Shown here: positions 1-64,000 of the stretch, piece after piece
How positions within the stretch are numbered: position 1 is the first letter of the stretch
How the letters are laid out: every line of letters begins with the position of its first letter
Assembly (NCBI GenBank): GCA_030431095.1
Contig: JAUIJU010000006.1
Span: 42,664-106,663, forward strand
DNA from: Gammaproteobacteria bacterium
GTDB taxonomy: Bacteria; Pseudomonadota; Gammaproteobacteria; Xanthomonadales; SZUA-36
Length of the DNA stretch: 64,000 nucleotides
Direction: 5' to 3'
Notes under the pieces: generated by a model
What the model saw: the letters and a program-made list of their open reading frames with translations, nothing else
Told to the model about the DNA's origin: nothing
The model's database searches: none
Made by a program: the position numbers and the translations under genes

Positions 1-75
1 GGCCTGCTGCGGCTCAGCGTGGGAATCGAGGCGGTGGAGGACCTGTTGGCGGACCTGGAGCAGGCCCTGGGTTAG
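1..75 (+). CDS. C-terminal fragment of a Cys/Met-metabolism PLP-dependent enzyme (cystathionine gamma-synthase-like), truncated by window edge
   Basis: Frame 1 reads GLLRLSVGIEAVEDLLADLEQALG*, the typical C-terminal signature of this family; stop at 73-75 overlaps the proA stop convergently. Confidence 0.7.
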   Translation, partial: GLLRLSVGIEAVEDLLADLEQALG

Positions 76-1379
76 CCGTCCCTGACCTGGCCGTCGCCGC
101 GTACCACCCACTTGTAGCTGGTCAGCTCCGGCAGCGCCATGGGGCCGCGAGCATGCAGTTTCTGCGTGCTGATGCCGATTTCCGCGCCCATGCCGAACTG
201 GGCGCCGTCGGTATAGGCGGTGGAGGCGTTGGCATACACGGCGGCGGCGTCCACCTCGTTCAGGAAGCGCTCGATCACCTCGGCTGACTCGGCAACGATG
301 GCCTCGGAGTGTCGCGAGGAATGCGCGCGGATGTGCTCCAGCGCGGCGTCCAGGTCGTCCACGATCCGCACCGACAGTTTCATGGACAGAAATTCCTGGC
401 CGTAATGCGCGGGCCCCGCGCGATGCAGGTCACCGGCGTAGTGGCCGTCCAGCACTTCGAAGGCCGCCTGGTCGGCGTACACCTCGGCGCCATGACGGCT
501 GCCCAGTTCGCGCAGCAGTTCCGGCAGCTTTGGCAGCAGGTCGCGGTGCAGCACCAGGGTGTCCAGGGCATTGCACACGCTCACGCGTCGCGCCTTGGCG
601 TTGGTCACGATGGCGGCCGCCTTGTCCGGGTCGGCGCTGGTGTCGACATAGGTGTGCACGATGCCCGCGCCGGTCTCGATCACGGGGATGCGCGCGTGGT
701 CGCGTACGAAGTCGATCAGACCGCGGGAACCGCGCGGAATGGCCAGGTCGATGTGCTCCACCGCGGCCAGGATGGGCGCCAGCGCATCACGGCTGGGCGG
801 CGTCAGGTACACCGCGGCCGGGTCGATGCCGTGGCCTTCCAGCACCTGGTGGATCAGGCCGACGATGGCCTGGTTGCTGTCGCGCGCGTCGGAACTGCCC
901 TTGAGCACGCAGGCGTTGCCGCTGCGGAAACACAGGGCGAACACGTCGAAGGTGACGTTGGGGCGGGATTCGTAGATCACGGCGATCACGCCGACCGGTA
1001 CGCGCACCTTTTGCAGGCGCAGACCGTTGTCGAGTGAGCGCGCTTCCAGCACTTCGCCCTGGGGGGCGGGGAGGGCGGCCACCTGCCGCAGGTCACCGGC
1101 GATCCCCTCGATGCGCTCGGGATTGAGCAGCAGCCGGTCGTACTTGGGGTCTTCCGGGTCCATGCGCGCGAGGTCGCGGCGATTGGCGGCGAGGATGTCT
1201 TCGGTCGCCGCCACGGCCCGGTCGGCCAGGTCGTTCAGCACCCGTGCGGTGGTTTCGGCGTCGAGGCGGGCCAGGGCCGGCGCTGCGTCGCGCACGGCGT
1301 CCAGGCCGTGGCTCAGCGCGGCGTGAAGGTCTTCTTCGTCGTGGCTTGGGGCGTCAATCGTAGATATAGAGGTAGTCAT
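72..1379 (-). CDS. proA: Gamma-glutamyl phosphate reductase (glutamate-5-semialdehyde dehydrogenase)
   Basis: VPVGVIAVIYESRPNVTFDVFALCFRSGNACVLKGSSDA and GPMALPELTSYKW motifs; start placed at MTTSISTIDAP inside the longer ORF. Confidence 0.95.
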   Translation of the reverse strand: MTTSISTIDAPSHDEEDLHAALSHGLDAVRDAAPALARLDAETTARVLNDLADRAVAATEDILAANRRDLARMDPEDPKYDRLLLNPERIEGIAGDLRQVAALPAPQGEVLEARSLDNGLRLQKVRVPVGVIAVIYESRPNVTFDVFALCFRSGNACVLKGSSDARDSNQAIVGLIHQVLEGHGIDPAAVYLTPPSRDALAPILAAVEHIDLAIPRGSRGLIDFVRDHARIPVIETGAGIVHTYVDTSADPDKAAAIVTNAKARRVSVCNALDTLVLHRDLLPKLPELLRELGSRHGAEVYADQAAFEVLDGHYAGDLHRAGPAHYGQEFLSMKLSVRIVDDLDAALEHIRAHSSRHSEAIVAESAEVIERFLNEVDAAAVYANASTAYTDGAQFGMGAEIGISTQKLHARGPMALPELTSYKWVVRGDGQVRDG

Positions 1380-2427
1380 AATGTATGAGGGGTTTCTGGT
1401 CGCGTCGGCCCAGCACCTGCCGGGCGAGCGCGCCATTATAGTCGGCTCGCCCACATCCCAACAGGCGGCCGGCCATATCCCGCACCTGGATCACGTCGCC
1501 CCGTTCAAAATCACCTTCCACGTGCTCGATGCCCACCGGCAGCAGGCTGGCCAGGTGGTCGCTGTCGAGCAGGGCGTCGCGGGCGCCGTCGTTGATGGTC
1601 ACAGCGCCCTGGGCATGATCGTCCATCACCGCCAGCCAGCGTTTGGCCGGCGCGACCTGCGGACTGGCCGGAAACCGCGTGCCCACCGAATCGTCGTCGA
1701 CGATGTGTTTCAACACGCGCTTCGCGCGGCCGTTGGCGATGACCACGCGGGTGCCCAGCGCGGCGGATTTTCGCGCCTGGGACAGCTTGCTGTGCATGCC
1801 GCCGCGACCCATGCCGGATCCCTCCTTGCGCACCACGCGGTCGATGGTGTGCCGCTGGTCGTCCCAGGTCTCGATGACTTCGCCATTCGCCGGGTCCAGC
1901 ACGCCGTCCACGCTGCTGAGCAGGGCCAGGACCTGGGCGCCCACCATGCCCGCCAGCAGGCCCGCCAGCTCGTCGTTGTCGGAAAACATGAATTCGGTGG
2001 CGGCCACCACGTCGTTTTCGTTGATGATGGGTACGAATCCCGCCGCCAGGGCGGCGCCCAGGCAGGCGCGGGTGTCCAGGTAGTGTTCACGGCTCTGGAA
2101 GTCCGCCTTGCTCAGCAGCACCTGGGCGGTGGTCAGGTCGTGCGGCCGAAAGGCCAGCTGCCAGGCGGCCACCAGGTGCACCTGGCCGACCGCGGCCAGC
2201 ACCTGTTTGGTCGCCACGGGGTTCGACAGGCAATCGGTGGCGTCACCGACCACGCCGCGACCGGCGGCGACGGCGCCGGACGAGACGATCAGCACCTCCC
2301 AGCCGTCATCGCGCAGCTCGGCGACCTGGTCGGCCAGGGAATGGATCACGTCCGGCGCCAGGGCGCCGCCCGGTGTGCACAGGGCCTGGCTGCCCAGCTT
2401 GATGACGATGCGGCGGGGTTTGCTCAT
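1354..2427 (-). CDS. proB: Glutamate 5-kinase with C-terminal PUA region
   Basis: MSKPRRIVIKLGSQAL..., INENDVVA, GRGGMHSKLSQARKSAALGTRVVIANG; overlaps proA start by 26 nt. Confidence 0.95.
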   Translation of the reverse strand: MSKPRRIVIKLGSQALCTPGGALAPDVIHSLADQVAELRDDGWEVLIVSSGAVAAGRGVVGDATDCLSNPVATKQVLAAVGQVHLVAAWQLAFRPHDLTTAQVLLSKADFQSREHYLDTRACLGAALAAGFVPIINENDVVAATEFMFSDNDELAGLLAGMVGAQVLALLSSVDGVLDPANGEVIETWDDQRHTIDRVVRKEGSGMGRGGMHSKLSQARKSAALGTRVVIANGRAKRVLKHIVDDDSVGTRFPASPQVAPAKRWLAVMDDHAQGAVTINDGARDALLDSDHLASLLPVGIEHVEGDFERGDVIQVRDMAGRLLGCGRADYNGALARQVLGRRDQKPLIHYDYLYIYD

Positions 2428-2431
2428 CGGC

Positions 2432-4180
2432 TTACAGCCCCAACTCCGCTTTGCCCTGTTGGTACACGATATCCACGGGGATGCCCGCCTCGGCGAGCCG
2501 GTCGAGATCGTCCTGCAGTTGCGGTCCCACCCGGCCCATCCGCTCGACAAACCCGGACACGGCGGCATAGTCGCCATCGCCCTGCAGGGTCAGCAGGTGC
2601 CTGCTCAGGTCCTGCACCGCCGCCTCGAAGGCCTCGCGGTTCACCCGGTAGGCGCCGCTGGCCTCGTCGCGGCTGAAGGCGCCCGCCTCGGAGAAGTAAT
2701 TGAATCGGATCATGTTGGCCCGCCCATGGGCGCTGGAGGCGCCGAAGCGAACGGAGCGGAAGATTCCGGCGAGGAAGGTCACGTAGTCGTCCATCAGCTC
2801 GCCCTCGGTGATTTCGCCGGCTTCGCGCAGCCGTTGCACCATGTACAGGCCCAGGATGTCGGCCTTGCCTTCCTCCAGCGCCGAGGCGTGCTCCTTGAGC
2901 GCCTGGCGCACCGTGCCGCCGCCGTCGATGGTGTTCTTGATGCCCAAGCCGTGGGCCACTTCGTGAAACATGGTATTGCCGAAGAATGACTCGAAGGTGA
3001 CATGCGCTCGTTGATCTTCGGCAATCAGCACCTCGGATATCGGCAGCAGGATCTTGTTGAACTTGGCCAGCATGGCATTCTTCAGCTGCAGGCGGCGCGT
3101 GCCCTTGGCGAGCTGGACCTCCTCGTCGTTGGGCAGGTTGATGGCGATGGTCTTGGACCCCGAGTTCGCGTCACCGGCCACGTAGAGCACGTCGTAGGCG
3201 TTGAGATCGGCGTCGGAACCGGGCGTCTCGGCCTTGTATTCGGCCGGCACGGGCAGACCTTCCTGAAGTTCGGGCAGGTACTGCGCGAATCGCGCCAGGC
3301 GATCGCTCCAGGCACGGTCTTTCAGCAGAACGAAGGTTTCGAACGCGGCGCGGTAACCGTACAGCGCGTCCTGGTAGGTTTCGATGGGCCCGATGACCAG
3401 CTCGATGGCGTTGTCCTTGTTGTCCATCCAGGCCATGTCCGACGGCTGGTAGATATCGCTGACCAGGGCATCGGCGCGCAGACGCAGGTACGACGCGAAG
3501 CCGGGATCCTCGGCCAGGCCCGCCGCCTGTTTCAGCAATTGGGCGATGCGCCCGAGTTCTTCGGCGTAGGCCTCGTGGTAGGGCACCAGGGTCAGCTCGT
3601 CCGCCGAATTGCGGCGCACCAGCGAGTACAGGCCGTCCTTGCCGGGCTGCTCCCAGGCCTCGAAGGCTTCCTTGCTCATGTCTTCCGGGTAGAAGCGTGC
3701 GCCCGGGGGGCGCGGGCCGTGGGCCTCGAGAAACGGACGGTCCTCGGCCAGGCGGTCCCAGGGGCCGTAATTGACCTCGGCGAAGCGCCGCACGGCCGGG
3801 TCGTCGATGCTGTCCAGCAGGGCGTCCCGGTCACCCCAAACCTGGCGCCAGAACAGCTCATCAGTGATTTTAGCGGCATCGATCAGCAGGCCGACCATCT
3901 GCTTCTGGTCTGCCGAGAGATGAGACAGGTCGGCGGTCAGCGTGACCGGGGTATAGATGTTCGGGCGTGGGTCGATGGCGTTCGGCGTCTCGGCGCCGCG
4001 CAGCCGCACCGCGCCAAGATCGACGGCCATGGGTTTTGCGGCCCCTTCCCCGGTCGGGGGCGCCTCGGCCGGGGGTGTTTCGGCAGACACCGGCGCCGAA
4101 TCCGGCGACCGGTCCGAGCAGGCCTGCAGCGCGAAGGTGGCGAAAAAGGAAAAGATGAGCAGTTTCAGTGAGTTGTTCAT
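2432..4180 (-). CDS. Dipeptidyl-peptidase III-like (M49 family-like) zinc peptidase, lipoprotein
   Basis: Lipobox-like N-terminus LLIFSFFATFALQAC; HEVAHGLG zinc motif followed by EEGKADILGLYMV. Confidence 0.75.
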   Translation of the reverse strand: MNNSLKLLIFSFFATFALQACSDRSPDSAPVSAETPPAEAPPTGEGAAKPMAVDLGAVRLRGAETPNAIDPRPNIYTPVTLTADLSHLSADQKQMVGLLIDAAKITDELFWRQVWGDRDALLDSIDDPAVRRFAEVNYGPWDRLAEDRPFLEAHGPRPPGARFYPEDMSKEAFEAWEQPGKDGLYSLVRRNSADELTLVPYHEAYAEELGRIAQLLKQAAGLAEDPGFASYLRLRADALVSDIYQPSDMAWMDNKDNAIELVIGPIETYQDALYGYRAAFETFVLLKDRAWSDRLARFAQYLPELQEGLPVPAEYKAETPGSDADLNAYDVLYVAGDANSGSKTIAINLPNDEEVQLAKGTRRLQLKNAMLAKFNKILLPISEVLIAEDQRAHVTFESFFGNTMFHEVAHGLGIKNTIDGGGTVRQALKEHASALEEGKADILGLYMVQRLREAGEITEGELMDDYVTFLAGIFRSVRFGASSAHGRANMIRFNYFSEAGAFSRDEASGAYRVNREAFEAAVQDLSRHLLTLQGDGDYAAVSGFVERMGRVGPQLQDDLDRLAEAGIPVDIVYQQGKAELGL

Positions 4181-4280
4181 GTGGTCGTCGCGGCGCCCCA
4201 GCGCCGCCCCGTCTGGCGAATCAATCCCCTATGATGCCATGGAAAATCCGCACATGAGACCCCATCTTCCCCCGCGTCGC

Positions 4281-4286
4281 TATAAT
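4281..4286 (+). promoter_or_regulatory. Candidate -10 element (TATAAT) upstream of the FmdB-like gene
   Basis: Perfect TATAAT in GC-rich intergenic DNA 34 nt before the ATG; no convincing -35 seen. Confidence 0.35.
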
Positions 4287-4319
4287 TCCGGCGGTGCGCC
4301 CGGAGTGGGAGTCGAGACA

Positions 4320-4679
4320 ATGCCGATTTACGAATACCGATGCCAGGCCTGCGGCCACGACCTGGAAAAACTGCAGCGCCTGAGCGATGCGCCGCTCACC
4401 GATTGTCCCGCCTGTGGCAAGCCGGCGCTGAAACGCCTGGTGTCCGCGGCCGGCTTCCGTCTGAAAGGTGGCGGCTGGTACGAAACCGACTTCAAGAAAG
4501 GCAATCAGCGTAATCTGGCCGACGGTGGTGACAACAAGTCCGGTGGCGAAAGCAAGCCCGCCGGTGACAGCAAGTCCGGCGGCGACGGGAAAGACGCGAA
4601 GTCCGCCCCGGCGGGCGATGGCGCCGGCAAGCCTGCCCTCAAATCGGGCGGCGACAAGAAATCCAGCGCGTCGGCCTGA
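4320..4679 (+). CDS. FmdB-family zinc-ribbon protein with Gly/Lys/Ser-rich tail
   Basis: [46 protein letters not shown]. Confidence 0.9.
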
Positions 4680-4719
4680 GCCGGCGCCTGCCCGCGAGGC
4701 GGGCCAACGGAGAACAGCA

Positions 4720-6489
4720 ATGCGAACCCACCTGTGTGGTGAACTGAATACGGCCCAGGCCGGCGAAACCGTCTCCCTGTGCGGCTGGGTGGACCAGCGC
4801 CGGGACCTGGGCGGCCTCATTTTCCTGGGCCTGCGGGACCGGGCCGGCATCGTGCAGGTGGTGGTCGAACCCGACAGCGACGCCTTCGCCGACGCCGAGC
4901 GCCTGCGCAAGGAGTATTGCGTGCGTGTCACCGGCGAGGTGCGCCGGCGCCCCGAGAGCCAGTGGAACGACGACATGGCGACCGGCCGCATCGAGGTGGT
5001 GGCGAGCGCCGTGGAGCTGCTCAACGCCTCCGCGCCGCTGCCCCTGCTGATGAGCGACGAGGACGGTGAGGAAGTGCGGCTCAAGTACCGCTACCTGGAC
5101 CTGCGCCGGCCGCGCATGCAGAAGAATCTGCAGCTGCGTGCCGCGCTCAACCGCGCCATCCGCAACCACCTGGACGGCGAAGGTTTCAACGAGTTCGAGA
5201 CGCCCATCCTGACCCGCGCCACGCCGGAAGGCGCGCGCGACTACCTGGTGCCTTCGCGCACCCACCCGGGCGAGTTCTTCGCCCTGCCGCAGTCGCCGCA
5301 GCTGTTCAAACAACTGTTGATGATGGCCGGCATGGACCGCTACTACCAGATCGCCCGCTGTTTCCGCGACGAAGACCTGCGCGCCGACCGCCAGCCCGAA
5401 TTCACCCAGCTCGACCTGGAGATGTCTTTCGTGACGGAGGCCGACGTGCAGGCCATGGCCGAGGACCTGGTTCGCGCCGTGTTCGCCGACGTGTTGTCGG
5501 TGGACCTGCCCGCCGCCTTTCCGCGCATGACCTGGCGCCAGGCCATGGAGCGCTACGGCTCCGACAAGCCGGACCTGCGCCTGCCGCTGGAACTGGTCAG
5601 CGTGGACGCCCACGTGGCGCACGTCGAATTCAAGGTGTTCGCCGGTCCAGCCGCGGACCCGGCGCAGCGCGTGGCCGCGTTGCGCGTACCGGCAGGGGCC
5701 GAACTGTCGCGCAAGCAGATCGACGAGTACACCGCCTACGTCGCCCGCTACGGCGCGAAAGGCCTGGCCTGGATCAAGGTCAACGACGCCACGGCCGGCC
5801 TGGAAGGCCTGCAGTCTCCCATCGCCAAGTTCCTGGACGAGACGGCGTGGACGGGCATCGCCCAGGCCACCGGCGCCACGGACGGCGACCTGCTGCTGTT
5901 CGGCGCCGGTGCGTGGGGCGTGACCAGCAACTTCATGGGCCATCTGCTGGTGAAACTGGGGCACGATCGCGGCCTGGCCGGCGACGACTGGGCGCCGTTG
6001 TGGGTCACCGAGTTTCCGATGTTCGAGTGGGACGAGGAGACGCAGCGCTTCTACGCCATGCACCACCCCTTTACCGCCCCGGCGGTGGACGATGCGAACG
6101 CGCTGCGCGATGACCCCGCCGGGTCCGTGTCCCGCGGCTACGACCTGGTGCTCAACGGCGCCGAGATCGGCGGCGGCTCCATCCGTATCCACCGCCCCGA
6201 GATGCAGCAGGCGGTATTCGACCTGCTGGGCATCGGCACCGAGGAAGCCGGCGAAAAGTTCGGCTTCCTGCTCGAAGCCCTGAAGTACGGCTGCCCGCCG
6301 CACGGGGGCATCGCTTTCGGCCTGGACCGCATGGCGGCCCTGATGGCAGGCGAGGCCTCGATTCGCGACGTGATCGCCTTCCCCAAGACCACCACCGCGC
6401 AGTGCGTGATGACCGATGCGCCGTCCGCCGTTCCGCAAGACGTCCTGCAGGAGCTGGGCGTGGTGTTGCGTCCACGCGAGGGGTCCTGA
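4720..6489 (+). CDS. aspS: Aspartyl-tRNA synthetase
   Basis: [67 protein letters not shown]. Confidence 0.97.
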
Positions 6490-6627
6490 TTCGCCATCCC
6501 GGGCCAGGCGCCAGCCGGCCCTGATTTGGGGTCCCGGGACTTTCGGCACTGATTCCGCCGGGTTGCGCTGCTAGAATGCCCAGCGCGTGACAATGGCACC
6601 CCGGCACACCGGGGGGGATGGAAACAT

Positions 6628-8550
6628 ATGAAAATCAAGCAACTCCTGGTCGTCCTGGTGGCGCTCACGGTGGGCAGTGCGCCCGCCCTGGCGCAGAAAA
6701 AGGGCGTCGAACATTTCTTCAAGAAACCCCAGTTCTCGGCCTTCCAGATCTCGCCGGACGGCAAAAATCTCGCCGCCCTGGCCCCCATCGAGGACCGCAT
6801 GAACATCGTGGTCATGGACCTGGAGACGCGCCAGGCGCGCGCCGTGACCGGCGTTACCAGCCAGGACATCAACGGCTTCCAGTGGGCCAACAACGAGCGC
6901 CTGCTGTTCAACATGGACAAGGACGGCAGCGAGTCCTTCGGCCTGTTCGCCGTGAACATCGACGGCAGCCTGCCGCGTACCCTGGCGGAACCGCTGGATG
7001 CGCAGATCAGCTCCGGTTCCTCGGTGGTGCGAACCACCTTCGTGCACGACCTGCTGCGCCACGACAAGGAGAACATCCTGGTCGTGAACAACGAGCGCCG
7101 CGCGGCCTACCCGGACATTTACGAGATGAACATCTACACGGGCAAGAAGAAGCTCGTGGAGCGCAACCCCGGCAACGTGGGGGGCTGGTTCAGCGACTGG
7201 GACGGAAACGTGATCGGCGGCGGCTACCAGGATGAACTGGAACAGGGCTTCATGATGAAGGACCCGGAATCCGGCGAGTGGGTGGAGTGGACGCGCACCC
7301 GCTACGATCAGCCCGATTTCACGCCGTTGTCCATTTCCGGTGACGGCGAGAACGGCCTGGTGGCCTCGCGCATTACGCCCGACGGACAAATGCGTGATCG
7401 CTACGCCGTGTACGAATACAACTTCACGACAAGGAAGATGGGCGACCTGGTCTTCGAGCACGACATCCTCGATGTGACCAACGTCATCCAGAACCTCAAG
7501 CAGCGCAAGGCCGTCGGTCTGACCTATGCCCTCGGCAAGCCCGAGACGGTGTGGTTCGACGAACGCTGGGCGACCCTGCAGGCCGGCATCGACCAGGCCT
7601 TGCCGGATACCGTGAACAACATCTCCAGCGTGGACGATGCCGAGACCGTGGCGGTGGTCACCTCCTGGTCCGACGTACAGCCGCCCATCTACTACCTCTA
7701 CGACATGGAGGAGAACAAGATGGAGTTCCTGGCCGAGTCGCGCCCGTGGATCGAGCCGGAAGACATGTCCCCGATGAAGGTGTATTCCTTCGAAACACGG
7801 GATGGCAAGACCATGCACGGCTATATCACCGTGCCCAAGGGTACCGACGGCGAGAACCTGCCCATCGTGGTGAACCCGCACGGCGGCCCCTGGGCCCGTG
7901 ACGGCTGGGGCTTCAATCCCGAGCACCAGTTCCTGGCGGACCGCGGCTACGCCGTGCTGCAGGTCAACTTCCGCGGCTCTACCGGCTTTGGCCTGGAGCA
8001 CGAGATGTCCAGCAGGAAGCAGTGGGGCCAGGCCATGCAGAACGACGTGACCGACGCCCTGATGTGGGCGGTGGACGAAGGCATCGCCGACAAGGACCGC
8101 GCCTGCATTTACGGCGGCAGCTACGGCGGTTACGCCACCATGGCCGGGCTGGTCTACACGCCCGAGCTGTACCAGTGCGGCATCAACTACGTGGGCGTGA
8201 CCGACCTGCCGTTGCTGTTCCGCACCGCGCCCGACGCCTGGGCCGGCGGACTGGAGATCATGGAGGACCGGGTCGGCAGTATGGACGACGAGCGCGAGTT
8301 CCTGCAGCAGTGGTCGCCCAGCAACCACGCGGACAAGATCCAGGCGCCGGTGTTCATGGCTTACGGCCTGACCGACCCGCGCGTGAACATCCGTCACCAG
8401 CGGGTGATGGAGAGCGCCATGAAGAAGGCCGACGTCGAGTACGAGACCATGATCAAGACCGACGAAGGCCACGGCTACCGCAAACAGGAAAATATCTACG
8501 ACTTCTACGGTCGCATGGACACGTTCCTGGCCGAGCACCTGAATCCCTGA
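6628..8550 (+). CDS. S9-family prolyl oligopeptidase-like peptidase, secreted
   Basis: Signal peptide; beta-propeller region; NPHGGPWARDGWGFNPEHQFLADRGYAVLQVNFRGSTGFG and GGSYGGYA nucleophile elbow; DEGHGY. Confidence 0.92.
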   Translation: MKIKQLLVVLVALTVGSAPALAQKKGVEHFFKKPQFSAFQISPDGKNLAALAPIEDRMNIVVMDLETRQARAVTGVTSQDINGFQWANNERLLFNMDKDGSESFGLFAVNIDGSLPRTLAEPLDAQISSGSSVVRTTFVHDLLRHDKENILVVNNERRAAYPDIYEMNIYTGKKKLVERNPGNVGGWFSDWDGNVIGGGYQDELEQGFMMKDPESGEWVEWTRTRYDQPDFTPLSISGDGENGLVASRITPDGQMRDRYAVYEYNFTTRKMGDLVFEHDILDVTNVIQNLKQRKAVGLTYALGKPETVWFDERWATLQAGIDQALPDTVNNISSVDDAETVAVVTSWSDVQPPIYYLYDMEENKMEFLAESRPWIEPEDMSPMKVYSFETRDGKTMHGYITVPKGTDGENLPIVVNPHGGPWARDGWGFNPEHQFLADRGYAVLQVNFRGSTGFGLEHEMSSRKQWGQAMQNDVTDALMWAVDEGIADKDRACIYGGSYGGYATMAGLVYTPELYQCGINYVGVTDLPLLFRTAPDAWAGGLEIMEDRVGSMDDEREFLQQWSPSNHADKIQAPVFMAYGLTDPRVNIRHQRVMESAMKKADVEYETMIKTDEGHGYRKQENIYDFYGRMDTFLAEHLNP

Positions 8551-8582
8551 TTCAACCCTCGGCGCATTGGCAGTAAGCTTGG

Positions 8583-8612
8583 GAGGCCGGCACATGCCGG
8601 CCTCTCGCTTTT
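8583..8612 (+). terminator. Rho-independent terminator-like hairpin after the S9 peptidase
   Basis: GAGGCCGGCA-CA-TGCCGGCCTC perfect 10-bp stem followed by TCGCTTTT. Confidence 0.7.
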
Positions 8613-8620
8613 CGGGGACC

Positions 8621-9532
8621 ATGAACGGCAACGATCCACACGCCCGGCGCACCGGTCTGCTGGCGGCCTTCGCCGCTTACATCGCCTGGGGCCTGATGCC
8701 CATTTACTTCAAGCTGCTCGACGGCGTGAACGCGTGGGAAATCATCGTGCACCGGATCATCTGGGCGATACCCGTGCTGCTGCTGTTCCTGCTGCTGCGC
8801 GACGGGCGTGCGCTGTGGGCGCGTCTGCGCCTGAGCCGCCGCCAACTGGCCTGGCTGTGCCTCAGTGGTGGCCTGATCGGCCTCAACTGGCTGATTTTCG
8901 TGTGGGCCGTGGTCAACGACCGCGTGCTCGCCACCAGCCTGGGGTATTTCATCAACCCGCTGATGAACGTGGCTTTCGGCTTTCTGTTCCTGGGCGAGCG
9001 CATGACGGGCGCGCAGAAGCTGGCCGTCGCCATCGCCGCGGCCGGCACGGGCTACCTGGCGGTGTACCTGGGTCAGCCGCCGTGGATTTCGCTGATCCTG
9101 GCGCTGTCCTTCGCTTCCTACGGCCTGGTGCGCAAGCGCCTGGACGTGGGGCCGATGACCGGCCTGCTGTGGGAAAACGTGCTGCTGCTGGCGCCGGCGC
9201 TGGCCTACCTGGCCTGGAGTTCCCAGCAGGGCAGCCTGTCGTTCGGCAACGGGCCGGCCCGCGTCGACCTCTACCTGGTCCTGGCCGGGCTGGTCACCGT
9301 ATTTCCGCTGATCTGGTTCAACACCGCCGCCCAGCGCCTGACCCTCACCCTGATCGGCTTTATCCAGTACCTGGCGCCGAGCATGACCTTCTGCCTGGCG
9401 GTGTTTCTCTGGAACGAGCCGTTCACCCGGGGTCACGCGGTGGCCTTCAGCTGCATCTGGACCGCGCTGGCCCTGGTCACCCTGGCGCCGTTGCGCCGGC
9501 GGCGGCGCCTCGCGCGCTCGTTGCAGGGATGA
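8621..9532 (+). CDS. rarD: RarD-like EamA-family permease
   Basis: GLLAAFAAYIAWGLMPIYFKLL, NWLIFVWAVVNDRVLATSLGYFINPL, FIQYLAPSMTF. Confidence 0.9.
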   Translation: MNGNDPHARRTGLLAAFAAYIAWGLMPIYFKLLDGVNAWEIIVHRIIWAIPVLLLFLLLRDGRALWARLRLSRRQLAWLCLSGGLIGLNWLIFVWAVVNDRVLATSLGYFINPLMNVAFGFLFLGERMTGAQKLAVAIAAAGTGYLAVYLGQPPWISLILALSFASYGLVRKRLDVGPMTGLLWENVLLLAPALAYLAWSSQQGSLSFGNGPARVDLYLVLAGLVTVFPLIWFNTAAQRLTLTLIGFIQYLAPSMTFCLAVFLWNEPFTRGHAVAFSCIWTALALVTLAPLRRRRRLARSLQG

Positions 9533-10176
9533 ACGAGGCCACGACCCGGCGCGTGGTGCTGGTGCACGGCCTGTGGTTTCGCGAGGTGTGGATGCGCGTG
9601 CTGGCGCGGCGCCTGCGGCGCGCCGGATTTACGCCGTTGGGGTTCAACTATTCGAGCACACGCCGTTCACTGGCCGACAGCGCCGGGCGCCTGCAGGCGC
9701 TGTGCGACAGCGAGTGCGCCGCGGGGGCGCACCTGGTCGGTCACAGCCTCGGTGGTCTGCTGATCCTGCAGATGCTGGCTGAAGACCGCTGGCGCGGACC
9801 GGGCCGGATCCTGTTCCTGGGCACGCCATTGACCGGCAGCGCGGTGGCCCGCCGCGCGGTCAACTGGCCTGGCGCCTCGCTGTTACTGGGCCAGGCGGCC
9901 GACCCGCTGGTCCGGGGTTCCGCGGTCTGGCCGCGGAACCGGGACACGGCAATGATCGCCGGCACACGACCCATCGGCCTGGGGCTGATCTCGGGCGGCC
10001 TGGCGGCGCCGCACGACGGCACGGTCTCGGTGACGGAAACCCGCCACCCGGGGCTGGCGACGCGCCTGGAAATGCCGGTGACCCACACCGGCCTGATCTA
10101 TTCGGCGCCGGTGGCCCGCCAGGTGGCGGCGTTCCTGGGACGCGGGAAGTTCGACACGGCGCGGGGCCGGGCCTGA
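9529..10176 (+). CDS. Alpha/beta hydrolase (lipase/PGAP1-like)
   Basis: VVLVHGLWFREVWM and LVGHSLGG nucleophile motif; ATGA overlap with rarD. Confidence 0.8.
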   Translation: MNEATTRRVVLVHGLWFREVWMRVLARRLRRAGFTPLGFNYSSTRRSLADSAGRLQALCDSECAAGAHLVGHSLGGLLILQMLAEDRWRGPGRILFLGTPLTGSAVARRAVNWPGASLLLGQAADPLVRGSAVWPRNRDTAMIAGTRPIGLGLISGGLAAPHDGTVSVTETRHPGLATRLEMPVTHTGLIYSAPVARQVAAFLGRGKFDTARGRA

Positions 10177-10238
10177 ACGGTCCGGTTCATGTTAAAATTG
10201 CCGGTTATTCCAACCCCTTTCGAGCAAGGTGACGTTTC

Positions 10239-10979
10239 ATGGCCGGACACAGCAAATGGGCCAACATCCAGCACAAGAAAAAGGCCGTCGACGCCAAGCG
10301 CGGCAAGGTCTTCACGCGCATCAACCGTGAAATCACGGTGGCAGCGCGCGAGGGCGGCGGTGATCCCGACAGCAACCCGCGCCTGCGCCTGGCCATCGAC
10401 AAGGCCAACGCGGCCAACATGCCCAAGGACAACATCGAGCGGACCATCAAGAAGGCCACCGGTGAACTCGAGGGCGTGACCTACGAGGAAGCCCGCTACG
10501 AGGGTTACGCCGCCGGCGGCGTGGCGGTGATGGTCGAGTGTCTGACCGACAACCGCAACCGCACCGTGGCCGAAGTGCGCCACGCCTTCAGCAAGCACGG
10601 CGGCAACCTGGGCACGGACGGTTCCGTGGCCTACCTGTTTTCCAAGATCGGTGTGCTGAGCTTCGCGCCCGGCACGGACGAAGACCAGGTCATGGAAGTG
10701 GCCCTGGAAGCCGGGGCCGAGGACGTGGTCACGGAGGATGACGGCTCCATCGAGGTCACCACCACCCCGGAGGCCTTCTCCGACGTGCTCAAGGGCATGA
10801 AGGACGCCGGCCTGGAGCCGGCCGACGCCGAGGTCACCATGCGCGCCAGCACCGAGGTGGACCTGGACGCGGAAACGGGCGCCAAGGTGCTCCGGTTTCT
10901 GGATGTGCTCGAGGACCTGGACGACACCCAGGACGTGTTCAACAACGCCGTGATCCCCGACGAAGTCTACGCCCAGTGA
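10239..10979 (+). CDS. yebC: YebC/PmpR family DNA-binding regulatory protein
   Basis: [32 protein letters not shown]. Confidence 0.97.
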
Positions 10980-11497
10980 CCGGGCGCGCGCCCGGCCGCT
11001 CCCTGCGCATTCTCGGCATCGATCCGGGCTCACGCTTCACCGGGGCGGGCCTGATCGAGGTGCGCGGCGACCGGGTCAGCGTGCTGCATTACACCGTGAT
11101 CAAGGCCGGCGCCGGCGATTTTCCCGAGCGCCTCGGTATCATCTTCAACGGCGTGCGCGACCTGGTGGCCGCGCACCGTCCGCACGTGGCGGCCGTGGAA
11201 ACCGTGTTCGTTTCGCACAACGCGGCCAGCGCCATCAAGCTGGGCCAGGCCCGCGGCGCGGCGGTGTGTGCGGCCATCGACGGCGGCCTGGCGGTAGCGG
11301 AGTACGCCCCGCGCGCCATCAAGCAGGCCCTGGTGGGCAAGGGGGGCGCCGACAAGGTGCAGGTGCAGCACATGGTGCGCGTGTTGCTGGGGTTGCAGGA
11401 GGCGCCGCCGGAGGACGCCGCGGACGCGCTTGCTGTGGCATTATGTCATCACCATACGGAGGGCACGCTGCAGAGAATGGCGGCCCTGCGACAGTGA
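10976..11497 (+). CDS. ruvC: Crossover junction endodeoxyribonuclease RuvC (GTG start)
   Basis: [37 protein letters not shown]; upstream of ruvA-ruvB. Confidence 0.96.
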
Positions 11498-11537
11498 TAC
11501 CGGAGAGGAGCGGGGTGACCCGCAGCCGACAACAACG

Positions 11538-12125
11538 ATGATATCGAGACTATCCGGCGCCCTGCTGGAAGTGAACCCGCCGCACGTCGTGGTCGACGTG
11601 GCCGGCGTGGGTTACGAGGTGGAGGTGCCCACCGGCGTGCTCGACGGCCTGCCCCAGGCCGGTCAGCCGGTCGTGCTGCTCACGCATTTCCAGGTCACCC
11701 AGGACCACCACGCCCTGTACGGTTTCGCGACCGCTGCCGAACGCACCCTGTTTCGCCGCCTGCTGAAAATCAGCGGCATTGGCGCCAAGCTGGCGCTGAC
11801 CATCCTGTCCGGCGCCAGCGGCGACAACCTGGCGCGCATGGTGTCCGACGGCGACGCCGCGGCGCTGACCAAGCTGCCGGGCATCGGCAAGAAAACCGCC
11901 GAACGCATCATCATCGAGTTGCGCGACAAGCTGGACGACCTGCCCGGCGCCACCCCGGGCGCCGTTTCGTCCGGCGGTGGCGGACCCCAGCGCGAAGCGG
12001 CCGACGCCCTGCGCGCCCTGGGCTACAAGGACGCCGAGGTCAGTCGTATGCTGCGCGAGGCCGGCGGGCCCGATCTCGACGCCGAAACGCTGATCCGCCG
12101 CGCGCTGCAGCAGGCCGCCTCGTGA
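11538..12125 (+). CDS. ruvA: Holliday junction DNA helicase subunit RuvA
   Basis: [52 protein letters not shown]. Confidence 0.97.
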
Positions 12126-13189
12126 GCGACATGGCCCCCGACGACGATCGCCTGGTCACGCCCGAGGGAGGTGAGACGGAGCGGGTGTTCGACGCCAGCC
12201 TGCGCCCGGCCAGCCTGGACGAGTACGTGGGCCAGGCGGCGATGCGCGAAAAGCTGGAGATTTATATCGAGGCCGCCCGGCGGCGCCAGGACGCCCTCGA
12301 TCACGTGCTGATCTTCGGTCCGCCGGGCCTGGGCAAGACCACCCTGGCCCACGTGATCGCGCACGAGATGGGCGTGAACCTGCGCCAGACCTCCGGTCCC
12401 GTGCTGGAGCGTGCCGGCGACCTGGCCGCGCTGCTGACCAACCTTCAGGCCGGCGACATCCTGTTCGTGGACGAAATCCATCGCCTGTCCCCGGTGGTGG
12501 AAGAGGTGCTGTATCCGGCGCTGGAAGACTTCCAGATCGACATCATGATCGGTGACGGCCCGGCCGCGCGCTCCATCAAGCTGGACCTGCCGCGATTTAC
12601 CCTGGTGGGTGCGACCACGCGCGCCGGGCTGTTGACCTCGCCGCTGCGCGACCGTTTCGGCATCGTGGAACGCCTGGAGTTCTACACGCCCGAAGAACTG
12701 GCCGCCATCGTGTCCCGCTCGGCCGGCATCCTGGACATCGGCGTGGACGATGCCGGCGCCCTGGGCATCGCGCGCCGCTCGCGCGGTACGCCACGCATCG
12801 CCAACCGCCTGCTGCGGCGCGTGCGCGACTTCGCCGAGGTGAAAGGCGACGGGCGCATCACCGGGCCAGTGGCCGACGAGGCCATGGAACTGCTCAAGGT
12901 CGACCGTCGCGGCTTCGATACGCTGGACCGCCGCCTGCTGCAGCTGATCATCGGCCAGTTCGAGGGCGGCCCGGTGGGCGTGGAAAGCCTGGCGGCGGCG
13001 CTGAGCGAAGAGCGCGGCACCGTGGAGGACGTGCTCGAGCCCTACCTGATCCAGCAGGGCTACATCGCGCGCACCGCGCGCGGACGCATCGCCACCGCGC
13101 GCGCCTACGCGCACTTCGGACTGTCGCATCCGGGCGGCGAACCCGGCAGCACAGCGGACGGGGCCGACCTGTTCGGGTCCGGAGACTGA
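12122..13189 (+). CDS. ruvB: Holliday junction DNA helicase RuvB (GTG start)
   Basis: [61 protein letters not shown]. Confidence 0.98.
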
Positions 13190-13217
13190 CCCCGTTGGCC
13201 GCGAAGGCGCGTTCTCG

Positions 13218-13649
13218 ATGACGATGAATGAACCAAATGCATCGGGGTATGTCTGGCAAGTGAGGGTTTACTGGGAGGACACCGACGGCGGCGGCGTCGT
13301 CTACCACAGCCAGTACCTCAATTTTTTCGAGCGGGCGCGCACCGAGTGGCTGCGCTCGAAAGGCATCCACCAGGCGCGCCTGGCCGAGGAGTCCGGGGTG
13401 GTGTTCGCCATCCGCCGCATGCAGGTGGACTGGATACACCCCGCCCGCCTGGACGACCTGCTGGACGTGTCGGTGCACTCGGTCCGTGCCGGTGCGGCGC
13501 GCCTGGTGTTTCGCCAGGACATGCATCGCCATGGCGACGGCGCGTTGCTGGCCAGCGCCGAAGTGACCGCTGTCAGCCTCGATGCCGAACAGTTCAAACC
13601 CATAAAAATGCCTGATCACATCAGGTCGGAGATCAACCATGTCGAATGA
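13218..13649 (+). CDS. ybgC: Tol-Pal system-associated acyl-CoA thioesterase
   Basis: VRVYWEDTDGGGVVYHSQYLNFFERARTEWLR hotdog-fold motif; upstream of tolQ. Confidence 0.95.
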   Translation: MTMNEPNASGYVWQVRVYWEDTDGGGVVYHSQYLNFFERARTEWLRSKGIHQARLAEESGVVFAIRRMQVDWIHPARLDDLLDVSVHSVRAGAARLVFRQDMHRHGDGALLASAEVTAVSLDAEQFKPIKMPDHIRSEINHVE

Positions 13650-14325
13650 TTTGCATGTCTGGGAGCTGATTCTGAACGCCAGCCTGGTGGTTCAGGCGGT
13701 GATGGCCATCCTGCTGGCCGCCTCCGTGGCTTCCTGGATGATCATTTTCCGCAAGCGCGCCCTGCTGAACGCCACCGAGAAAGCCGCGGACCGGTTCGAA
13801 GAACGTTTCTGGTCCGGCACTGACCTGACTTCACTGCACAATCAGCTGACCCACAACCAGGACGACGACCGTGGCATGGTGCGCGTGTTCCTGGCCGGTT
13901 TCGCCGAGTTCCAGCGCCTGCGCGACCAGGGCCGGGCCTCCGCGGATCGCCTGGTGGGCGGCGCTGAGCGCGCCATGCGCGTGGCCCTGACCCGCGAAAT
14001 GGACCACCTCGAACACCGCCTGAGTTTCCTGGCCACGGTGGGCTCGACCTCCCCGTACATCGGCCTGTTCGGGACGGTGTGGGGCATCATGACCTCGTTC
14101 CATGCCCTGGCCAACGTCAACCAGGCCACCATCGCCATGGTGGCGCCGGGCATCTCCGAGGCGCTGATCGCCACGGCGATGGGGCTGTTCGCGGCCATCC
14201 CCGCGGTGATTGCCTACAACAAGTACTCCAACCAGGTGGATCGCATGGAACTGCGCCTGGACAACTTCAAGGAAGAGCTTTCCAGCATCCTCAACCGCCA
14301 GGCGCTGGCCGTTTCCGGGGACTGA
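13639..14325 (+). CDS. tolQ: TolQ
   Basis: MSNDLHVWELILNASLVVQAVMAIL; TVGSTSPYIGLFGTVWGIMTSF; tol operon context. Confidence 0.96.
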   Translation: MSNDLHVWELILNASLVVQAVMAILLAASVASWMIIFRKRALLNATEKAADRFEERFWSGTDLTSLHNQLTHNQDDDRGMVRVFLAGFAEFQRLRDQGRASADRLVGGAERAMRVALTREMDHLEHRLSFLATVGSTSPYIGLFGTVWGIMTSFHALANVNQATIAMVAPGISEALIATAMGLFAAIPAVIAYNKYSNQVDRMELRLDNFKEELSSILNRQALAVSGD

Positions 14326-14331
14326 TCCGCA

Positions 14332-14778
14332 ATGGCCGTGCGAACCCGTCGCAAATCCATGTCGGACATCAATGTCGTGCCCTACATCGACGTGATGCTG
14401 GTGTTGCTGATCATCTTCATGATCACCGCGCCGATGCTGAACCTGGGCGTGGAGGTGGACCTGCCCAAGGCCGATGCCGAGCCCCTGGAGTCTGAACAGA
14501 ACGACGAACCCATGGTGCTGACCGTGCTGGAGAACGGCGACCTGTACCTCAATGCCGGCGGCGAACAGGACGCGGGCAGCGGCCTGATCGACCCCGAGAC
14601 CCTGGTGCAGACCGTGTCGGCCATCGTGCGGCGCAATCCCGAGGTGCAGGTGCTGGTGGGCGGTGACCAGGCCGTGGGTTACGGCAGAATTTACGACGCC
14701 ATGGTGCTGCTGCAAAAAGCCGGCGTGCAAAAGGTGGGCCTGATGTCCGACCCGCTGACGGAGAACCCGGAGGCCTGA
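14332..14778 (+). CDS. tolR: TolR
   Basis: SDINVVPYIDVMLVLLIIFMITAPML. Confidence 0.96.
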   Translation: MAVRTRRKSMSDINVVPYIDVMLVLLIIFMITAPMLNLGVEVDLPKADAEPLESEQNDEPMVLTVLENGDLYLNAGGEQDAGSGLIDPETLVQTVSAIVRRNPEVQVLVGGDQAVGYGRIYDAMVLLQKAGVQKVGLMSDPLTENPEA

Positions 14779-14780
14779 CG

Positions 14781-15686
14781 GTGAACCTCCAGGCCACCCT
14801 CTGGGAGACCTGGGAACAGGCCAAGTCACTTGGCCTGGCGGTGGCCGTGCACGTCATCGCCGCGGCGCTGATCGTGCTGGGCACCATGGACTGGAAGCCC
14901 TTCAAGCCGCCACAGATCACCGGCATGACCATCGAGGCCGTGATGGTGGACACGCAGGCCATGATCGACCGCCGTGACAATGCCCTGCGCGAGGCCGAAC
15001 AGGCCCGGCAGCGCGAGGAGGCGCGCCAGCAGCGCGAACGCGAGCTGGCCGCCCAGCGTGAACGTGAGCGCGTGGCCCGCGAGGAGGCCGCGGCCGAGGA
15101 GGCCGAGCGTCAGCGCATCGAGGCCGAACGTCAGCGCCAGGCCGAGTTGCGCCTGGAGCAATTGCGCGAACGCCAGGAACGCGAGCGCCAGGAAGAACTG
15201 GAGCGTCAGCAGGCCGAGCTGGACAAGATCCGTGAACAGCGCGCCGAGGTCGAACGCCAGCGCAAGCTCGAGGAAGAGCGCCTGAAACAGCTGGCCGCGA
15301 AGCGCGAGGCCGAGGAGGCGGCGCAGCGGCAGGCGGCAGCCGAGGCCGAAATGCAACGCCAGATGGCGGCGGAACAGGCCGCGCGCCGCCAGGGCCAGAT
15401 GGCCGACCTGCGCGGGCAGTACATCGGCGCGATCCAGGCGCAGGTGACCAACAACTGGCTGCGTCCCTCCACGGCGCGCGCCGGCCTGCGCTGTCGCCTG
15501 CGCGTGGTGCAGATTCCGGGCGGGGAAATCATTTCCGCCGGCATCGTGGGCGCCTGCAACGGCGATGAAGCCACGCGACGCTCGGTGGTGGCCGCGGTGG
15601 AACGCGCCGGTGCGCTGCCGTACCGCGGTTTCGAAGACGTCTTCGAGCGTGAAATCGAATTTACCTTTACCTATGACGGTGACTGA
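14781..15686 (+). CDS. tolA: TolA (GTG start)
   Basis: N-terminal TM, long Glu/Arg/Gln-rich coiled coil, C-terminal TonB/TolA domain; operon position. Confidence 0.93.
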   Translation: MNLQATLWETWEQAKSLGLAVAVHVIAAALIVLGTMDWKPFKPPQITGMTIEAVMVDTQAMIDRRDNALREAEQARQREEARQQRERELAAQRERERVAREEAAAEEAERQRIEAERQRQAELRLEQLRERQERERQEELERQQAELDKIREQRAEVERQRKLEEERLKQLAAKREAEEAAQRQAAAEAEMQRQMAAEQAARRQGQMADLRGQYIGAIQAQVTNNWLRPSTARAGLRCRLRVVQIPGGEIISAGIVGACNGDEATRRSVVAAVERAGALPYRGFEDVFEREIEFTFTYDGD

Positions 15687-15690
15687 ATCC

Positions 15691-16980
15691 ATGAAACGAC
15701 TGATCATCGCCCTGGCGCTGGCCTTCTGGGCCCTGGGCGCACAGGCCAAGCTGGAAATCGAGATCGTGCAGGGCAACGCGGCCCAGTTGCCCATCGCCAT
15801 CGTGCCCTTTCAGTGGCGCGCCGCCGGGCCGCCGCCGGTGACGGGCGTGGCCGAGGTGGTGTCCAGCGACCTGTACCGCTCAGGCCTGTTCGCTCCGGTC
15901 GACGAGGAGGACATGGTGGACCGCCCGGCCGACGCCGAGTCGATCCGCTTCGGCACCTGGCGCCTGCTGCAGGTGGACTACCTGGTGATCGGCTGGATCA
16001 ACGACAGCCCTACCGGCGGCTACGACATCGTCTACCAGCTGTTCGACGTGCACACCCAGGAGCGATTGTTCAGCCAGGTGACGACGGTGGGTCCCGGCGA
16101 CCTGCGCTTCGGCGCGCACCGGGTGGCCGACGCCATTTACGAAAAGCTCACCGGGGTGCCGGGCGCCTTCGCCACGCGCATCGCCTACGTTTCCGCCACC
16201 GGCGAGGGCGACAGCCTGCGCTACGAACTGGTGGTGGCCGACGCCGACGGCTTCAACCCGATTACCGTGGTGGGCTCGCCGGAGCCGCTGCTGTCCCCGG
16301 CCTGGTCACCGGATGGCGAACGGCTGGCCTACGTGTCCTTCGAGAAGGGCAATTCGGCCATCTACGTGCAGGAGGTGACCACCGGGGCGCGCGAACTGGT
16401 GTCCAGTGGCAAGGGGATCAACGGCGCGCCGTCCTTTTCACCCAACGGGCGCTACATGGCCCTGACCCTGTCGCGCAGCGGCAACCCGGAGATCTACGTG
16501 CGTGAACTGGCCACCGGGCAGACGCGCCAGCTGACCAGCCACTGGTCGATCGACACCGAACCGGCCTGGTCGCCGGACGGCGACACGGTGTATTTCACTT
16601 CCGACCGCAGCGGCCGTCCGCAGATCTATGCCGTACCGGTGAACGGGGGCACCGCGGAACGCATCACCCGCGAAGGCGACTACAATGCGCGTGCCACCAT
16701 TGCGCCGGATGGCGCGAGCCTGGCTGTGGCGCACGGCAGGGGAAACGAGTATCGTATAGCGGTCTGGGATATGGAGGATGAGCGGCTGCGCGTACTCACG
16801 CCGGGAAGCCTTGATGAATCGCCGAGCTTCGCGCCCAACGGCAGCATGATACTTTACGCGACCCGTGAGGGAACCCGTGGAGTGCTGTCCGCGGTTTCTG
16901 CCGACGGCAATGTTCGTCAGAGGATCATTCTCAGCGAGGGCGATGTGCGTGAACCCGCATGGTCCCCCGTGATCAGGTAA
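15691..16980 (+). CDS. tolB: TolB
   Basis: PIAIVPFQW; repeated SPAWSPDGERLAYVSF/SFSPNGRYMALTLSR/PAWSPDGDTVYFTSDRSG WD40-like blades. Confidence 0.97.
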   Translation: MKRLIIALALAFWALGAQAKLEIEIVQGNAAQLPIAIVPFQWRAAGPPPVTGVAEVVSSDLYRSGLFAPVDEEDMVDRPADAESIRFGTWRLLQVDYLVIGWINDSPTGGYDIVYQLFDVHTQERLFSQVTTVGPGDLRFGAHRVADAIYEKLTGVPGAFATRIAYVSATGEGDSLRYELVVADADGFNPITVVGSPEPLLSPAWSPDGERLAYVSFEKGNSAIYVQEVTTGARELVSSGKGINGAPSFSPNGRYMALTLSRSGNPEIYVRELATGQTRQLTSHWSIDTEPAWSPDGDTVYFTSDRSGRPQIYAVPVNGGTAERITREGDYNARATIAPDGASLAVAHGRGNEYRIAVWDMEDERLRVLTPGSLDESPSFAPNGSMILYATREGTRGVLSAVSADGNVRQRIILSEGDVREPAWSPVIR

Positions 16981-17049
16981 CTAACATCAACCAGCAATAA
17001 TAGATTGGCACCCATGACAGGTCGCCCATTTCGTCACCAGGAGGAACCC

Positions 17050-17580
17050 ATGAAAATCGCCCTGCGCCTGTTGCTTGCGCTCGCTGTTGCACTCGCCGTA
17101 TCGGCCTGCCGCAAGGACACCCAGACCGACGATACCGACACCACCGCACCGGTGGAGGACACGACCGACGAGGTGGTGACCTCGGCCGCGCCTGATCCCC
17201 GCGATTACACGGACGCGCGGAATTTCGACAACCCCGAAAGCCTCCTGTCCAAGCGCATCATTTACTTCGACTTCGACAAGTCCGAAGTCAAATCCGAGTA
17301 CCGCAGCATCGTGGCGGCACACGCCTCCTACCTGGCGTCCAGCTCCAGCGCCCGCGTGACGCTGGAAAGCCATGCCGACGAGCGCGGCACCCGCGAGTAC
17401 AACCTCGGCCTGGGTGAGCGCCGCGGTAACGCCGTGAGCGGTGTGCTTTCGGCCGGCGGCGCCCGCGGCAGCCAGCAGGACGTGGTCAGCTACGGCGAAG
17501 AACGCCCGACCTGCCGCGTCAGCAACGAAGACTGCTGGTGGAAGAACCGCCGGGTGGAGATCGTCTACACCGCGAGGTAA
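17050..17580 (+). CDS. pal: Peptidoglycan-associated lipoprotein
   Basis: Lipobox VSAC; IYFDFDKSEVKSEYRSIVAAHASYL; LESHADERGTREYNLGLGERR. Confidence 0.96.
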   Translation: MKIALRLLLALAVALAVSACRKDTQTDDTDTTAPVEDTTDEVVTSAAPDPRDYTDARNFDNPESLLSKRIIYFDFDKSEVKSEYRSIVAAHASYLASSSSARVTLESHADERGTREYNLGLGERRGNAVSGVLSAGGARGSQQDVVSYGEERPTCRVSNEDCWWKNRRVEIVYTAR

Positions 17581-17583
17581 GCA

Positions 17584-18456
17584 ATGCGAAGCATCAAGAA
17601 CCGTTTCGCCGCGATGGCCAGCCTGGGGCTGGCCATCGTCGTTTCTGCCCCGGCCACCGCCCAGGTGGACGTCGATCGCGAACAGATGATGAACCTGGTG
17701 TTGCAGGTGCAGCAGCTGCAGGATGAATTGCGCATGCTGCGCGGTCAGCTCGACGAACAGAGTTACGAGCTGGAAAACCTCAAGCGACGCCAGCGTGACC
17801 AGTACCTCGACCTGGACCAGCGCATCAGCGAGCTGAACGGCGGTCTGTCCTCCGGCAACCCGCCGGCCGTGGGCGCGACCGGTGTGGCCACCGCGCCGTC
17901 CACGGGCGCACCGCCACAGCTGGGCCCCGCCGTGGGACCGGCGGCCACCACCGACCCGGTTCGGGCCGACGAAATGCCCGACGTCACCCAGCGTGCCGAC
18001 ACGCCGTCCGACGTGACCGCGTTGGCGGTGCCGGACACCGCCACCAGCACCACGGTGGCGACGCCGGAAGAACAACAGGCCGCCTATGACCAGGCATTCC
18101 AGGCCCTCAAGGAACTGCGTTACGCGGACGCGGCCGAGGCGTTCGGCCAGTTCCTGGACGACCATCCCGACAGCGACCTGGCCGGCAACGCCCAGTACTG
18201 GCTGGGTGAGTCCTACTACGTCACGCGTAACTACGAGATCGCCCTGGAATCTTTCCAGGAACTGGTCAGCGCCTACCCGGACAGCACCAAGCGTGGCGAC
18301 GGGTTGCTGAAGATCGGCTTCACGCACTACGAGCTCGAGCAGTATGACCAGGCCCGCGCGGCCCTGGAGCAGGTACAGCAGGAGTTTCCGGACAGCACCC
18401 TGGCGCGCCTGGCGGAAAGCCGACTGCGCTCGATGCGGCTCGAAGGCCAGTTCTGA
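17584..18456 (+). CDS. cpoB: Tol-Pal system protein (division coordinator CpoB/YbgF)
   Basis: Coiled-coil N-terminus plus TPR region YDQAFQALKELRYADAAEAFGQFLDDHPDSDLAGNAQYWLGESYY; follows pal. Confidence 0.93.
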   Translation: MRSIKNRFAAMASLGLAIVVSAPATAQVDVDREQMMNLVLQVQQLQDELRMLRGQLDEQSYELENLKRRQRDQYLDLDQRISELNGGLSSGNPPAVGATGVATAPSTGAPPQLGPAVGPAATTDPVRADEMPDVTQRADTPSDVTALAVPDTATSTTVATPEEQQAAYDQAFQALKELRYADAAEAFGQFLDDHPDSDLAGNAQYWLGESYYVTRNYEIALESFQELVSAYPDSTKRGDGLLKIGFTHYELEQYDQARAALEQVQQEFPDSTLARLAESRLRSMRLEGQF

Positions 18457-18528
18457 GCCCGCCGTGAACCGGGGCACGCCGGGCGCCGCCACGGGCCGCA
18501 ACGGCGGCCCCGGGACTTCGATCACCTC

Positions 18529-19221
18529 ATGAACGCCGCTGTCGACCCGCGGGCGGAGGCGCGCGTGCCCCGCAGCCGCGAAGGCATGCTGAAAATCACC
18601 GAGATATTTCATTCCCTGCAGGGGGAGGCGCGCGACGCGGGGCGCCCCACCGTGTTTGTCCGCCTGACCGGGTGCCCGTTGCGCTGCACCTACTGCGACA
18701 GCGAGTACGCCTTTTACGGCGGCGAGTGGATGCATTTCGACGAGATCCTGGCCGAGACCCGGCGACACGGGGCCCGTCACGTGTGCGTCACCGGCGGCGA
18801 GCCCCTGGCGCAGAAGCGCTGTGTGCAACTGCTGGAACGCCTGTGCGACGAAGGCTTCGCGGTGTCGCTGGAGACCTCCGGCGCCATCGACGTCAGCGCG
18901 GTGGACGCGCGGGTCAGTCGCGTGGTGGACCTCAAGACCCCCGCCTCGGGCGAGGAAGCCCGCAATCGCTGGAAAAACCTGGCGGCGCTGACCGCGAACG
19001 ACCAGCTCAAGTTCGTGATCTGCGACAGGGCTGACTACGAGTGGGCCCGACGGCAACTGCGCGAGCGCCGGCTGGAAGCGGTGTGCGAGGTGCTGTTTTC
19101 GCCCGCCTGGGGCGAGGTGGACGCGGCGGAACTGGCCGGCTGGATACTCGAAGACCGCTTGCCCGTGAGGATGCAGGTACAGTTGCACAAAATCCTGTGG
19201 GGAGACGTACCCGGAACATGA
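18529..19221 (+). CDS. queE: 7-carboxy-7-deazaguanine synthase (start may be 18586, MLKITEIF)
   Basis: [37 protein letters not shown] radical SAM CxxxCxx[13 protein letters not shown]. Confidence 0.96.
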
Positions 19222-19937
19222 ACCCATCGCAGACTCAGGTGCCGGACGACAACCAGGAACACGCGGTGGTGCTGCTGTCCGGCGGACTCGATTCGGCCAC
19301 CGTGCTGGCCATGGCCCAGGCCCAGGGCCTGGTTTGCCACCCGCTGGCCGTGGACTACGGGCAGCGCCACCGATCGGAACTCGAGGCCGCGCAGCGCGTG
19401 GCCGCGGCGGCGGGAACGGAACTGAAGGTGCTGCAGCTGGACCTGCGCGCCATCGGCGGCTCGGCGCTGACCGACGACATCGACGTGCCGGAACAAGCCG
19501 GGGCGGGTATTCCGGTGACCTACGTGCCGGCACGCAACACGGTGATGCTGTCGCTGGCCCTGGGTTACGCAGAGGTGCTGGATGCCGGCGTGATCGCCAT
19601 TGGCGTGAACGCGGTGGACTACTCCGGCTATCCCGATTGCCGCCCCGAATTCATCGAGGCCTTCGAGGCCACGGCGAACCTGGCCACGCGGGCGGCGGTG
19701 GAAGGCCGGCGCCTGCAGGTGCTCACGCCCCTGATCCACCTGAGCAAGGCGGAGATCATCCGTGCCGGCACCGGGCTGGGCGTGGACTATGCGCTGACCG
19801 TTTCGTGTTACCAGGCCGACGAGGACGGCAGGGCCTGCGGGCGTTGTGATTCCTGCCGCATCCGGCGTGCCGGTTTCGATGCCGCGGGTGTGGCCGATCC
19901 CACGCGATACCGGGCGGGCGCGTCGCCGACCGGCTGA
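19218..19937 (+). CDS. queC: 7-cyano-7-deazaguanine synthase
   Basis: [32 protein letters not shown]-terminal CxxCxxC zinc motif; ATGA overlap with queE. Confidence 0.97.
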
Positions 19938-19946
19938 AAGTGGCGT

Positions 19947-20366
19947 TTACCCGTCCTGCGCCTCGAAGTAGCTCGACAGCGCCTTGCCCTCCTCGCGGGT
20001 CATCCGGTTGGTCACGTTGCACATGCTCATGTGGCCCCCGGCCGCATCCTTCTCATCCACCGGCACATCCGGGCAGATGCGTTCATAGAAATAGAAACGC
20101 TCGATTTCCGCGAACAGTTCGTCCGCCGGCCGGCCGGCCAGGCTGGGCACGTCCTCACGGGTGGAGACGCCGCCCGGGCCATGGCAGCCTTCACACAGTT
20201 CCACCAGCTCGGCCAGGCGATCCTCGGGGAGGTTTTCCGAGCGGCCCTGGGGCAGCGACCTGTCGGCCTGGGAAAGGGCCGTCGCCGTGAACGCGGGCAG
20301 GGCGACGGCCAGGGCGACGCCCAGCGCGGCGAGGGCGCGGCGGGGGATTCCCGGTTTCGTCTTCAT
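19947..20366 (-). CDS. Small periplasmic c-type cytochrome (single CXXCH)
   Basis: Signal peptide; LVELCEGCHGPGGVSTREDVPSLAGRPADEL; MTREEGKALSSYF. Confidence 0.8.
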   Translation of the reverse strand: MKTKPGIPRRALAALGVALAVALPAFTATALSQADRSLPQGRSENLPEDRLAELVELCEGCHGPGGVSTREDVPSLAGRPADELFAEIERFYFYERICPDVPVDEKDAAGGHMSMCNVTNRMTREEGKALSSYFEAQDG

Positions 20367-20462
20367 GATTTGAGCATAGGCCAGGGATCGCATTGGCGCA
20401 GGAGGCGGCGAACCTCGGGCCGGCCGGCGGTCGGCCGGGACCGTCCAATGTGACACAAAGTC

Positions 20463-20491
20463 TTGAGCGAGGGCGGAATTTACCCTAGAAT
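20463..20491 (+). promoter_or_regulatory. Sigma70-like promoter for tRNA-Lys
   Basis: TTGAGC at 20463-20468, 17-nt spacer, TAGAAT at 20486-20491, 26 nt before the tRNA. Confidence 0.65.
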
Positions 20492-20517
20492 TCGCTCCCT
20501 TCGAAAGCACCACCTGG

Positions 20518-20593
20518 GGGCCGTTAGCTCAGTTGGTAGAGCAGTTGACTTTTAATCAATTGGTCGTTGGTTCGAGCCCAACACGGCCCACCA
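20518..20593 (+). tRNA. tRNA-Lys (TTT anticodon), CCA encoded
   Basis: GGGCCGT acceptor pairs with ACGGCCC; AGCTCAGTTGGTAGAGC D-arm; CTTTTAA anticodon loop; GGTTCGAGCC T-arm; ends ACCA. Confidence 0.96.
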
Positions 20594-20600
20594 TTCTACC

Positions 20601-20643
20601 GGCGTTGGCTTCTTTCCCGCTGTGCGGGAAAACCGCCAACGCC
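20601..20643. terminator. Two-tier perfect hairpin immediately downstream of tRNA-Lys
   Basis: GGCGTTGGC-TTC-TTTCCCGC-TGT-GCGGGAAA-ACC-GCCAACGCC: 9-bp outer and 8-bp inner perfect stems with symmetric 3-nt internal loops. Confidence 0.6.
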
Positions 20644-20683
20644 TTGAATCCTTCCTGAAGTCGGTCATCCACGAATCCGCGTT

Positions 20684-21256
20684 TCAATCCATTCGATGTT
20701 CCGGGTGGGTGTGGTGGGCGCTGTAGCCTCTTAGCTGGTCGTATTGGCGGACCTGGTGTTCGGTGAGCAGCGCTTTCTGGGCCAGGTGGGCGCCGAGATG
20801 GGTGGCGCGGATCTGGCCTTCCAGGGTGGCGATCGACGTGGTGAGTTCCACCAGGGTTTCGTCGGTGATCGTTGCCGTGGCGAATTGCCGGTCCAGTTCA
20901 CCTTCCAGCGCCACCCGTTGCTTGCCCAGGCGCGAGGCCTCGGCTTGCATGGCGACGAACAGTTCGCGCGTCCGTTCGATCTGTTCCTGGCTGAGTCCAA
21001 GTTCCGGGGCCAGTTCCAGCACGTGCTTCGGTCCGGGGTACTGATTGAGCTCCGCGGCCATGGCGTAGCCCATGCCCCGGCCTTCCAGGTATCCTTCGAT
21101 CGCATCGGGGGAAAGCGCCTTGATGGCGCCATGCTCCTGTCCGGCATAGGGTGATTCTCCGGCGAGCGCGGACACACACAGCGGCAGGAAGACCGCCATG
21201 GTGACCAGGCGCCGGCGACGCGTTCCGGTGTCGGGGCGGTGGCGATAAGTAAACAT
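20684..21256 (-). CDS. Periplasmic Spy/CpxP-like protein
   Basis: Signal-like hydrophobic N-terminus; ELGLSQEQIERTRELFVAMQAEASRLGKQRVALEGELDRQF; LLTEHQVRQYDQL helical LTxxQ-like organisation. Confidence 0.55.
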   Translation of the reverse strand: MFTYRHRPDTGTRRRRLVTMAVFLPLCVSALAGESPYAGQEHGAIKALSPDAIEGYLEGRGMGYAMAAELNQYPGPKHVLELAPELGLSQEQIERTRELFVAMQAEASRLGKQRVALEGELDRQFATATITDETLVELTTSIATLEGQIRATHLGAHLAQKALLTEHQVRQYDQLRGYSAHHTHPEHRMD

Positions 21257-21388
21257 GTCGGGCGACTCCTTGATGCGTGCTGCGGGCGATTCGCACCCCT
21301 GGGCGCCCGCCGCGAACCCGCGATGGGAAATTCAGGGAAAGCGCCTATACTTGGACCGTTTTCAGGATAACAGGACAAGGGGAAGCGT

Positions 21389-22057
21389 ATGCCCGTACCC
21401 AGCGGCGCCGAAATCGCCACCATGGCCAATCTGCAGGGGGTGCCTACGCAGCATGCCTTCACCATGGCCCAGGCACTGGGCGATGCGATTTCCGAAGAGT
21501 TTCAGGTCTTCACGCAGCAGAACCAGGTGCTCCCTGGCATTGCCACCAGTGCGATGCCACCTGCCATGGTGGGCGTCACGGCGGCGCCCGGGCAGTTGAC
21601 CGGCGTCGTCAACCCCAAGGTCGTCATCGAGCAGACGGTAGATTCCCACATCCGGTCACTGGCGCTGGATGCCGGGCAGAAGCAGACCCTGAAGGACATG
21701 CTCAGCGTCGGCCTGGTCGACACCCTGCAGGCGTTGAGCCGGGCGCAGGTCCTGCCCGGCGTCCCGGTGGCGTCGGGTATGACCACCGCACCGATGCGAC
21801 TGGTTGCGCCCGAGGTCACCGCCCTGGCGGCGACCTTGAAAATCACCCTGAAGAATATGAATCCTTCGTCGCAGATTCCCGCCGCACCGGTCTTTAACCA
21901 GCCCGGCCAGGTGGGCATGTGCCTTCCCGCCGACCCGGCCAAGTCCATTGCAGACCTGCTGGGGCAGGCGGCCGTCGTGTTCCTCAATCGGGTCATGGTT
22001 GCGCCCGGGATTCCCCTGGCCGGCTCGATCACCGCGGCGCCGGGAATGCTGGTCTGA
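21389..22057 (+). CDS. Hypothetical protein with three internal PGxxxAxxxTxAPxxL-like repeats
   Basis: Intact 222-aa ORF; repeats VLPGIATSAMPPAMVGVTAAPGQL, VLPGVPVASGMTTAPMRL, VAPGIPLAGSITAAPGML; no family recognised. Confidence 0.6.
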   Translation: MPVPSGAEIATMANLQGVPTQHAFTMAQALGDAISEEFQVFTQQNQVLPGIATSAMPPAMVGVTAAPGQLTGVVNPKVVIEQTVDSHIRSLALDAGQKQTLKDMLSVGLVDTLQALSRAQVLPGVPVASGMTTAPMRLVAPEVTALAATLKITLKNMNPSSQIPAAPVFNQPGQVGMCLPADPAKSIADLLGQAAVVFLNRVMVAPGIPLAGSITAAPGMLV

Positions 22058-22101
22058 GCGAGGCGTGACCGGGCGGGGTATCCCGCGGTTTTCCGTTGAT
22101 T

Positions 22102-24480
22102 CTACGGGCCTGGGTTTCCCGCCCGCGCCCGCCATTCTTCGAGCATCAACTGGTCCTGCGACGTCCACAGGTCGTTGGCCTTCAGGCGATTTTCACCCAT
22201 CACGATGGCGGCCGTGACGAAGTCGCCTTCGCGGGCGAGAAAAGCGGCCTTGAGTTTCCACAGCAGGTAGTCGTAGCCCGATTCCTGTTCCAGTTGCGCC
22301 AGCAACGGGCGGTACTCGCGCCCGGGCTGGTCCAGCAAGACCTCGAGGATTTCAAAACCGATGTACTGCGCCACGTGCGCTTCGCCGCGGGCCGCGTGGC
22401 CGCCCCGCGCCTCGCGCAGCATCGCCAGTCCTTCGTCCACGCGGCCGCTGCGCACGGCCAGGTGGCCTTCCGCGCGCAGGAATTCGAGGCGGTACTCATC
22501 GCGCAACGACGGGTACTCCTGGTTAAAACGTCGGATCAACAGACGGGTTTCAGCCGGTGCTTCGATCCGCGAGGAAACCAGGATGGCGACGGCCAGGGTG
22601 CGCGGCAGGGCGGCGCGCAGCGCGTCGTCCCGGTCGAACTGTTCCATCATGGTTCGCGTGTGGTCCAGGGCATCGCCGAAGCGCTGGGCCACGTACAGCT
22701 GGTGCACCTTGATGAATTCGCTGAGCACCATGTACATCGGGTTGCCGGATTCCGTCGACAGGTCACGCAGGCGGGCCGCGAAATCCTGTACGCGCTCGAA
22801 GTGGCCCTGCGTGTTCAGGATCTGGGCGCTGATCTGGTAGAAAAACGCCTTTTCATGCACCAGTGAAGCCCGGTCCAGGTACGGCGCGGCGCGGCGCACC
22901 ACCTGCACCCCGGCTTCCCGGTCGTTCAGCGCGTAGTTGACCTCGTTGAGCAGCAGGAAGCCGCGCAGCATGCCGTTGTCGTTGCCTGACTGCTCGTAGA
23001 GCGCCAGGGCCGCCTCGACGTGCCGGCGCAGGTCATCCCAGCGCCGCGCCTGGTCCATCGTCTCCGCCAGTGAGAGGTGAATGTCGGCCACGACATTGGG
23101 CAGGGGAGCGTGCTCCTGGGCCAGGGCCAGCCGTTCCAGCCCCAGCCGCTCCGCCTCGGCGAGTTCGTCCTGCAGGCGGGCGCGCAGCTCCAGGGTGCCC
23201 AGCAGGTCCATGCGCGCCTGTGGGGCCAGCTCCGCCGGTGCGATGGCCAGCGCGCGCTGCAGGCTTTGGGTGGCGGCCTTTTCATCCTGCAGCCTGGCGT
23301 GGGCCAGGCCGATCACGCGGTGGAGTTCGGCGGCAACGGCGGGGCGATGGGCGACGTCGTCACGTTGCAGCAGGGTCTCGCTGGTGGCGATGGCGCGCTG
23401 GAACTCGCCCAGTTCGAGCCGGGTCGAGACCAGTTTCACCCAGGCTTCCAGAAAATCCGGGTCTTTGTTGACCGCGGCCTGGAAGTACTGCGCGGCGGTC
23501 GGCTTGTCGTCCATGCCGAGCAATTCGTGAACGCCCTGCAGGTAACTTTGCAGGGCGTAGGCGTCCACCGGGCCGGCCAGCCGGCTCTCGATCTCCGAGA
23601 GGCGGGCGTGCACCGCCAACTCGTGTCGCAGCCAGCGGTCGGCCGCGGTGAACACGTCGGCGAGCGAATCGCCCTCCAGGCTGGCCCGGGCCACCTCCTC
23701 GCGGTCGTTGCGCAGCATCGCCTCGATCGCGAAGCCCGTTTCGGTCTCCTCGAAGCCGAAGGTGGCGGCGTACTGAACCTGGTCGAAGGTGGTGATCTCG
23801 ATGGCCTGTTGCGTGCTGTCCCCCGAAAGGCCGGTGTCCGGGCGCACGACCAGCGTCTGGATCGCAGGGTCCCGGCGCAGACGCTCGGACAGGTAATCCA
23901 GGCCGCCTTCGCTGAGCCAGCCCGCGTCTTCCCTGGCCGGCAGCAGCGCCAGGCTGATGGTGTGCGCTTGCGATGGGTCAGTTGGGGCGGGACCGGAATC
24001 GGCAACCCCCGGCTCGTCGGCGCCGCGCGTGATCCACCAGGTCAGCGCGAGGCCGGCGACGACCAGCGCGGTCAACACCAGCGCCAGCCGGCGCCCGGCG
24101 CCGCTCCCGGTGGGTTCGGACGTCGCCGGACCCTGGTCGGCGATGGCCGCAGCCCGGGAGACCGGCTCGTTGAATCGGTAACCGATGCCACGGTGGGTTT
24201 CGATGAAAGGGGGGGTGCGGTCCTGGTCGTCGATCAGCCGGCGCACCCGCAGCATCTGCTTGGCCAGGGCGGCATCGGTCACCACCTGGCCTGGCCACGC
24301 GGCCTCGATCAGGTCGTCCTTGGTCAGCACTTCGCCCTGGCGCCGCACCAGCGCCAGCAACAGGTAGTAGAGCTTGGTGCTGACCGGGACCTCTTCGCCG
24401 TCGCGGAACAGGGCCTGCCGCGAACCGGCAAGCCGGTACGCGCCGAAGCTGTAGTCGACGGGTTCCTGGTTGGTGTTCAC
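22102..24480 (-). CDS. Membrane-anchored ToxR/CadC-like winged-helix regulator with long TPR-type C-terminal domain (module copy 1)
   Basis: N-terminal Trans_reg_C pattern (GEVLTKDDLIEAAWPGQVVTDAALAKQMLRVRRLIDDQ...IETHRGIGYRF), single TM LALVLTALVVAGLALTWWI, then TPR-like helices. Confidence 0.85.
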   Translation of the reverse strand: MNTNQEPVDYSFGAYRLAGSRQALFRDGEEVPVSTKLYYLLLALVRRQGEVLTKDDLIEAAWPGQVVTDAALAKQMLRVRRLIDDQDRTPPFIETHRGIGYRFNEPVSRAAAIADQGPATSEPTGSGAGRRLALVLTALVVAGLALTWWITRGADEPGVADSGPAPTDPSQAHTISLALLPAREDAGWLSEGGLDYLSERLRRDPAIQTLVVRPDTGLSGDSTQQAIEITTFDQVQYAATFGFEETETGFAIEAMLRNDREEVARASLEGDSLADVFTAADRWLRHELAVHARLSEIESRLAGPVDAYALQSYLQGVHELLGMDDKPTAAQYFQAAVNKDPDFLEAWVKLVSTRLELGEFQRAIATSETLLQRDDVAHRPAVAAELHRVIGLAHARLQDEKAATQSLQRALAIAPAELAPQARMDLLGTLELRARLQDELAEAERLGLERLALAQEHAPLPNVVADIHLSLAETMDQARRWDDLRRHVEAALALYEQSGNDNGMLRGFLLLNEVNYALNDREAGVQVVRRAAPYLDRASLVHEKAFFYQISAQILNTQGHFERVQDFAARLRDLSTESGNPMYMVLSEFIKVHQLYVAQRFGDALDHTRTMMEQFDRDDALRAALPRTLAVAILVSSRIEAPAETRLLIRRFNQEYPSLRDEYRLEFLRAEGHLAVRSGRVDEGLAMLREARGGHAARGEAHVAQYIGFEILEVLLDQPGREYRPLLAQLEQESGYDYLLWKLKAAFLAREGDFVTAAIVMGENRLKANDLWTSQDQLMLEEWRARAGNPGP

Positions 24481-24602
24481 CCCTTCGATGATCTCCCGGT
24501 CATGCTGGTAACAATTCGGTCTGTTGCTTCCTTACGGCCCGCGCGCCCGGCGCGCCTGCGGTGGATTCATTCGCGCCGGGGACATTAAAACACACGCGAA
24601 GG

Positions 24603-24620
24603 AATGCAATGTCATGCATT
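24603..24620. promoter_or_regulatory. Inverted repeat AATGCA-N6-TGCATT in the divergent intergenic region, containing ATGTCATGCA shared with copy 2
   Basis: Read directly; ATGTCATGCA at 24609-24618 is repeated exactly at 36141-36150. Confidence 0.35.
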
Positions 24621-24718
24621 GTCCGAATCGGCGTCAAGCCAGTGGGCCGGGGGGCAGGCAGCGTGGTATCCGCGCCTTTGTCATAACGGCGAAGGGGTTT
24701 GACCGGGGAGCACGCATC

Positions 24719-27700
24719 ATGGGCATCGCATCGTCCGTCCACGACTTTGCAGGGGCAGTTCACCGGGCGCGCCAGCGCCTGATCACCTTTCTGAAAACCG
24801 GGGTGTTGATGACACTCTGGCTTTCCTCGACCGCCCTGGCTGCGCCCGGCCTGGCGGGGGGGGACGTCACGGCCGGGCCGGGCGACGAAGTGTTCCTCCC
24901 GGTCGACTTCGACGCCGACGGCTCGGCCGTGGCACTTCAGTTCGACGTGTCGTACGACGCCCAGGCCATGACACTGACCAGCGCGACACCGGGCGGCGCC
25001 CTGGTCGATCACGTCCTGGATTTCCAGTCCATCGCGCCGGGCCTGGCGCGCGTCGTGGTGACCAGCGCCAGTCGGGCGGTACTCCTGCCGGGTCGCCTGG
25101 CGGACCTGCGATTCCAGGTTTCGGCACAGGCGGCGCAGGGCGCCTATCCCGCCACCTGGCAGGCGGTGCTGATCTCCGACGACCAGTCACAGTCCCTGCC
25201 GCCCTCGCCGCTGATCGATGGCGTGGTGCGCGTGCAGGTGCCGGTGGTCAACCCGCCACCTCCACCGCCGCCGGCGGCGTCGCCGGGCGGCGGACCGGCG
25301 GTGCCGGTGCCTGGCCTGTCGGCGCTGGGGCTGGCGCTGCTGGGCGCCCTGGTGCTGGGCCTGGCCTGCTTGTTTCTGCGCCACGGCGCGCGCGGGGTCG
25401 TGCTGTCGCTGATGACCGCCAGCGTGTTGCTCAGCTCCGTCGTGCGTGCCCAGGTGCTGCCCGGCGACGCCAACGACGACGGCGAGGTGAACGCCGCCGA
25501 CATTCCGGTGATCGTGGACGAAATCCAGGAGCGCGCAGAGGCGCCGGGCAACCCGGACTGCAACCAGGACCAGCTGGTGAACGTGCTGGACACGGTGTGC
25601 GTGTCGCAATCCGAGCCGCAGCCGGACAACAACCCGCCCAGCCTGGACGCGATCGACGATCAGTTTGTGCGCGAGGGCGACCTTGTGGCCTTTACGGCCA
25701 CCGCCGGCGATCCGGACCTGCCGGGCGATGAATTGAGCTGGCGACTGATGGATGGGCCCGCAGGTTCCCTGGTGGATGCCCGGGAGGGCACGTTCAGCTG
25801 GGCCACCGGGGTGGGCGACGCCGGGGCGCACCCCGTGACGCTGCGCGTCGTCGACCAGTACGGGCTGGCGGACCAGCAGGTCTTCACGGTCAACGTTCGC
25901 GCGCTGGGCGCCGCGCCGGTGCTCGACGCGATCCCCGACCAGGCGCTGGTCTGGGGCGACGCCCTGGCGGTCGACGCCCAGGCCACCGACCCGGATCTGC
26001 CCGATGACACCCTGCAGTTCAGCCTCGCCCAGGCGCCCGGCGGCCTGGCCATCGACGGCGCCAGTGGCGCCATCACCTGGTCGCCCGGCCAGGGAGATCT
26101 CGGGACCCACGACGTCACCGTGGTGGTCACCGACCAGGAAGGCCTGCTGGATTACGGCGCCTTCATCGTCGACGTGCGCGATCCCAATGCCGCGCCGGTG
26201 GCGGCGGACGACGTTTTCGAGGCGCGACTCGGTGTTCCACTCGCCATCGATCCGGCCGGTGTACTGGACAATGACAGCGACCCCAACGGCGATCCGCTGA
26301 CCGCCATCGGGGTCGACCCGGCCGAGCAGGGCGTGCTGACGCTCAATGCCGACGGCAGCTTCGAGTACCTGCTGGAACCGACGGACATCAGTTCCAGCGA
26401 GGTGGAACTGGAAATCTTCTGCGACAACAGCAGAACGCCGGACAGCCTCGGCAGCGAACACGTCGTGGACAGCGAATACCAGGCCAATTACACGCCGATG
26501 GTCGGCGATGTCGACAATGACGGCGAACTGGAAATCGTCGCCAGCGGCTGGGTAGGGGGCGGGCGCAGCTTCGTGGCCGAAATGTGGATCATGAACGCGG
26601 CCGACTGCACCGATGAATTCCACACGGACGGAGCCTTCGAGTCGCTGGGGACCTTCGACCAGGCGCCGCTGGGCCTGCACGACATCGACGGCGACGGCGA
26701 CCTGGAGATCATCGGTTCGCGTGAACGTTACCCGGGCGAGACGGAGAACGACATCGGCGGCTTCGACGGGGAGCACCTGCTCGCCGTTCACCATGACGGC
26801 ACCCCGGCCTGGCCGGGGAATGGCGGCAGCGAGACCACCCTGGTCATGACCGACAACAACTCGCAGACCGGCTATACCCACAGTGGGCCGACCTTCGTCG
26901 ACCTGGAAGGCGACGGGACCATGGAAATCGTCATGGCCGGCGCCATCGGTTTCAACTGGGCGACCCGCTCGTTCGTGGTCGTCTACAACGCCGTGGATGG
27001 CACCATCAAGTGGGAACACCTGGCCGAGGTAAACCAGAGCAACCACGGTGGCGCGCGCATGCCATACGTGGTCGATCTTGACCTGGACGGCACCATGGAA
27101 GTCATCGTCCACAACAGCGTGATCGACCACACGGGGCAACTGGAATTCGTGCTGCCGTCCCTGGTCAATGACGTCAGCACGCTGTTCGAAGGCCACCTGG
27201 TACTGGGCATCGGCAATTTTGACGACGACCCCTACCCGGAACTGGTCGGCCGCGACGCGCACTTCTATTACCGTTTCGAGCACGACGGCACCAAGACCTG
27301 GGAGATTCCCGCGCGGAACAACTCCCTGACCCAGCTATCCGTGGCGGATTTCGACGGCGACGGCGTGCTGGAATTCGCCGATATCGGCTGCACCGACTAT
27401 GTGTACAACTGTGGCACCTTCGCCATCCAGGTGTTCGAGACCTCGGGCGACTGCGCTCCGGACTGCGCTGTCGAGGACCTGCTGATCTGGGACCATGGCG
27501 ACAATCCCGACTGGACGTCGGACTTCCTGCTGGGCCAACGCTCCAACCTGACGGCGTTCGATGCCAACCGCGACGGCGCCTTCGACCTGGTGTACCGCAA
27601 TGACGCGTCGGACACCCTGTACATTTTCGATGGACGCGATGGCAGCGAGCTGGTCTCGGTGCCGGCGCCGGACTACCACCACCGGCAAAGCTTCACCACC

Positions 27701-30700
27701 GTGGTGGACCTGGATGGCGACGGACACGCCGAGATCATCAATTCCTACACCGGCGGGATCACCGGACAGACGGAAATCTGGACCGGCACCGTGGACAACC
27801 CCCTCGGCACGGCCTCCCCGTATCGTCACCAGTGGGGCTTTCACGAGGCCTATGTCAATGACGACCTGACGATCCCGTCCCACCCGGTGCCGCACTGGCT
27901 GCGGCCGGGGCTCAACGGCTGGAACATGATCATGCCGGCCCCCCATCCGCTGGCTGGCACGACGGACCGGTTCACCTACCGGGCCAGTGACGGCGTGTTC
28001 GAGTCCCATCTCGCCACCGTCACCCTGGACATCCTGCCGGCGGGCAATCCACCACGGTTCCTGTCCGAGCCCGATACGCGCACCACGCGCGGTTTTCGCT
28101 ACGGCTACGCCCCCATCGTGGTGGACCCGGACCTGGGCGACGTGGTCAGTTTCCACCTGACGGCGGGCCCGGACGGCATGGGAATCGACCCCGGCACCGG
28201 CGCCATCGACTGGCTGCCGCCATCGGTCGGTGATTACGAAGTCTCGATTCTCGCCACCGACTCCATCGGCTATGCCGCATCCCAGGCGTTCACCCTGGAG
28301 GTGGGTGACCCCGTCACCGTACCCGACGTGGTGGGCATGGCCCTCGCTGTCGCCGAGAGCACGCTGGACGGCGCCAGCCTGGCGCCCGGTCGTGTGCGCC
28401 AGGCCACGCACCCCACGGCGCCGGCCGGCACCGTGTTCGAACAATCGCCGCCCGCCGGATCCGTGGCGCCTTTCGGGGGCGCTGTGGACCTGGCCGTCTC
28501 GCTGGGGCCGTCGCCGGCCGATCGTGACGACGACGGCGACGGCTTCTCGCCGAACCAGGGGGATTGCGACGACGATGACGATGCGACCTATCCCGGGGCG
28601 GCCGATGCGGCGGACGATGCCATCGACCAGGACTGTGACGGCGTCGACGGCAGCGAACCCGTCTCCGGCCTCCTGGTGCAACCCGGGTTGTTACACCTGC
28701 TGGCCGGTGCGAGCGAACGCGCCCAGGCCTGGGCGGAATTCGCCGATGGCTCCGCCCAGTCGGTGACGACCGTCGCGGACTGGAGCAGTGACAATCCCGG
28801 TGTTGCGACGGTTTCCGCTGCCGGCCAGATCGTGGCCGTCGCGGCGGGTTCCGCCACGGTCACCGCGTCCCTGGGGGCCGTGAACGACAGCGTGGCGGTC
28901 ACGGTCACGGCTGTCGACCCCAGCGACGACAACGCCCCGCTCGCGCTGATCTCGGCGCCCGTGACGGGCTCGACCATCACCGCGCCGGTCTCCGTGACCG
29001 GTTCGGCGACGGACGACAACCTGGTGCGCTGGGACCTGACCATCAGGCTGGCGGGCGAGGAGATTGGCGTGTCGCTGGCCGGCGGTACCGGACCGGTGGA
29101 CGACGGCGTTCTGGGTCAACTGGACCCGACGCTCCTGCTCAACGGGGTGTACGTCCTGCGCCTGGCCGTGCTCGACGCGGGCGGTAACCTCAGCGAGGAC
29201 GAAGTCGACATCCTTGTCGACGGTGAAATGAAGGCTGGACATTTTACGCTGACCTTCGAAGATCTCGAGGTGCCGATCGGCGGCTTGCCGCTCACCGTCA
29301 ACCGGATCTACGACAGCCGTGACAAGCGGGTGGGCGACTTTGGCACCGGCTGGCGCCTGGGCGTTGGCGCGGTGGACATGAGCTGTTCCGATCGCCTGTC
29401 CGAAGGCTGGCACGTGACGCGCTCCGGGCTCTCGTATCGCCTGCAGGCCACCCGGCCCCACAGCTGCATGGTGCTGCTGCCCGGCCTGCGCCCCCTGGTG
29501 TTCGACCTGGTGATGTCACCCGATGTGTCGCCGGTGGTGCCGTTTCCGTCCTCCGCGATCCGGGCCCGCTTCGTTCCCAGGGCCGGGGACCAGGGAACGC
29601 TGACCGTCCTGGGCAACGACACCCTGAGCATTTTTGATGCGCAGCCGGGCCCGGCCACCCTCGCGGACGACCTGACCGGTCTGCCCTGGACACCGGAACG
29701 GTTCGTCTACCGCACACCGGAAGGCAGTGAATTCACCATCCGTCCCGGAGATGGCCTCGAACAGGTTCGCGACGCCAATGGCAATACCCTGAACTTCGGC
29801 CCGGATGGCATCACCCATTCGGCCGGCCAGTCCGTCACGTTCGAACGCAATGGCGCCGGCCGGATCACGTCGCTTACGGACCCGAATGGCAACGTGCAGC
29901 GCTACGCTTACGACAGCCACGGCGACCTGGCGCGCCACACGGATGCCACCGGCGCCTCGACGCGCTTTCGTTACGATGCACGCCGTCACCTGGTGAACAT
30001 CACCGACGCCCTGGGCGCCCGCGCGGTCCTCAACGAGTATGACGACCAGGGTCGCCTGGTGGCCACGGTGGACGCCAACGGGCACCGTACCGAGTTCGCG
30101 GTGGATCTCGATGCACGCCAGGTCACGACATTCGATCCGGATGGCCGGTCCCTGGTTCGCGCCTTCGACGACGCGGGTAACATTCTTTCCGAGCAGCGAA
30201 CGGTCACCATCGAGGGCGTACCCACGGTGGCGTTGACCACCTACAGCTACGACGCGGATGGCAGACAGGCTTCGACGGTGGATCCCGACGGCGTCCGCAA
30301 CGAATTCCTCTACGATGCCGAAGGCAACCTGAGTCGCCTGCTCACGATGACGCCTACTGGTGATCTGGCCCTGGAGCAGACCTACGACGACCAGGGTCGC
30401 GTCACCCGGCGTACCGATGTCGGCGGCGAGGTCACCGAAATGGCCTACGACGCACGCGGCAACCTCGTGGAAAGTCGCGATACGTTCGGCGGAACGTATC
30501 GCCATTTCTACGACGCGGCCGGCCGACAGATTGCAACGATCGATGCAAACGGCAACCGTGAAGACAAGGCGTTCACGCCGCAGGGGCGGATCAGCCGACG
30601 AGATCGATTTGCCGCTGACGGAACACACCTGTCAAGAATGGATTTCGACTACGACGCGAACGGCAACCTGGTCGGAACCACGGCGTACGCCGATCCGGTC

Positions 30701-33637
30701 AACGGCCTGGGCGCGGTCTCACGGTCCTATCAATACGACGCGGCGGGGCGACGTGTCCTGGCGACGGATGCCGCGGGGAACGACTGGCGTTACGAGTACG
30801 ATGCCGCCGGACATCTCGTTGCCGAGATCGACCCCTTCGGGCAGCGCACCGAGTACGGGCACGACGCCATGGGGCAGGTCACGGTCACGCGATGGGCCGA
30901 TGGCACCGAAACGCGAACCGAATACGACGCGTTCGGAAACGAGGTGCGCGTGGTCGATCAGCTGGGGCGTGAAACCCGCTACGAGTACGACGAGGCCGGG
31001 CGCCGGACGGCCGCGGTTCACCCGGATGGGGGGCGGGTCGAGATGGTGTACACGCCGGGTGGACGACTGGCCGCGACCATCGACCAGGCCGGCGCGCGGA
31101 CCGACTATGAATACGACACCGCCGGTCGCCTGGTCCGGGTGCTCGGACCGTCGGTCGAGGTCGACCTGGGCGGCGTGACCGAACGCCCCCGGATCCAGAC
31201 GACCTACGATGCCGCCGGCAGGGCGGTTGAAACCATCGACGCCAACGGGTTCGTCACCCGCGTGGATCATGACCTGGCTGGTCGCGAGATCGGCCGGACG
31301 TTCCCGGACTCCGCGTCCATCAGCCAGCAGTACGACCCCAACGGCAATGTCGTTCAGACCACCGACCCGATGGGGCTGGTCACCGACTACCTTTTCGATG
31401 GTCTCGATCGGCTGATCTCAGTGGAGCAACCAGCGCCGGGTCCGGGTGAGCCGGGACCGACGGTCAGTTCGAACACTTATGACCGACTCGGCAACCGGGT
31501 GGGCCAGGTGGACGCCCTGGGGCGCGTCACCCGGTTCACCCACAACGTCCTGGGCGAAGTCACCAGCCGGACCCTGCCGGGCGGCCAGGTCGAACAGTTC
31601 GTATACGAACGAGGGCTGCGACTGGCCGGGTCCATCGATTTCAATGGCCGGACCACCACCGTCGAATACGACGCCCTGCATCGCCCCGTTCGTTTCACCT
31701 ACCAGGACGGCGTGGTCGAGGAAACCGTCTACACCGCCACAGGGCAGGTGGCCTCGGTGAGCGGCGAACTGGGCGTCACCGAGTACCAGTACGATGCGAT
31801 GGACCGCCTGATCGGGGTGCGCCAGCCGTCCGGTGCCGAGGTCGGCTATACGTACACGCCACGGGGGGAGGTGGCTTCGGTCTCGGTGGACGGTGACCGG
31901 GTCGCCACCTACGTTTACGACGCGCTGGGTCGCCTGGTCGAGGTCGACTCGGACCCGGGTACAAGTCGTTATGGCTACGATCTCGAAGGCAATCAGACCG
32001 TCGTCGAGCATGCGAATGGCGCCAGTTCGCAGCGCAGCTACGATCCCATGGGGCGTTTGCGGCAGGTGCGGGAGTTCGACGCTTCCGGCGTCCTGATCCA
32101 GCAGCTGGACTACACGCGCGATGCCCGGGGCATGCGCCAGTCCACCGACGAACTCGACGGCAGCCGTGAGACCTACGGCTATGACCAGCTCAACCGGCTG
32201 ACCTCCAGGGAACGCACGGGAACCGGCGCGGTCACCGAACTGTTCGAACTCGATGCCGTCGGCAACCGGACACGGGTGATCGACGCCCAGGGCGATCGAC
32301 AGTTCAGCTACGACGTCAATGATCGGCTGATCAGCGCCGGCGCGGTGACGTTCTCCTACGATGACGCCGGCAACCGGGTCGGCCGAAACTCGCCGGCATC
32401 GCAGACCGACTACGAGTGGGATGACCGCGGCCACCTGGTCGGTGTGGAGGAGAACGGGTTCCGCACCGAGTACGGCTACGACGGGGTGGGAAACCGGATG
32501 TCCAGGCGGGATGCGACCGAAGCCGTGGATTTCGTCCTCGACCCCGCCAGCGTGACCGGCCTGAGCCAGGTCATCGAACACCGCGAACCCGGGGGGGACG
32601 TGCTGGCGGAAACCGTATTCGGCACCGCGCCCCTGTACGCCACGGAAGGCGGCGTGACCCGCTTCCTGCACTCCGATGCCCTGGGCAGCACCACGCTGAC
32701 GACCGACGCGGTGGGCGACGAGGAAGCCAAGCATCGCTACGCCAGCTATGGTCAGCCGGAAACGGCCGGCACGGACGAACTGCCCCTGGGGTACACCGGC
32801 CAGCAGTACGACTCGCAGACCGGTCTGCAGTTTCTCCGTGCCAGGTATTACGACCCGACCACCGGAGTTTTCCTGTCCGAGGATCCGCTGCTGGGTGACC
32901 TGGGTGACCCCGTTACCCGCCACCGATACCTGTACGCGGCGTCGAACCCCATGAACTTCCACGACCCGACGGGGGGTCAGTACACCCTGGCGAATCTCTC
33001 ACTGGGTCAGGCCATTTCCAACGGGCTGAAGCTCAGCTCCGCCGCCGGGTTCGTCTGTTCCGCCCTGGGTATCGCGGAGAACACGGCGACCGTGAAGTCC
33101 CTGTTCAACCTCGCCGTGACGGGCGCCAAGTACGTCAAGAACGGCAGCCTGCCCAAGGACGCCAAGGCCACGCTGATCGATGTGAACGATCCATCGAGCC
33201 GGGTGGGCATCCAGAAACTGAAGGTCGAACTCACCGCCAAGGGCGTCCTCTCGGTCGCCGCCAAGGCGGACGGCAAGCCGGAAGTGCGCTTCAAGGTCAA
33301 CCTCAAGACGGGGCGTGTCTACGGCGGTGGTGCAGGACAGCTGGATGCCACGCTCATCAAGTTGAGGAAGTGTGGCGGCGGGGTGGACCTCAAACTCGAG
33401 TTGCTGGCCAAATCCGGCGGCAAGACAGGAAAGGTATCCGATGTGGGCCTGGGCGCGCTGGCCAAGTCACCGACGGGTTTCCGCGTGGTCGGCGAATTCA
33501 TTCTCGGCCCGGCGAGCATCAAGAAGTGGACCTTTGCCGAGGTTCCGCCGGACGGGATCGAGAGCGTTTTCGCTGATATCGAAAAGCGAAAGAACGTGTT
33601 TATCCTGTCCCGCTATCGACTGGATCCGTACGAGTGA
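24719..33637 (+). CDS. Giant secreted multidomain RHS/YD-repeat protein, about 2972 aa (module copy 1)
   Basis: Signal peptide; many YD repeats (e.g. YEYDEAGRRTAAVHPDGG); RHS core GLQFLRARYYDPTTGVFLSEDPLLGDLGDPVTRHRYLYAASNPMNFHDPTG. Confidence 0.93.
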   Translation: MGIASSVHDFAGAVHRARQRLITFLKTGVLMTLWLSSTALAAPGLAGGDVTAGPGDEVFLPVDFDADGSAVALQFDVSYDAQAMTLTSATPGGALVDHVLDFQSIAPGLARVVVTSASRAVLLPGRLADLRFQVSAQAAQGAYPATWQAVLISDDQSQSLPPSPLIDGVVRVQVPVVNPPPPPPPAASPGGGPAVPVPGLSALGLALLGALVLGLACLFLRHGARGVVLSLMTASVLLSSVVRAQVLPGDANDDGEVNAADIPVIVDEIQERAEAPGNPDCNQDQLVNVLDTVCVSQSEPQPDNNPPSLDAIDDQFVREGDLVAFTATAGDPDLPGDELSWRLMDGPAGSLVDAREGTFSWATGVGDAGAHPVTLRVVDQYGLADQQVFTVNVRALGAAPVLDAIPDQALVWGDALAVDAQATDPDLPDDTLQFSLAQAPGGLAIDGASGAITWSPGQGDLGTHDVTVVVTDQEGLLDYGAFIVDVRDPNAAPVAADDVFEARLGVPLAIDPAGVLDNDSDPNGDPLTAIGVDPAEQGVLTLNADGSFEYLLEPTDISSSEVELEIFCDNSRTPDSLGSEHVVDSEYQANYTPMVGDVDNDGELEIVASGWVGGGRSFVAEMWIMNAADCTDEFHTDGAFESLGTFDQAPLGLHDIDGDGDLEIIGSRERYPGETENDIGGFDGEHLLAVHHDGTPAWPGNGGSETTLVMTDNNSQTGYTHSGPTFVDLEGDGTMEIVMAGAIGFNWATRSFVVVYNAVDGTIKWEHLAEVNQSNHGGARMPYVVDLDLDGTMEVIVHNSVIDHTGQLEFVLPSLVNDVSTLFEGHLVLGIGNFDDDPYPELVGRDAHFYYRFEHDGTKTWEIPARNNSLTQLSVADFDGDGVLEFADIGCTDYVYNCGTFAIQVFETSGDCAPDCAVEDLLIWDHGDNPDWTSDFLLGQRSNLTAFDANRDGAFDLVYRNDASDTLYIFDGRDGSELVSVPAPDYHHRQSFTTVVDLDGDGHAEIINSYTGGITGQTEIWTGTVDNPLGTASPYRHQWGFHEAYVNDDLTIPSHPVPHWLRPGLNGWNMIMPAPHPLAGTTDRFTYRASDGVFESHLATVTLDILPAGNPPRFLSEPDTRTTRGFRYGYAPIVVDPDLGDVVSFHLTAGPDGMGIDPGTGAIDWLPPSVGDYEVSILATDSIGYAASQAFTLEVGDPVTVPDVVGMALAVAESTLDGASLAPGRVRQATHPTAPAGTVFEQSPPAGSVAPFGGAVDLAVSLGPSPADRDDDGDGFSPNQGDCDDDDDATYPGAADAADDAIDQDCDGVDGSEPVSGLLVQPGLLHLLAGASERAQAWAEFADGSAQSVTTVADWSSDNPGVATVSAAGQIVAVAAGSATVTASLGAVNDSVAVTVTAVDPSDDNAPLALISAPVTGSTITAPVSVTGSATDDNLVRWDLTIRLAGEEIGVSLAGGTGPVDDGVLGQLDPTLLLNGVYVLRLAVLDAGGNLSEDEVDILVDGEMKAGHFTLTFEDLEVPIGGLPLTVNRIYDSRDKRVGDFGTGWRLGVGAVDMSCSDRLSEGWHVTRSGLSYRLQATRPHSCMVLLPGLRPLVFDLVMSPDVSPVVPFPSSAIRARFVPRAGDQGTLTVLGNDTLSIFDAQPGPATLADDLTGLPWTPERFVYRTPEGSEFTIRPGDGLEQVRDANGNTLNFGPDGITHSAGQSVTFERNGAGRITSLTDPNGNVQRYAYDSHGDLARHTDATGASTRFRYDARRHLVNITDALGARAVLNEYDDQGRLVATVDANGHRTEFAVDLDARQVTTFDPDGRSLVRAFDDAGNILSEQRTVTIEGVPTVALTTYSYDADGRQASTVDPDGVRNEFLYDAEGNLSRLLTMTPTGDLALEQTYDDQGRVTRRTDVGGEVTEMAYDARGNLVESRDTFGGTYRHFYDAAGRQIATIDANGNREDKAFTPQGRISRRDRFAADGTHLSRMDFDYDANGNLVGTTAYADPVNGLGAVSRSYQYDAAGRRVLATDAAGNDWRYEYDAAGHLVAEIDPFGQRTEYGHDAMGQVTVTRWADGTETRTEYDAFGNEVRVVDQLGRETRYEYDEAGRRTAAVHPDGGRVEMVYTPGGRLAATIDQAGARTDYEYDTAGRLVRVLGPSVEVDLGGVTERPRIQTTYDAAGRAVETIDANGFVTRVDHDLAGREIGRTFPDSASISQQYDPNGNVVQTTDPMGLVTDYLFDGLDRLISVEQPAPGPGEPGPTVSSNTYDRLGNRVGQVDALGRVTRFTHNVLGEVTSRTLPGGQVEQFVYERGLRLAGSIDFNGRTTTVEYDALHRPVRFTYQDGVVEETVYTATGQVASVSGELGVTEYQYDAMDRLIGVRQPSGAEVGYTYTPRGEVASVSVDGDRVATYVYDALGRLVEVDSDPGTSRYGYDLEGNQTVVEHANGASSQRSYDPMGRLRQVREFDASGVLIQQLDYTRDARGMRQSTDELDGSRETYGYDQLNRLTSRERTGTGAVTELFELDAVGNRTRVIDAQGDRQFSYDVNDRLISAGAVTFSYDDAGNRVGRNSPASQTDYEWDDRGHLVGVEENGFRTEYGYDGVGNRMSRRDATEAVDFVLDPASVTGLSQVIEHREPGGDVLAETVFGTAPLYATEGGVTRFLHSDALGSTTLTTDAVGDEEAKHRYASYGQPETAGTDELPLGYTGQQYDSQTGLQFLRARYYDPTTGVFLSEDPLLGDLGDPVTRHRYLYAASNPMNFHDPTGGQYTLANLSLGQAISNGLKLSSAAGFVCSALGIAENTATVKSLFNLAVTGAKYVKNGSLPKDAKATLIDVNDPSSRVGIQKLKVELTAKGVLSVAAKADGKPEVRFKVNLKTGRVYGGGAGQLDATLIKLRKCGGGVDLKLELLAKSGGKTGKVSDVGLGALAKSPTGFRVVGEFILGPASIKKWTFAEVPPDGIESVFADIEKRKNVFILSRYRLDPYE
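24857..25245 (+). other. Cohesin-like domain of RHS giant 1
   Basis: GDVTAGPGDEVFLPVDFDADGSAVALQFDVSYDAQAMTLTSATPGGAL... resembles type I cohesin. Confidence 0.6.
25301..25452 (+). other. VPGLS plus TM plus Arg segment followed by a second signal-peptide-like segment (RHS giant 1)
   Basis: VPVPGLSALGLALLGALVLGLACLFLRHGARG then VVLSLMTASVLLSSVVRAQ. Confidence 0.5.
25453..25611 (+). other. Dockerin-like domain of RHS giant 1
   Basis: GDANDDGEVNAADIPVIVDEI and second DCNQDQLVNVLDTVCV repeat. Confidence 0.65.
26386..27957 (+). other. FG-GAP/VCBS-like propeller region inserted within a cadherin-like domain (RHS giant 1)
   Basis: Repeats VGDVDNDGELEIVASG, LHDIDGDGDLEIIGS, FVDLEGDGTMEIVMAG, VVDLDLDGTMEVIVH, VADFDGDGVLEFADIG, VVDLDGDGHAEIINS. 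Confidence 0.7.
28313..28917 (+). other. PASTA-like, MopE-like DxDGDG motif and BIG2-like domains (RHS giant 1)
   Basis: VTVPDVVGMALAVAESTLDGASLAPG...PPAGSVAP; DRDDDGDGFSPNQGDCDDDDDATYPGAADAADDAIDQDCDG; VADWSSDNPGVATVSAAGQIVAVAAGSATVTAS. Confidence 0.65.
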
Positions 33638-35984
33638 CGGTGCTTTCACCTCCGTGCCCCCGCGCCCGGTACGTCTCCAGCAACAACTGGTCCTCCGCGC
33701 GCCACAGCTGGTTGGCGCGCAGTTTGTTCTCTTCCATGACCGCGGCGGCGCGCAGGTAATCGCCGTCGCGGGCCAGGAACTGGGCTTTGAGTCGGTACAG
33801 GAGGTAGTTGTAGCCCCCCTCGGACTCGAGGGTCGACAGCAGCTCCCGGTGGGGGCGTTCAGGGTGATCAAGCTGCGCCTGCAACAGTTCGTAGCCGATG
33901 TAGGTGGCCAGGTGCCTGTGATTGGCTTGCTGGTAACGCTCGCGGCTTTCCTGCAGCAGGCGCAACCCTTCATCGATTTGCCCCTGGCGCAGGGCGATGT
34001 GCGCCTCGGCGCGGCGCAGATCGTTTGAGACCCGTTCACGGGCATCGGGGTAGGCGGCCACGAACTGCTCGATGCGTTCGGCGGCCGTTCGCGGTGGCTC
34101 CGAACGGGCCGACAGGGTGATCAGGATGGCCTCGGTGTCGGGGATCAGGGCGTGTGACGGATTGTCGCGTTTCAGTGCATCGAGCATGACGCGGGCATAG
34201 GTCAGGCCCTGGTCGAACTCTTCCTTGACGTAGTACTGGTGCAACTTGATGAATTCGCTCAGCGTGGTGTAGACCGGGTTGTTTTCCTCCTCGGCCAGCG
34301 CGCGCAGGCGTTCGACCTGGTCGTCCGCCGCTTCGAACTCGCCCATGACGTTGAAGGCCTGCCCGGCCACCGCGAAAAAGTACGCTTTCTCGTAAAAAAC
34401 CGTGGTCTGGTCCAGGAAAGGCTGCGCCTGCCGGGAGGCGCGCGCGGCGCGCTCCATGTCGTTCACGGTGAAGTAGTGATTGGTGGTCAGCCAGTAGGCC
34501 TTGACCAGCCCGTCGGCATTGCCGGTCTGTTCAAACAGGCGCAGGGCGGCGTCGATGTGCGCCCTGGAATCCTCCAACCGTCTTGCCTGGAACAGGATGG
34601 TGGCCAGTTCGATGTGCAACTGGCCGCGAAAATTGGGCAGGGGATAGTGTGCGTCCGCCAGCGCGAGCCGTTCACTGCCGATGGCCGCCGCCGCGTCGAA
34701 CGCCTGGGCCACCACTGCCTGCAATTGCAGGGGGTACAGGCCGGAGATTCGGAGGAACGGGTCGGCCTCGTCTTCGAGCAGCGCACGGGAACGCTCCAGG
34801 TGCTGCTGCGCCGTTTCGTTGTCCCCTTTGCGCATGAGCGCCCGCCCCAGCGTCGTGTGAACCTGCGCCGCCAGGTCGGTGCGGTCGACCACCCCGGGCC
34901 GCTGCAACAGGGTGCGGCTCAGCGCGATGGCCGTGTCAAGCTCACCGGCGTCGACGTGATTTGCGGCCAGTTGCACCCAGGCCAGCAAAAAATCGGGGTC
35001 TTTCCTGACGGCTGCCTGCAGAAACTCGCTGGAAACACGAAAATCGCCGCCGGTGTCGAGTTCGTGCATGGCCTGGAGATAGCTCTGCACCGCGTAGGCA
35101 TCCCGCGAGGGCGGCGGGTGACGGGTATCAACCACCAGGCGTTCGTGGGACGCCACCGTACCGGAGACCCACTGGCTGGCCAGGTCGAACGTCTCACCCA
35201 GGTTTTCGGCCACGAATCGATCGGTGGCCAGAACCCCATCGCGATTCCGCAGTGTCAGGTCCACGACATACCCCTCATCGCTTTCGTCGAAGCTCACCAG
35301 GCAGACATAGCGCAGTTTCCCTGCCGTGGTCAGTTCGATGGCGGCGCGTTCCGGTGAACCACCTTCCAGCAGGAGCGGGTCGGGGTCGATCGCGCTGAAC
35401 CGATCCTGCCCGGCAATCAACTCACTGAGATAATGCGCGCCGCCGGTGTTCAGCCAGTCCTGGCCCGATGCGCCCGGGAGGAACGCGACGCTCACCGGCG
35501 CGGCATCGGCGCTCGGAATGCCGCCCTGCATGGTGGCCGGGGCCAACCACCAGAGCACGGCCACGAGGACGAGCACGGCGGACGTGGCCGCGATCCAGGC
35601 CAGGAGTTTGCGAGAGCGCGAGGTCGACGACGGCGCCGTTCCCGTCCTGACCGCCTGGACCGGCGCCGTGAATCGGTAGCCGATGCCCCGAACCGTCTCG
35701 ATCCAGGGCGGTTCACGGTCCTGGTCCCCGATCAGCTTGCGCACCCGCGTGAGCTGTCGCGCCAGGGCCACGTCAGTCACGATCTGGCCGGGCCAGGCGG
35801 TGGCAGTCAGTGACTCCTTGGACATGACCTCGCCGGCGTGGCTGACCAGCGCCAGCAGAAGCTGGTAGGGCTTGGTGGAAATGGCGACGGGCCGGTTATT
35901 GCGACTGAGGGCCTGGCGGTGGGTGTGCAGGCGAAAACCGCCGAATTCGTAGGCCTGATCCGGTGTTGCGTCCTGCACGCTCAT
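33600..35984 (-). CDS. Membrane-anchored ToxR/CadC-like winged-helix regulator with TPR-type C-terminal domain (module copy 2); ORF extends to 36065
   Basis: GEVMSKESLTATAWPGQIVTDVALARQLTRVRKLIGDQDREPPWIETVRGIGYRF; TM LLAWIAATSAVLVLVAVLWWL; C-terminus closely similar to copy 1. Confidence 0.85.
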   Translation of the reverse strand: MSVQDATPDQAYEFGGFRLHTHRQALSRNNRPVAISTKPYQLLLALVSHAGEVMSKESLTATAWPGQIVTDVALARQLTRVRKLIGDQDREPPWIETVRGIGYRFTAPVQAVRTGTAPSSTSRSRKLLAWIAATSAVLVLVAVLWWLAPATMQGGIPSADAAPVSVAFLPGASGQDWLNTGGAHYLSELIAGQDRFSAIDPDPLLLEGGSPERAAIELTTAGKLRYVCLVSFDESDEGYVVDLTLRNRDGVLATDRFVAENLGETFDLASQWVSGTVASHERLVVDTRHPPPSRDAYAVQSYLQAMHELDTGGDFRVSSEFLQAAVRKDPDFLLAWVQLAANHVDAGELDTAIALSRTLLQRPGVVDRTDLAAQVHTTLGRALMRKGDNETAQQHLERSRALLEDEADPFLRISGLYPLQLQAVVAQAFDAAAAIGSERLALADAHYPLPNFRGQLHIELATILFQARRLEDSRAHIDAALRLFEQTGNADGLVKAYWLTTNHYFTVNDMERAARASRQAQPFLDQTTVFYEKAYFFAVAGQAFNVMGEFEAADDQVERLRALAEEENNPVYTTLSEFIKLHQYYVKEEFDQGLTYARVMLDALKRDNPSHALIPDTEAILITLSARSEPPRTAAERIEQFVAAYPDARERVSNDLRRAEAHIALRQGQIDEGLRLLQESRERYQQANHRHLATYIGYELLQAQLDHPERPHRELLSTLESEGGYNYLLYRLKAQFLARDGDYLRAAAVMEENKLRANQLWRAEDQLLLETYRARGHGGESTVTRTDPVDSGTG

Positions 35985-36140
35985 TCTGCCCCCTGGCCGG
36001 GTCCACGCCGTCGGCGAAGCCCTTGCTTCGCTGGGGCGCGCCGGGCAATCCGTCTCACCGAACATGGATGATTCACATGTATGCCGCGTAACGTCCTGAT
36101 TTCACGGCGCTGTCAATCATTGTCACGCAAATTCAGGCAA

Positions 36141-36150
36141 ATGTCATGCA
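36141..36150. promoter_or_regulatory. ATGTCATGCA motif shared with the copy 1 intergenic region; preceded by TGTCACGCA and TGTCAATCA
   Basis: Exact 10-mer match to 24609-24618 in the equivalent divergent intergenic region. Confidence 0.35.
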
Positions 36151-36226
36151 GGCTTTTCGCGGGGAGGCCACCGTGATTCAGCGCAATCCCGGTCCAGGAG
36201 TTGCGCCAGAAACTGGGAGAGTCACC

Positions 36227-39200
36227 ATGGCAAGCGCTCACGACCGTGTCGGGCATTCGCGTGTCCCTTTCGACCAGGCACATCCTCGCCGACTGCGGCG
36301 TACGAACGTGCCCCGGCGTCGCGACCGGGTCCGGCGCCTGCTGTGTCTGCTGCTGCTTGTCCTTGCCGCCCCGGCGTGGGCGCAAAGCGAACTCCAGGTC
36401 GGAACCGTCACGGCCGGGCCGGGCGACGAGGTTTTCCTCCCAGTTGACTTCGTCACCGACGGCTCGGTCGTGGCACTTCAGTTCGACCTGATCTACGACT
36501 CTGGCGTCCTGGACGTGACAGATACCGCCCCCGGGGCCGCTCTCGTCGATCACGCGCTCGACGCACAGCCGATCGCCCCGGGAAGACTGCGCCTGGTGGT
36601 CACGGCGAACAGCCTGACACCACTGGCGCCTGGACGGCTGCTCGACCTTCGCGTGGCCGTCGATCCACTGGCGGCCCCTGGGGACTATCCGCTGGTATTC
36701 GAGGCCGTGCGTCTCGCCGACGCCCAGGCCCAGCCACTGCAGCCGGATGCGCTGGTGGACGGACGGGTCCGTGTCGCGGCGCCGCCATCTCCCCCACCCC
36801 CCGCTGCGCCGGGCGCCGGCGACGGGGCCGGCGCCGTGCCGGTTCCCGGGTTGTCGATGGCGGGCCTGGCAGCGTTGTTCATGGCGGTGCTGGCATTGGC
36901 GTGGTTGTTCCTTCGCCATGGCGCCCGGGGCGTGGCGCTTTCGGTCATGACCGCCAGTGTCCTGCTCAGCTCGGTGGTTCGCGCCCAGGTTCTGCCCGGG
37001 GACGCCAATGCGGATGGCGAGGTCAACGCCCAGGACATCCCGTTCATCGTCGACGAGATCCAGGAACGCCAGGATGCACCCGGGGACGCGGACTGCACGA
37101 TGGATGGCGCGGTGGATGTCCTCGATGCCGTCTGTGTCCTGCAGCCGGGTGACGATCCGGACCCGGACCCGAATCCGGACAATCGGCCACCGCAACTCGA
37201 CGCCCTGTCAGACCGCCTGGTGCGTGTGGGCGATGCCGTGTCCCTGGTGGCCACGGCTACGGATCCCGACCTGCCCGATGACCGCCTGGCCTGGAGCCTG
37301 AGCCAGGGCCCGGTGGGTACGTCGCTGGCGCAGGTCGACGGCGCCCTGCTGTGGATTCCCTCGGACGACCACGTGGGCGACAACCCGTTTACCGTCCGCG
37401 TCACCGATGCCGCCGGCGCGTGGGACGAGCGGAGCTTCGTGGTCCAGGTCAGCCGGCGTGGCAACCCGCCCCGGCTCGAGGCGCTCACCGACGTGTCGCT
37501 CACGGTGGGCGACAGCCTCGACCTGCTCGCCCGGGCGAGTGACCCGGACCTGCCCGACGATCAGCTGACCTTTGCACTCGAACTCGCACCCGCAGGCCTG
37601 CTGCTGGACCCGGACACCGGCCGGCTGACGTGGGTGCCGGATGCCGGACAGGTTGGTTTCCACGACGTCAGCCTCACGGTGGCGGACCAGGATGGCCTGC
37701 AAGACTTCACCGGGTTCACGGTGGGCGTGTTCGCGGCCAATCGCCCGCCGGAGGGCAGCGCCGACCTGTTCACCGTGGAAATCGGTGGCGTGCTCGCGGT
37801 CGATGCGCCCGGGGTGCTCGACAACGATTCGGATCCGGATGGCGACGCGCTGTCGGCCGTGCTGCTCGACGGGCCCCAGAATGGCGACCTGGCATTCGAT
37901 GCCGATGGCGGCTTCGAGTACCAGTCCCGACGTCCCGAGCCGCTGGACGGCGACCCGCCTTACCTGGAAAACGTCAACCTGTCACTGGAGGCGGTGCCTA
38001 CGCTGGAGCCGTTCAATGTCAGTCACCTGCGCCACCTCGAGCGCATCGTCGACGGCGACCCGTCGACGTCCGGCTCGGCCCCGGGCGGGTTTTACCACCT
38101 GCCGCTCGAGGTGCGCTTCGACGCCGAAGATGTGACCGTACGCGAAGTGCGCATCTTCGGGGACCGGCTGGCCGATACGGCCATTGCCGACAACACTGAG
38201 GCCCAGGTTCGCTTGCTGGACCGCAACGGGGATGAGCTGTATCACAGCGGCGCCATTGCACTGTCCCTGCCCGACCGCGATGCCGTGCTGACCCTGGATC
38301 CGCCGGTGGCGGGCGTGCACGTACTGGAATACCGCGCCACGGCCTGGGACGGACCGGGCGGCCAGGGATTCATCCTGGGCGAACTGGAAATCCTGGGTGA
38401 CGGCACGCGCCAGCGCCTGCCGATGGTCGAGGAATGGCACTGGGACGGGGAGGGCACCGAGCGGCCGGACCAGGAAAACGTGCAGGCCACGCCGGTGGTC
38501 ATCGACCTGGACGATGACGAGGTGCCGGAGGTGGTGTTTGCCGCCGGACTGCGCGCGATCAGCCGCCCGATGGGCTGGGTGCAGATCCTGGACGGCGCCA
38601 CCGGCGAGGAAAAATTCCCGTCCGCGTTCTGCTCCGAGGTGGCCACGCACATGGCCGGCGGAGACATCGACGGAGACGGCTTCAACGAGGTGATCGCCGT
38701 TGCCGGCGAGCCGCTGAACGGGATCTGCCAGGCGCCCAATCCCTATCGCCTGCGCGCCATCGCCCACGACGGTACCGAGAAATGGCTGAGCGAGCCCATC
38801 GAGCGGCCCGCCGGCTGGGGCGCCGCCATCGTGCTGGCCGACCTGGACGGCGACGGCACCTCGGAGATCCTGCACGGGCGCCAGGCGCTGGACCACGAAG
38901 GGCGGCTGCTGTGGACCGCCGAGGGCGTGCTGGCCAACAGCTACCTGCCGGAAGTGGCGGACATCGACCTGGACGGCGAGGTCGAAGTGGTCTACGGCGG
39001 TTCAGTGTATGACCGCTTCGGCGTGCAGGAGTGGACCACGTCCTTCAACAAGGACTGGGCCGCGATCGCCAACTTCGACGATGACCCCTTCGCGGAGATC
39101 TTTGTCAACGGGCCCAACCGCTCGCAACTGTATGAGCATGACGGCCAGGTGGCGTGGGCCAGTTCGTACATCTCCGGTGGGCCGCCCACTGTCGGGGACT

Positions 39201-42200
39201 TTGACGCGGACGGCGCGCCCGAGATCGGCTTTGCGCGCGGCAGCGACTACGTCGTGCTGGAAACGGACGGCAGCCTCAAATGGTCGCGCCGCATCAAGGA
39301 TGGCTCGTCGGGACGCACCGGCAGTTCCCTGTTCGACTTCGATGGCGACGGCCGCATGGAGGTGGTGCAAAGCGACGAGGCCTATTTCCGCATCTGGGAC
39401 GGCGCCACGGGGAACGTTCGGTTCCGGGTGCCGCTGACCTCGATAACCAACACGGAACTGCCCCTGGTGGCGGACGTGGACGGGGACGGCCAGGCCGAGG
39501 TGCTGGTGCCGGCCAACGGCTGGCCCGAGCCCGGCACCGAGGGCGTCTACGTGTTCGGCGGGGCGGAGGACGACTTTGTCCGCGCCCGCCCAATCTGGAA
39601 CCAGCACGGCTACCACGTGACCAACGTGATGCCGGATGGCCGCATTCCCGCCGATGAGCCGCAGAACTGGCTGGTCTCAGGACTCAACCACCACCGCGTC
39701 AACGATTTCCTGCCCGACGAGCGGGCCAGGGCGGACCGTTTCACCTACGCGGCGCACGACGGTGAACTGGCGTCCGAACCGGTCGAGGTGTTCATCGACA
39801 TCGTGCCGGAGCGGTTCCCGCCTGTCATCACCTCCCTGCCGGTCGACCTGGCCAGCCCGGGATTCGAGTACTTTTACGACGTGCAGGCGGAAGACCGCAA
39901 CAAGGATCTGCTGACCTTCGGCCTGGCCGGCGCACCCGCGGGCATGACCATCGACGCCGGCACCGGCCTGCTTCGCTGGATGCCCGGCGAAGACGACCTG
40001 GGCCGCCACCTGGTGGACATCCGGGTGAGCGATCCGGATGGCGCCGAGGCCATCCAGGCGTTTTTCCTGGAGGTGCTGCCCGCGGTGGCAGTGCCGGACG
40101 TGGTCGGTGAAACCGAGGACGACGCAGCCACGCTGCTCGAGGCGGCCACGCTGAGCCCGGGGCGCACCTCCACCGCTTTCGACCCATCGGTCCCGCCGAA
40201 CCACGTCGCCCAACAGCAGCCCCCGGCGGGCTCGGTGGCGCCGGCGGGCGCCCGCGTGGACCTGGTGCTGTCACTGGGCGCGGGTCCGCAGGACACCGAC
40301 GACGATGGCGACGGTTACAGCGAGAACCAGGGCGACTGCGACGACGGGGACGACAGCCTGTACCCGGGCGCCGACGACACGCCAGGGGACGACATCGACC
40401 AGGATTGCGATGGCTTTGACGCCACCGAGCCCTTGAGCGCGCTGCTCGTCGCGCCGGGCGCACTGGACCTGCTGGTCGGTCAAAGCGCCATGGTGCAGGC
40501 TTGGGGTGCGTTTCCCGACGGATCCGCACAGCCGGTGACGTCCCTTGCATCGTGGAGCAGCAACGCCCCGGCCATTGCAACGATATCGGCGGCGGGTGAG
40601 GTCAGCGCCGTGTCCCCGGGAACGGCCGTCATCACTGCGAACCTCGGAGATGAGTCAGGCCAGGTCACGGTCGAGGTGACCGCTGTCGACCTGCAGGACG
40701 ATCAGGCGCCGGTGGTCCGGCTGATCGCCCCGGCGGATGGCGCCCATGTCGCGGGTCCCGTGGACGTTATCGGCACGGTGAACGATGACGCCTTGTATCG
40801 CTGGGAATTGTCCATGCTCCGTTCCGGCGACGCTGAAGCATCGGTGCTGGCCACGGGAGAGGGAGCGGTGCAGGCCGGTACGCTGGGTCAGATTGATCCG
40901 ACGCTCATGCGCAATGGAGCCTATACGCTGCGCCTGGCCGCCTTCGATCGCGGTGGCAACATCTCCGCGGACCAGTTGACGGTGTTGCTCGACGGGGAAA
41001 TGAAAGTGGGTCATTTCACGCTGACGTTCGAGGACCTCAATGTGCCCGTGGGCGGCGTACCGCTCACCGTGAACCGCGTTTACGACAGCCGGGACAAGCG
41101 GGTGGGGGACTTTGGTACGGGCTGGCGGCTGGGTTTCGATACCGTGGAGGTGAGTTGCTCCGCGGACCTATCATCCGGTTGGTACGTCCAGCGCGCAGGC
41201 ATGTCATTCCGGCTGCAGGCGACCCGCCCCCATACCTGCATGATCCTGATTCCCGGGCAACGTCCCATCGTTTTCGATCTCGTGACGACGCCCAGTGTTT
41301 CGCCGATCGTGCCGTTCCCGCCCTTCGCCATCCAGACCGGTTTGGTGCCCCGGGAACCCGCGTTCGGGACGCTCGAAATTCTCGGCAACAGGTCGGTCAG
41401 CATCTTCGATCCACAACCGGGTCCGGCGACGCTGGCGGACGACCTGACAGGCTTGCCCTGGGTGCCGGATCGGTTCGTGTACCGAACCCTGGAGGGCACG
41501 GAATTCACGCTGAGCAGGAATCACGGCCTGGAACGAATTCGTGACGCCAACGGCAATACCGTAACGATCGGATCCGACGGGGTAACGCATTCAGCAGGGC
41601 GTTCGATTTCATTCGAACGCAATCCGAGCGGCAGAATCGTCGCCCTGTCCGACCCCATGGGAGGGGTTCAGCACTATGACTATGACCGTCATGGAGACCT
41701 CTCCCGCCACACGGACGCCGTGGGAGGTGCGACCCGGTACCGGTACGACATCCGGCGAAACCTGGTCAACGTGACCGACGCGCTTGGCGCACGGGCGATT
41801 GTCAACGAATACGACGACCAGGGCCGCCTGATCGCCACGACGGATGCCAATGGGCACCGAACGGAGTTCGCGGTGGACCTGGATGCCCGCCAGTTCGTCA
41901 CCACGGACCCGAACGGCCACCAGGTCGTGCGTTCATTCGATGAATCCGGGAATGTGCTGACCGAGCAGAGAACCCTCACGATCGAGGGCGTTCCCACGGT
42001 CGCATTGACCACCAACAGCTACGACCCTGATGGCAACCAGACCGCGACGGTCGATCCGGACGGGGTGCGCAACACCTACGACTACGATGCCGACCGGAAC
42101 CTGACCCGGCTCACGACCCAGACGGGCGCCGGGGAGATGGCGCTGAGCCTGGCCTACGATGACCAGGGCCGGGTGACGTCCCGGACGGAGTTCAGCGGCG

Positions 42201-45200
42201 AAACCACCCTCATGACCTATGACGTGCGTGGGAACCTGACCGAACGTCGGGACGCATTCGGGGCAGTCACGCGTCACGCCTACGATGCGTCCGGGCGGCG
42301 TGTCGTCGACATCGATCCGAACGGAAACCGCCACGAGACCCGCTATACGGGCGTCGGTCTGGTTCGGCGTCGTGATAAATTCGATGCGTCGGGACAGCAC
42401 CTGTTCCGGATGGACTACGACCACGACGCCAATGGCAGATTGATCGCCACCACGGCCTACGTCGATCCCGAAAACGGCCTGGGACCCGTCATCCGAACGT
42501 ACGCATATGATGCGTCCGGCCGGCGGGTACTGGCCACGGACGCGGCCGGCAATGAATGGCGGTATGAGTATGATGCCGCCGGTCAACGAGTGGCGGAAAT
42601 CGATCCCTTTGGCCAGCGCACGGAATACCGGTACGACCCGGCGGGCCGCGTCATCGCCACGCGGTTCGCGGATGGCACGCAGATTCGTTCCGAGTACGAT
42701 GCGTTCGGCAACGAGGTCCGCTCGGTTGGGCCGGCAGGCCAGGTCACGCTGCATGAATACGACGAGGCCGGCCGTCGAGTTGCGACCGTGAGTCCGGACG
42801 GTCACCGCATCGAGATGGTCTATACGCCGGGTGGTCGACTGTCCGCCGTCATCGACCAGTCCGGCGCGCGCACCGACTACGAGTACGATGACGCCGGGCG
42901 AATCGTCAATGTCATTGGCCCGTCCGTCGAGGTCAATCTCAGTGGCGTGTTCGCGCGACCACAGACGCGCACGCAATACGATGGCAACGGCAACGTCGCG
43001 GCCACGATCGACGCCAATGGATTCGTCACCGGGTTCGCTTACGACCCTGCCGGGCGGGAAACTGGCCGCGTCTTCCCGGATGGAGCGACCATCAGCCAGT
43101 CCCACGATGCCAACGCCAACGTCAACCGCACGGTCGACCCGCTGGGTCTGGCCACCGAGTATCGGTTCGATGGGCTCGACCGCCTGGTGCGCGTTGAACA
43201 GCCGCCGGCATCACCAGGCGATCCTGTTTCGACCGTCAGTACGAGCGCCTATGACCCGCTGGGGAACCGGATTGCCCAGCAGGATGCGCTGGGACGGCTC
43301 ACGCGTTTCACTTACAACCCGTTGGGAGAAGTCACCAGCCGGGTGTTGCCGGGCGGGCAGTCCGAGCATTTCATCTACGAGCGCGGATTGCGCCTGTCTG
43401 AATCCGTGGACTTCAACGGCAGCGCCACCACCATCGAGTACGACGCCATGCACCGTGCCGTGCGGCGGACGTACGGCGGTGGCCTCGTCGAGGAATTCGC
43501 CTATACACCGACCGGCCAGGTGGCGTCCGCGACGGCCGATACCGGAACCACATTCTTTGACTATGACGAACTCGATCGTCTGGTCGAAATACGGCAGGCC
43601 GCCGGCGCAACGGTCGCCTATGCCTATACGCCACGCGGCGAGGTCGCGACCCTGACGGTCGATGGCCGCGAGCTTGCCGCATACGCCTACGACGCGCTTG
43701 GGCGACTGGTCGAAGTACAGACCGGCGAGGGAACCACGCGCTACGGGTACGACCTGGCCGGCAACCAGACGGTCGTGGAGTCAGCGAACGGCACACGGAC
43801 AATGCGGGCATTCGATTCCATGCGCCGGCTCAGCCGGATCCAGGAGATCGATGCGTCCGGTGTGCTCGTGCAGCAGCTGGACTACACGCGAGATGAGCGG
43901 GGCATGCGAGTCGCGACGGACGAGTTGAACGGCAGTCGTGAAACCTACGGCTACGACCAGCTCAACAGGCTCATCTCCCGGGAGCGAACCGGCGTCGGCG
44001 CGATCAGCGAGCAGTTTGAGTTCGATGCCGTCGGCAACCGGACCCGCGTGATCGACGCGACGGGTGACCGGCAATTTTCCTACGATTCCAACGACCGGCT
44101 CTACCAGGCCGGGGACGCCTCACTGGCCTATGACGCGGCCGGGAACCGCACCCGATTTCAATCCGGGAATGTCACCACGGACTACGAATGGAATGATCGT
44201 GGTCTGTTGAGTGCGGTGGAGACGAACGGACAGCGCACCGAGTTCGGCTATGACGCGCTGGGCAACCGGGTGGAGCAGCGCGGCGACTTCGAAGCCCTGG
44301 ACTTTGTCGTCGACATGGCCAGCGTTACGGGCCTGAACCAGGTGGTCGAGCACAGAGACCCGGCGGGCGATGTCCTGGGCGAAACGGTATTCGGCACCCA
44401 GCCACTTCATGCGCGTGCAGGCGGAGAGGTCCGGTTCCTGCATACCGACACGCTCGGCAGCATCACGCTGACCACCGATGCCGACGGTGGCGCGGCGGAG
44501 CCGCATCGATTCGCCAGTTTCGGCCGCGCGGAAACCCCGGAGGCAGCCCAATTGCCCCTGGGCTTCACCGGCCAGCAATTTGACCGCGAGACCGGCCTGC
44601 AGTACCTGCGCGCCCGATACTATGACCCCGGCACGGGTGTGTTTCTGTCCGAAGACCCCTTGCTCGGAAACCTGGCTGACCCCGTCACGCGTCACCGGTA
44701 TCTCTATGCGGCATCGAACCCGGTAAACTTCATCGACCCGACGGGGGAATACTCACTGGCCTCCCTGTCCGTCAGCCAGTCGATTTCCAACGTGCTCAAG
44801 GCCACCACGGCCGCAGGCCTGTTCTGCTCGGCGCTGGGCGCCACGGAGAACACCGCGACCCTGAAGGCCCTGTTCAACCTCGCCGTAACGGGCGCCAAGT
44901 ACGCCAATTCGGGGAGCCTGCCCAAGGATGCCACGGCCACCTTGCTGGATATCGACGACCCGTCGAGCCGGGTGGGCATTCAGAAGCTCAAGGTCGAACT
45001 CACGGCGAAAGGCGTCATGTCGGTGTCGGCGAAAAGCGACGGCAAACCGGAGGTGCGGTTCAAGCTCAATCTGAAAACCGGCCGTGTTTACGGCAAGAGC
45101 GCCGGGGAATTCGATGCGACCCTCGTCAAGTTGCGCAAGTGTGGCGGCGGCGTCGACGTCAAGCTCGAGTTGCTGGCCGAGGCAGACGGTAAAGTCGGCA

Positions 45201-45400
45201 AGGTCTCGGATCTGGATTTCGGCGCCCAGGCGGATTCCCCCACCGGATTCAGGGTCATCGGCGAATTCATCCTCGGCCCGGCGAGCATCAAGAAGTGGAC
45301 GTTCGCGGAGGTTCCGCCCGATGGCATCGAGAGCCTGTTCCGTGACATCGAGAATCGAAAGACGTCCTTCATTCTGTCACGTTACCAATTGAACCCGTAA
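36227..45400 (+). CDS. Giant secreted multidomain RHS/YD-repeat protein, about 3057 aa (module copy 2)
   Basis: RBS-like GGGAGA before ATG; signal peptide RLLCLLLLVLAAPAWAQ; same domain order as copy 1; RHS core GLQYLRARYYDPGTGVFLSEDPLLGNLADPVTRHRYLYAASNPVNFIDPTG. Confidence 0.93.
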   Translation: MASAHDRVGHSRVPFDQAHPRRLRRTNVPRRRDRVRRLLCLLLLVLAAPAWAQSELQVGTVTAGPGDEVFLPVDFVTDGSVVALQFDLIYDSGVLDVTDTAPGAALVDHALDAQPIAPGRLRLVVTANSLTPLAPGRLLDLRVAVDPLAAPGDYPLVFEAVRLADAQAQPLQPDALVDGRVRVAAPPSPPPPAAPGAGDGAGAVPVPGLSMAGLAALFMAVLALAWLFLRHGARGVALSVMTASVLLSSVVRAQVLPGDANADGEVNAQDIPFIVDEIQERQDAPGDADCTMDGAVDVLDAVCVLQPGDDPDPDPNPDNRPPQLDALSDRLVRVGDAVSLVATATDPDLPDDRLAWSLSQGPVGTSLAQVDGALLWIPSDDHVGDNPFTVRVTDAAGAWDERSFVVQVSRRGNPPRLEALTDVSLTVGDSLDLLARASDPDLPDDQLTFALELAPAGLLLDPDTGRLTWVPDAGQVGFHDVSLTVADQDGLQDFTGFTVGVFAANRPPEGSADLFTVEIGGVLAVDAPGVLDNDSDPDGDALSAVLLDGPQNGDLAFDADGGFEYQSRRPEPLDGDPPYLENVNLSLEAVPTLEPFNVSHLRHLERIVDGDPSTSGSAPGGFYHLPLEVRFDAEDVTVREVRIFGDRLADTAIADNTEAQVRLLDRNGDELYHSGAIALSLPDRDAVLTLDPPVAGVHVLEYRATAWDGPGGQGFILGELEILGDGTRQRLPMVEEWHWDGEGTERPDQENVQATPVVIDLDDDEVPEVVFAAGLRAISRPMGWVQILDGATGEEKFPSAFCSEVATHMAGGDIDGDGFNEVIAVAGEPLNGICQAPNPYRLRAIAHDGTEKWLSEPIERPAGWGAAIVLADLDGDGTSEILHGRQALDHEGRLLWTAEGVLANSYLPEVADIDLDGEVEVVYGGSVYDRFGVQEWTTSFNKDWAAIANFDDDPFAEIFVNGPNRSQLYEHDGQVAWASSYISGGPPTVGDFDADGAPEIGFARGSDYVVLETDGSLKWSRRIKDGSSGRTGSSLFDFDGDGRMEVVQSDEAYFRIWDGATGNVRFRVPLTSITNTELPLVADVDGDGQAEVLVPANGWPEPGTEGVYVFGGAEDDFVRARPIWNQHGYHVTNVMPDGRIPADEPQNWLVSGLNHHRVNDFLPDERARADRFTYAAHDGELASEPVEVFIDIVPERFPPVITSLPVDLASPGFEYFYDVQAEDRNKDLLTFGLAGAPAGMTIDAGTGLLRWMPGEDDLGRHLVDIRVSDPDGAEAIQAFFLEVLPAVAVPDVVGETEDDAATLLEAATLSPGRTSTAFDPSVPPNHVAQQQPPAGSVAPAGARVDLVLSLGAGPQDTDDDGDGYSENQGDCDDGDDSLYPGADDTPGDDIDQDCDGFDATEPLSALLVAPGALDLLVGQSAMVQAWGAFPDGSAQPVTSLASWSSNAPAIATISAAGEVSAVSPGTAVITANLGDESGQVTVEVTAVDLQDDQAPVVRLIAPADGAHVAGPVDVIGTVNDDALYRWELSMLRSGDAEASVLATGEGAVQAGTLGQIDPTLMRNGAYTLRLAAFDRGGNISADQLTVLLDGEMKVGHFTLTFEDLNVPVGGVPLTVNRVYDSRDKRVGDFGTGWRLGFDTVEVSCSADLSSGWYVQRAGMSFRLQATRPHTCMILIPGQRPIVFDLVTTPSVSPIVPFPPFAIQTGLVPREPAFGTLEILGNRSVSIFDPQPGPATLADDLTGLPWVPDRFVYRTLEGTEFTLSRNHGLERIRDANGNTVTIGSDGVTHSAGRSISFERNPSGRIVALSDPMGGVQHYDYDRHGDLSRHTDAVGGATRYRYDIRRNLVNVTDALGARAIVNEYDDQGRLIATTDANGHRTEFAVDLDARQFVTTDPNGHQVVRSFDESGNVLTEQRTLTIEGVPTVALTTNSYDPDGNQTATVDPDGVRNTYDYDADRNLTRLTTQTGAGEMALSLAYDDQGRVTSRTEFSGETTLMTYDVRGNLTERRDAFGAVTRHAYDASGRRVVDIDPNGNRHETRYTGVGLVRRRDKFDASGQHLFRMDYDHDANGRLIATTAYVDPENGLGPVIRTYAYDASGRRVLATDAAGNEWRYEYDAAGQRVAEIDPFGQRTEYRYDPAGRVIATRFADGTQIRSEYDAFGNEVRSVGPAGQVTLHEYDEAGRRVATVSPDGHRIEMVYTPGGRLSAVIDQSGARTDYEYDDAGRIVNVIGPSVEVNLSGVFARPQTRTQYDGNGNVAATIDANGFVTGFAYDPAGRETGRVFPDGATISQSHDANANVNRTVDPLGLATEYRFDGLDRLVRVEQPPASPGDPVSTVSTSAYDPLGNRIAQQDALGRLTRFTYNPLGEVTSRVLPGGQSEHFIYERGLRLSESVDFNGSATTIEYDAMHRAVRRTYGGGLVEEFAYTPTGQVASATADTGTTFFDYDELDRLVEIRQAAGATVAYAYTPRGEVATLTVDGRELAAYAYDALGRLVEVQTGEGTTRYGYDLAGNQTVVESANGTRTMRAFDSMRRLSRIQEIDASGVLVQQLDYTRDERGMRVATDELNGSRETYGYDQLNRLISRERTGVGAISEQFEFDAVGNRTRVIDATGDRQFSYDSNDRLYQAGDASLAYDAAGNRTRFQSGNVTTDYEWNDRGLLSAVETNGQRTEFGYDALGNRVEQRGDFEALDFVVDMASVTGLNQVVEHRDPAGDVLGETVFGTQPLHARAGGEVRFLHTDTLGSITLTTDADGGAAEPHRFASFGRAETPEAAQLPLGFTGQQFDRETGLQYLRARYYDPGTGVFLSEDPLLGNLADPVTRHRYLYAASNPVNFIDPTGEYSLASLSVSQSISNVLKATTAAGLFCSALGATENTATLKALFNLAVTGAKYANSGSLPKDATATLLDIDDPSSRVGIQKLKVELTAKGVMSVSAKSDGKPEVRFKLNLKTGRVYGKSAGEFDATLVKLRKCGGGVDVKLELLAEADGKVGKVSDLDFGAQADSPTGFRVIGEFILGPASIKKWTFAEVPPDGIESLFRDIENRKTSFILSRYQLNP
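36397..36783 (+). other. Cohesin-like domain of RHS giant 2
   Basis: VGTVTAGPGDEVFLPVDFVTDGSVVALQFDLIYDSGVLDVTDTAPGAAL. Confidence 0.6.
36832..36990 (+). other. VPGLS plus TM segment followed by second signal-peptide-like segment (RHS giant 2)
   Basis: VPVPGLSMAGLAALFMAVLALAWLFLRHGARGVALSVMTASVLLSSVVRAQ. Confidence 0.5.
36991..37143 (+). other. Dockerin-like domain of RHS giant 2
   Basis: GDANADGEVNAQDIPFIVDEI and DCTMDGAVDVLDAVCVLQ. Confidence 0.65.
37945..39732 (+). other. Carbohydrate-binding-like segment plus FG-GAP-like propeller inserted within a cadherin-like domain (RHS giant 2)
   Basis: VIDLDDDEVPEVVFAAG, GGDIDGDGFNEVIAVAG, LADLDGDGTSEILHG, VADIDLDGEVEVVYGG, VGDFDADGAPEIGFARG, VADVDGDGQAEVLVP; preceded by a ~180-aa beta-rich segment with no counterpart in copy 1. 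Confidence 0.65.
40083..40695 (+). other. PASTA-like, MopE-like and BIG2-like domains (RHS giant 2)
   Basis: VAVPDVVGETEDDAATLLEAATLSPG; DTDDDGDGYSENQGDCDDGDDSLYPGADDTPGDDIDQDCDG; LASWSSNAPAIATISAAGEVSAVSPGTAVITAN. Confidence 0.65.
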
Positions 45401-45421
45401 GAGTGATGCAGGGACCTGGTG

Positions 45422-45460
45422 CCCCGCGTTTAAGCACCAGTCTGGTGCATCAGCGCGGGG
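45422..45460. repeat. Compound hairpin downstream of RHS giant 2
   Basis: CCCCGCG ... GCACCAG-T-CTGGTGC ... CGCGGGG; inner 7-bp and outer 7-bp perfect stems. Confidence 0.5.
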
Positions 45461-45619
45461 GGCGGGGCCGGGAGCGTTTCGTCGCGCAGACAATAACGTT
45501 TCAGAATCAAAGGAGTAACCCGGACGCCCCACAGACGCTTTATTGGCACGCAAACTGCATAACCCTGTCCAGTAAACCTCAATCACCACGGCATCGACCC
45601 CCCGGGCCAGGAGGGAAGG

Positions 45620-46525
45620 GTGGACATTCAGCAACGGAAGCTGTCCATGCGTGGGCTGCGGACCTTCTGTGCCGCCGCGCGGCACCGGACGCTGGTCCAG
45701 GCGGCGGACGAACTCTACATCACGCCTTCGGCAGTCAGCCACCAGCTGAAAAAGCTGGAGGGCGAGCTGGGCCTGTCACTGTTTCGTCGTGACGGGCGCA
45801 CACTGGCCCTGACCGAGGCCGGCGAGATGCTGTTCGACTCCATCCACGAACCCATGCTGCGCCTGGAGGCGGCGGCCGGGCAGGTGCGGGCGCGGTACTC
45901 GCGGGCCAGCCTGCGCGTGTCGGTGCAGCCCTTCTTCGCCAGTGAGCTGTTGATGCCGGTGCTCACGGAGTTTTACGAGGAGCACCCGGACGTGGATCTC
46001 AGCCTGGATGCCAGCGACGAGTCCAAGCGGCACATGCCCAGCACCGCGGACGTGGCCATCCGGCTGTTCGAGGAGCCGCCCGGGGACCTGGACAGCCGGC
46101 GCCTGTTTCCCCTGAGCCTGGTGCCGGCCTGCTCGCCGGAACTGCGTGAAAAACTGGAGAACCGCCAGCAGCGCAGCAATCCCCTGTTTCCCATCGTCGT
46201 GCACAGCGGCCGTCCGGATGCCTGGAAGCTCTGGGCCCACCAGAGCGGCATCCAGTTGCCCACCACCGGCAGCATCATTCGCCTGGACGCCATGAGCGCC
46301 ATCGTGCAGGCCGCCGAGCGCGGACTGGGCGTGGCCCTGGTGCCGCTGCAACTCACCCGCGGTCCCTTCGCCGAGGGCCGCCTGGTGCGCCTGTTCAAAC
46401 ACGCCCTGGAAACCACCGACGCGTACTACCTGATGTCGCGCAACGGGCTGGCCGAACGGCCCGACGTCAAGCGGTTCTGCGACTGGGTGTTGCGTCGCTT
46501 CGGGCAGGACCCGCTGCAATCCTGA
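45620..46525 (+). CDS. LysR-family transcriptional regulator (GTG start)
   Basis: MRGLRTFCAAARHRTLVQAADELYITPSAVSHQLKKLEGELGLSLFRRDGRTLALTEAG. Confidence 0.93.
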   Translation: MDIQQRKLSMRGLRTFCAAARHRTLVQAADELYITPSAVSHQLKKLEGELGLSLFRRDGRTLALTEAGEMLFDSIHEPMLRLEAAAGQVRARYSRASLRVSVQPFFASELLMPVLTEFYEEHPDVDLSLDASDESKRHMPSTADVAIRLFEEPPGDLDSRRLFPLSLVPACSPELREKLENRQQRSNPLFPIVVHSGRPDAWKLWAHQSGIQLPTTGSIIRLDAMSAIVQAAERGLGVALVPLQLTRGPFAEGRLVRLFKHALETTDAYYLMSRNGLAERPDVKRFCDWVLRRFGQDPLQS

Positions 46526-46647
46526 ATTTTCTTCAGCTGTAAGCTGCTCTTTTTTCGCTTTTTTCATGGTTTGACCGGTCGTACCTTGGAAACCGTCGCG
46601 ACACGTGGGGTGGGCGGCAATTCCAATCGAGCAAAGGAGAGGACGAC

Positions 46648-47196
46648 ATGAAACACCTGACCATGAATGTGAAACACTTCAATCGACTCAAACGGATGGG
46701 CGCCGTGGCCACGGCCCTGGGCCTGTCGCTGGCGGCATCGACCGCCTTCGCCGAAGGCAAGGCCTACGAGATGGTCGTCTACAGCGATTCGCCGACGGGA
46801 AAGCAGTTGCTGGCCGGCGAACTGGAGGAGGCCATGGACGTGGGCGCTTCCCTGCACGTCTCGAGCTTCGAGCGGTACAACAACCAGTGCGTTTCCCTGA
46901 CCCTGGCCGGGGACCACGCCGAGGCGGCGGTGGCCTGCGACGCGGCCGTGACGGCGGCGCGGCGTAGCAAGGGCGCCCAGCGGGTGCGATTTACCTCGCG
47001 CGGCGTGATGGGCGACGTGCGCACCAAGCGGGCCATGGCCTTCACCAACCGCGGCGTGCTGCGGGCGGTGCAGGGCGACCTGGAAGGCGCGCGGGAAGAT
47101 TTCGAGACGGCGGTGAACCTGACCTCCCGTGTCGAGGCCGCGCCGGCCAACCTGGCCACGCTGGGTGAAGTGATGTCCGTGGCGAAAGCCGACTGA
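46648..47196 (+). CDS. Secreted hypothetical protein with TPR-like C-terminus
   Basis: Signal peptide ALGLSLAASTAFAEG; FTNRGVLRAVQGDLEGAREDFETAVNL. Confidence 0.65.
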   Translation: MKHLTMNVKHFNRLKRMGAVATALGLSLAASTAFAEGKAYEMVVYSDSPTGKQLLAGELEEAMDVGASLHVSSFERYNNQCVSLTLAGDHAEAAVACDAAVTAARRSKGAQRVRFTSRGVMGDVRTKRAMAFTNRGVLRAVQGDLEGAREDFETAVNLTSRVEAAPANLATLGEVMSVAKAD

Positions 47197-47223
47197 CCCC
47201 GGACCGGGCTGGACGATCCAGCC

Positions 47224-48588
47224 TCAGTAAGATTCGTCTGGGGGGTGGGGGCCGGCCATTGGGTCGGCCCCTGTTTCGTTGTCCTTCCCGTCCGCCGCGC
47301 GCCGGACCTCGAACGGGCCACCGGGCCCGTTGCGCAGCATGACCTCGCGGTGCGGATAGGGAATGTGAATGTCGTGTTCCTTGAAGGCGTCCCACAGGGC
47401 CAGCAACACGGTACCGCGGATATTGGTCAGTCCCTGCCTCGGGTCGGTGATCCAGAAGCGCAGGATGAAGTTCAGGGACGAATCGCCGAAGGCCGTCAGC
47501 CAGCACACCGGCGTACGTCCCGAGTAAACCCGCCGGCACGCCGAGGCCGCTTCGATGGACAGCCTGATGACCTCGTGCGGATCGGCGTCGTAACTGACCC
47601 CGAATTCCACGTCCAGGCGCACCAGCTGGTCCGAAAACGACCAGTTCACCACCTGGGTGGTGATGAAGTCTTCGTTGGGAATCAGGTACTCACGTCCATC
47701 GCGGGTGACCACCGACACGAAACGCGCGCGCAGCTCGCGTATCCAGCCGAAGGTTTCGCCCAGGGTAATGGTGTCGCCCGGCTTGATGGATCGGTCCATC
47801 AGGATGATGATCCCGGAGATGAAATTGGAGACCACTTTCTGCAGCCCGAAGCCCAGGCCCACGCCGATGGCGCCGGAGAACACGGCGAAAATGGTCAGGT
47901 CGATGCCCAGGCTGGAAATTCCCACCAGCACGGCGGCCGTGATCAGGGCGATCTTCACCACCTTGCCCAGCAGCACGCGCAGCGAAGGCGACAGGTCCTC
48001 GAAGCCTTCCAGGCGGCGCTCCAGGAAATTGCCCACGGTGATCGCGCCCCACAGCAGCACGCCCATCAGCAGCAGCATCTTGACGATCAGCAGGGCAGAC
48101 AGGCGGAACCCGCCCACGGCGAAGCCCGCCGCGTCCAGCAGCCGCGCCATGTCGTCGTCGATGTTGAGCACCACCAGGGCCACGTAGACCCACACCACGC
48201 CGGCCACCAGGCCACTCAGGGCGCGGTTGCGAATCATCCGGGAGACCAGCGCGATGGCCAGCCAGGCCAGGGCCAGGATCAGGGTGGTCTTGATCAGGTA
48301 CTGCGAGCCCGGCCAGCCGATGGAGCGGGTCAGCAACAGGGTGATTCCGCTGAGCGCCACGAAAAACAGCCATTCCATCCGCCGCAGGAACAGCGACAGC
48401 ACCCGCAGCAGTCGCGGGTTGGGATCGCGGATGGCGCGGATACGCTTTTCCAGGCGCGGCTTGAAGGCGCGCGCCAGCTGCCAGCTGACGACCAGCAGGA
48501 ACGTCACGATCAGCAATTGCATCAGGATCTGGGCGCTGCCGAGAAAATCCAGCAGGCGCTGCCCCAGTTCCCTGGCGAGGTACATCAT
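47224..48588 (-). CDS. MscS-family mechanosensitive ion channel
   Basis: IFAVFSGAIGVGLGFGLQKVVSNFISGIIILMDRSIKPGDTITLGETFGWIRELRARFVSVVTRDGREYLIPNEDFITTQVVNWS. Confidence 0.93.
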   Translation of the reverse strand: MMYLARELGQRLLDFLGSAQILMQLLIVTFLLVVSWQLARAFKPRLEKRIRAIRDPNPRLLRVLSLFLRRMEWLFFVALSGITLLLTRSIGWPGSQYLIKTTLILALAWLAIALVSRMIRNRALSGLVAGVVWVYVALVVLNIDDDMARLLDAAGFAVGGFRLSALLIVKMLLLMGVLLWGAITVGNFLERRLEGFEDLSPSLRVLLGKVVKIALITAAVLVGISSLGIDLTIFAVFSGAIGVGLGFGLQKVVSNFISGIIILMDRSIKPGDTITLGETFGWIRELRARFVSVVTRDGREYLIPNEDFITTQVVNWSFSDQLVRLDVEFGVSYDADPHEVIRLSIEAASACRRVYSGRTPVCWLTAFGDSSLNFILRFWITDPRQGLTNIRGTVLLALWDAFKEHDIHIPYPHREVMLRNGPGGPFEVRRAADGKDNETGADPMAGPHPPDESY

Positions 48589-48783
48589 GCGTTCGATGGT
48601 GGGGTCCCCCGGTCCGAATCGGATTCCATGCTAAACCATTCGGCGTGATCCTGGCGTTGACGCAAGCTGCGTGACGGAATGGTGTCCGCAATGACCCGAT
48701 CGGCGGCCAGACCGTTGCTTTTATCGCCGCGTGCGGACACCATAATGCACATCCTGATCGCACCCTGGAAAGGAGGAATGCTC

Positions 48784-49083
48784 ATGGCGAGCGAAGGTTA
48801 TCACGAGCCCCTGGAGGAGCTCAGCGACGAAACACGAGACATGCACCGGGCCATCGTATCCCTCATGGAGGAACTCGAAGCGGTGGACTGGTATCAGCAG
48901 CGCGTGGACGCCTGCAAAGACGAAGAATTGAAGAAGATCCTGGCCCACAACCGAGACGAGGAGAAGGAGCACGCCGCCATGGTGATCGAATGGATCCGGC
49001 GACGTGACCCCAAGTTCGACGAGGAATTGCGGGACTACCTGTTCACGGAGGGCCCGATCGGCCATCATCACGAAGACCACTGA
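48784..49083 (+). CDS. EncFtn-like (encapsulin-associated ferritin-like) protein
   Basis: MASEGYHEPLEELSDETRDMHRAIVSLMEELEAVDWYQQRVDACKDEELKKILAHNRDEEKEHAAMVIEWIRRRDPKFDEELRDYLFTEGPI; strong SD GGAAAGGAGG. Confidence 0.85.
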   Translation: MASEGYHEPLEELSDETRDMHRAIVSLMEELEAVDWYQQRVDACKDEELKKILAHNRDEEKEHAAMVIEWIRRRDPKFDEELRDYLFTEGPIGHHHEDH

Positions 49084-49185
49084 TCCCTGATCGCCACGTG
49101 CCGAAATGGCGCGCATGGCATGAAATTATTGATGCGTGGTTTATACTTTTGACTCGCACCCTGTTTAGCATCCAAGAGAGACCTC

Positions 49186-50097
49186 ATGAAACATACAACG
49201 CGTCTTGTATTGATTTTGCTCGTAGTTCTCACCACCGCGGCCTGTTCGACGCCCGGTGCGAAAAATTTCACCAGTTCACGCCTTAACTGCGCGCTGCTCG
49301 GCGGCGCGTTGGGCGGCGGCGCCGGCGCCTTCGACGATTCCGACACCGCTGTTGCCGGTGCGGTCATCGGTGCGGCCATCGGCGCCATCTTCTGCGGTGA
49401 CAAGGACACCGACGGCGACGGCGTGAAAGATGGCAAGGACCAGTGCCCCGGCACGCCCCCGGGTTCCCCGGTGGACGAGTTCGGCTGCGAATTCGATGAC
49501 GACGGCGACGGCGTCGTGAACAGTGAGGACCGCTGCCCGAATACGCCCAAGGGCGTGGCTGTCGATTCCCGTGGTTGCGAACGTGACGACGACAACGACG
49601 GCGTCGGCAACAGCAAGGACCGTTGCCCCGGTACGCCGGCTGGCGCCAAGGTCGACCAGTACGGCTGCGCCGACACCGACAAGGACGGCGTCAACGACTA
49701 CCGTGACAAGTGCCCGAACACGGCGCCTGGCATGGCGGTCGACAACGACGGCTGCGACCTCGACAAGGAATATCGCCTGGAAGGCGTGAACTTCGAGTTC
49801 GACTCGGCCACGCTGACGGCCGAGGCCAAGGCCAAGCTGGATGACGACGTGCAGATCCTGCTGCGCCACTCCGACCTGAAGGTTGAGATCGCAGGTCACA
49901 CCGACAGCGTCGGCGCCGAGTCCTACAACGAAGGCCTGTCACTGCGCCGCGCCACCTCCGTGCGTGACTACCTGGTGGAGAAGGGCGCCAACCGCGCCAA
50001 CCTGACCGTCAAGGGGTACGGCGAGTCCGCCCCGGTGGCCAGCAACGACACCAGCGAAGGCCGGGCCCAGAACCGGCGCGTGGAGTTCCGTCACTAA
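49186..50097 (+). CDS. OmpA-family protein with thrombospondin type 3-like repeats
   Basis: Lipobox-like TTAAC; DKDTDGDGVKDGKDQCPGTPPGSPVDEFGC repeats; C-terminal OmpA domain IAGHTDSVGAESYNEGLSLRRATSVRDYLVEKG. Confidence 0.93.
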   Translation: MKHTTRLVLILLVVLTTAACSTPGAKNFTSSRLNCALLGGALGGGAGAFDDSDTAVAGAVIGAAIGAIFCGDKDTDGDGVKDGKDQCPGTPPGSPVDEFGCEFDDDGDGVVNSEDRCPNTPKGVAVDSRGCERDDDNDGVGNSKDRCPGTPAGAKVDQYGCADTDKDGVNDYRDKCPNTAPGMAVDNDGCDLDKEYRLEGVNFEFDSATLTAEAKAKLDDDVQILLRHSDLKVEIAGHTDSVGAESYNEGLSLRRATSVRDYLVEKGANRANLTVKGYGESAPVASNDTSEGRAQNRRVEFRH

Positions 50098-50140
50098 GGC
50101 GGGCGACACGCACCGCGGGCCCGCGTGGCCCGGAATGAAA

Positions 50141-50174
50141 AAACGCGGCGGTGAAATCACCGCCGCGTTTTTTT
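50141..50174. terminator. Strong Rho-independent terminator, probably bidirectional
   Basis: AAACGCGGCGGTGA-AA-TCACCGCCGCGTTT plus T-tract; sits between convergent ompA-like and TonB receptor genes. Confidence 0.92.
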
Positions 50175-50208
50175 GTGTCTGCGTTTCCGCGGAAACGCGA
50201 TTCCTTTC

Positions 50209-53028
50209 TCAGAGGTCGACCTGCACTCCCAGCAGCGCGTTCCAGCCGTACACCTCGTTCTCGGCCAGGCGGCCGAATCCGTCGCCCGACAGGTAGCGCA
50301 GCGGCTCATCGGTGATGTTGATCACTTCCAGGAACACCGTCCAGGAATCGCCGATGGCGTAGCTGGTCTTGAAGTCCAGCTGGCTGTGCGAGGCGACGTA
50401 GATGTCCTCGTTCAGGTCGCCGCCCACTTCGTCCAGGTACTCGCTGCGATAGGACCACGCCAGGCGCGCCTCGAAGCCGCTGCGCTCGAAATACAGCGCG
50501 GCATTGCCGATGTGGTCGGGCTGCAGGAAGAACGGCAGTTTCTCGTCGCGGTCGAACACCGTGGCCTCGCTGTCGGAGTAGGTGTAGTTCAGACCCACGC
50601 CGAAACCGTTCCAGGGCGAGGGCAGCGCCACGAACTGCTGCTGGTAGTTCAGCTCGATGCCGGTGATTTCGCCGCTCTCGGCGTTCTCCGGCCGGGTGCG
50701 CTCCAGTTCGGCGAAGAAGCGGCCGCCAAATTCGATCTCCTCGAAGCTTTCGGTGCGGCTGTAGATCGGACGGTCGATGTCCTTGTGAAACACGCCCGCC
50801 GAGACCAGGCCGCCTGAAGGCAGGTAATACTCGATGGAGAAATCCAGGTTGGTCGACTCCAGGCGGTCCAGTTCCGGGTTGCCTTCTTCCAGTTCGCCCT
50901 CGAGCTCGTCGTCGTCGTTCGGTTCGAACTCGAAGATCTGGTACGGAACCAGCTGCACGTACGCGGGCCTGCCAATGGTCTTGGTGGCGCCGGCGCGTAC
51001 CACCAGTTCGTCGGTGGGCCGCCAGGCGACGATCAGGCTGGGCAGGGTGTCGGTGTAGGACTGGCTGCCGGTGGTCGGCACGGCCTGGACGAAATCACCG
51101 TCATCAAATTCCAGGGCGAACGCGCTGTAGTCCGACTCGGTGCGCTCCACGCGCACCCCGCCGGTCACGGTCCACGTCCCGGTGTCGATGCTGCCCATGA
51201 AGTAGGCGGCCGTGACGTCCTCGTCCACGGTGAAATCCTCGCCGAAGTTCTCCGCGCTGGTGTCGTCGGCGTTGATCTCGAAGTCACCCTGGTTGGCGTT
51301 GAAGAAATCTTCCGCGGCGGGGAGATTCACGATCGGGCCGAAGGTGTAGAAACCCGGCCGCACCGAGTTGTAGAAGTTGCTGCGGCCCGGGGCGGAAAAC
51401 ATGGACAGGAACAGGTCGTCGGCGAACCCGTCGTAAATCGGGCCGCCCAGGTCGCTGGTCTTTTCCCGGGAAGTCCTTTTCACCCCGCCCTTGAGGTACC
51501 CGCTGGACTGCGCGCCAAACGTCACGTCGTGACGCAGGTCGGCCTGCAGGATGCGCAGGTCTTCCTCGACGATCTGGTGGTTGCGGGCGACCTCGTTGAA
51601 TTCCCAGAACGCCGGATCCTGGAACGCGCCGTCGGTGTCGATGCGCGGGAAGTAGTCCGAGGTGTCGTACGCCATGGGCAGCGAATCCTCGACCTCGAAG
51701 CTCCACTCGATGTCGAAAGGCGTGTCCTGTTCCGTTTCGCCGGCCGTGGCGTTCAGGGTCAGCGTGGTGTTGCCGCCGAACACGAACTCTCCGCCGAGCG
51801 TCGACTGGGCAATGGACTGCTTTTCCAGCCGGTGCTTGTAGGTTTTCTCGCCCTCGCCCTCGGTGAACAGGCCGGAGGTGGCGGTCTGGTTCTCCAGGTC
51901 GCCCTCGCGGTAATCGTAGACGGTCTCGATGCGGTCCTCGAGGTCCTCGAAACGGTTCCACAGGTTGCGGAACCAGACCTGAACGGTGTCCGTGGGACGC
52001 CACTCGAAGTTGGCCACGATGCCCTGGCGTTCACGTTCCAGCGTGTAGTCGCGCAGCACCAGGTCTTCGGGCACGAAATAATCGCCTTCCTCTTCCCAGA
52101 CGTTGCCCTGCACATTCTCTGATCGGTATTCGCGGAAGCTGTAACTGCCCGAAAGCAGGATGCCGAACTGGTCGTCGGAACCGAACACCTGGCCCCAGGC
52201 CAGCGAGGCGCCGTAGGGGCTTTCCTCGTTCAGGTCGTAGTAGCCGTACTCAGCCGCGGCGGAAAACATGAAGCCGTCCTCGTCGTCGTAGGGGCTCGGC
52301 GTGACCAGGTTCACCGCGCCACCGATGGAGTTGCCGTCCATGTCCGAGGTGACGGTCTTGACCACTTCCAGCTTGGCCAGGATGTTCGCGGGAATGGTGT
52401 CCAGGGCGATGCGGCGGTCGTCGGCTTCCGGGGCGCCGATGGTCTGGCCGTCCACGGTCACGTTGTTCAGACCCGGATCGATGCCGCGCACCGCCACGTA
52501 GCGGCCTTCGCCCTGGTCGATGGTGATGGAAATGCCGGGCACGCGCTGCAGCGCCTCGGCGGCGTTCTGGTCGGGCAGTTTGCCGGCATCGTCGGCGGTG
52601 ATGGAGTCTTTCACGACGTCGGCGGTCATTTTGTCCTGCACCGCGCTGAGCTGGGCGGCACGGAAGCCCTCCACCAGCACTTCCTCGGTGACCGACACGG
52701 CGCTCAGCCCGAGGTCCACCGTCGCGGCGCTGTCGCCGACACCGACCTGCAGTTCACCGGGGCTGTAGCCCACGTAGGTGACCAGCAGCGTGTATTCTCC
52801 GGCGGGCAGGGTGCCGAACTGGTAGCGACCCGAGGAGTCGGTGACCACGCGCCGGTTCAATTCCTGGATGCGCACTTCCGCCGCCGCCAGGGGGCGATTG
52901 GTGGCGCTGTCGACGATGCGCCCCTGCAGCAGGGCGTCGGCCAGGGCGGTGGATGACAGGCCCATCAGGGCCAGGGCGCAGCCCGCCGCCAGCGGCGTTC
53001 TGCGCAGGAAAGTACTGGATGGAGACAT
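50209..53028 (-). CDS. TonB-dependent receptor with N-terminal carboxypeptidase-regulatory-like domain
   Basis: LLQGRIVDSATNRPLAAAEVRIQELNRRVVTDSSGRYQFGTLPAGEYTLLV; plug DAGKLPDQNAAEALQRVPGISI; C-terminal beta-barrel. Confidence 0.93.
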   Translation of the reverse strand: MSPSSTFLRRTPLAAGCALALMGLSSTALADALLQGRIVDSATNRPLAAAEVRIQELNRRVVTDSSGRYQFGTLPAGEYTLLVTYVGYSPGELQVGVGDSAATVDLGLSAVSVTEEVLVEGFRAAQLSAVQDKMTADVVKDSITADDAGKLPDQNAAEALQRVPGISITIDQGEGRYVAVRGIDPGLNNVTVDGQTIGAPEADDRRIALDTIPANILAKLEVVKTVTSDMDGNSIGGAVNLVTPSPYDDEDGFMFSAAAEYGYYDLNEESPYGASLAWGQVFGSDDQFGILLSGSYSFREYRSENVQGNVWEEEGDYFVPEDLVLRDYTLERERQGIVANFEWRPTDTVQVWFRNLWNRFEDLEDRIETVYDYREGDLENQTATSGLFTEGEGEKTYKHRLEKQSIAQSTLGGEFVFGGNTTLTLNATAGETEQDTPFDIEWSFEVEDSLPMAYDTSDYFPRIDTDGAFQDPAFWEFNEVARNHQIVEEDLRILQADLRHDVTFGAQSSGYLKGGVKRTSREKTSDLGGPIYDGFADDLFLSMFSAPGRSNFYNSVRPGFYTFGPIVNLPAAEDFFNANQGDFEINADDTSAENFGEDFTVDEDVTAAYFMGSIDTGTWTVTGGVRVERTESDYSAFALEFDDGDFVQAVPTTGSQSYTDTLPSLIVAWRPTDELVVRAGATKTIGRPAYVQLVPYQIFEFEPNDDDELEGELEEGNPELDRLESTNLDFSIEYYLPSGGLVSAGVFHKDIDRPIYSRTESFEEIEFGGRFFAELERTRPENAESGEITGIELNYQQQFVALPSPWNGFGVGLNYTYSDSEATVFDRDEKLPFFLQPDHIGNAALYFERSGFEARLAWSYRSEYLDEVGGDLNEDIYVASHSQLDFKTSYAIGDSWTVFLEVINITDEPLRYLSGDGFGRLAENEVYGWNALLGVQVDL

Positions 53029-53173
53029 GGTGGGTGTCCTTCAGGTCGATTGACGGTGTCCGCGCCGCGCGGTCGGCGACTTACGGAAGGCTCAGGCCCG
53101 TGCAAAGGGACCCAATCCCCCCATTTTCAGGGGGGTACATGACACTTTGGTGACAGGCGGGCGCCCGAAGGGA

Positions 53174-55225
53174 TCAGTCGAGTTGCAGGGACTCGCTGAT
53201 GGCGTGCCAGGGAACGATCTTGAAGTTTTGACGTTCGCGCGGGGCCAGGTTCCGTCCGTCCTGCACCACCAGCAGGCCTTGCGGATAGTCCGGGCCCAGC
53301 GGGGCGCTGGTGACTTCCAGCCCGTCGGTCTCGGAGGCGCCGTCGATGCCGTCGCCGGCAACGATGAAAAACTCGCCCACGTAGGCATGATCGCCGGCGC
53401 GCTGATACAGCAGGTAGCTGTCGTTGCCCTGGTTGGACGCCACCAGGTAGCCGCTGCCGTCGGCGCGTTTCCACAGGGCCAGGCCCTCCACGTCCGGCAC
53501 CAGGCGGTCATGCTCGAAACTGTCGACCAGGATTCGGTCGAGGCCGTCGGCGGTCTCCGCGGAATACTTCCAGATGCCGTGTTCTTCTTCGGCGATGAAC
53601 AGCGTGCCGTGCTCGTCATCGGCCACGCAGCCCTCGGCCTGGGCGCCGACCGGGATTTCCCGCAACAGCTCGTGGGCGATGCCGCCCTGGCCGTCGTCAG
53701 TGAGCAGAAACTGCAATGCGCGCCCGTCGTCGGCGTTGTTGACGACGACCTGGTAGCTGCCGTCCCGTTCGCTGCGGTACAGGCACAGGCCGTAAGGGTC
53801 GGCCAGGTCGGTCGCGATGAAGCTGTCCGTCAGCTCGGTCAGCGTGCGCGCCGCGCCGTCGAGCAGGAACAGGGCCACGCCGTGGCGGGTGCGGTCGCTG
53901 CCGGCCACCAGCGTGTGCTCGTTTGCGCCGAGTACGAAGCCGTCGCGCAGATCCACGTTGTTGATCCGTCCGGCCGGTGTGAAACCCAGGTCGTTGCCCT
54001 GCAGGTCGTAGAGGTGAATGCCGCCCTGTTTGTCGCTACCCAGCACCAGGCTGCGTGCCGGGTCACCGGGGTGAACCCAGATGGCCGGGTCGTCGGCGGC
54101 GTCGCCGTGGTGGGTGACGGGCCCCGTTTCCACCGTGGGTTGCACGGCCACCGGCGCCAGGCCGCCAAGGGTGTCGGGCGTGAACGCCGGGGACAGGCCC
54201 AGAGCCGAAGCGACATCGTCCCAGGCCAGCACCCGGACGCCACGGCTGTCCGGGCCGTCGTCCTCGTCGGCGATGGCCAACAGGACCCGGCCGTCGGGCG
54301 CGGCCACGGACAGGCCTTCGGCCTCACCCAGGTTCGGCACGGTGAAGGCATGGCGCACGGCGCCGTCGGCGGTGTCGATCACGGCGATGCGGGCGGCTTC
54401 CACGTCGGACACCAGAAGCCAGGCGGCGCCGTCGCCGGCCGGCACCAGCGCCAGGCCCTTGAGTTCCTCGCCCAGTTCACCGTGCGGCGCGGTCGGCGCC
54501 ACCGAAGTGAAGGACGGGTCACTTTCCGGCTCGGCCCCGGTGCGCCACACGCCCAGGGATTCGTGAACCAGGTACAGGTCGCGGCGCGCGGTATCGACCA
54601 CGCAATGGGCGGCGCCTTTGCCGGCCGGCAGGCTGCGCAGGCGTTGCGCGGCGCCGCCGGCGTTCGCGGACAGGCCCCATTGCTGGACCTCGCCGCTGTC
54701 GGTGACCACGAACAGTTGCCAGGTTCGCGACAGCGGGCTGAAGGTGTGGCACAGGCCGGTCACCTCGTCGCCGGCGTCCAGCGAAGGTACATCCAGGCGC
54801 TCCAGGCGGAGGGGGTCGCCACCAAAACGGTGCAGGCTGACCTGGCCGCTGCCGCCTTCGGCGATCGCCACCAGGGCGCCCTCGGCGAGCGCGGACGGCG
54901 CATCGGCCAGGGTGTTGCCGTCGAGCACCTCGACGAGTTCCGTGTTGACGGCGCGTTCGCGTCCGATCTCCGCGCCGTCGGCGTCGAACCAGGCCAGGCC
55001 ATTCTCGCCCAACGCGGCCAGTACGACCGGGTTGTCGCCCACGCTCACCACGGCGGCGTCCGACGGTGAGGAAAGGCCCTGGGGAATGGCGCGTACCGCG
55101 TCGGGCACGATGGCGGGATGGTGCCCATTAACGTGGTGCGCGAATGCCGTGGCAAAAGGGGCAGTCAGCGCCAGCAGCAGGGTCGACAGGGTAGAACGGA
55201 TCGGGACAGGCGAAGACGGGGCCAT
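53174..55225 (-). CDS. Beta-propeller phytase-like 3-phytase, apparently dual-domain
   Basis: Signal peptide from MAPSSPVPIRS; DDPAIWVHPGDPARSLVLGSDKQGGIHLYDLQG, GRINNVDLRDGF, DDEHGTLFIAEEEHGIWKYSAE, DVEGLALW; extra upstream propeller-like half. Confidence 0.88.
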   Translation of the reverse strand: MAPSSPVPIRSTLSTLLLALTAPFATAFAHHVNGHHPAIVPDAVRAIPQGLSSPSDAAVVSVGDNPVVLAALGENGLAWFDADGAEIGRERAVNTELVEVLDGNTLADAPSALAEGALVAIAEGGSGQVSLHRFGGDPLRLERLDVPSLDAGDEVTGLCHTFSPLSRTWQLFVVTDSGEVQQWGLSANAGGAAQRLRSLPAGKGAAHCVVDTARRDLYLVHESLGVWRTGAEPESDPSFTSVAPTAPHGELGEELKGLALVPAGDGAAWLLVSDVEAARIAVIDTADGAVRHAFTVPNLGEAEGLSVAAPDGRVLLAIADEDDGPDSRGVRVLAWDDVASALGLSPAFTPDTLGGLAPVAVQPTVETGPVTHHGDAADDPAIWVHPGDPARSLVLGSDKQGGIHLYDLQGNDLGFTPAGRINNVDLRDGFVLGANEHTLVAGSDRTRHGVALFLLDGAARTLTELTDSFIATDLADPYGLCLYRSERDGSYQVVVNNADDGRALQFLLTDDGQGGIAHELLREIPVGAQAEGCVADDEHGTLFIAEEEHGIWKYSAETADGLDRILVDSFEHDRLVPDVEGLALWKRADGSGYLVASNQGNDSYLLYQRAGDHAYVGEFFIVAGDGIDGASETDGLEVTSAPLGPDYPQGLLVVQDGRNLAPRERQNFKIVPWHAISESLQLD

Positions 55226-55340
55226 GAAGTCAGCTCCAGGGTTGTGGGTTGGCATCGGCGTCGGGCAGTCTCCCGCGCCCATGTGACCGTTTCGTGAACG
55301 ACGCGCGGTCTGGTGCGCGCGTCGTCGGGGAATCGGGGTT

Positions 55341-55709
55341 TCAGTCCTCGGTGACCTGGCGTTGCATCTGGTCGAGGTAGGCATCCAGTTCCGCGGCGGA
55401 ACTGAACACCGATTGCACCGGGACCGCCTTGACGATGTCGAAGACCTTGCGCACCTGCGGCGAGGGTTCGCTGACCACGAATCGTCCACCATGCTCTTTC
55501 ATCATCTTTTTGAGCTGGAACACGCAGCGCAATCCGGCGGAGGAGATGTAGTCCAGGTCCCGGAGGTTGAGCACCAGCACGGGGGGTGGGTGCTCGGCCA
55601 GGGCGTCGATCACCGGCCGCATCTGCGGCGCGGTGTCCGTGTCGAGTTCGCCGACGAGGTGCAGGCGGGCGGTGGTGCCCTGGGTGTCGTGTTCGATGAT
55701 CAGCGGCAT
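55341..55709 (-). CDS. STAS-domain anti-sigma factor antagonist-like protein
   Basis: LHLVGELDTDTAPQMRPVIDAL; VLNLRDLDYISSAGLRCVFQLKKMMKEHGG. Confidence 0.92.
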   Translation of the reverse strand: MPLIIEHDTQGTTARLHLVGELDTDTAPQMRPVIDALAEHPPPVLVLNLRDLDYISSAGLRCVFQLKKMMKEHGGRFVVSEPSPQVRKVFDIVKAVPVQSVFSSAAELDAYLDQMQRQVTED

Positions 55710-55743
55710 GGCTTGGGGTTCCTGGTCGCTTATCCGTTGGTTT

Positions 55744-56190
55744 TCAGGGCCTGGACAGGGTGAGTTCCAGGCGGTTCATGCCGTCCACGCGGCTGTAGTT
55801 CACGCGTTCCGCCAGCGAACGGACCAGCAGGATGCCCATGCCGCCTTCGCAGCGTTCCTCGTCCCCCAGGTCCTGTTCCTGTTCGCCGAGGGGGTCGAAG
55901 GCCACCCCGGGATCTTCGAACACCAGGTCCAGCCGGTCCGGCCAGATGCGCCAGCTGACCGTGGCGGGCTTGCCGTCTTCGCGAGCGCCGCTGTATTTGA
56001 CCACATTGGTCATCACCTCTTCCACGACCAGCCGCAGGTCTGAGGCGGCGCAGGGGCGCGCACCGGCCGTTTCGAGTTGCCGGGTCAGGCGTTTCAGCAC
56101 CGACTGGTGGCAGTCGGGCGCCAGCTTCACGTCCAGCGCGCCCTCGACCGGATCCGCCACCGTCAAGACGCGTCTCCGGGCGCGTGCCAC
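55744..56190 (-). CDS. RsbW-like HATPase_c serine kinase/anti-sigma regulatory protein
   Basis: LRLVVEEVMTNVVKYSG; EDPGVAFDPL; GGMGILLVRSLAERVNYSR. Confidence 0.9.
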   Translation of the reverse strand: MARARRRVLTVADPVEGALDVKLAPDCHQSVLKRLTRQLETAGARPCAASDLRLVVEEVMTNVVKYSGAREDGKPATVSWRIWPDRLDLVFEDPGVAFDPLGEQEQDLGDEERCEGGMGILLVRSLAERVNYSRVDGMNRLELTLSRP

Positions 56191-58106
56191 CGCAGCACCA
56201 GCAGGGTCAGGTCATCGGCCTGCTCGGCCCCGGCGGCGTAGCGCTCCACCGCTTCGTAGATGCACGCCAGCAGACCGGCGGCGTTCGGCGGGTGGGGTTG
56301 CGCCAGCGCGGCGACCAGGCGTTTTTCGCCGAACAGCACGCCGTCCGGGTCACGGGCCTCGGTCACGCCGTCGGTGAACGTCACCAGGGCTTCGCCGTCG
56401 CGCAGCAGCAGCTCGTGCGCCGGAAACTCGGCATCGGGGTCCAGGCCGACCGGCGGGCCGTTCTCCATGGCAATCTGCCTGACCTTGCCGTCCGCCGCCA
56501 CGCGCAGCGGCGCATCATGCCCGGCGCTGGCCAGCCGCAGGCGGCCATCGTCCAGGTGCAGCATGCCGGCCAGCAGCGTCACGAACATGCACAGTTCGTT
56601 TTCCTCGCACAGGGCGCGGTTGACCTCGGCCAGCAGTTCTTCCGGGTGGTTGCCGTGCGCCGCCACGCCCTTGAGCATGGCATTGGCCCGGGTCATGAAC
56701 AGCGCCGCTGGAACGCCTTTGTCCGAGACGTCGCCGATGACGAAGAACAGGCGATTGCCGGCCAGGCGGGTGTAGTTGTACAGGTCGCCGCCCACGGCGC
56801 GTGCGGAGCGCACGGTGGCGGCCAGGTCCACGCCCAATTCCTCGGCCGGCGGCTGCTCCCGCGGCAGCAGGGCATGCTGCAACAGGCGCGCGGTGGTCAG
56901 TTCCGCGTCCATGCGCTCGCGCGCCGCGGTGGCGCGTGTCAGGTCCTCGATGTAGTGCTGCAGGTGTTCCTGCATCAGGTGGAAAGAACGGGACAAGCGG
57001 CCGATTTCGTCCGCACGTTCCTGGCCCGGGGTGTCGCCGTGGAACTCGCCGCGGGCGATGGCGCGGGTGCGGTCCGCCAGTTCACCCAACGGCCTGAGGC
57101 TGCGCAGCGACACGAACGCCAGGGTCGAGGCCAGCAGGATCAGCAGGCCGATGGCGAACAGCAGCCGGAACCGGGTCGCGGCCTGGATGTCGGCCAGGAA
57201 ATCCTGGTCGGAGAAGTACACCCCGACGCCCCAGCCGGCTTCCTTCAGGGGCAGAACAAGCAGTCTGCCGGGCCGCTGCGGGTCACCGCCGGCCAGGCCT
57301 TCGTGCATGCCGTCGTCGGGCCGCAGCCAGCGCTCCTCGCCACGGGCGATGGTCGCCGTCACTTCGCGCAGGATGGGCAGGTTCTGTTCGCGGGCCAGGT
57401 CGTCGAGGCGTCGTTCCAGCAGCCAGTCGTCCTCGGGGTGCGCCACCAGGCGGCCGTCCGCGTCGAACACCAGGACCGCGCCGGGCCGCCCCAGCAGACT
57501 GGAGCCGGCGATCTCGGTCAGGAAGCCCAGTTCGAGATCGGCGGTGAGCACGGCTTGCCGGCCTTCGACGGTCAGCGGCACGGAATAGGTCACCATGCGC
57601 ACCTCGCCGCCGCCTTCATCGTAATAGGGCGTGCTCCAGGTGGGCTGACCCAGCTCAAGGGGTTCGGTGAACCAGGGCCATTCCCAGTAGCGGTAATCGT
57701 CGCCCGCCAGGCTGGTGACCTCCAGGCCGTCGCCCTCGCGGTGCACGTAGGGTGCCATCTGCCCTGCGCCATCCGGTTCCGGCGCCAGCGCCAGGGTGCT
57801 GCCGTACAGCAGGGGAAAGCCCTCGATCGATTCACTCAGCAGCGAAACGGCGCCCGCCTCGTTCAGCGACGGCAGCCGCGAAAGGGGAATGGCCATGGAT
57901 TCGACGCTGGCCTTGGTGCTGCGCAAAACGCCCTGCAATTCCTCCTTGACCGTGGCGCCGAGGTTGGCCGCGGCAGCCTCGCCGGTGCGGATCATGGTGC
58001 CGGCGGCGGTGCGTGTTTCGATCCAGGTGGCCAGCAGCAGCAACAGGCTCAGTGGAATGAGCATGGCCACCACCAGGCGTGTGGACAGGCTTTTGAACAG
58101 CTTCAT
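56163..58106 (-). CDS. Sensor with periplasmic Cache-like domain, HAMP and SpoIIE-type PP2C phosphatase
   Basis: Two TM segments; ADRTRAIARGEFHGDTPGQERADEIGRLSRSFHLM HAMP; GGDLYNYTRLAGNRLFFVIGDVSDKGVPAALFM phosphatase motif. Confidence 0.92.
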   Translation of the reverse strand: MKLFKSLSTRLVVAMLIPLSLLLLLATWIETRTAAGTMIRTGEAAAANLGATVKEELQGVLRSTKASVESMAIPLSRLPSLNEAGAVSLLSESIEGFPLLYGSTLALAPEPDGAGQMAPYVHREGDGLEVTSLAGDDYRYWEWPWFTEPLELGQPTWSTPYYDEGGGEVRMVTYSVPLTVEGRQAVLTADLELGFLTEIAGSSLLGRPGAVLVFDADGRLVAHPEDDWLLERRLDDLAREQNLPILREVTATIARGEERWLRPDDGMHEGLAGGDPQRPGRLLVLPLKEAGWGVGVYFSDQDFLADIQAATRFRLLFAIGLLILLASTLAFVSLRSLRPLGELADRTRAIARGEFHGDTPGQERADEIGRLSRSFHLMQEHLQHYIEDLTRATAARERMDAELTTARLLQHALLPREQPPAEELGVDLAATVRSARAVGGDLYNYTRLAGNRLFFVIGDVSDKGVPAALFMTRANAMLKGVAAHGNHPEELLAEVNRALCEENELCMFVTLLAGMLHLDDGRLRLASAGHDAPLRVAADGKVRQIAMENGPPVGLDPDAEFPAHELLLRDGEALVTFTDGVTEARDPDGVLFGEKRLVAALAQPHPPNAAGLLACIYEAVERYAAGAEQADDLTLLVLRWHAPGDAS

Positions 58107-58205
58107 CGTGTTATTCCCCCGCTCCCCGATCACCGGTTCGCGGTGATTCTTTCAATCTAGCACAGGGGGCGGGGCCTGCCCGCGAACGCAGGCCCGGCCC
58201 GGGGC

Positions 58206-60080
58206 TCAGCCCTTGCCGGCCGGCCCGTTTTTCTGTCTTTCGCGGGACATCGCCTCGAGCAGTTCGCGTGGCACCAGGCTGGCGATCACCCAGCCCGGTT
58301 CCGGCTGCAGCTTCTCCTCGTCGGTGACCCAGAGCAGCCGGTTCTCGTCATCCACGGCGAACAGCGGGACGGTGTTGTCACCCATGCGCGCCCGGTAGTC
58401 GTCCAGCGTGTACTGCTCGGTGAGCCGCGTGGATCGAATCTCGCTGCCCTGGCTCAGCAGGCTGGCCAGGCGGGTCCAGGTGCAGCCTTCGCGGAACAGC
58501 AGGTTGAAACGCAGTTGCGGAACCACGTCCTCCTCGTCGGTGGTCTCGTCCAGCGAGCCCGTGCGCACGGTGTAGATGTTGCTCGAATCGAACTGGTGGC
58601 GGAACTGCGAACACACCACGGCGTTGCTCTCGTGGCGTCGGGAGACCGCCAGCAGGGTGTTGTAGGCCGTCATGTCCAGGTAGCGCTCGGTGTACTCGGA
58701 CAGCGGGTTGCCGAAGAATGTCTCCAGGCCCCGCATGCGCGCCCGGTGCAGGCCTGCGCGGTTGGTGTCGACCACCATGACCCTGACGCCGACCTTGTGC
58801 AGCGCTTCGCCGATGGCCAGCGCCACCCGGTTGCAGCTGGTGATCAGCACGCCGTCCTGGTCACGGCTGGACAGGCCCAGGCGTTGCGCCAGCGGCCCGG
58901 CGGTGACGCTCTGGATTACCACCGTGCCGATGATGATCACGAAGGTCAGGGGCACCAGCAGGCTGGCCTGCTCGTTACCGTCGGCGGCCAGGCGCAGCGC
59001 GAACAGCGAAGACACCGCCGCGGCCACGATGCCGCGGGGCGCCACCCAGCTGAGCAGCGCCTTCTCCCGCAGGTTCACGCTGGTGCCGATCCCGGAAACC
59101 CACACCGCGAGGGGACGCGCCACGAACAGCGCCACGCCCAGCAGGATCAGCGCCGGCCCCAGCACGCTCATCAGTTCCTCCACCCTCAGGCGGGCGGCCA
59201 GCAGGATGAACAGCAGGGACAGGAACAACAGGGTCAGGTCCTCCTTGAAAGACACGAGCTCCCGCACGTCCAGGCCCCGGGTGTTGGCCAGCACGATGCC
59301 CACCACGGTCACGGCGATCAGGCCGGATTCCTTGCCCAGCAGGTTGGCGGCGGTGAATACCACCAGCACGGCGGCCAGGGCGAAGTAGTTTTTCAGGAAA
59401 TCGGGCAGCCACTGACGCTTCAGGACCTGTGACAGGGCAAAGCCGCCGGCCAGTCCGATCAGCACGCCGATCAGCACGATCTTGCCGAACTCCATCAGCG
59501 AGGCCGCTTCGCCGCCCCCGCCGTGGATGAACTCGAAGACCAGGACCGCCAGCGCCGCGCCGATCGGGTCGATCAGGATGCCTTCCCAGTGCAGGATGCT
59601 GGCCACCCGCTCGGTGGGGCGAATGCTGCGCAACATGGGCACCACCACCGTGGGACCGGTAACGGAGACCAGGGCGCCGAACAGCAGGGCCAGCGGCCAG
59701 CTGAGGCCGGCGATATAATGCGCCGCCGCGCCCATCACGCCCACCGTCACCAGCACGCCGACGGTGGTCAGGTTGCGGATGATGCGCGTGACGCTGCGGA
59801 TGTCCGACAGGCGCAGGGTCAGCGCGCCCTCGAACAGGATGATCGCCACGCCCAGCGACACCAGGGGGAACAGCAGTTCACCCAGGGCGGCGTCCGGATC
59901 GAGCACGCCCAGGCCGGGACCGAGCGCCAGGCCGGTCAGCAGCAGGAACAGGATGGCGGGCAGGTTGACCCGCCAGGCCAGCCAGTTGCAGAGTGCGCCG
60001 ATGCCGATCAGGGCCGCGGCGAAAAAGGCGTAGAGGGAACTGTTTTCCACGGTAGGGCTTCTGGGGTTATTGACCGCCAT
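58206..60080 (-). CDS. CPA1-type Na+(K+)/H+ antiporter with TrkA-like C-terminus
   Basis: NLPAILFLLLTGLALGPGLGVLDP; VAPRGIVAAAVSSLFALRLA; C-terminal nucleotide-binding region VLITSCNRVALAIGEALHKVGVRVMVVDTNRAG. Confidence 0.9.
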   Translation of the reverse strand: MAVNNPRSPTVENSSLYAFFAAALIGIGALCNWLAWRVNLPAILFLLLTGLALGPGLGVLDPDAALGELLFPLVSLGVAIILFEGALTLRLSDIRSVTRIIRNLTTVGVLVTVGVMGAAAHYIAGLSWPLALLFGALVSVTGPTVVVPMLRSIRPTERVASILHWEGILIDPIGAALAVLVFEFIHGGGGEAASLMEFGKIVLIGVLIGLAGGFALSQVLKRQWLPDFLKNYFALAAVLVVFTAANLLGKESGLIAVTVVGIVLANTRGLDVRELVSFKEDLTLLFLSLLFILLAARLRVEELMSVLGPALILLGVALFVARPLAVWVSGIGTSVNLREKALLSWVAPRGIVAAAVSSLFALRLAADGNEQASLLVPLTFVIIIGTVVIQSVTAGPLAQRLGLSSRDQDGVLITSCNRVALAIGEALHKVGVRVMVVDTNRAGLHRARMRGLETFFGNPLSEYTERYLDMTAYNTLLAVSRRHESNAVVCSQFRHQFDSSNIYTVRTGSLDETTDEEDVVPQLRFNLLFREGCTWTRLASLLSQGSEIRSTRLTEQYTLDDYRARMGDNTVPLFAVDDENRLLWVTDEEKLQPEPGWVIASLVPRELLEAMSRERQKNGPAGKG

Positions 60081-60210
60081 GGTACCCGATTCGCCGGGCG
60101 TCGCGCGGCGCCGCCGGCAGGCGCGACAGCGCCGAAAACGGTACCCTCAGGCCACGGTCGGCGCGCGCATGCCGGCGGCACGGCACATACAGTGAAATGG
60201 AAGCGGGACA

Positions 60211-60693
60211 ATGGACCTGATCAACGAGTTTTCGGTCGACCTTTCGGAGATGGCCTCCAATTTGATCCTGATGGGGGTGGCCTTCGTGCTGGCCCTGCCG
60301 GTGGCGCTGAACCGTGAACTCGAGTCACGCTCCGCCGGCATGCGGACCTTTCCGCTGGTTGCCATCGCGTCCTGCGCGCTGATGCTGATCGGCATCCGGG
60401 TGCTGGACACCACCGGCGCGGAAGCCCGGGTCATCCAGGGCATCATTACCGGCATGGGGTTCATCGGCGGCGGCGCGATTCTCAAGAGCGACATGCGGGT
60501 GCGTGGGCTGGCCACCGCGGCCAGCCTGTGGGCCACGGGCGCGATGGGCATCGCGGTCGCCTGGCAGCGTTTCGAGATCGCCGTCGTGATCTCCCTGTTG
60601 CTGTTCGTGGCGCTGTGGACCGGCACGGAAGCCAAGCGCGTGGTCAATGGCGAGAACGGCGAGAACGGCGATAAAGAGGCCAACGGGGAATGA
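60211..60693 (+). CDS. MgtC/SapB-family membrane protein
   Basis: LALPVALNRELESRSAGMRTFPLVAIASCALMLIG; IQGIITGMGFIGGGAILK; LATAASLWATGAMGIAV. Confidence 0.9.
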   Translation: MDLINEFSVDLSEMASNLILMGVAFVLALPVALNRELESRSAGMRTFPLVAIASCALMLIGIRVLDTTGAEARVIQGIITGMGFIGGGAILKSDMRVRGLATAASLWATGAMGIAVAWQRFEIAVVISLLLFVALWTGTEAKRVVNGENGENGDKEANGE

Positions 60694-61658
60694 AACCGGA
60701 TTTTCTCTGTATCGGGGCGCAGAAAGCGGGCACCGGATTTCTCTACGACTGCCTGCAGACGGTGGACGCCTTCCGGCTGCCGCCGCGCAAGGAACTGCAC
60801 CATTTCGACCGGGGTGACCAGCCCTTTTACGGGAACGTGCTGTTTCTGCGCCGGGTCGCGCGGACGCTGGGTTTCGACAGGCTCGACGACGATGCGGCGC
60901 TGCGGCGGCAGTTTCGCCGCCTGTGGCGCCCCTGGCCTTGGCAGCCGCAGCAACTGCCGTTCGACCGGCCCATTGCGCTGGACTGGCCCAACATCCGCTT
61001 CCTGCGCCGCTACGCCGACTATGTGCTGGGCGAGGCCTCCGACGAACAGTACCTGGGCCTGTTCCAGCCCTACGCGCGCTGGGTGACCGGCGACATGACG
61101 CCCGCCTACTCCGTCCTGGACGAAGACCAGGTGCGGGCTGTCGACCGTCTGTTGCCGGGCGGGCGTTACATCCTGTCGGTGCGCGAACCCGTCGGTCGTC
61201 TCTGGTCCCAGGTCAACATGAACCAGCGCAACCGCTTCCGCAAATTGCACGAACGGGTGCCGGACGAGGACGACCGGGAAGAACTCGAAAGCTACCTTGA
61301 CGATGGCCGGCTCGAGGAGATGCTGGCCGGCGAGGCCTTCGTCGGCCGCTCCTTCCTCACGCGCACCTGGCGGACCTGGGAGGCCGTGGTGGGCAAGCGC
61401 CTGCTGGTGGTGCATTTCGACGACCTGGTGCGGCGCACGGAGGCCGTGCTCGATCGTATCTGCGCGTTCCTGGACGCCGACCCGGCACGGTCGCAGCCGT
61501 TGCCGCAGAACCGCAAGGCCGGCGCGGTCAAGTTGGCCATGTCGCCTGCGCACCGCGCCGCGCTGGAGGCCTTCCTGGGCCCGGAGATCGAGGCATTCCA
61601 CGCCGCGTTCGAGGACCACCCGGACCGGGTGGCGGCACCACCGGCGACCAGGGACTGA
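60690..61658 (+). CDS. Sulfotransferase-family protein
   Basis: FLCIGAQKAGTGFLYDCL PAPS-loop-like motif; ILSVREPVGRLWSQ; ATGA overlap with mgtC-like gene. Confidence 0.85.
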   Translation: MKPDFLCIGAQKAGTGFLYDCLQTVDAFRLPPRKELHHFDRGDQPFYGNVLFLRRVARTLGFDRLDDDAALRRQFRRLWRPWPWQPQQLPFDRPIALDWPNIRFLRRYADYVLGEASDEQYLGLFQPYARWVTGDMTPAYSVLDEDQVRAVDRLLPGGRYILSVREPVGRLWSQVNMNQRNRFRKLHERVPDEDDREELESYLDDGRLEEMLAGEAFVGRSFLTRTWRTWEAVVGKRLLVVHFDDLVRRTEAVLDRICAFLDADPARSQPLPQNRKAGAVKLAMSPAHRAALEAFLGPEIEAFHAAFEDHPDRVAAPPATRD

Positions 61659-61661
61659 ATC

Positions 61662-62069
61662 ATGGCCGAGACCCTGAACATCGACGTCAGCCGCCAGGGC
61701 CTGCGCGACATCACCGGCGAAGTGGCCGCTGCCGTCAGCCGTCAGGCCGATGGCGACGGCGTCTGCCACGTGTTCATCCAGCACACCTCCGCCAGCCTGC
61801 TGGTGCAGGAAAACGCCGATCCCTCGGCGCGCCACGACCTGGAGCAGTGGCTCAACCGGCTGGTGCCCGAAAACGACCCGCTGTACACCCACACCATGGA
61901 AGGACCGGACGACATGCCGGCCCACATCAAGGCGGCGCTGACCGCCTGTTCCCTGTCACTGCCGGTGGAACAAGGGCGCCTGGCCCTGGGAACCTGGCAG
62001 GGGATCTACCTGTGGGAACACCGGCACCACCCGGGTCGCCGCCGCGTGCTGGTGCACGTGTCGCCCTGA
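61662..62069 (+). CDS. yjbQ: YjbQ-family (UPF0047) protein
   Basis: VCHVFIQHTSASLLVQENADPSARHDLEQWLNRLVPE; GTWQGIYLWEHR. Confidence 0.93.
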   Translation: MAETLNIDVSRQGLRDITGEVAAAVSRQADGDGVCHVFIQHTSASLLVQENADPSARHDLEQWLNRLVPENDPLYTHTMEGPDDMPAHIKAALTACSLSLPVEQGRLALGTWQGIYLWEHRHHPGRRRVLVHVSP

Positions 62070-62076
62070 AGGGTAT

Positions 62077-63822
62077 TCAGCCGTACTGGCGCCGCACCAC
62101 GCGTCGCGCCACCAGGGCGGTGACGCCCCACAGCAACGGGCCCACGGCAAGCAGGACGATTTCCGCGGCGCCGGATTCACCCGTGGCGGCCCGGTATGGC
62201 CGGACGTAGGCCCAGGCGAACAGCGCGGCGAAGCCCAGGGAGAAGCCGATCATCGCCAGCGGCGCGCGGGCCGTGGCGCGGGCCCGGCCCGCATGGCGTT
62301 CTTCCGGTGGCACCCGGTGCAGGCGCATACGGTACACACGCTCCGCCCGGCCGGGGTTGCCCCGCCGTGACAGGATCAGCACCGTGGCCAGGCTGACCAG
62401 TCCGCCGAGCAGGATCGGGTCCAGCCAGAACGGCAGTTCCAGCCAACCCAGGGTGGCCAGGCCCTTGGGTCCGACGTTGAACACGAAGCCGGTGATGATG
62501 CCCCAGAATGCGGCGGACTCGGTGATGCGTCGGCTCCACACGCTCATCAGGGCCACCGGTCCCCAGGACGAAGCGAAGATCGTGCCCACGAAGTAGGTCA
62601 GCCAGAACAGGTCGACGGGCGCCCGGAAGGCGATCGCCAGGGTCAGCAGGCCGATGCCCAGCATGGTGAGCCGGCTGATGTTCAGCAGTCGGTGTTCATC
62701 CAACGCCGCGTGCGGAAACAGGTCGTTGCTGACACTGAAACCGACCAGCGAAAGAAAGGTGGACGCCGAGGACAGCGCCGCGGCCATGATGCCGGCCAGC
62801 AGCCCGGCGCCCAGCACCGCCGGCAGCAGCTGTTTCGCCGCGTGGATCATCACCTGGTGCGACGGCTGGATGCCCGAGTCCCACAGGTTGATCACGGTGG
62901 CGCCGAAGTACAGCGTGATTTCCAGGAAGGTCAGGCACACCGCCGCCAGGCAGGCGGCGCGAATGGCCACGTGCTCATCGCGCGCCACCAGGTAACGACT
63001 GGACTGCCAGGGGCTGACCGCGTAGACCATGCCCCAGGCCAGCGCCAGGGTGACGTTCCACAGGGCGAAATGCAGCCCCGAGCCGAATGGCGAGTCCTCG
63101 CCCACGATGCCTTTCCACGACATCATGCCGGCCTTGTCTGTCAGGCGCGCCAGGCCGTCCACGGCTGCCGCCATCCCGCCGGCTTCGCCGACCAGCCAGG
63201 CCAGGGCGAGAAAGGCCATGCCGGTGAACAGCAGGAACATCAGCGTATCGGTGATGATCACGCCGCGGGTCCCGGCGTACAGGGTGAAGCCGGTGTAGGT
63301 GGCCCAGCTGATCACCAGGGCGGCGCCGTAACCCAAGTCCACCACCTGGGTGAGCAAATAGGCCGCGCCCTGGGTCACCGCCAGCAGGTAGCCGCCCAGC
63401 CCCAAAATGATGGTCACGCCGGCCACGCTCTGAACGCGCTGCGAGGCGAAGCGCTTGCCGAAATAGTCCGCCACCGTGATCGCCCGGCTGCGGCGGAGAT
63501 ACCGGCCGAACAGCAGCACGCCCCAGACATAAAAAGTGGAAGCGATCGCCGGCCACAGCAGGTACGGCCCGCCCTGGCCGTCATAGACGAAGCCCGTCTC
63601 GCCCAGGAAGGCATTGGTGCTCATGATGCTGGCCACCAGCGTGCCGACGATCAGCAGCGTGGGCGCGCGCCGGCCTGCCACGAAATAGTCTTCCAGGCGT
63701 CGCACGCGGCGTCCGGCGTAATTGCCCACCAGGACGTAAACGATCAGGCTCAGGGCAATGGCGCCGGCGAAAATGTCCAAGGCTTCGAGGGGCAGGAATC
63801 CGCCGTGAGGGTCAGGCTGCAT
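62077..63822 (-). CDS. Sodium:solute symporter-family transporter
   Basis: Multiple TM helices; RRVRRLEDYFVAGRRAPTLLIVGTLVASIMSTNAFLGETGFVYDGQGG; start placed at MQPDPHGG. Confidence 0.88.
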   Translation of the reverse strand: MQPDPHGGFLPLEALDIFAGAIALSLIVYVLVGNYAGRRVRRLEDYFVAGRRAPTLLIVGTLVASIMSTNAFLGETGFVYDGQGGPYLLWPAIASTFYVWGVLLFGRYLRRSRAITVADYFGKRFASQRVQSVAGVTIILGLGGYLLAVTQGAAYLLTQVVDLGYGAALVISWATYTGFTLYAGTRGVIITDTLMFLLFTGMAFLALAWLVGEAGGMAAAVDGLARLTDKAGMMSWKGIVGEDSPFGSGLHFALWNVTLALAWGMVYAVSPWQSSRYLVARDEHVAIRAACLAAVCLTFLEITLYFGATVINLWDSGIQPSHQVMIHAAKQLLPAVLGAGLLAGIMAAALSSASTFLSLVGFSVSNDLFPHAALDEHRLLNISRLTMLGIGLLTLAIAFRAPVDLFWLTYFVGTIFASSWGPVALMSVWSRRITESAAFWGIITGFVFNVGPKGLATLGWLELPFWLDPILLGGLVSLATVLILSRRGNPGRAERVYRMRLHRVPPEERHAGRARATARAPLAMIGFSLGFAALFAWAYVRPYRAATGESGAAEIVLLAVGPLLWGVTALVARRVVRRQYG

Positions 63823-64000
63823 TCTGCCATAACGGGGGTTGGGGATTGACCTGGCCGGGTTTTTCGCTGTTGTTGGTCGGGAACGGGTGGCGCCCCCTTG
63901 CGGCGGGCCTGTCGTTCGGCCTTCGGCTTCCCTCGCTGCCCTGCGCTTGGTTGGAACGGCTCGCACGGTATGCTTTTCAGGCTCGTGTCAGATCATGGCG

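Follow-up and report, generated by a model that had tools for sequence, protein, structure and literature searches.

The stretch of DNA analysed here, referred to below as the window (64,000 nucleotides), contains two tandem copies of a divergent gene pair. Each consists of a minus-strand gene for a regulator with a winged helix-turn-helix domain, a transmembrane (TM) segment and a TPR region, and a plus-strand gene for an RHS protein of about 3,000 residues, called a giant below. We propose that these form a two-copy regulator-operator-exoprotein module in which each regulator probably binds an array of short direct repeats between the two genes and activates the divergent giant gene, both binding and activation being read from sequence comparisons. 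The targets of one-component membrane regulators are usually unknown. Here, because the genes lie back to back and have a repeated DNA site in common, regulator, predicted operator and likely target gene constitute one recurring unit which can be read straight from the sequence. The paired giants are found in uncultured gammaproteobacteria.

Organisation of the locus

The first regulator, R1, occupies positions 22102-24480 (minus strand) and is followed by the first giant, G1, in an ORF at 24524-33637 (plus strand). This ORF is open from a TTG at 24524, but the ATG at 24719 is a likelier start and gives a protein of 2,972 residues (24719..33637). The ORF of the second regulator, R2, covers 33600-36065 (minus strand) with a likelier ATG start at 35984 (33600..35984), and that of the second giant, G2, covers 36146-45400 (plus strand) with a likelier ATG start at 36227 (36227..45400; 3,057 residues). 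The likelier starts of G1, R2 and G2 were chosen from the position of Shine-Dalgarno sequences, conserved N-termini and signal peptides. G1 and R2 are convergent and overlap by 38 bp at the G1 stop and the R2 3′ end, while about 220 bp follow G2. The two adjacent units of identical layout that a preliminary description had recognised in the window are present at the coordinates given there.

The region ahead of the module (10239-20593) has an ordinary gene order comprising ruvC/ruvA/ruvB, ybgC, tol-pal and queE/queC-like genes, named by reading their translations, and this run is closed by a tRNA-Lys gene located just before the module. Integration at this neighbouring tRNA-Lys gene was considered and rejected, since its 3′ end has no second copy in the window and the GC content is uniform.

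The regulators

R1 and R2 are 41% identical in an alignment over 781 residues. Both match Trans_reg_C (Pfam E-values of 1.5e-15 and 1.6e-16) and TPR models, and each has a single hydrophobic TM segment in hydropathy profiles, from which the topology was inferred. This agrees with the preliminary description, which had given both proteins the same domain order and alignable ends. In R1 (minus strand), the cytoplasmic winged helix is encoded at about 24172-24399, the TM segment at about 24031-24087 and the periplasmic alpha/beta and TPR region at about 22105-23583. In profile comparison the winged helix matches the structure of the CadC DNA-binding domain (5ju7; E-value of 1.9e-13), and the recognition helices of R1 and R2, VVTDAALAKQMLRVRR and IVTDVALARQLTRVRK, are nearly identical. 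By these features R1 and R2 are one-component membrane proteins of the ToxR/CadC type, for which promoter control is predicted from the arrays described below. They resemble CadC/ToxR-like regulators in their Trans_reg_C winged helix, single TM helix and periplasmic sensor, but their sensor, at about 640 residues, is long and contains TPRs.

Recurrence of the divergent pair

The N-terminal module of the giants was found in seven copies, spread over five of the 39 family genomes analysed. All seven are divergent from a full-length-type regulator homologue (two being cut by contig ends), and reading of the contigs agrees with this. An eighth regulator-giant pair occurs in another family of the order (genome G054), so that 8/8 giant modules are paired. 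The tandem order can also be seen in a second species of the genus, where a giant tail is convergent on the second regulator. The recurrence of the divergent pairing, which the preliminary description had proposed to count across genomes, therefore holds in two families, but the pairing is not obligate: three genomes (G121, G100 and G113) keep a related regulator with neither giant nor array, and two other lineages (a Halieaceae MAG and G069) possess giants whose front end is the same but which have no regulator. In 369 sampled genomes of the wider class, the window's own aside, only matches to the cohesin region were obtained and no full module.

Predicted operator arrays

All eight intergenic regions carry an array of TGTCAT-like half-sites (consensus AATGTCATGC), arranged as direct repeats on the strand of the giant gene and directed at it, with a spacing of 10-10-11 bp (10-12 for the a-type). 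The array preceding G1 lies at 24608..24641 (plus strand; half-sites at 24610, 24620 and 24632, spacing 10 and 12) and that preceding G2 at 36109..36151 (plus strand; half-sites at 36111, 36121, 36131 and 36142, spacing 10-10-11). The distance from array to giant start is about 80-125 bp in seven of the eight loci. Since the motif was first noticed by eye, we carried out leave-one-out scans, which reduce the resulting bias but do not remove it; the array left out ranked first in its own contig, or second in the case of both window loci. With a matrix built only from four loci of other genera, the two best separate matches among about 128,000 positions of the window were the two intergenic regions, with scores of 23.4 (36119) and 21.0 (24608) compared with a maximum of 12.9 over about 240,000 other positions of the genome, the scan having covered about 120 kb of the G000 genome. 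One of 40 column-shuffled control matrices likewise ranked both intergenic regions top. A -10 element at a fixed distance of 21 bp is weak in GC-rich loci, and a simple sigma-70 promoter scan of the R1 surroundings and the first intergenic region found nothing.

PhoB-family sites are direct repeats of the form CTGTCAT-N4-CTGTCAT, which recur about every 11 bp (PMC4832192). The arrays resemble this pho box in their TGTCAT-like direct repeats and in their period, also near 11 bp, but comprise 3-5 repeats with 10-10-11/12 spacing, and unlike the PhoB/OmpR regulators those found here are membrane-bound and have neither receiver domain nor kinase. CadC, in contrast, is described as having two TTAxxxxT sites in head-to-head orientation (PMC5430869), whereas the operator predicted here is a head-to-tail array of direct repeats.

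Similar arrays accompany relatives of the regulators that have a different secreted partner. In another family of the order, a scan of 12 loci whose regulator is divergent from a secreted partner found 3-5 WGTC repeats at 10-12 bp in 11 of them, and no array in six regulator loci where such a partner is missing. At one locus (L086, f8) the partner is present and the array absent, and two further loci with a secreted partner (L096 and L098), covered by the matrix scan only, gave weak matrix scores. The two giants lacking a regulator have no array. The array logic in these relatives could make target prediction possible for the whole branch of regulators. Most of the divergent partners in this other family (L087-L095, L097 and L099) are either choice-of-anchor-like or belong to a VGSxFxYQGxL type of secreted protein about 330 residues long, and the TGTC arrays have a period of about 11 bp.

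Taken with the recurrent divergent pairing, the giant-directed arrays make direct transcriptional control of the giant gene well supported by comparison. The proposal that each regulator is a dedicated switch for its own giant stands only in part: the pairing in all eight modules and the arrays favour control of the giant promoter, but exclusivity is at odds with the like operators and near-identical recognition helices of the two units. These helices, together with the common half-site, make cross-regulation between R1, R2 and both arrays likely.

Age of the duplication and co-variation of the partners

At 1,006 conserved fourfold-degenerate codons of G1 and G2, the third base is the same in 46%, and the two genes have no exact run of at least 30 bp in common, which indicates that the duplication is old, as had been suggested earlier from the wide divergence of third codon positions. 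It is also older than the split from the second species of the genus, since regulator identities between the two species are 71% (a-a) and 53% (b-b) compared with 41% (a-b).

Identities of the regulators and of the giant N-termini co-vary (Mantel r 0.63; 35 of 40,320 permutations). Co-evolution, for which the preliminary description had proposed trees of both partners, finds incomplete agreement there: the giant N-termini of the two G000 copies cluster at 99/99, whereas the regulators pair a-a and b-b. The giants are mosaic by segment: their cohesin and FG-GAP segments are nearer the orthologue, whereas in DUF6531 and the first RHS segment the tandem copy is the nearer one. G2 contains a discoidin-like insert, and its FG-GAP module is nearer to the giants of other lineages than to G1, which suggests module exchange. 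For DUF6531 and RHS, the closer match between a and b copies could stem either from an ancient exchange or from slow evolution. A recent gene conversion of the giants was rejected, since exact runs of at least 30 bp are lacking and synonymous sites are near saturation.

Front end of the giants

The giants begin with a signal peptide and a cohesin. The motif VPVPGLS comes next, then two hydrophobic helices joined by the basic loop RHGARG, the first a TM helix and the second ending in VRA-Q, and then a two-loop dockerin. Neither this front end nor the operator arrays had been noted in the preliminary description. In G1 (plus strand), the cohesin is encoded at 24860..25228 (Pfam E-value of 9e-13), the sorting-like signal (VPVPGLS, TM1, RHGARG, TM2 ending VRA-Q) at 25301..25447 and the type I-like dockerin, with two Ca-loop patterns, at 25460..25603. 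The equivalent positions in G2 (plus strand) are 36389..36775 for the cohesin (Pfam E-value of 3.4e-7), 36836..36982 for the sorting-like signal (VPVPGLS, TM1, RHGARG and TM2) and 36995..37138 for the dockerin. Both signals were delimited with NF033207 and hydropathy.

Identification of the cohesin is secure: it matches profiles of solved cohesins in the PDB, its AF2 model has a pLDDT of 92-98, and each of the 50 best Foldseek matches shown is a cohesin, a cohesin-like module or a chain containing a cohesin. The dockerin gives weaker profile matches (Pfam E-value of 0.004, below the gathering score; PDB dockerin E-value of 0.0076), and its Ca-loop pattern is largely kept in seven aligned giants, with loop 2 of G2 differing at one position. 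When cohesin and dockerin were modelled within one chain, AF2 gave a pTM of 0.53 with a low-confidence, poorly folded dockerin, so that intramolecular docking is unsupported by the model. Cellulosomal pairs have the same cohesin fold and two-loop dockerin, but the giants carry both on a single chain, one on each side of the predicted site of processing, and neither a cellulosomal enzyme nor a scaffoldin was seen at the locus.

The hairpin of G1 and G2 matches the midcut-by-XrtH model NF033207 at profile positions 33-82, which span both TM helices, with scores of 20.3 and 21.6 bits, under the curated cut-off of 45. The giants resemble the proteins of this family in having a signal peptide, a short stub, an IPTL-like motif, a TM helix, a basic loop, a second TM helix and an exported body, and in the presence of XrtH in the same genome. 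They differ from them in that the stub is a cohesin and the body, of about 2,700 residues, begins with a dockerin. The XrtH of the window's genome scores 197.6 bits against a cut-off of 86, and the genome also encodes two IPTL-CTERM proteins over cut-off and one canonical midcut protein of giant-like topology. Within the order XrtH is widespread, being found in 44 of 56 sampled genomes, and its presence in this genome is therefore a weak argument. The literature searched contained nothing relevant on XrtH or midcut proteins, including the role of mid-protein signals, and one paper on IPTL-CTERM.

Body and tail of the giants

G1 and G2 align end to end with 53% identity and have the same Pfam order, namely cohesin, dockerin, Ig-like, FG-GAP, PASTA, MopE, Big_2, DUF6531, RHS/YD repeats, RHS core and tail. 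The common long domain order reported earlier is thereby upheld, save that G2 has the discoidin-like insert of about 180 residues (37931..38470, plus strand), also found in the G027 and G069 giants and absent from G1, and a different FG-GAP module. In G1 (plus strand), the FG-GAP region (26399..28018) is the part diverging fastest, and DUF6531, the RHS/YD repeats and the RHS core lie at 29204..32974. The C-terminal tail, of about 220 residues, is encoded at 32966..33634 in G1 and at 44738..45397 in G2 (plus strand); it belongs to no known family, and that of G1 is 77% identical to that of G2. In DUF6531, YD repeats, RHS core and variable tail, the giants resemble other secreted RHS/YD-repeat proteins, from which they are set apart by their front end and by having no recognisable toxin and no immunity gene.

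Proposed mechanism and alternative explanations

In the scheme that we favour, the regulator, with its cytoplasmic winged helix, single TM helix and periplasmic alpha/beta and TPR sensor, would bind head-to-tail on the TGTCAT-like array in the shared intergenic region, switching on the divergent giant gene and probably also controlling its own. The giant would be exported by means of its signal peptide, and the TM hairpin would separate the cohesin from the dockerin/Ig/FG-GAP/RHS body, with both of them lying outside the cytoplasm. Cuts at the sorting motif by XrtH and after TM2 by signal peptidase would then free the dockerin-RHS body from a cohesin stub that stays anchored and could recapture it. 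We infer the mid-protein cleavage and the cohesin-dockerin retention with much less certainty than the regulatory part. The complete version, in which XrtH cuts the giant, the body of 2,700 residues is recaptured in a Ca-dependent manner, a TPR switch reads the state of export or of the surface, and the TGTCAT array provides control, we consider rather unlikely to hold in all its parts. Since cohesin and dockerin flank the predicted cut, the giants nevertheless offer a natural test of the role of a mid-protein XrtH signal.

There is some chance, if clearly short of even, that the hairpin does no more than anchor the protein in the membrane or is an internal signal peptide that has been fused in; the giant would then remain a single chain, tethered in the inner membrane and with its two flanks in the periplasm, and XrtH would not be involved. 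A TM hairpin does not require a protease, the NF033207 scores are under cut-off, and the Halieaceae giant retains its hairpin in a genome without an XrtH match; yet XrtH is present in all seven other giant-bearing genomes tested, the paired giants conserve the proline motif, the basic loop and the R-A ahead of the dockerin, a canonical IPTL motif is present in the f7 giant, and the canonical midcut protein of the window's genome has the same layout. Uncertainty of a different kind concerns the regulators, which might act mainly elsewhere, the divergent adjacency being inherited gene order and the array serving autoregulation. The arrays do sit between both genes, and the regulators of G121, G100 and G113 persist alone, but the directionality of the arrays, their distance of about 80-125 bp from the giant start in seven of the eight loci and their retention beside a different secreted partner, with none where such a partner is missing, make this account an improbable one.

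A role for the giants as RHS polymorphic toxins, with the tail as a toxin tip for other cells and the regulator governing its deployment, is very improbable. The giants have an RHS core and a variable C-terminal tip, and the tails following the core differ among genera, as such a role would lead one to expect; within the tandem pair, however, the tail is the best-conserved part (77-79%). The tails of four lineages gave no Pfam match at E-values up to 10, except for one at chance level, and the AF2 model of the tail (pLDDT 46) is too poor for interpretation. No immunity gene lies directly downstream, where the G1-R2 overlap and the short gap after G2 leave no space for one. A polymorphic toxin with a cognate immunity gene was accordingly rejected.

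Giants at other loci

The Halieaceae giant (L050, 9062-18793) has the cohesin-hairpin-dockerin-RHS layout, and its nearest upstream gene, on the same strand, encodes an ECF sigma factor (TIGR02999). In the giant of G027, a single in-frame stop (L038, 10635-10639) divides the gene into two open frames. The G069 giant (3,123 residues) is preceded by two Omp85/BamA-like ORFs, maybe representing one broken gene, which possibly provide its route to the outer membrane; ORFs and giant together lie at L143, 2192-13863.
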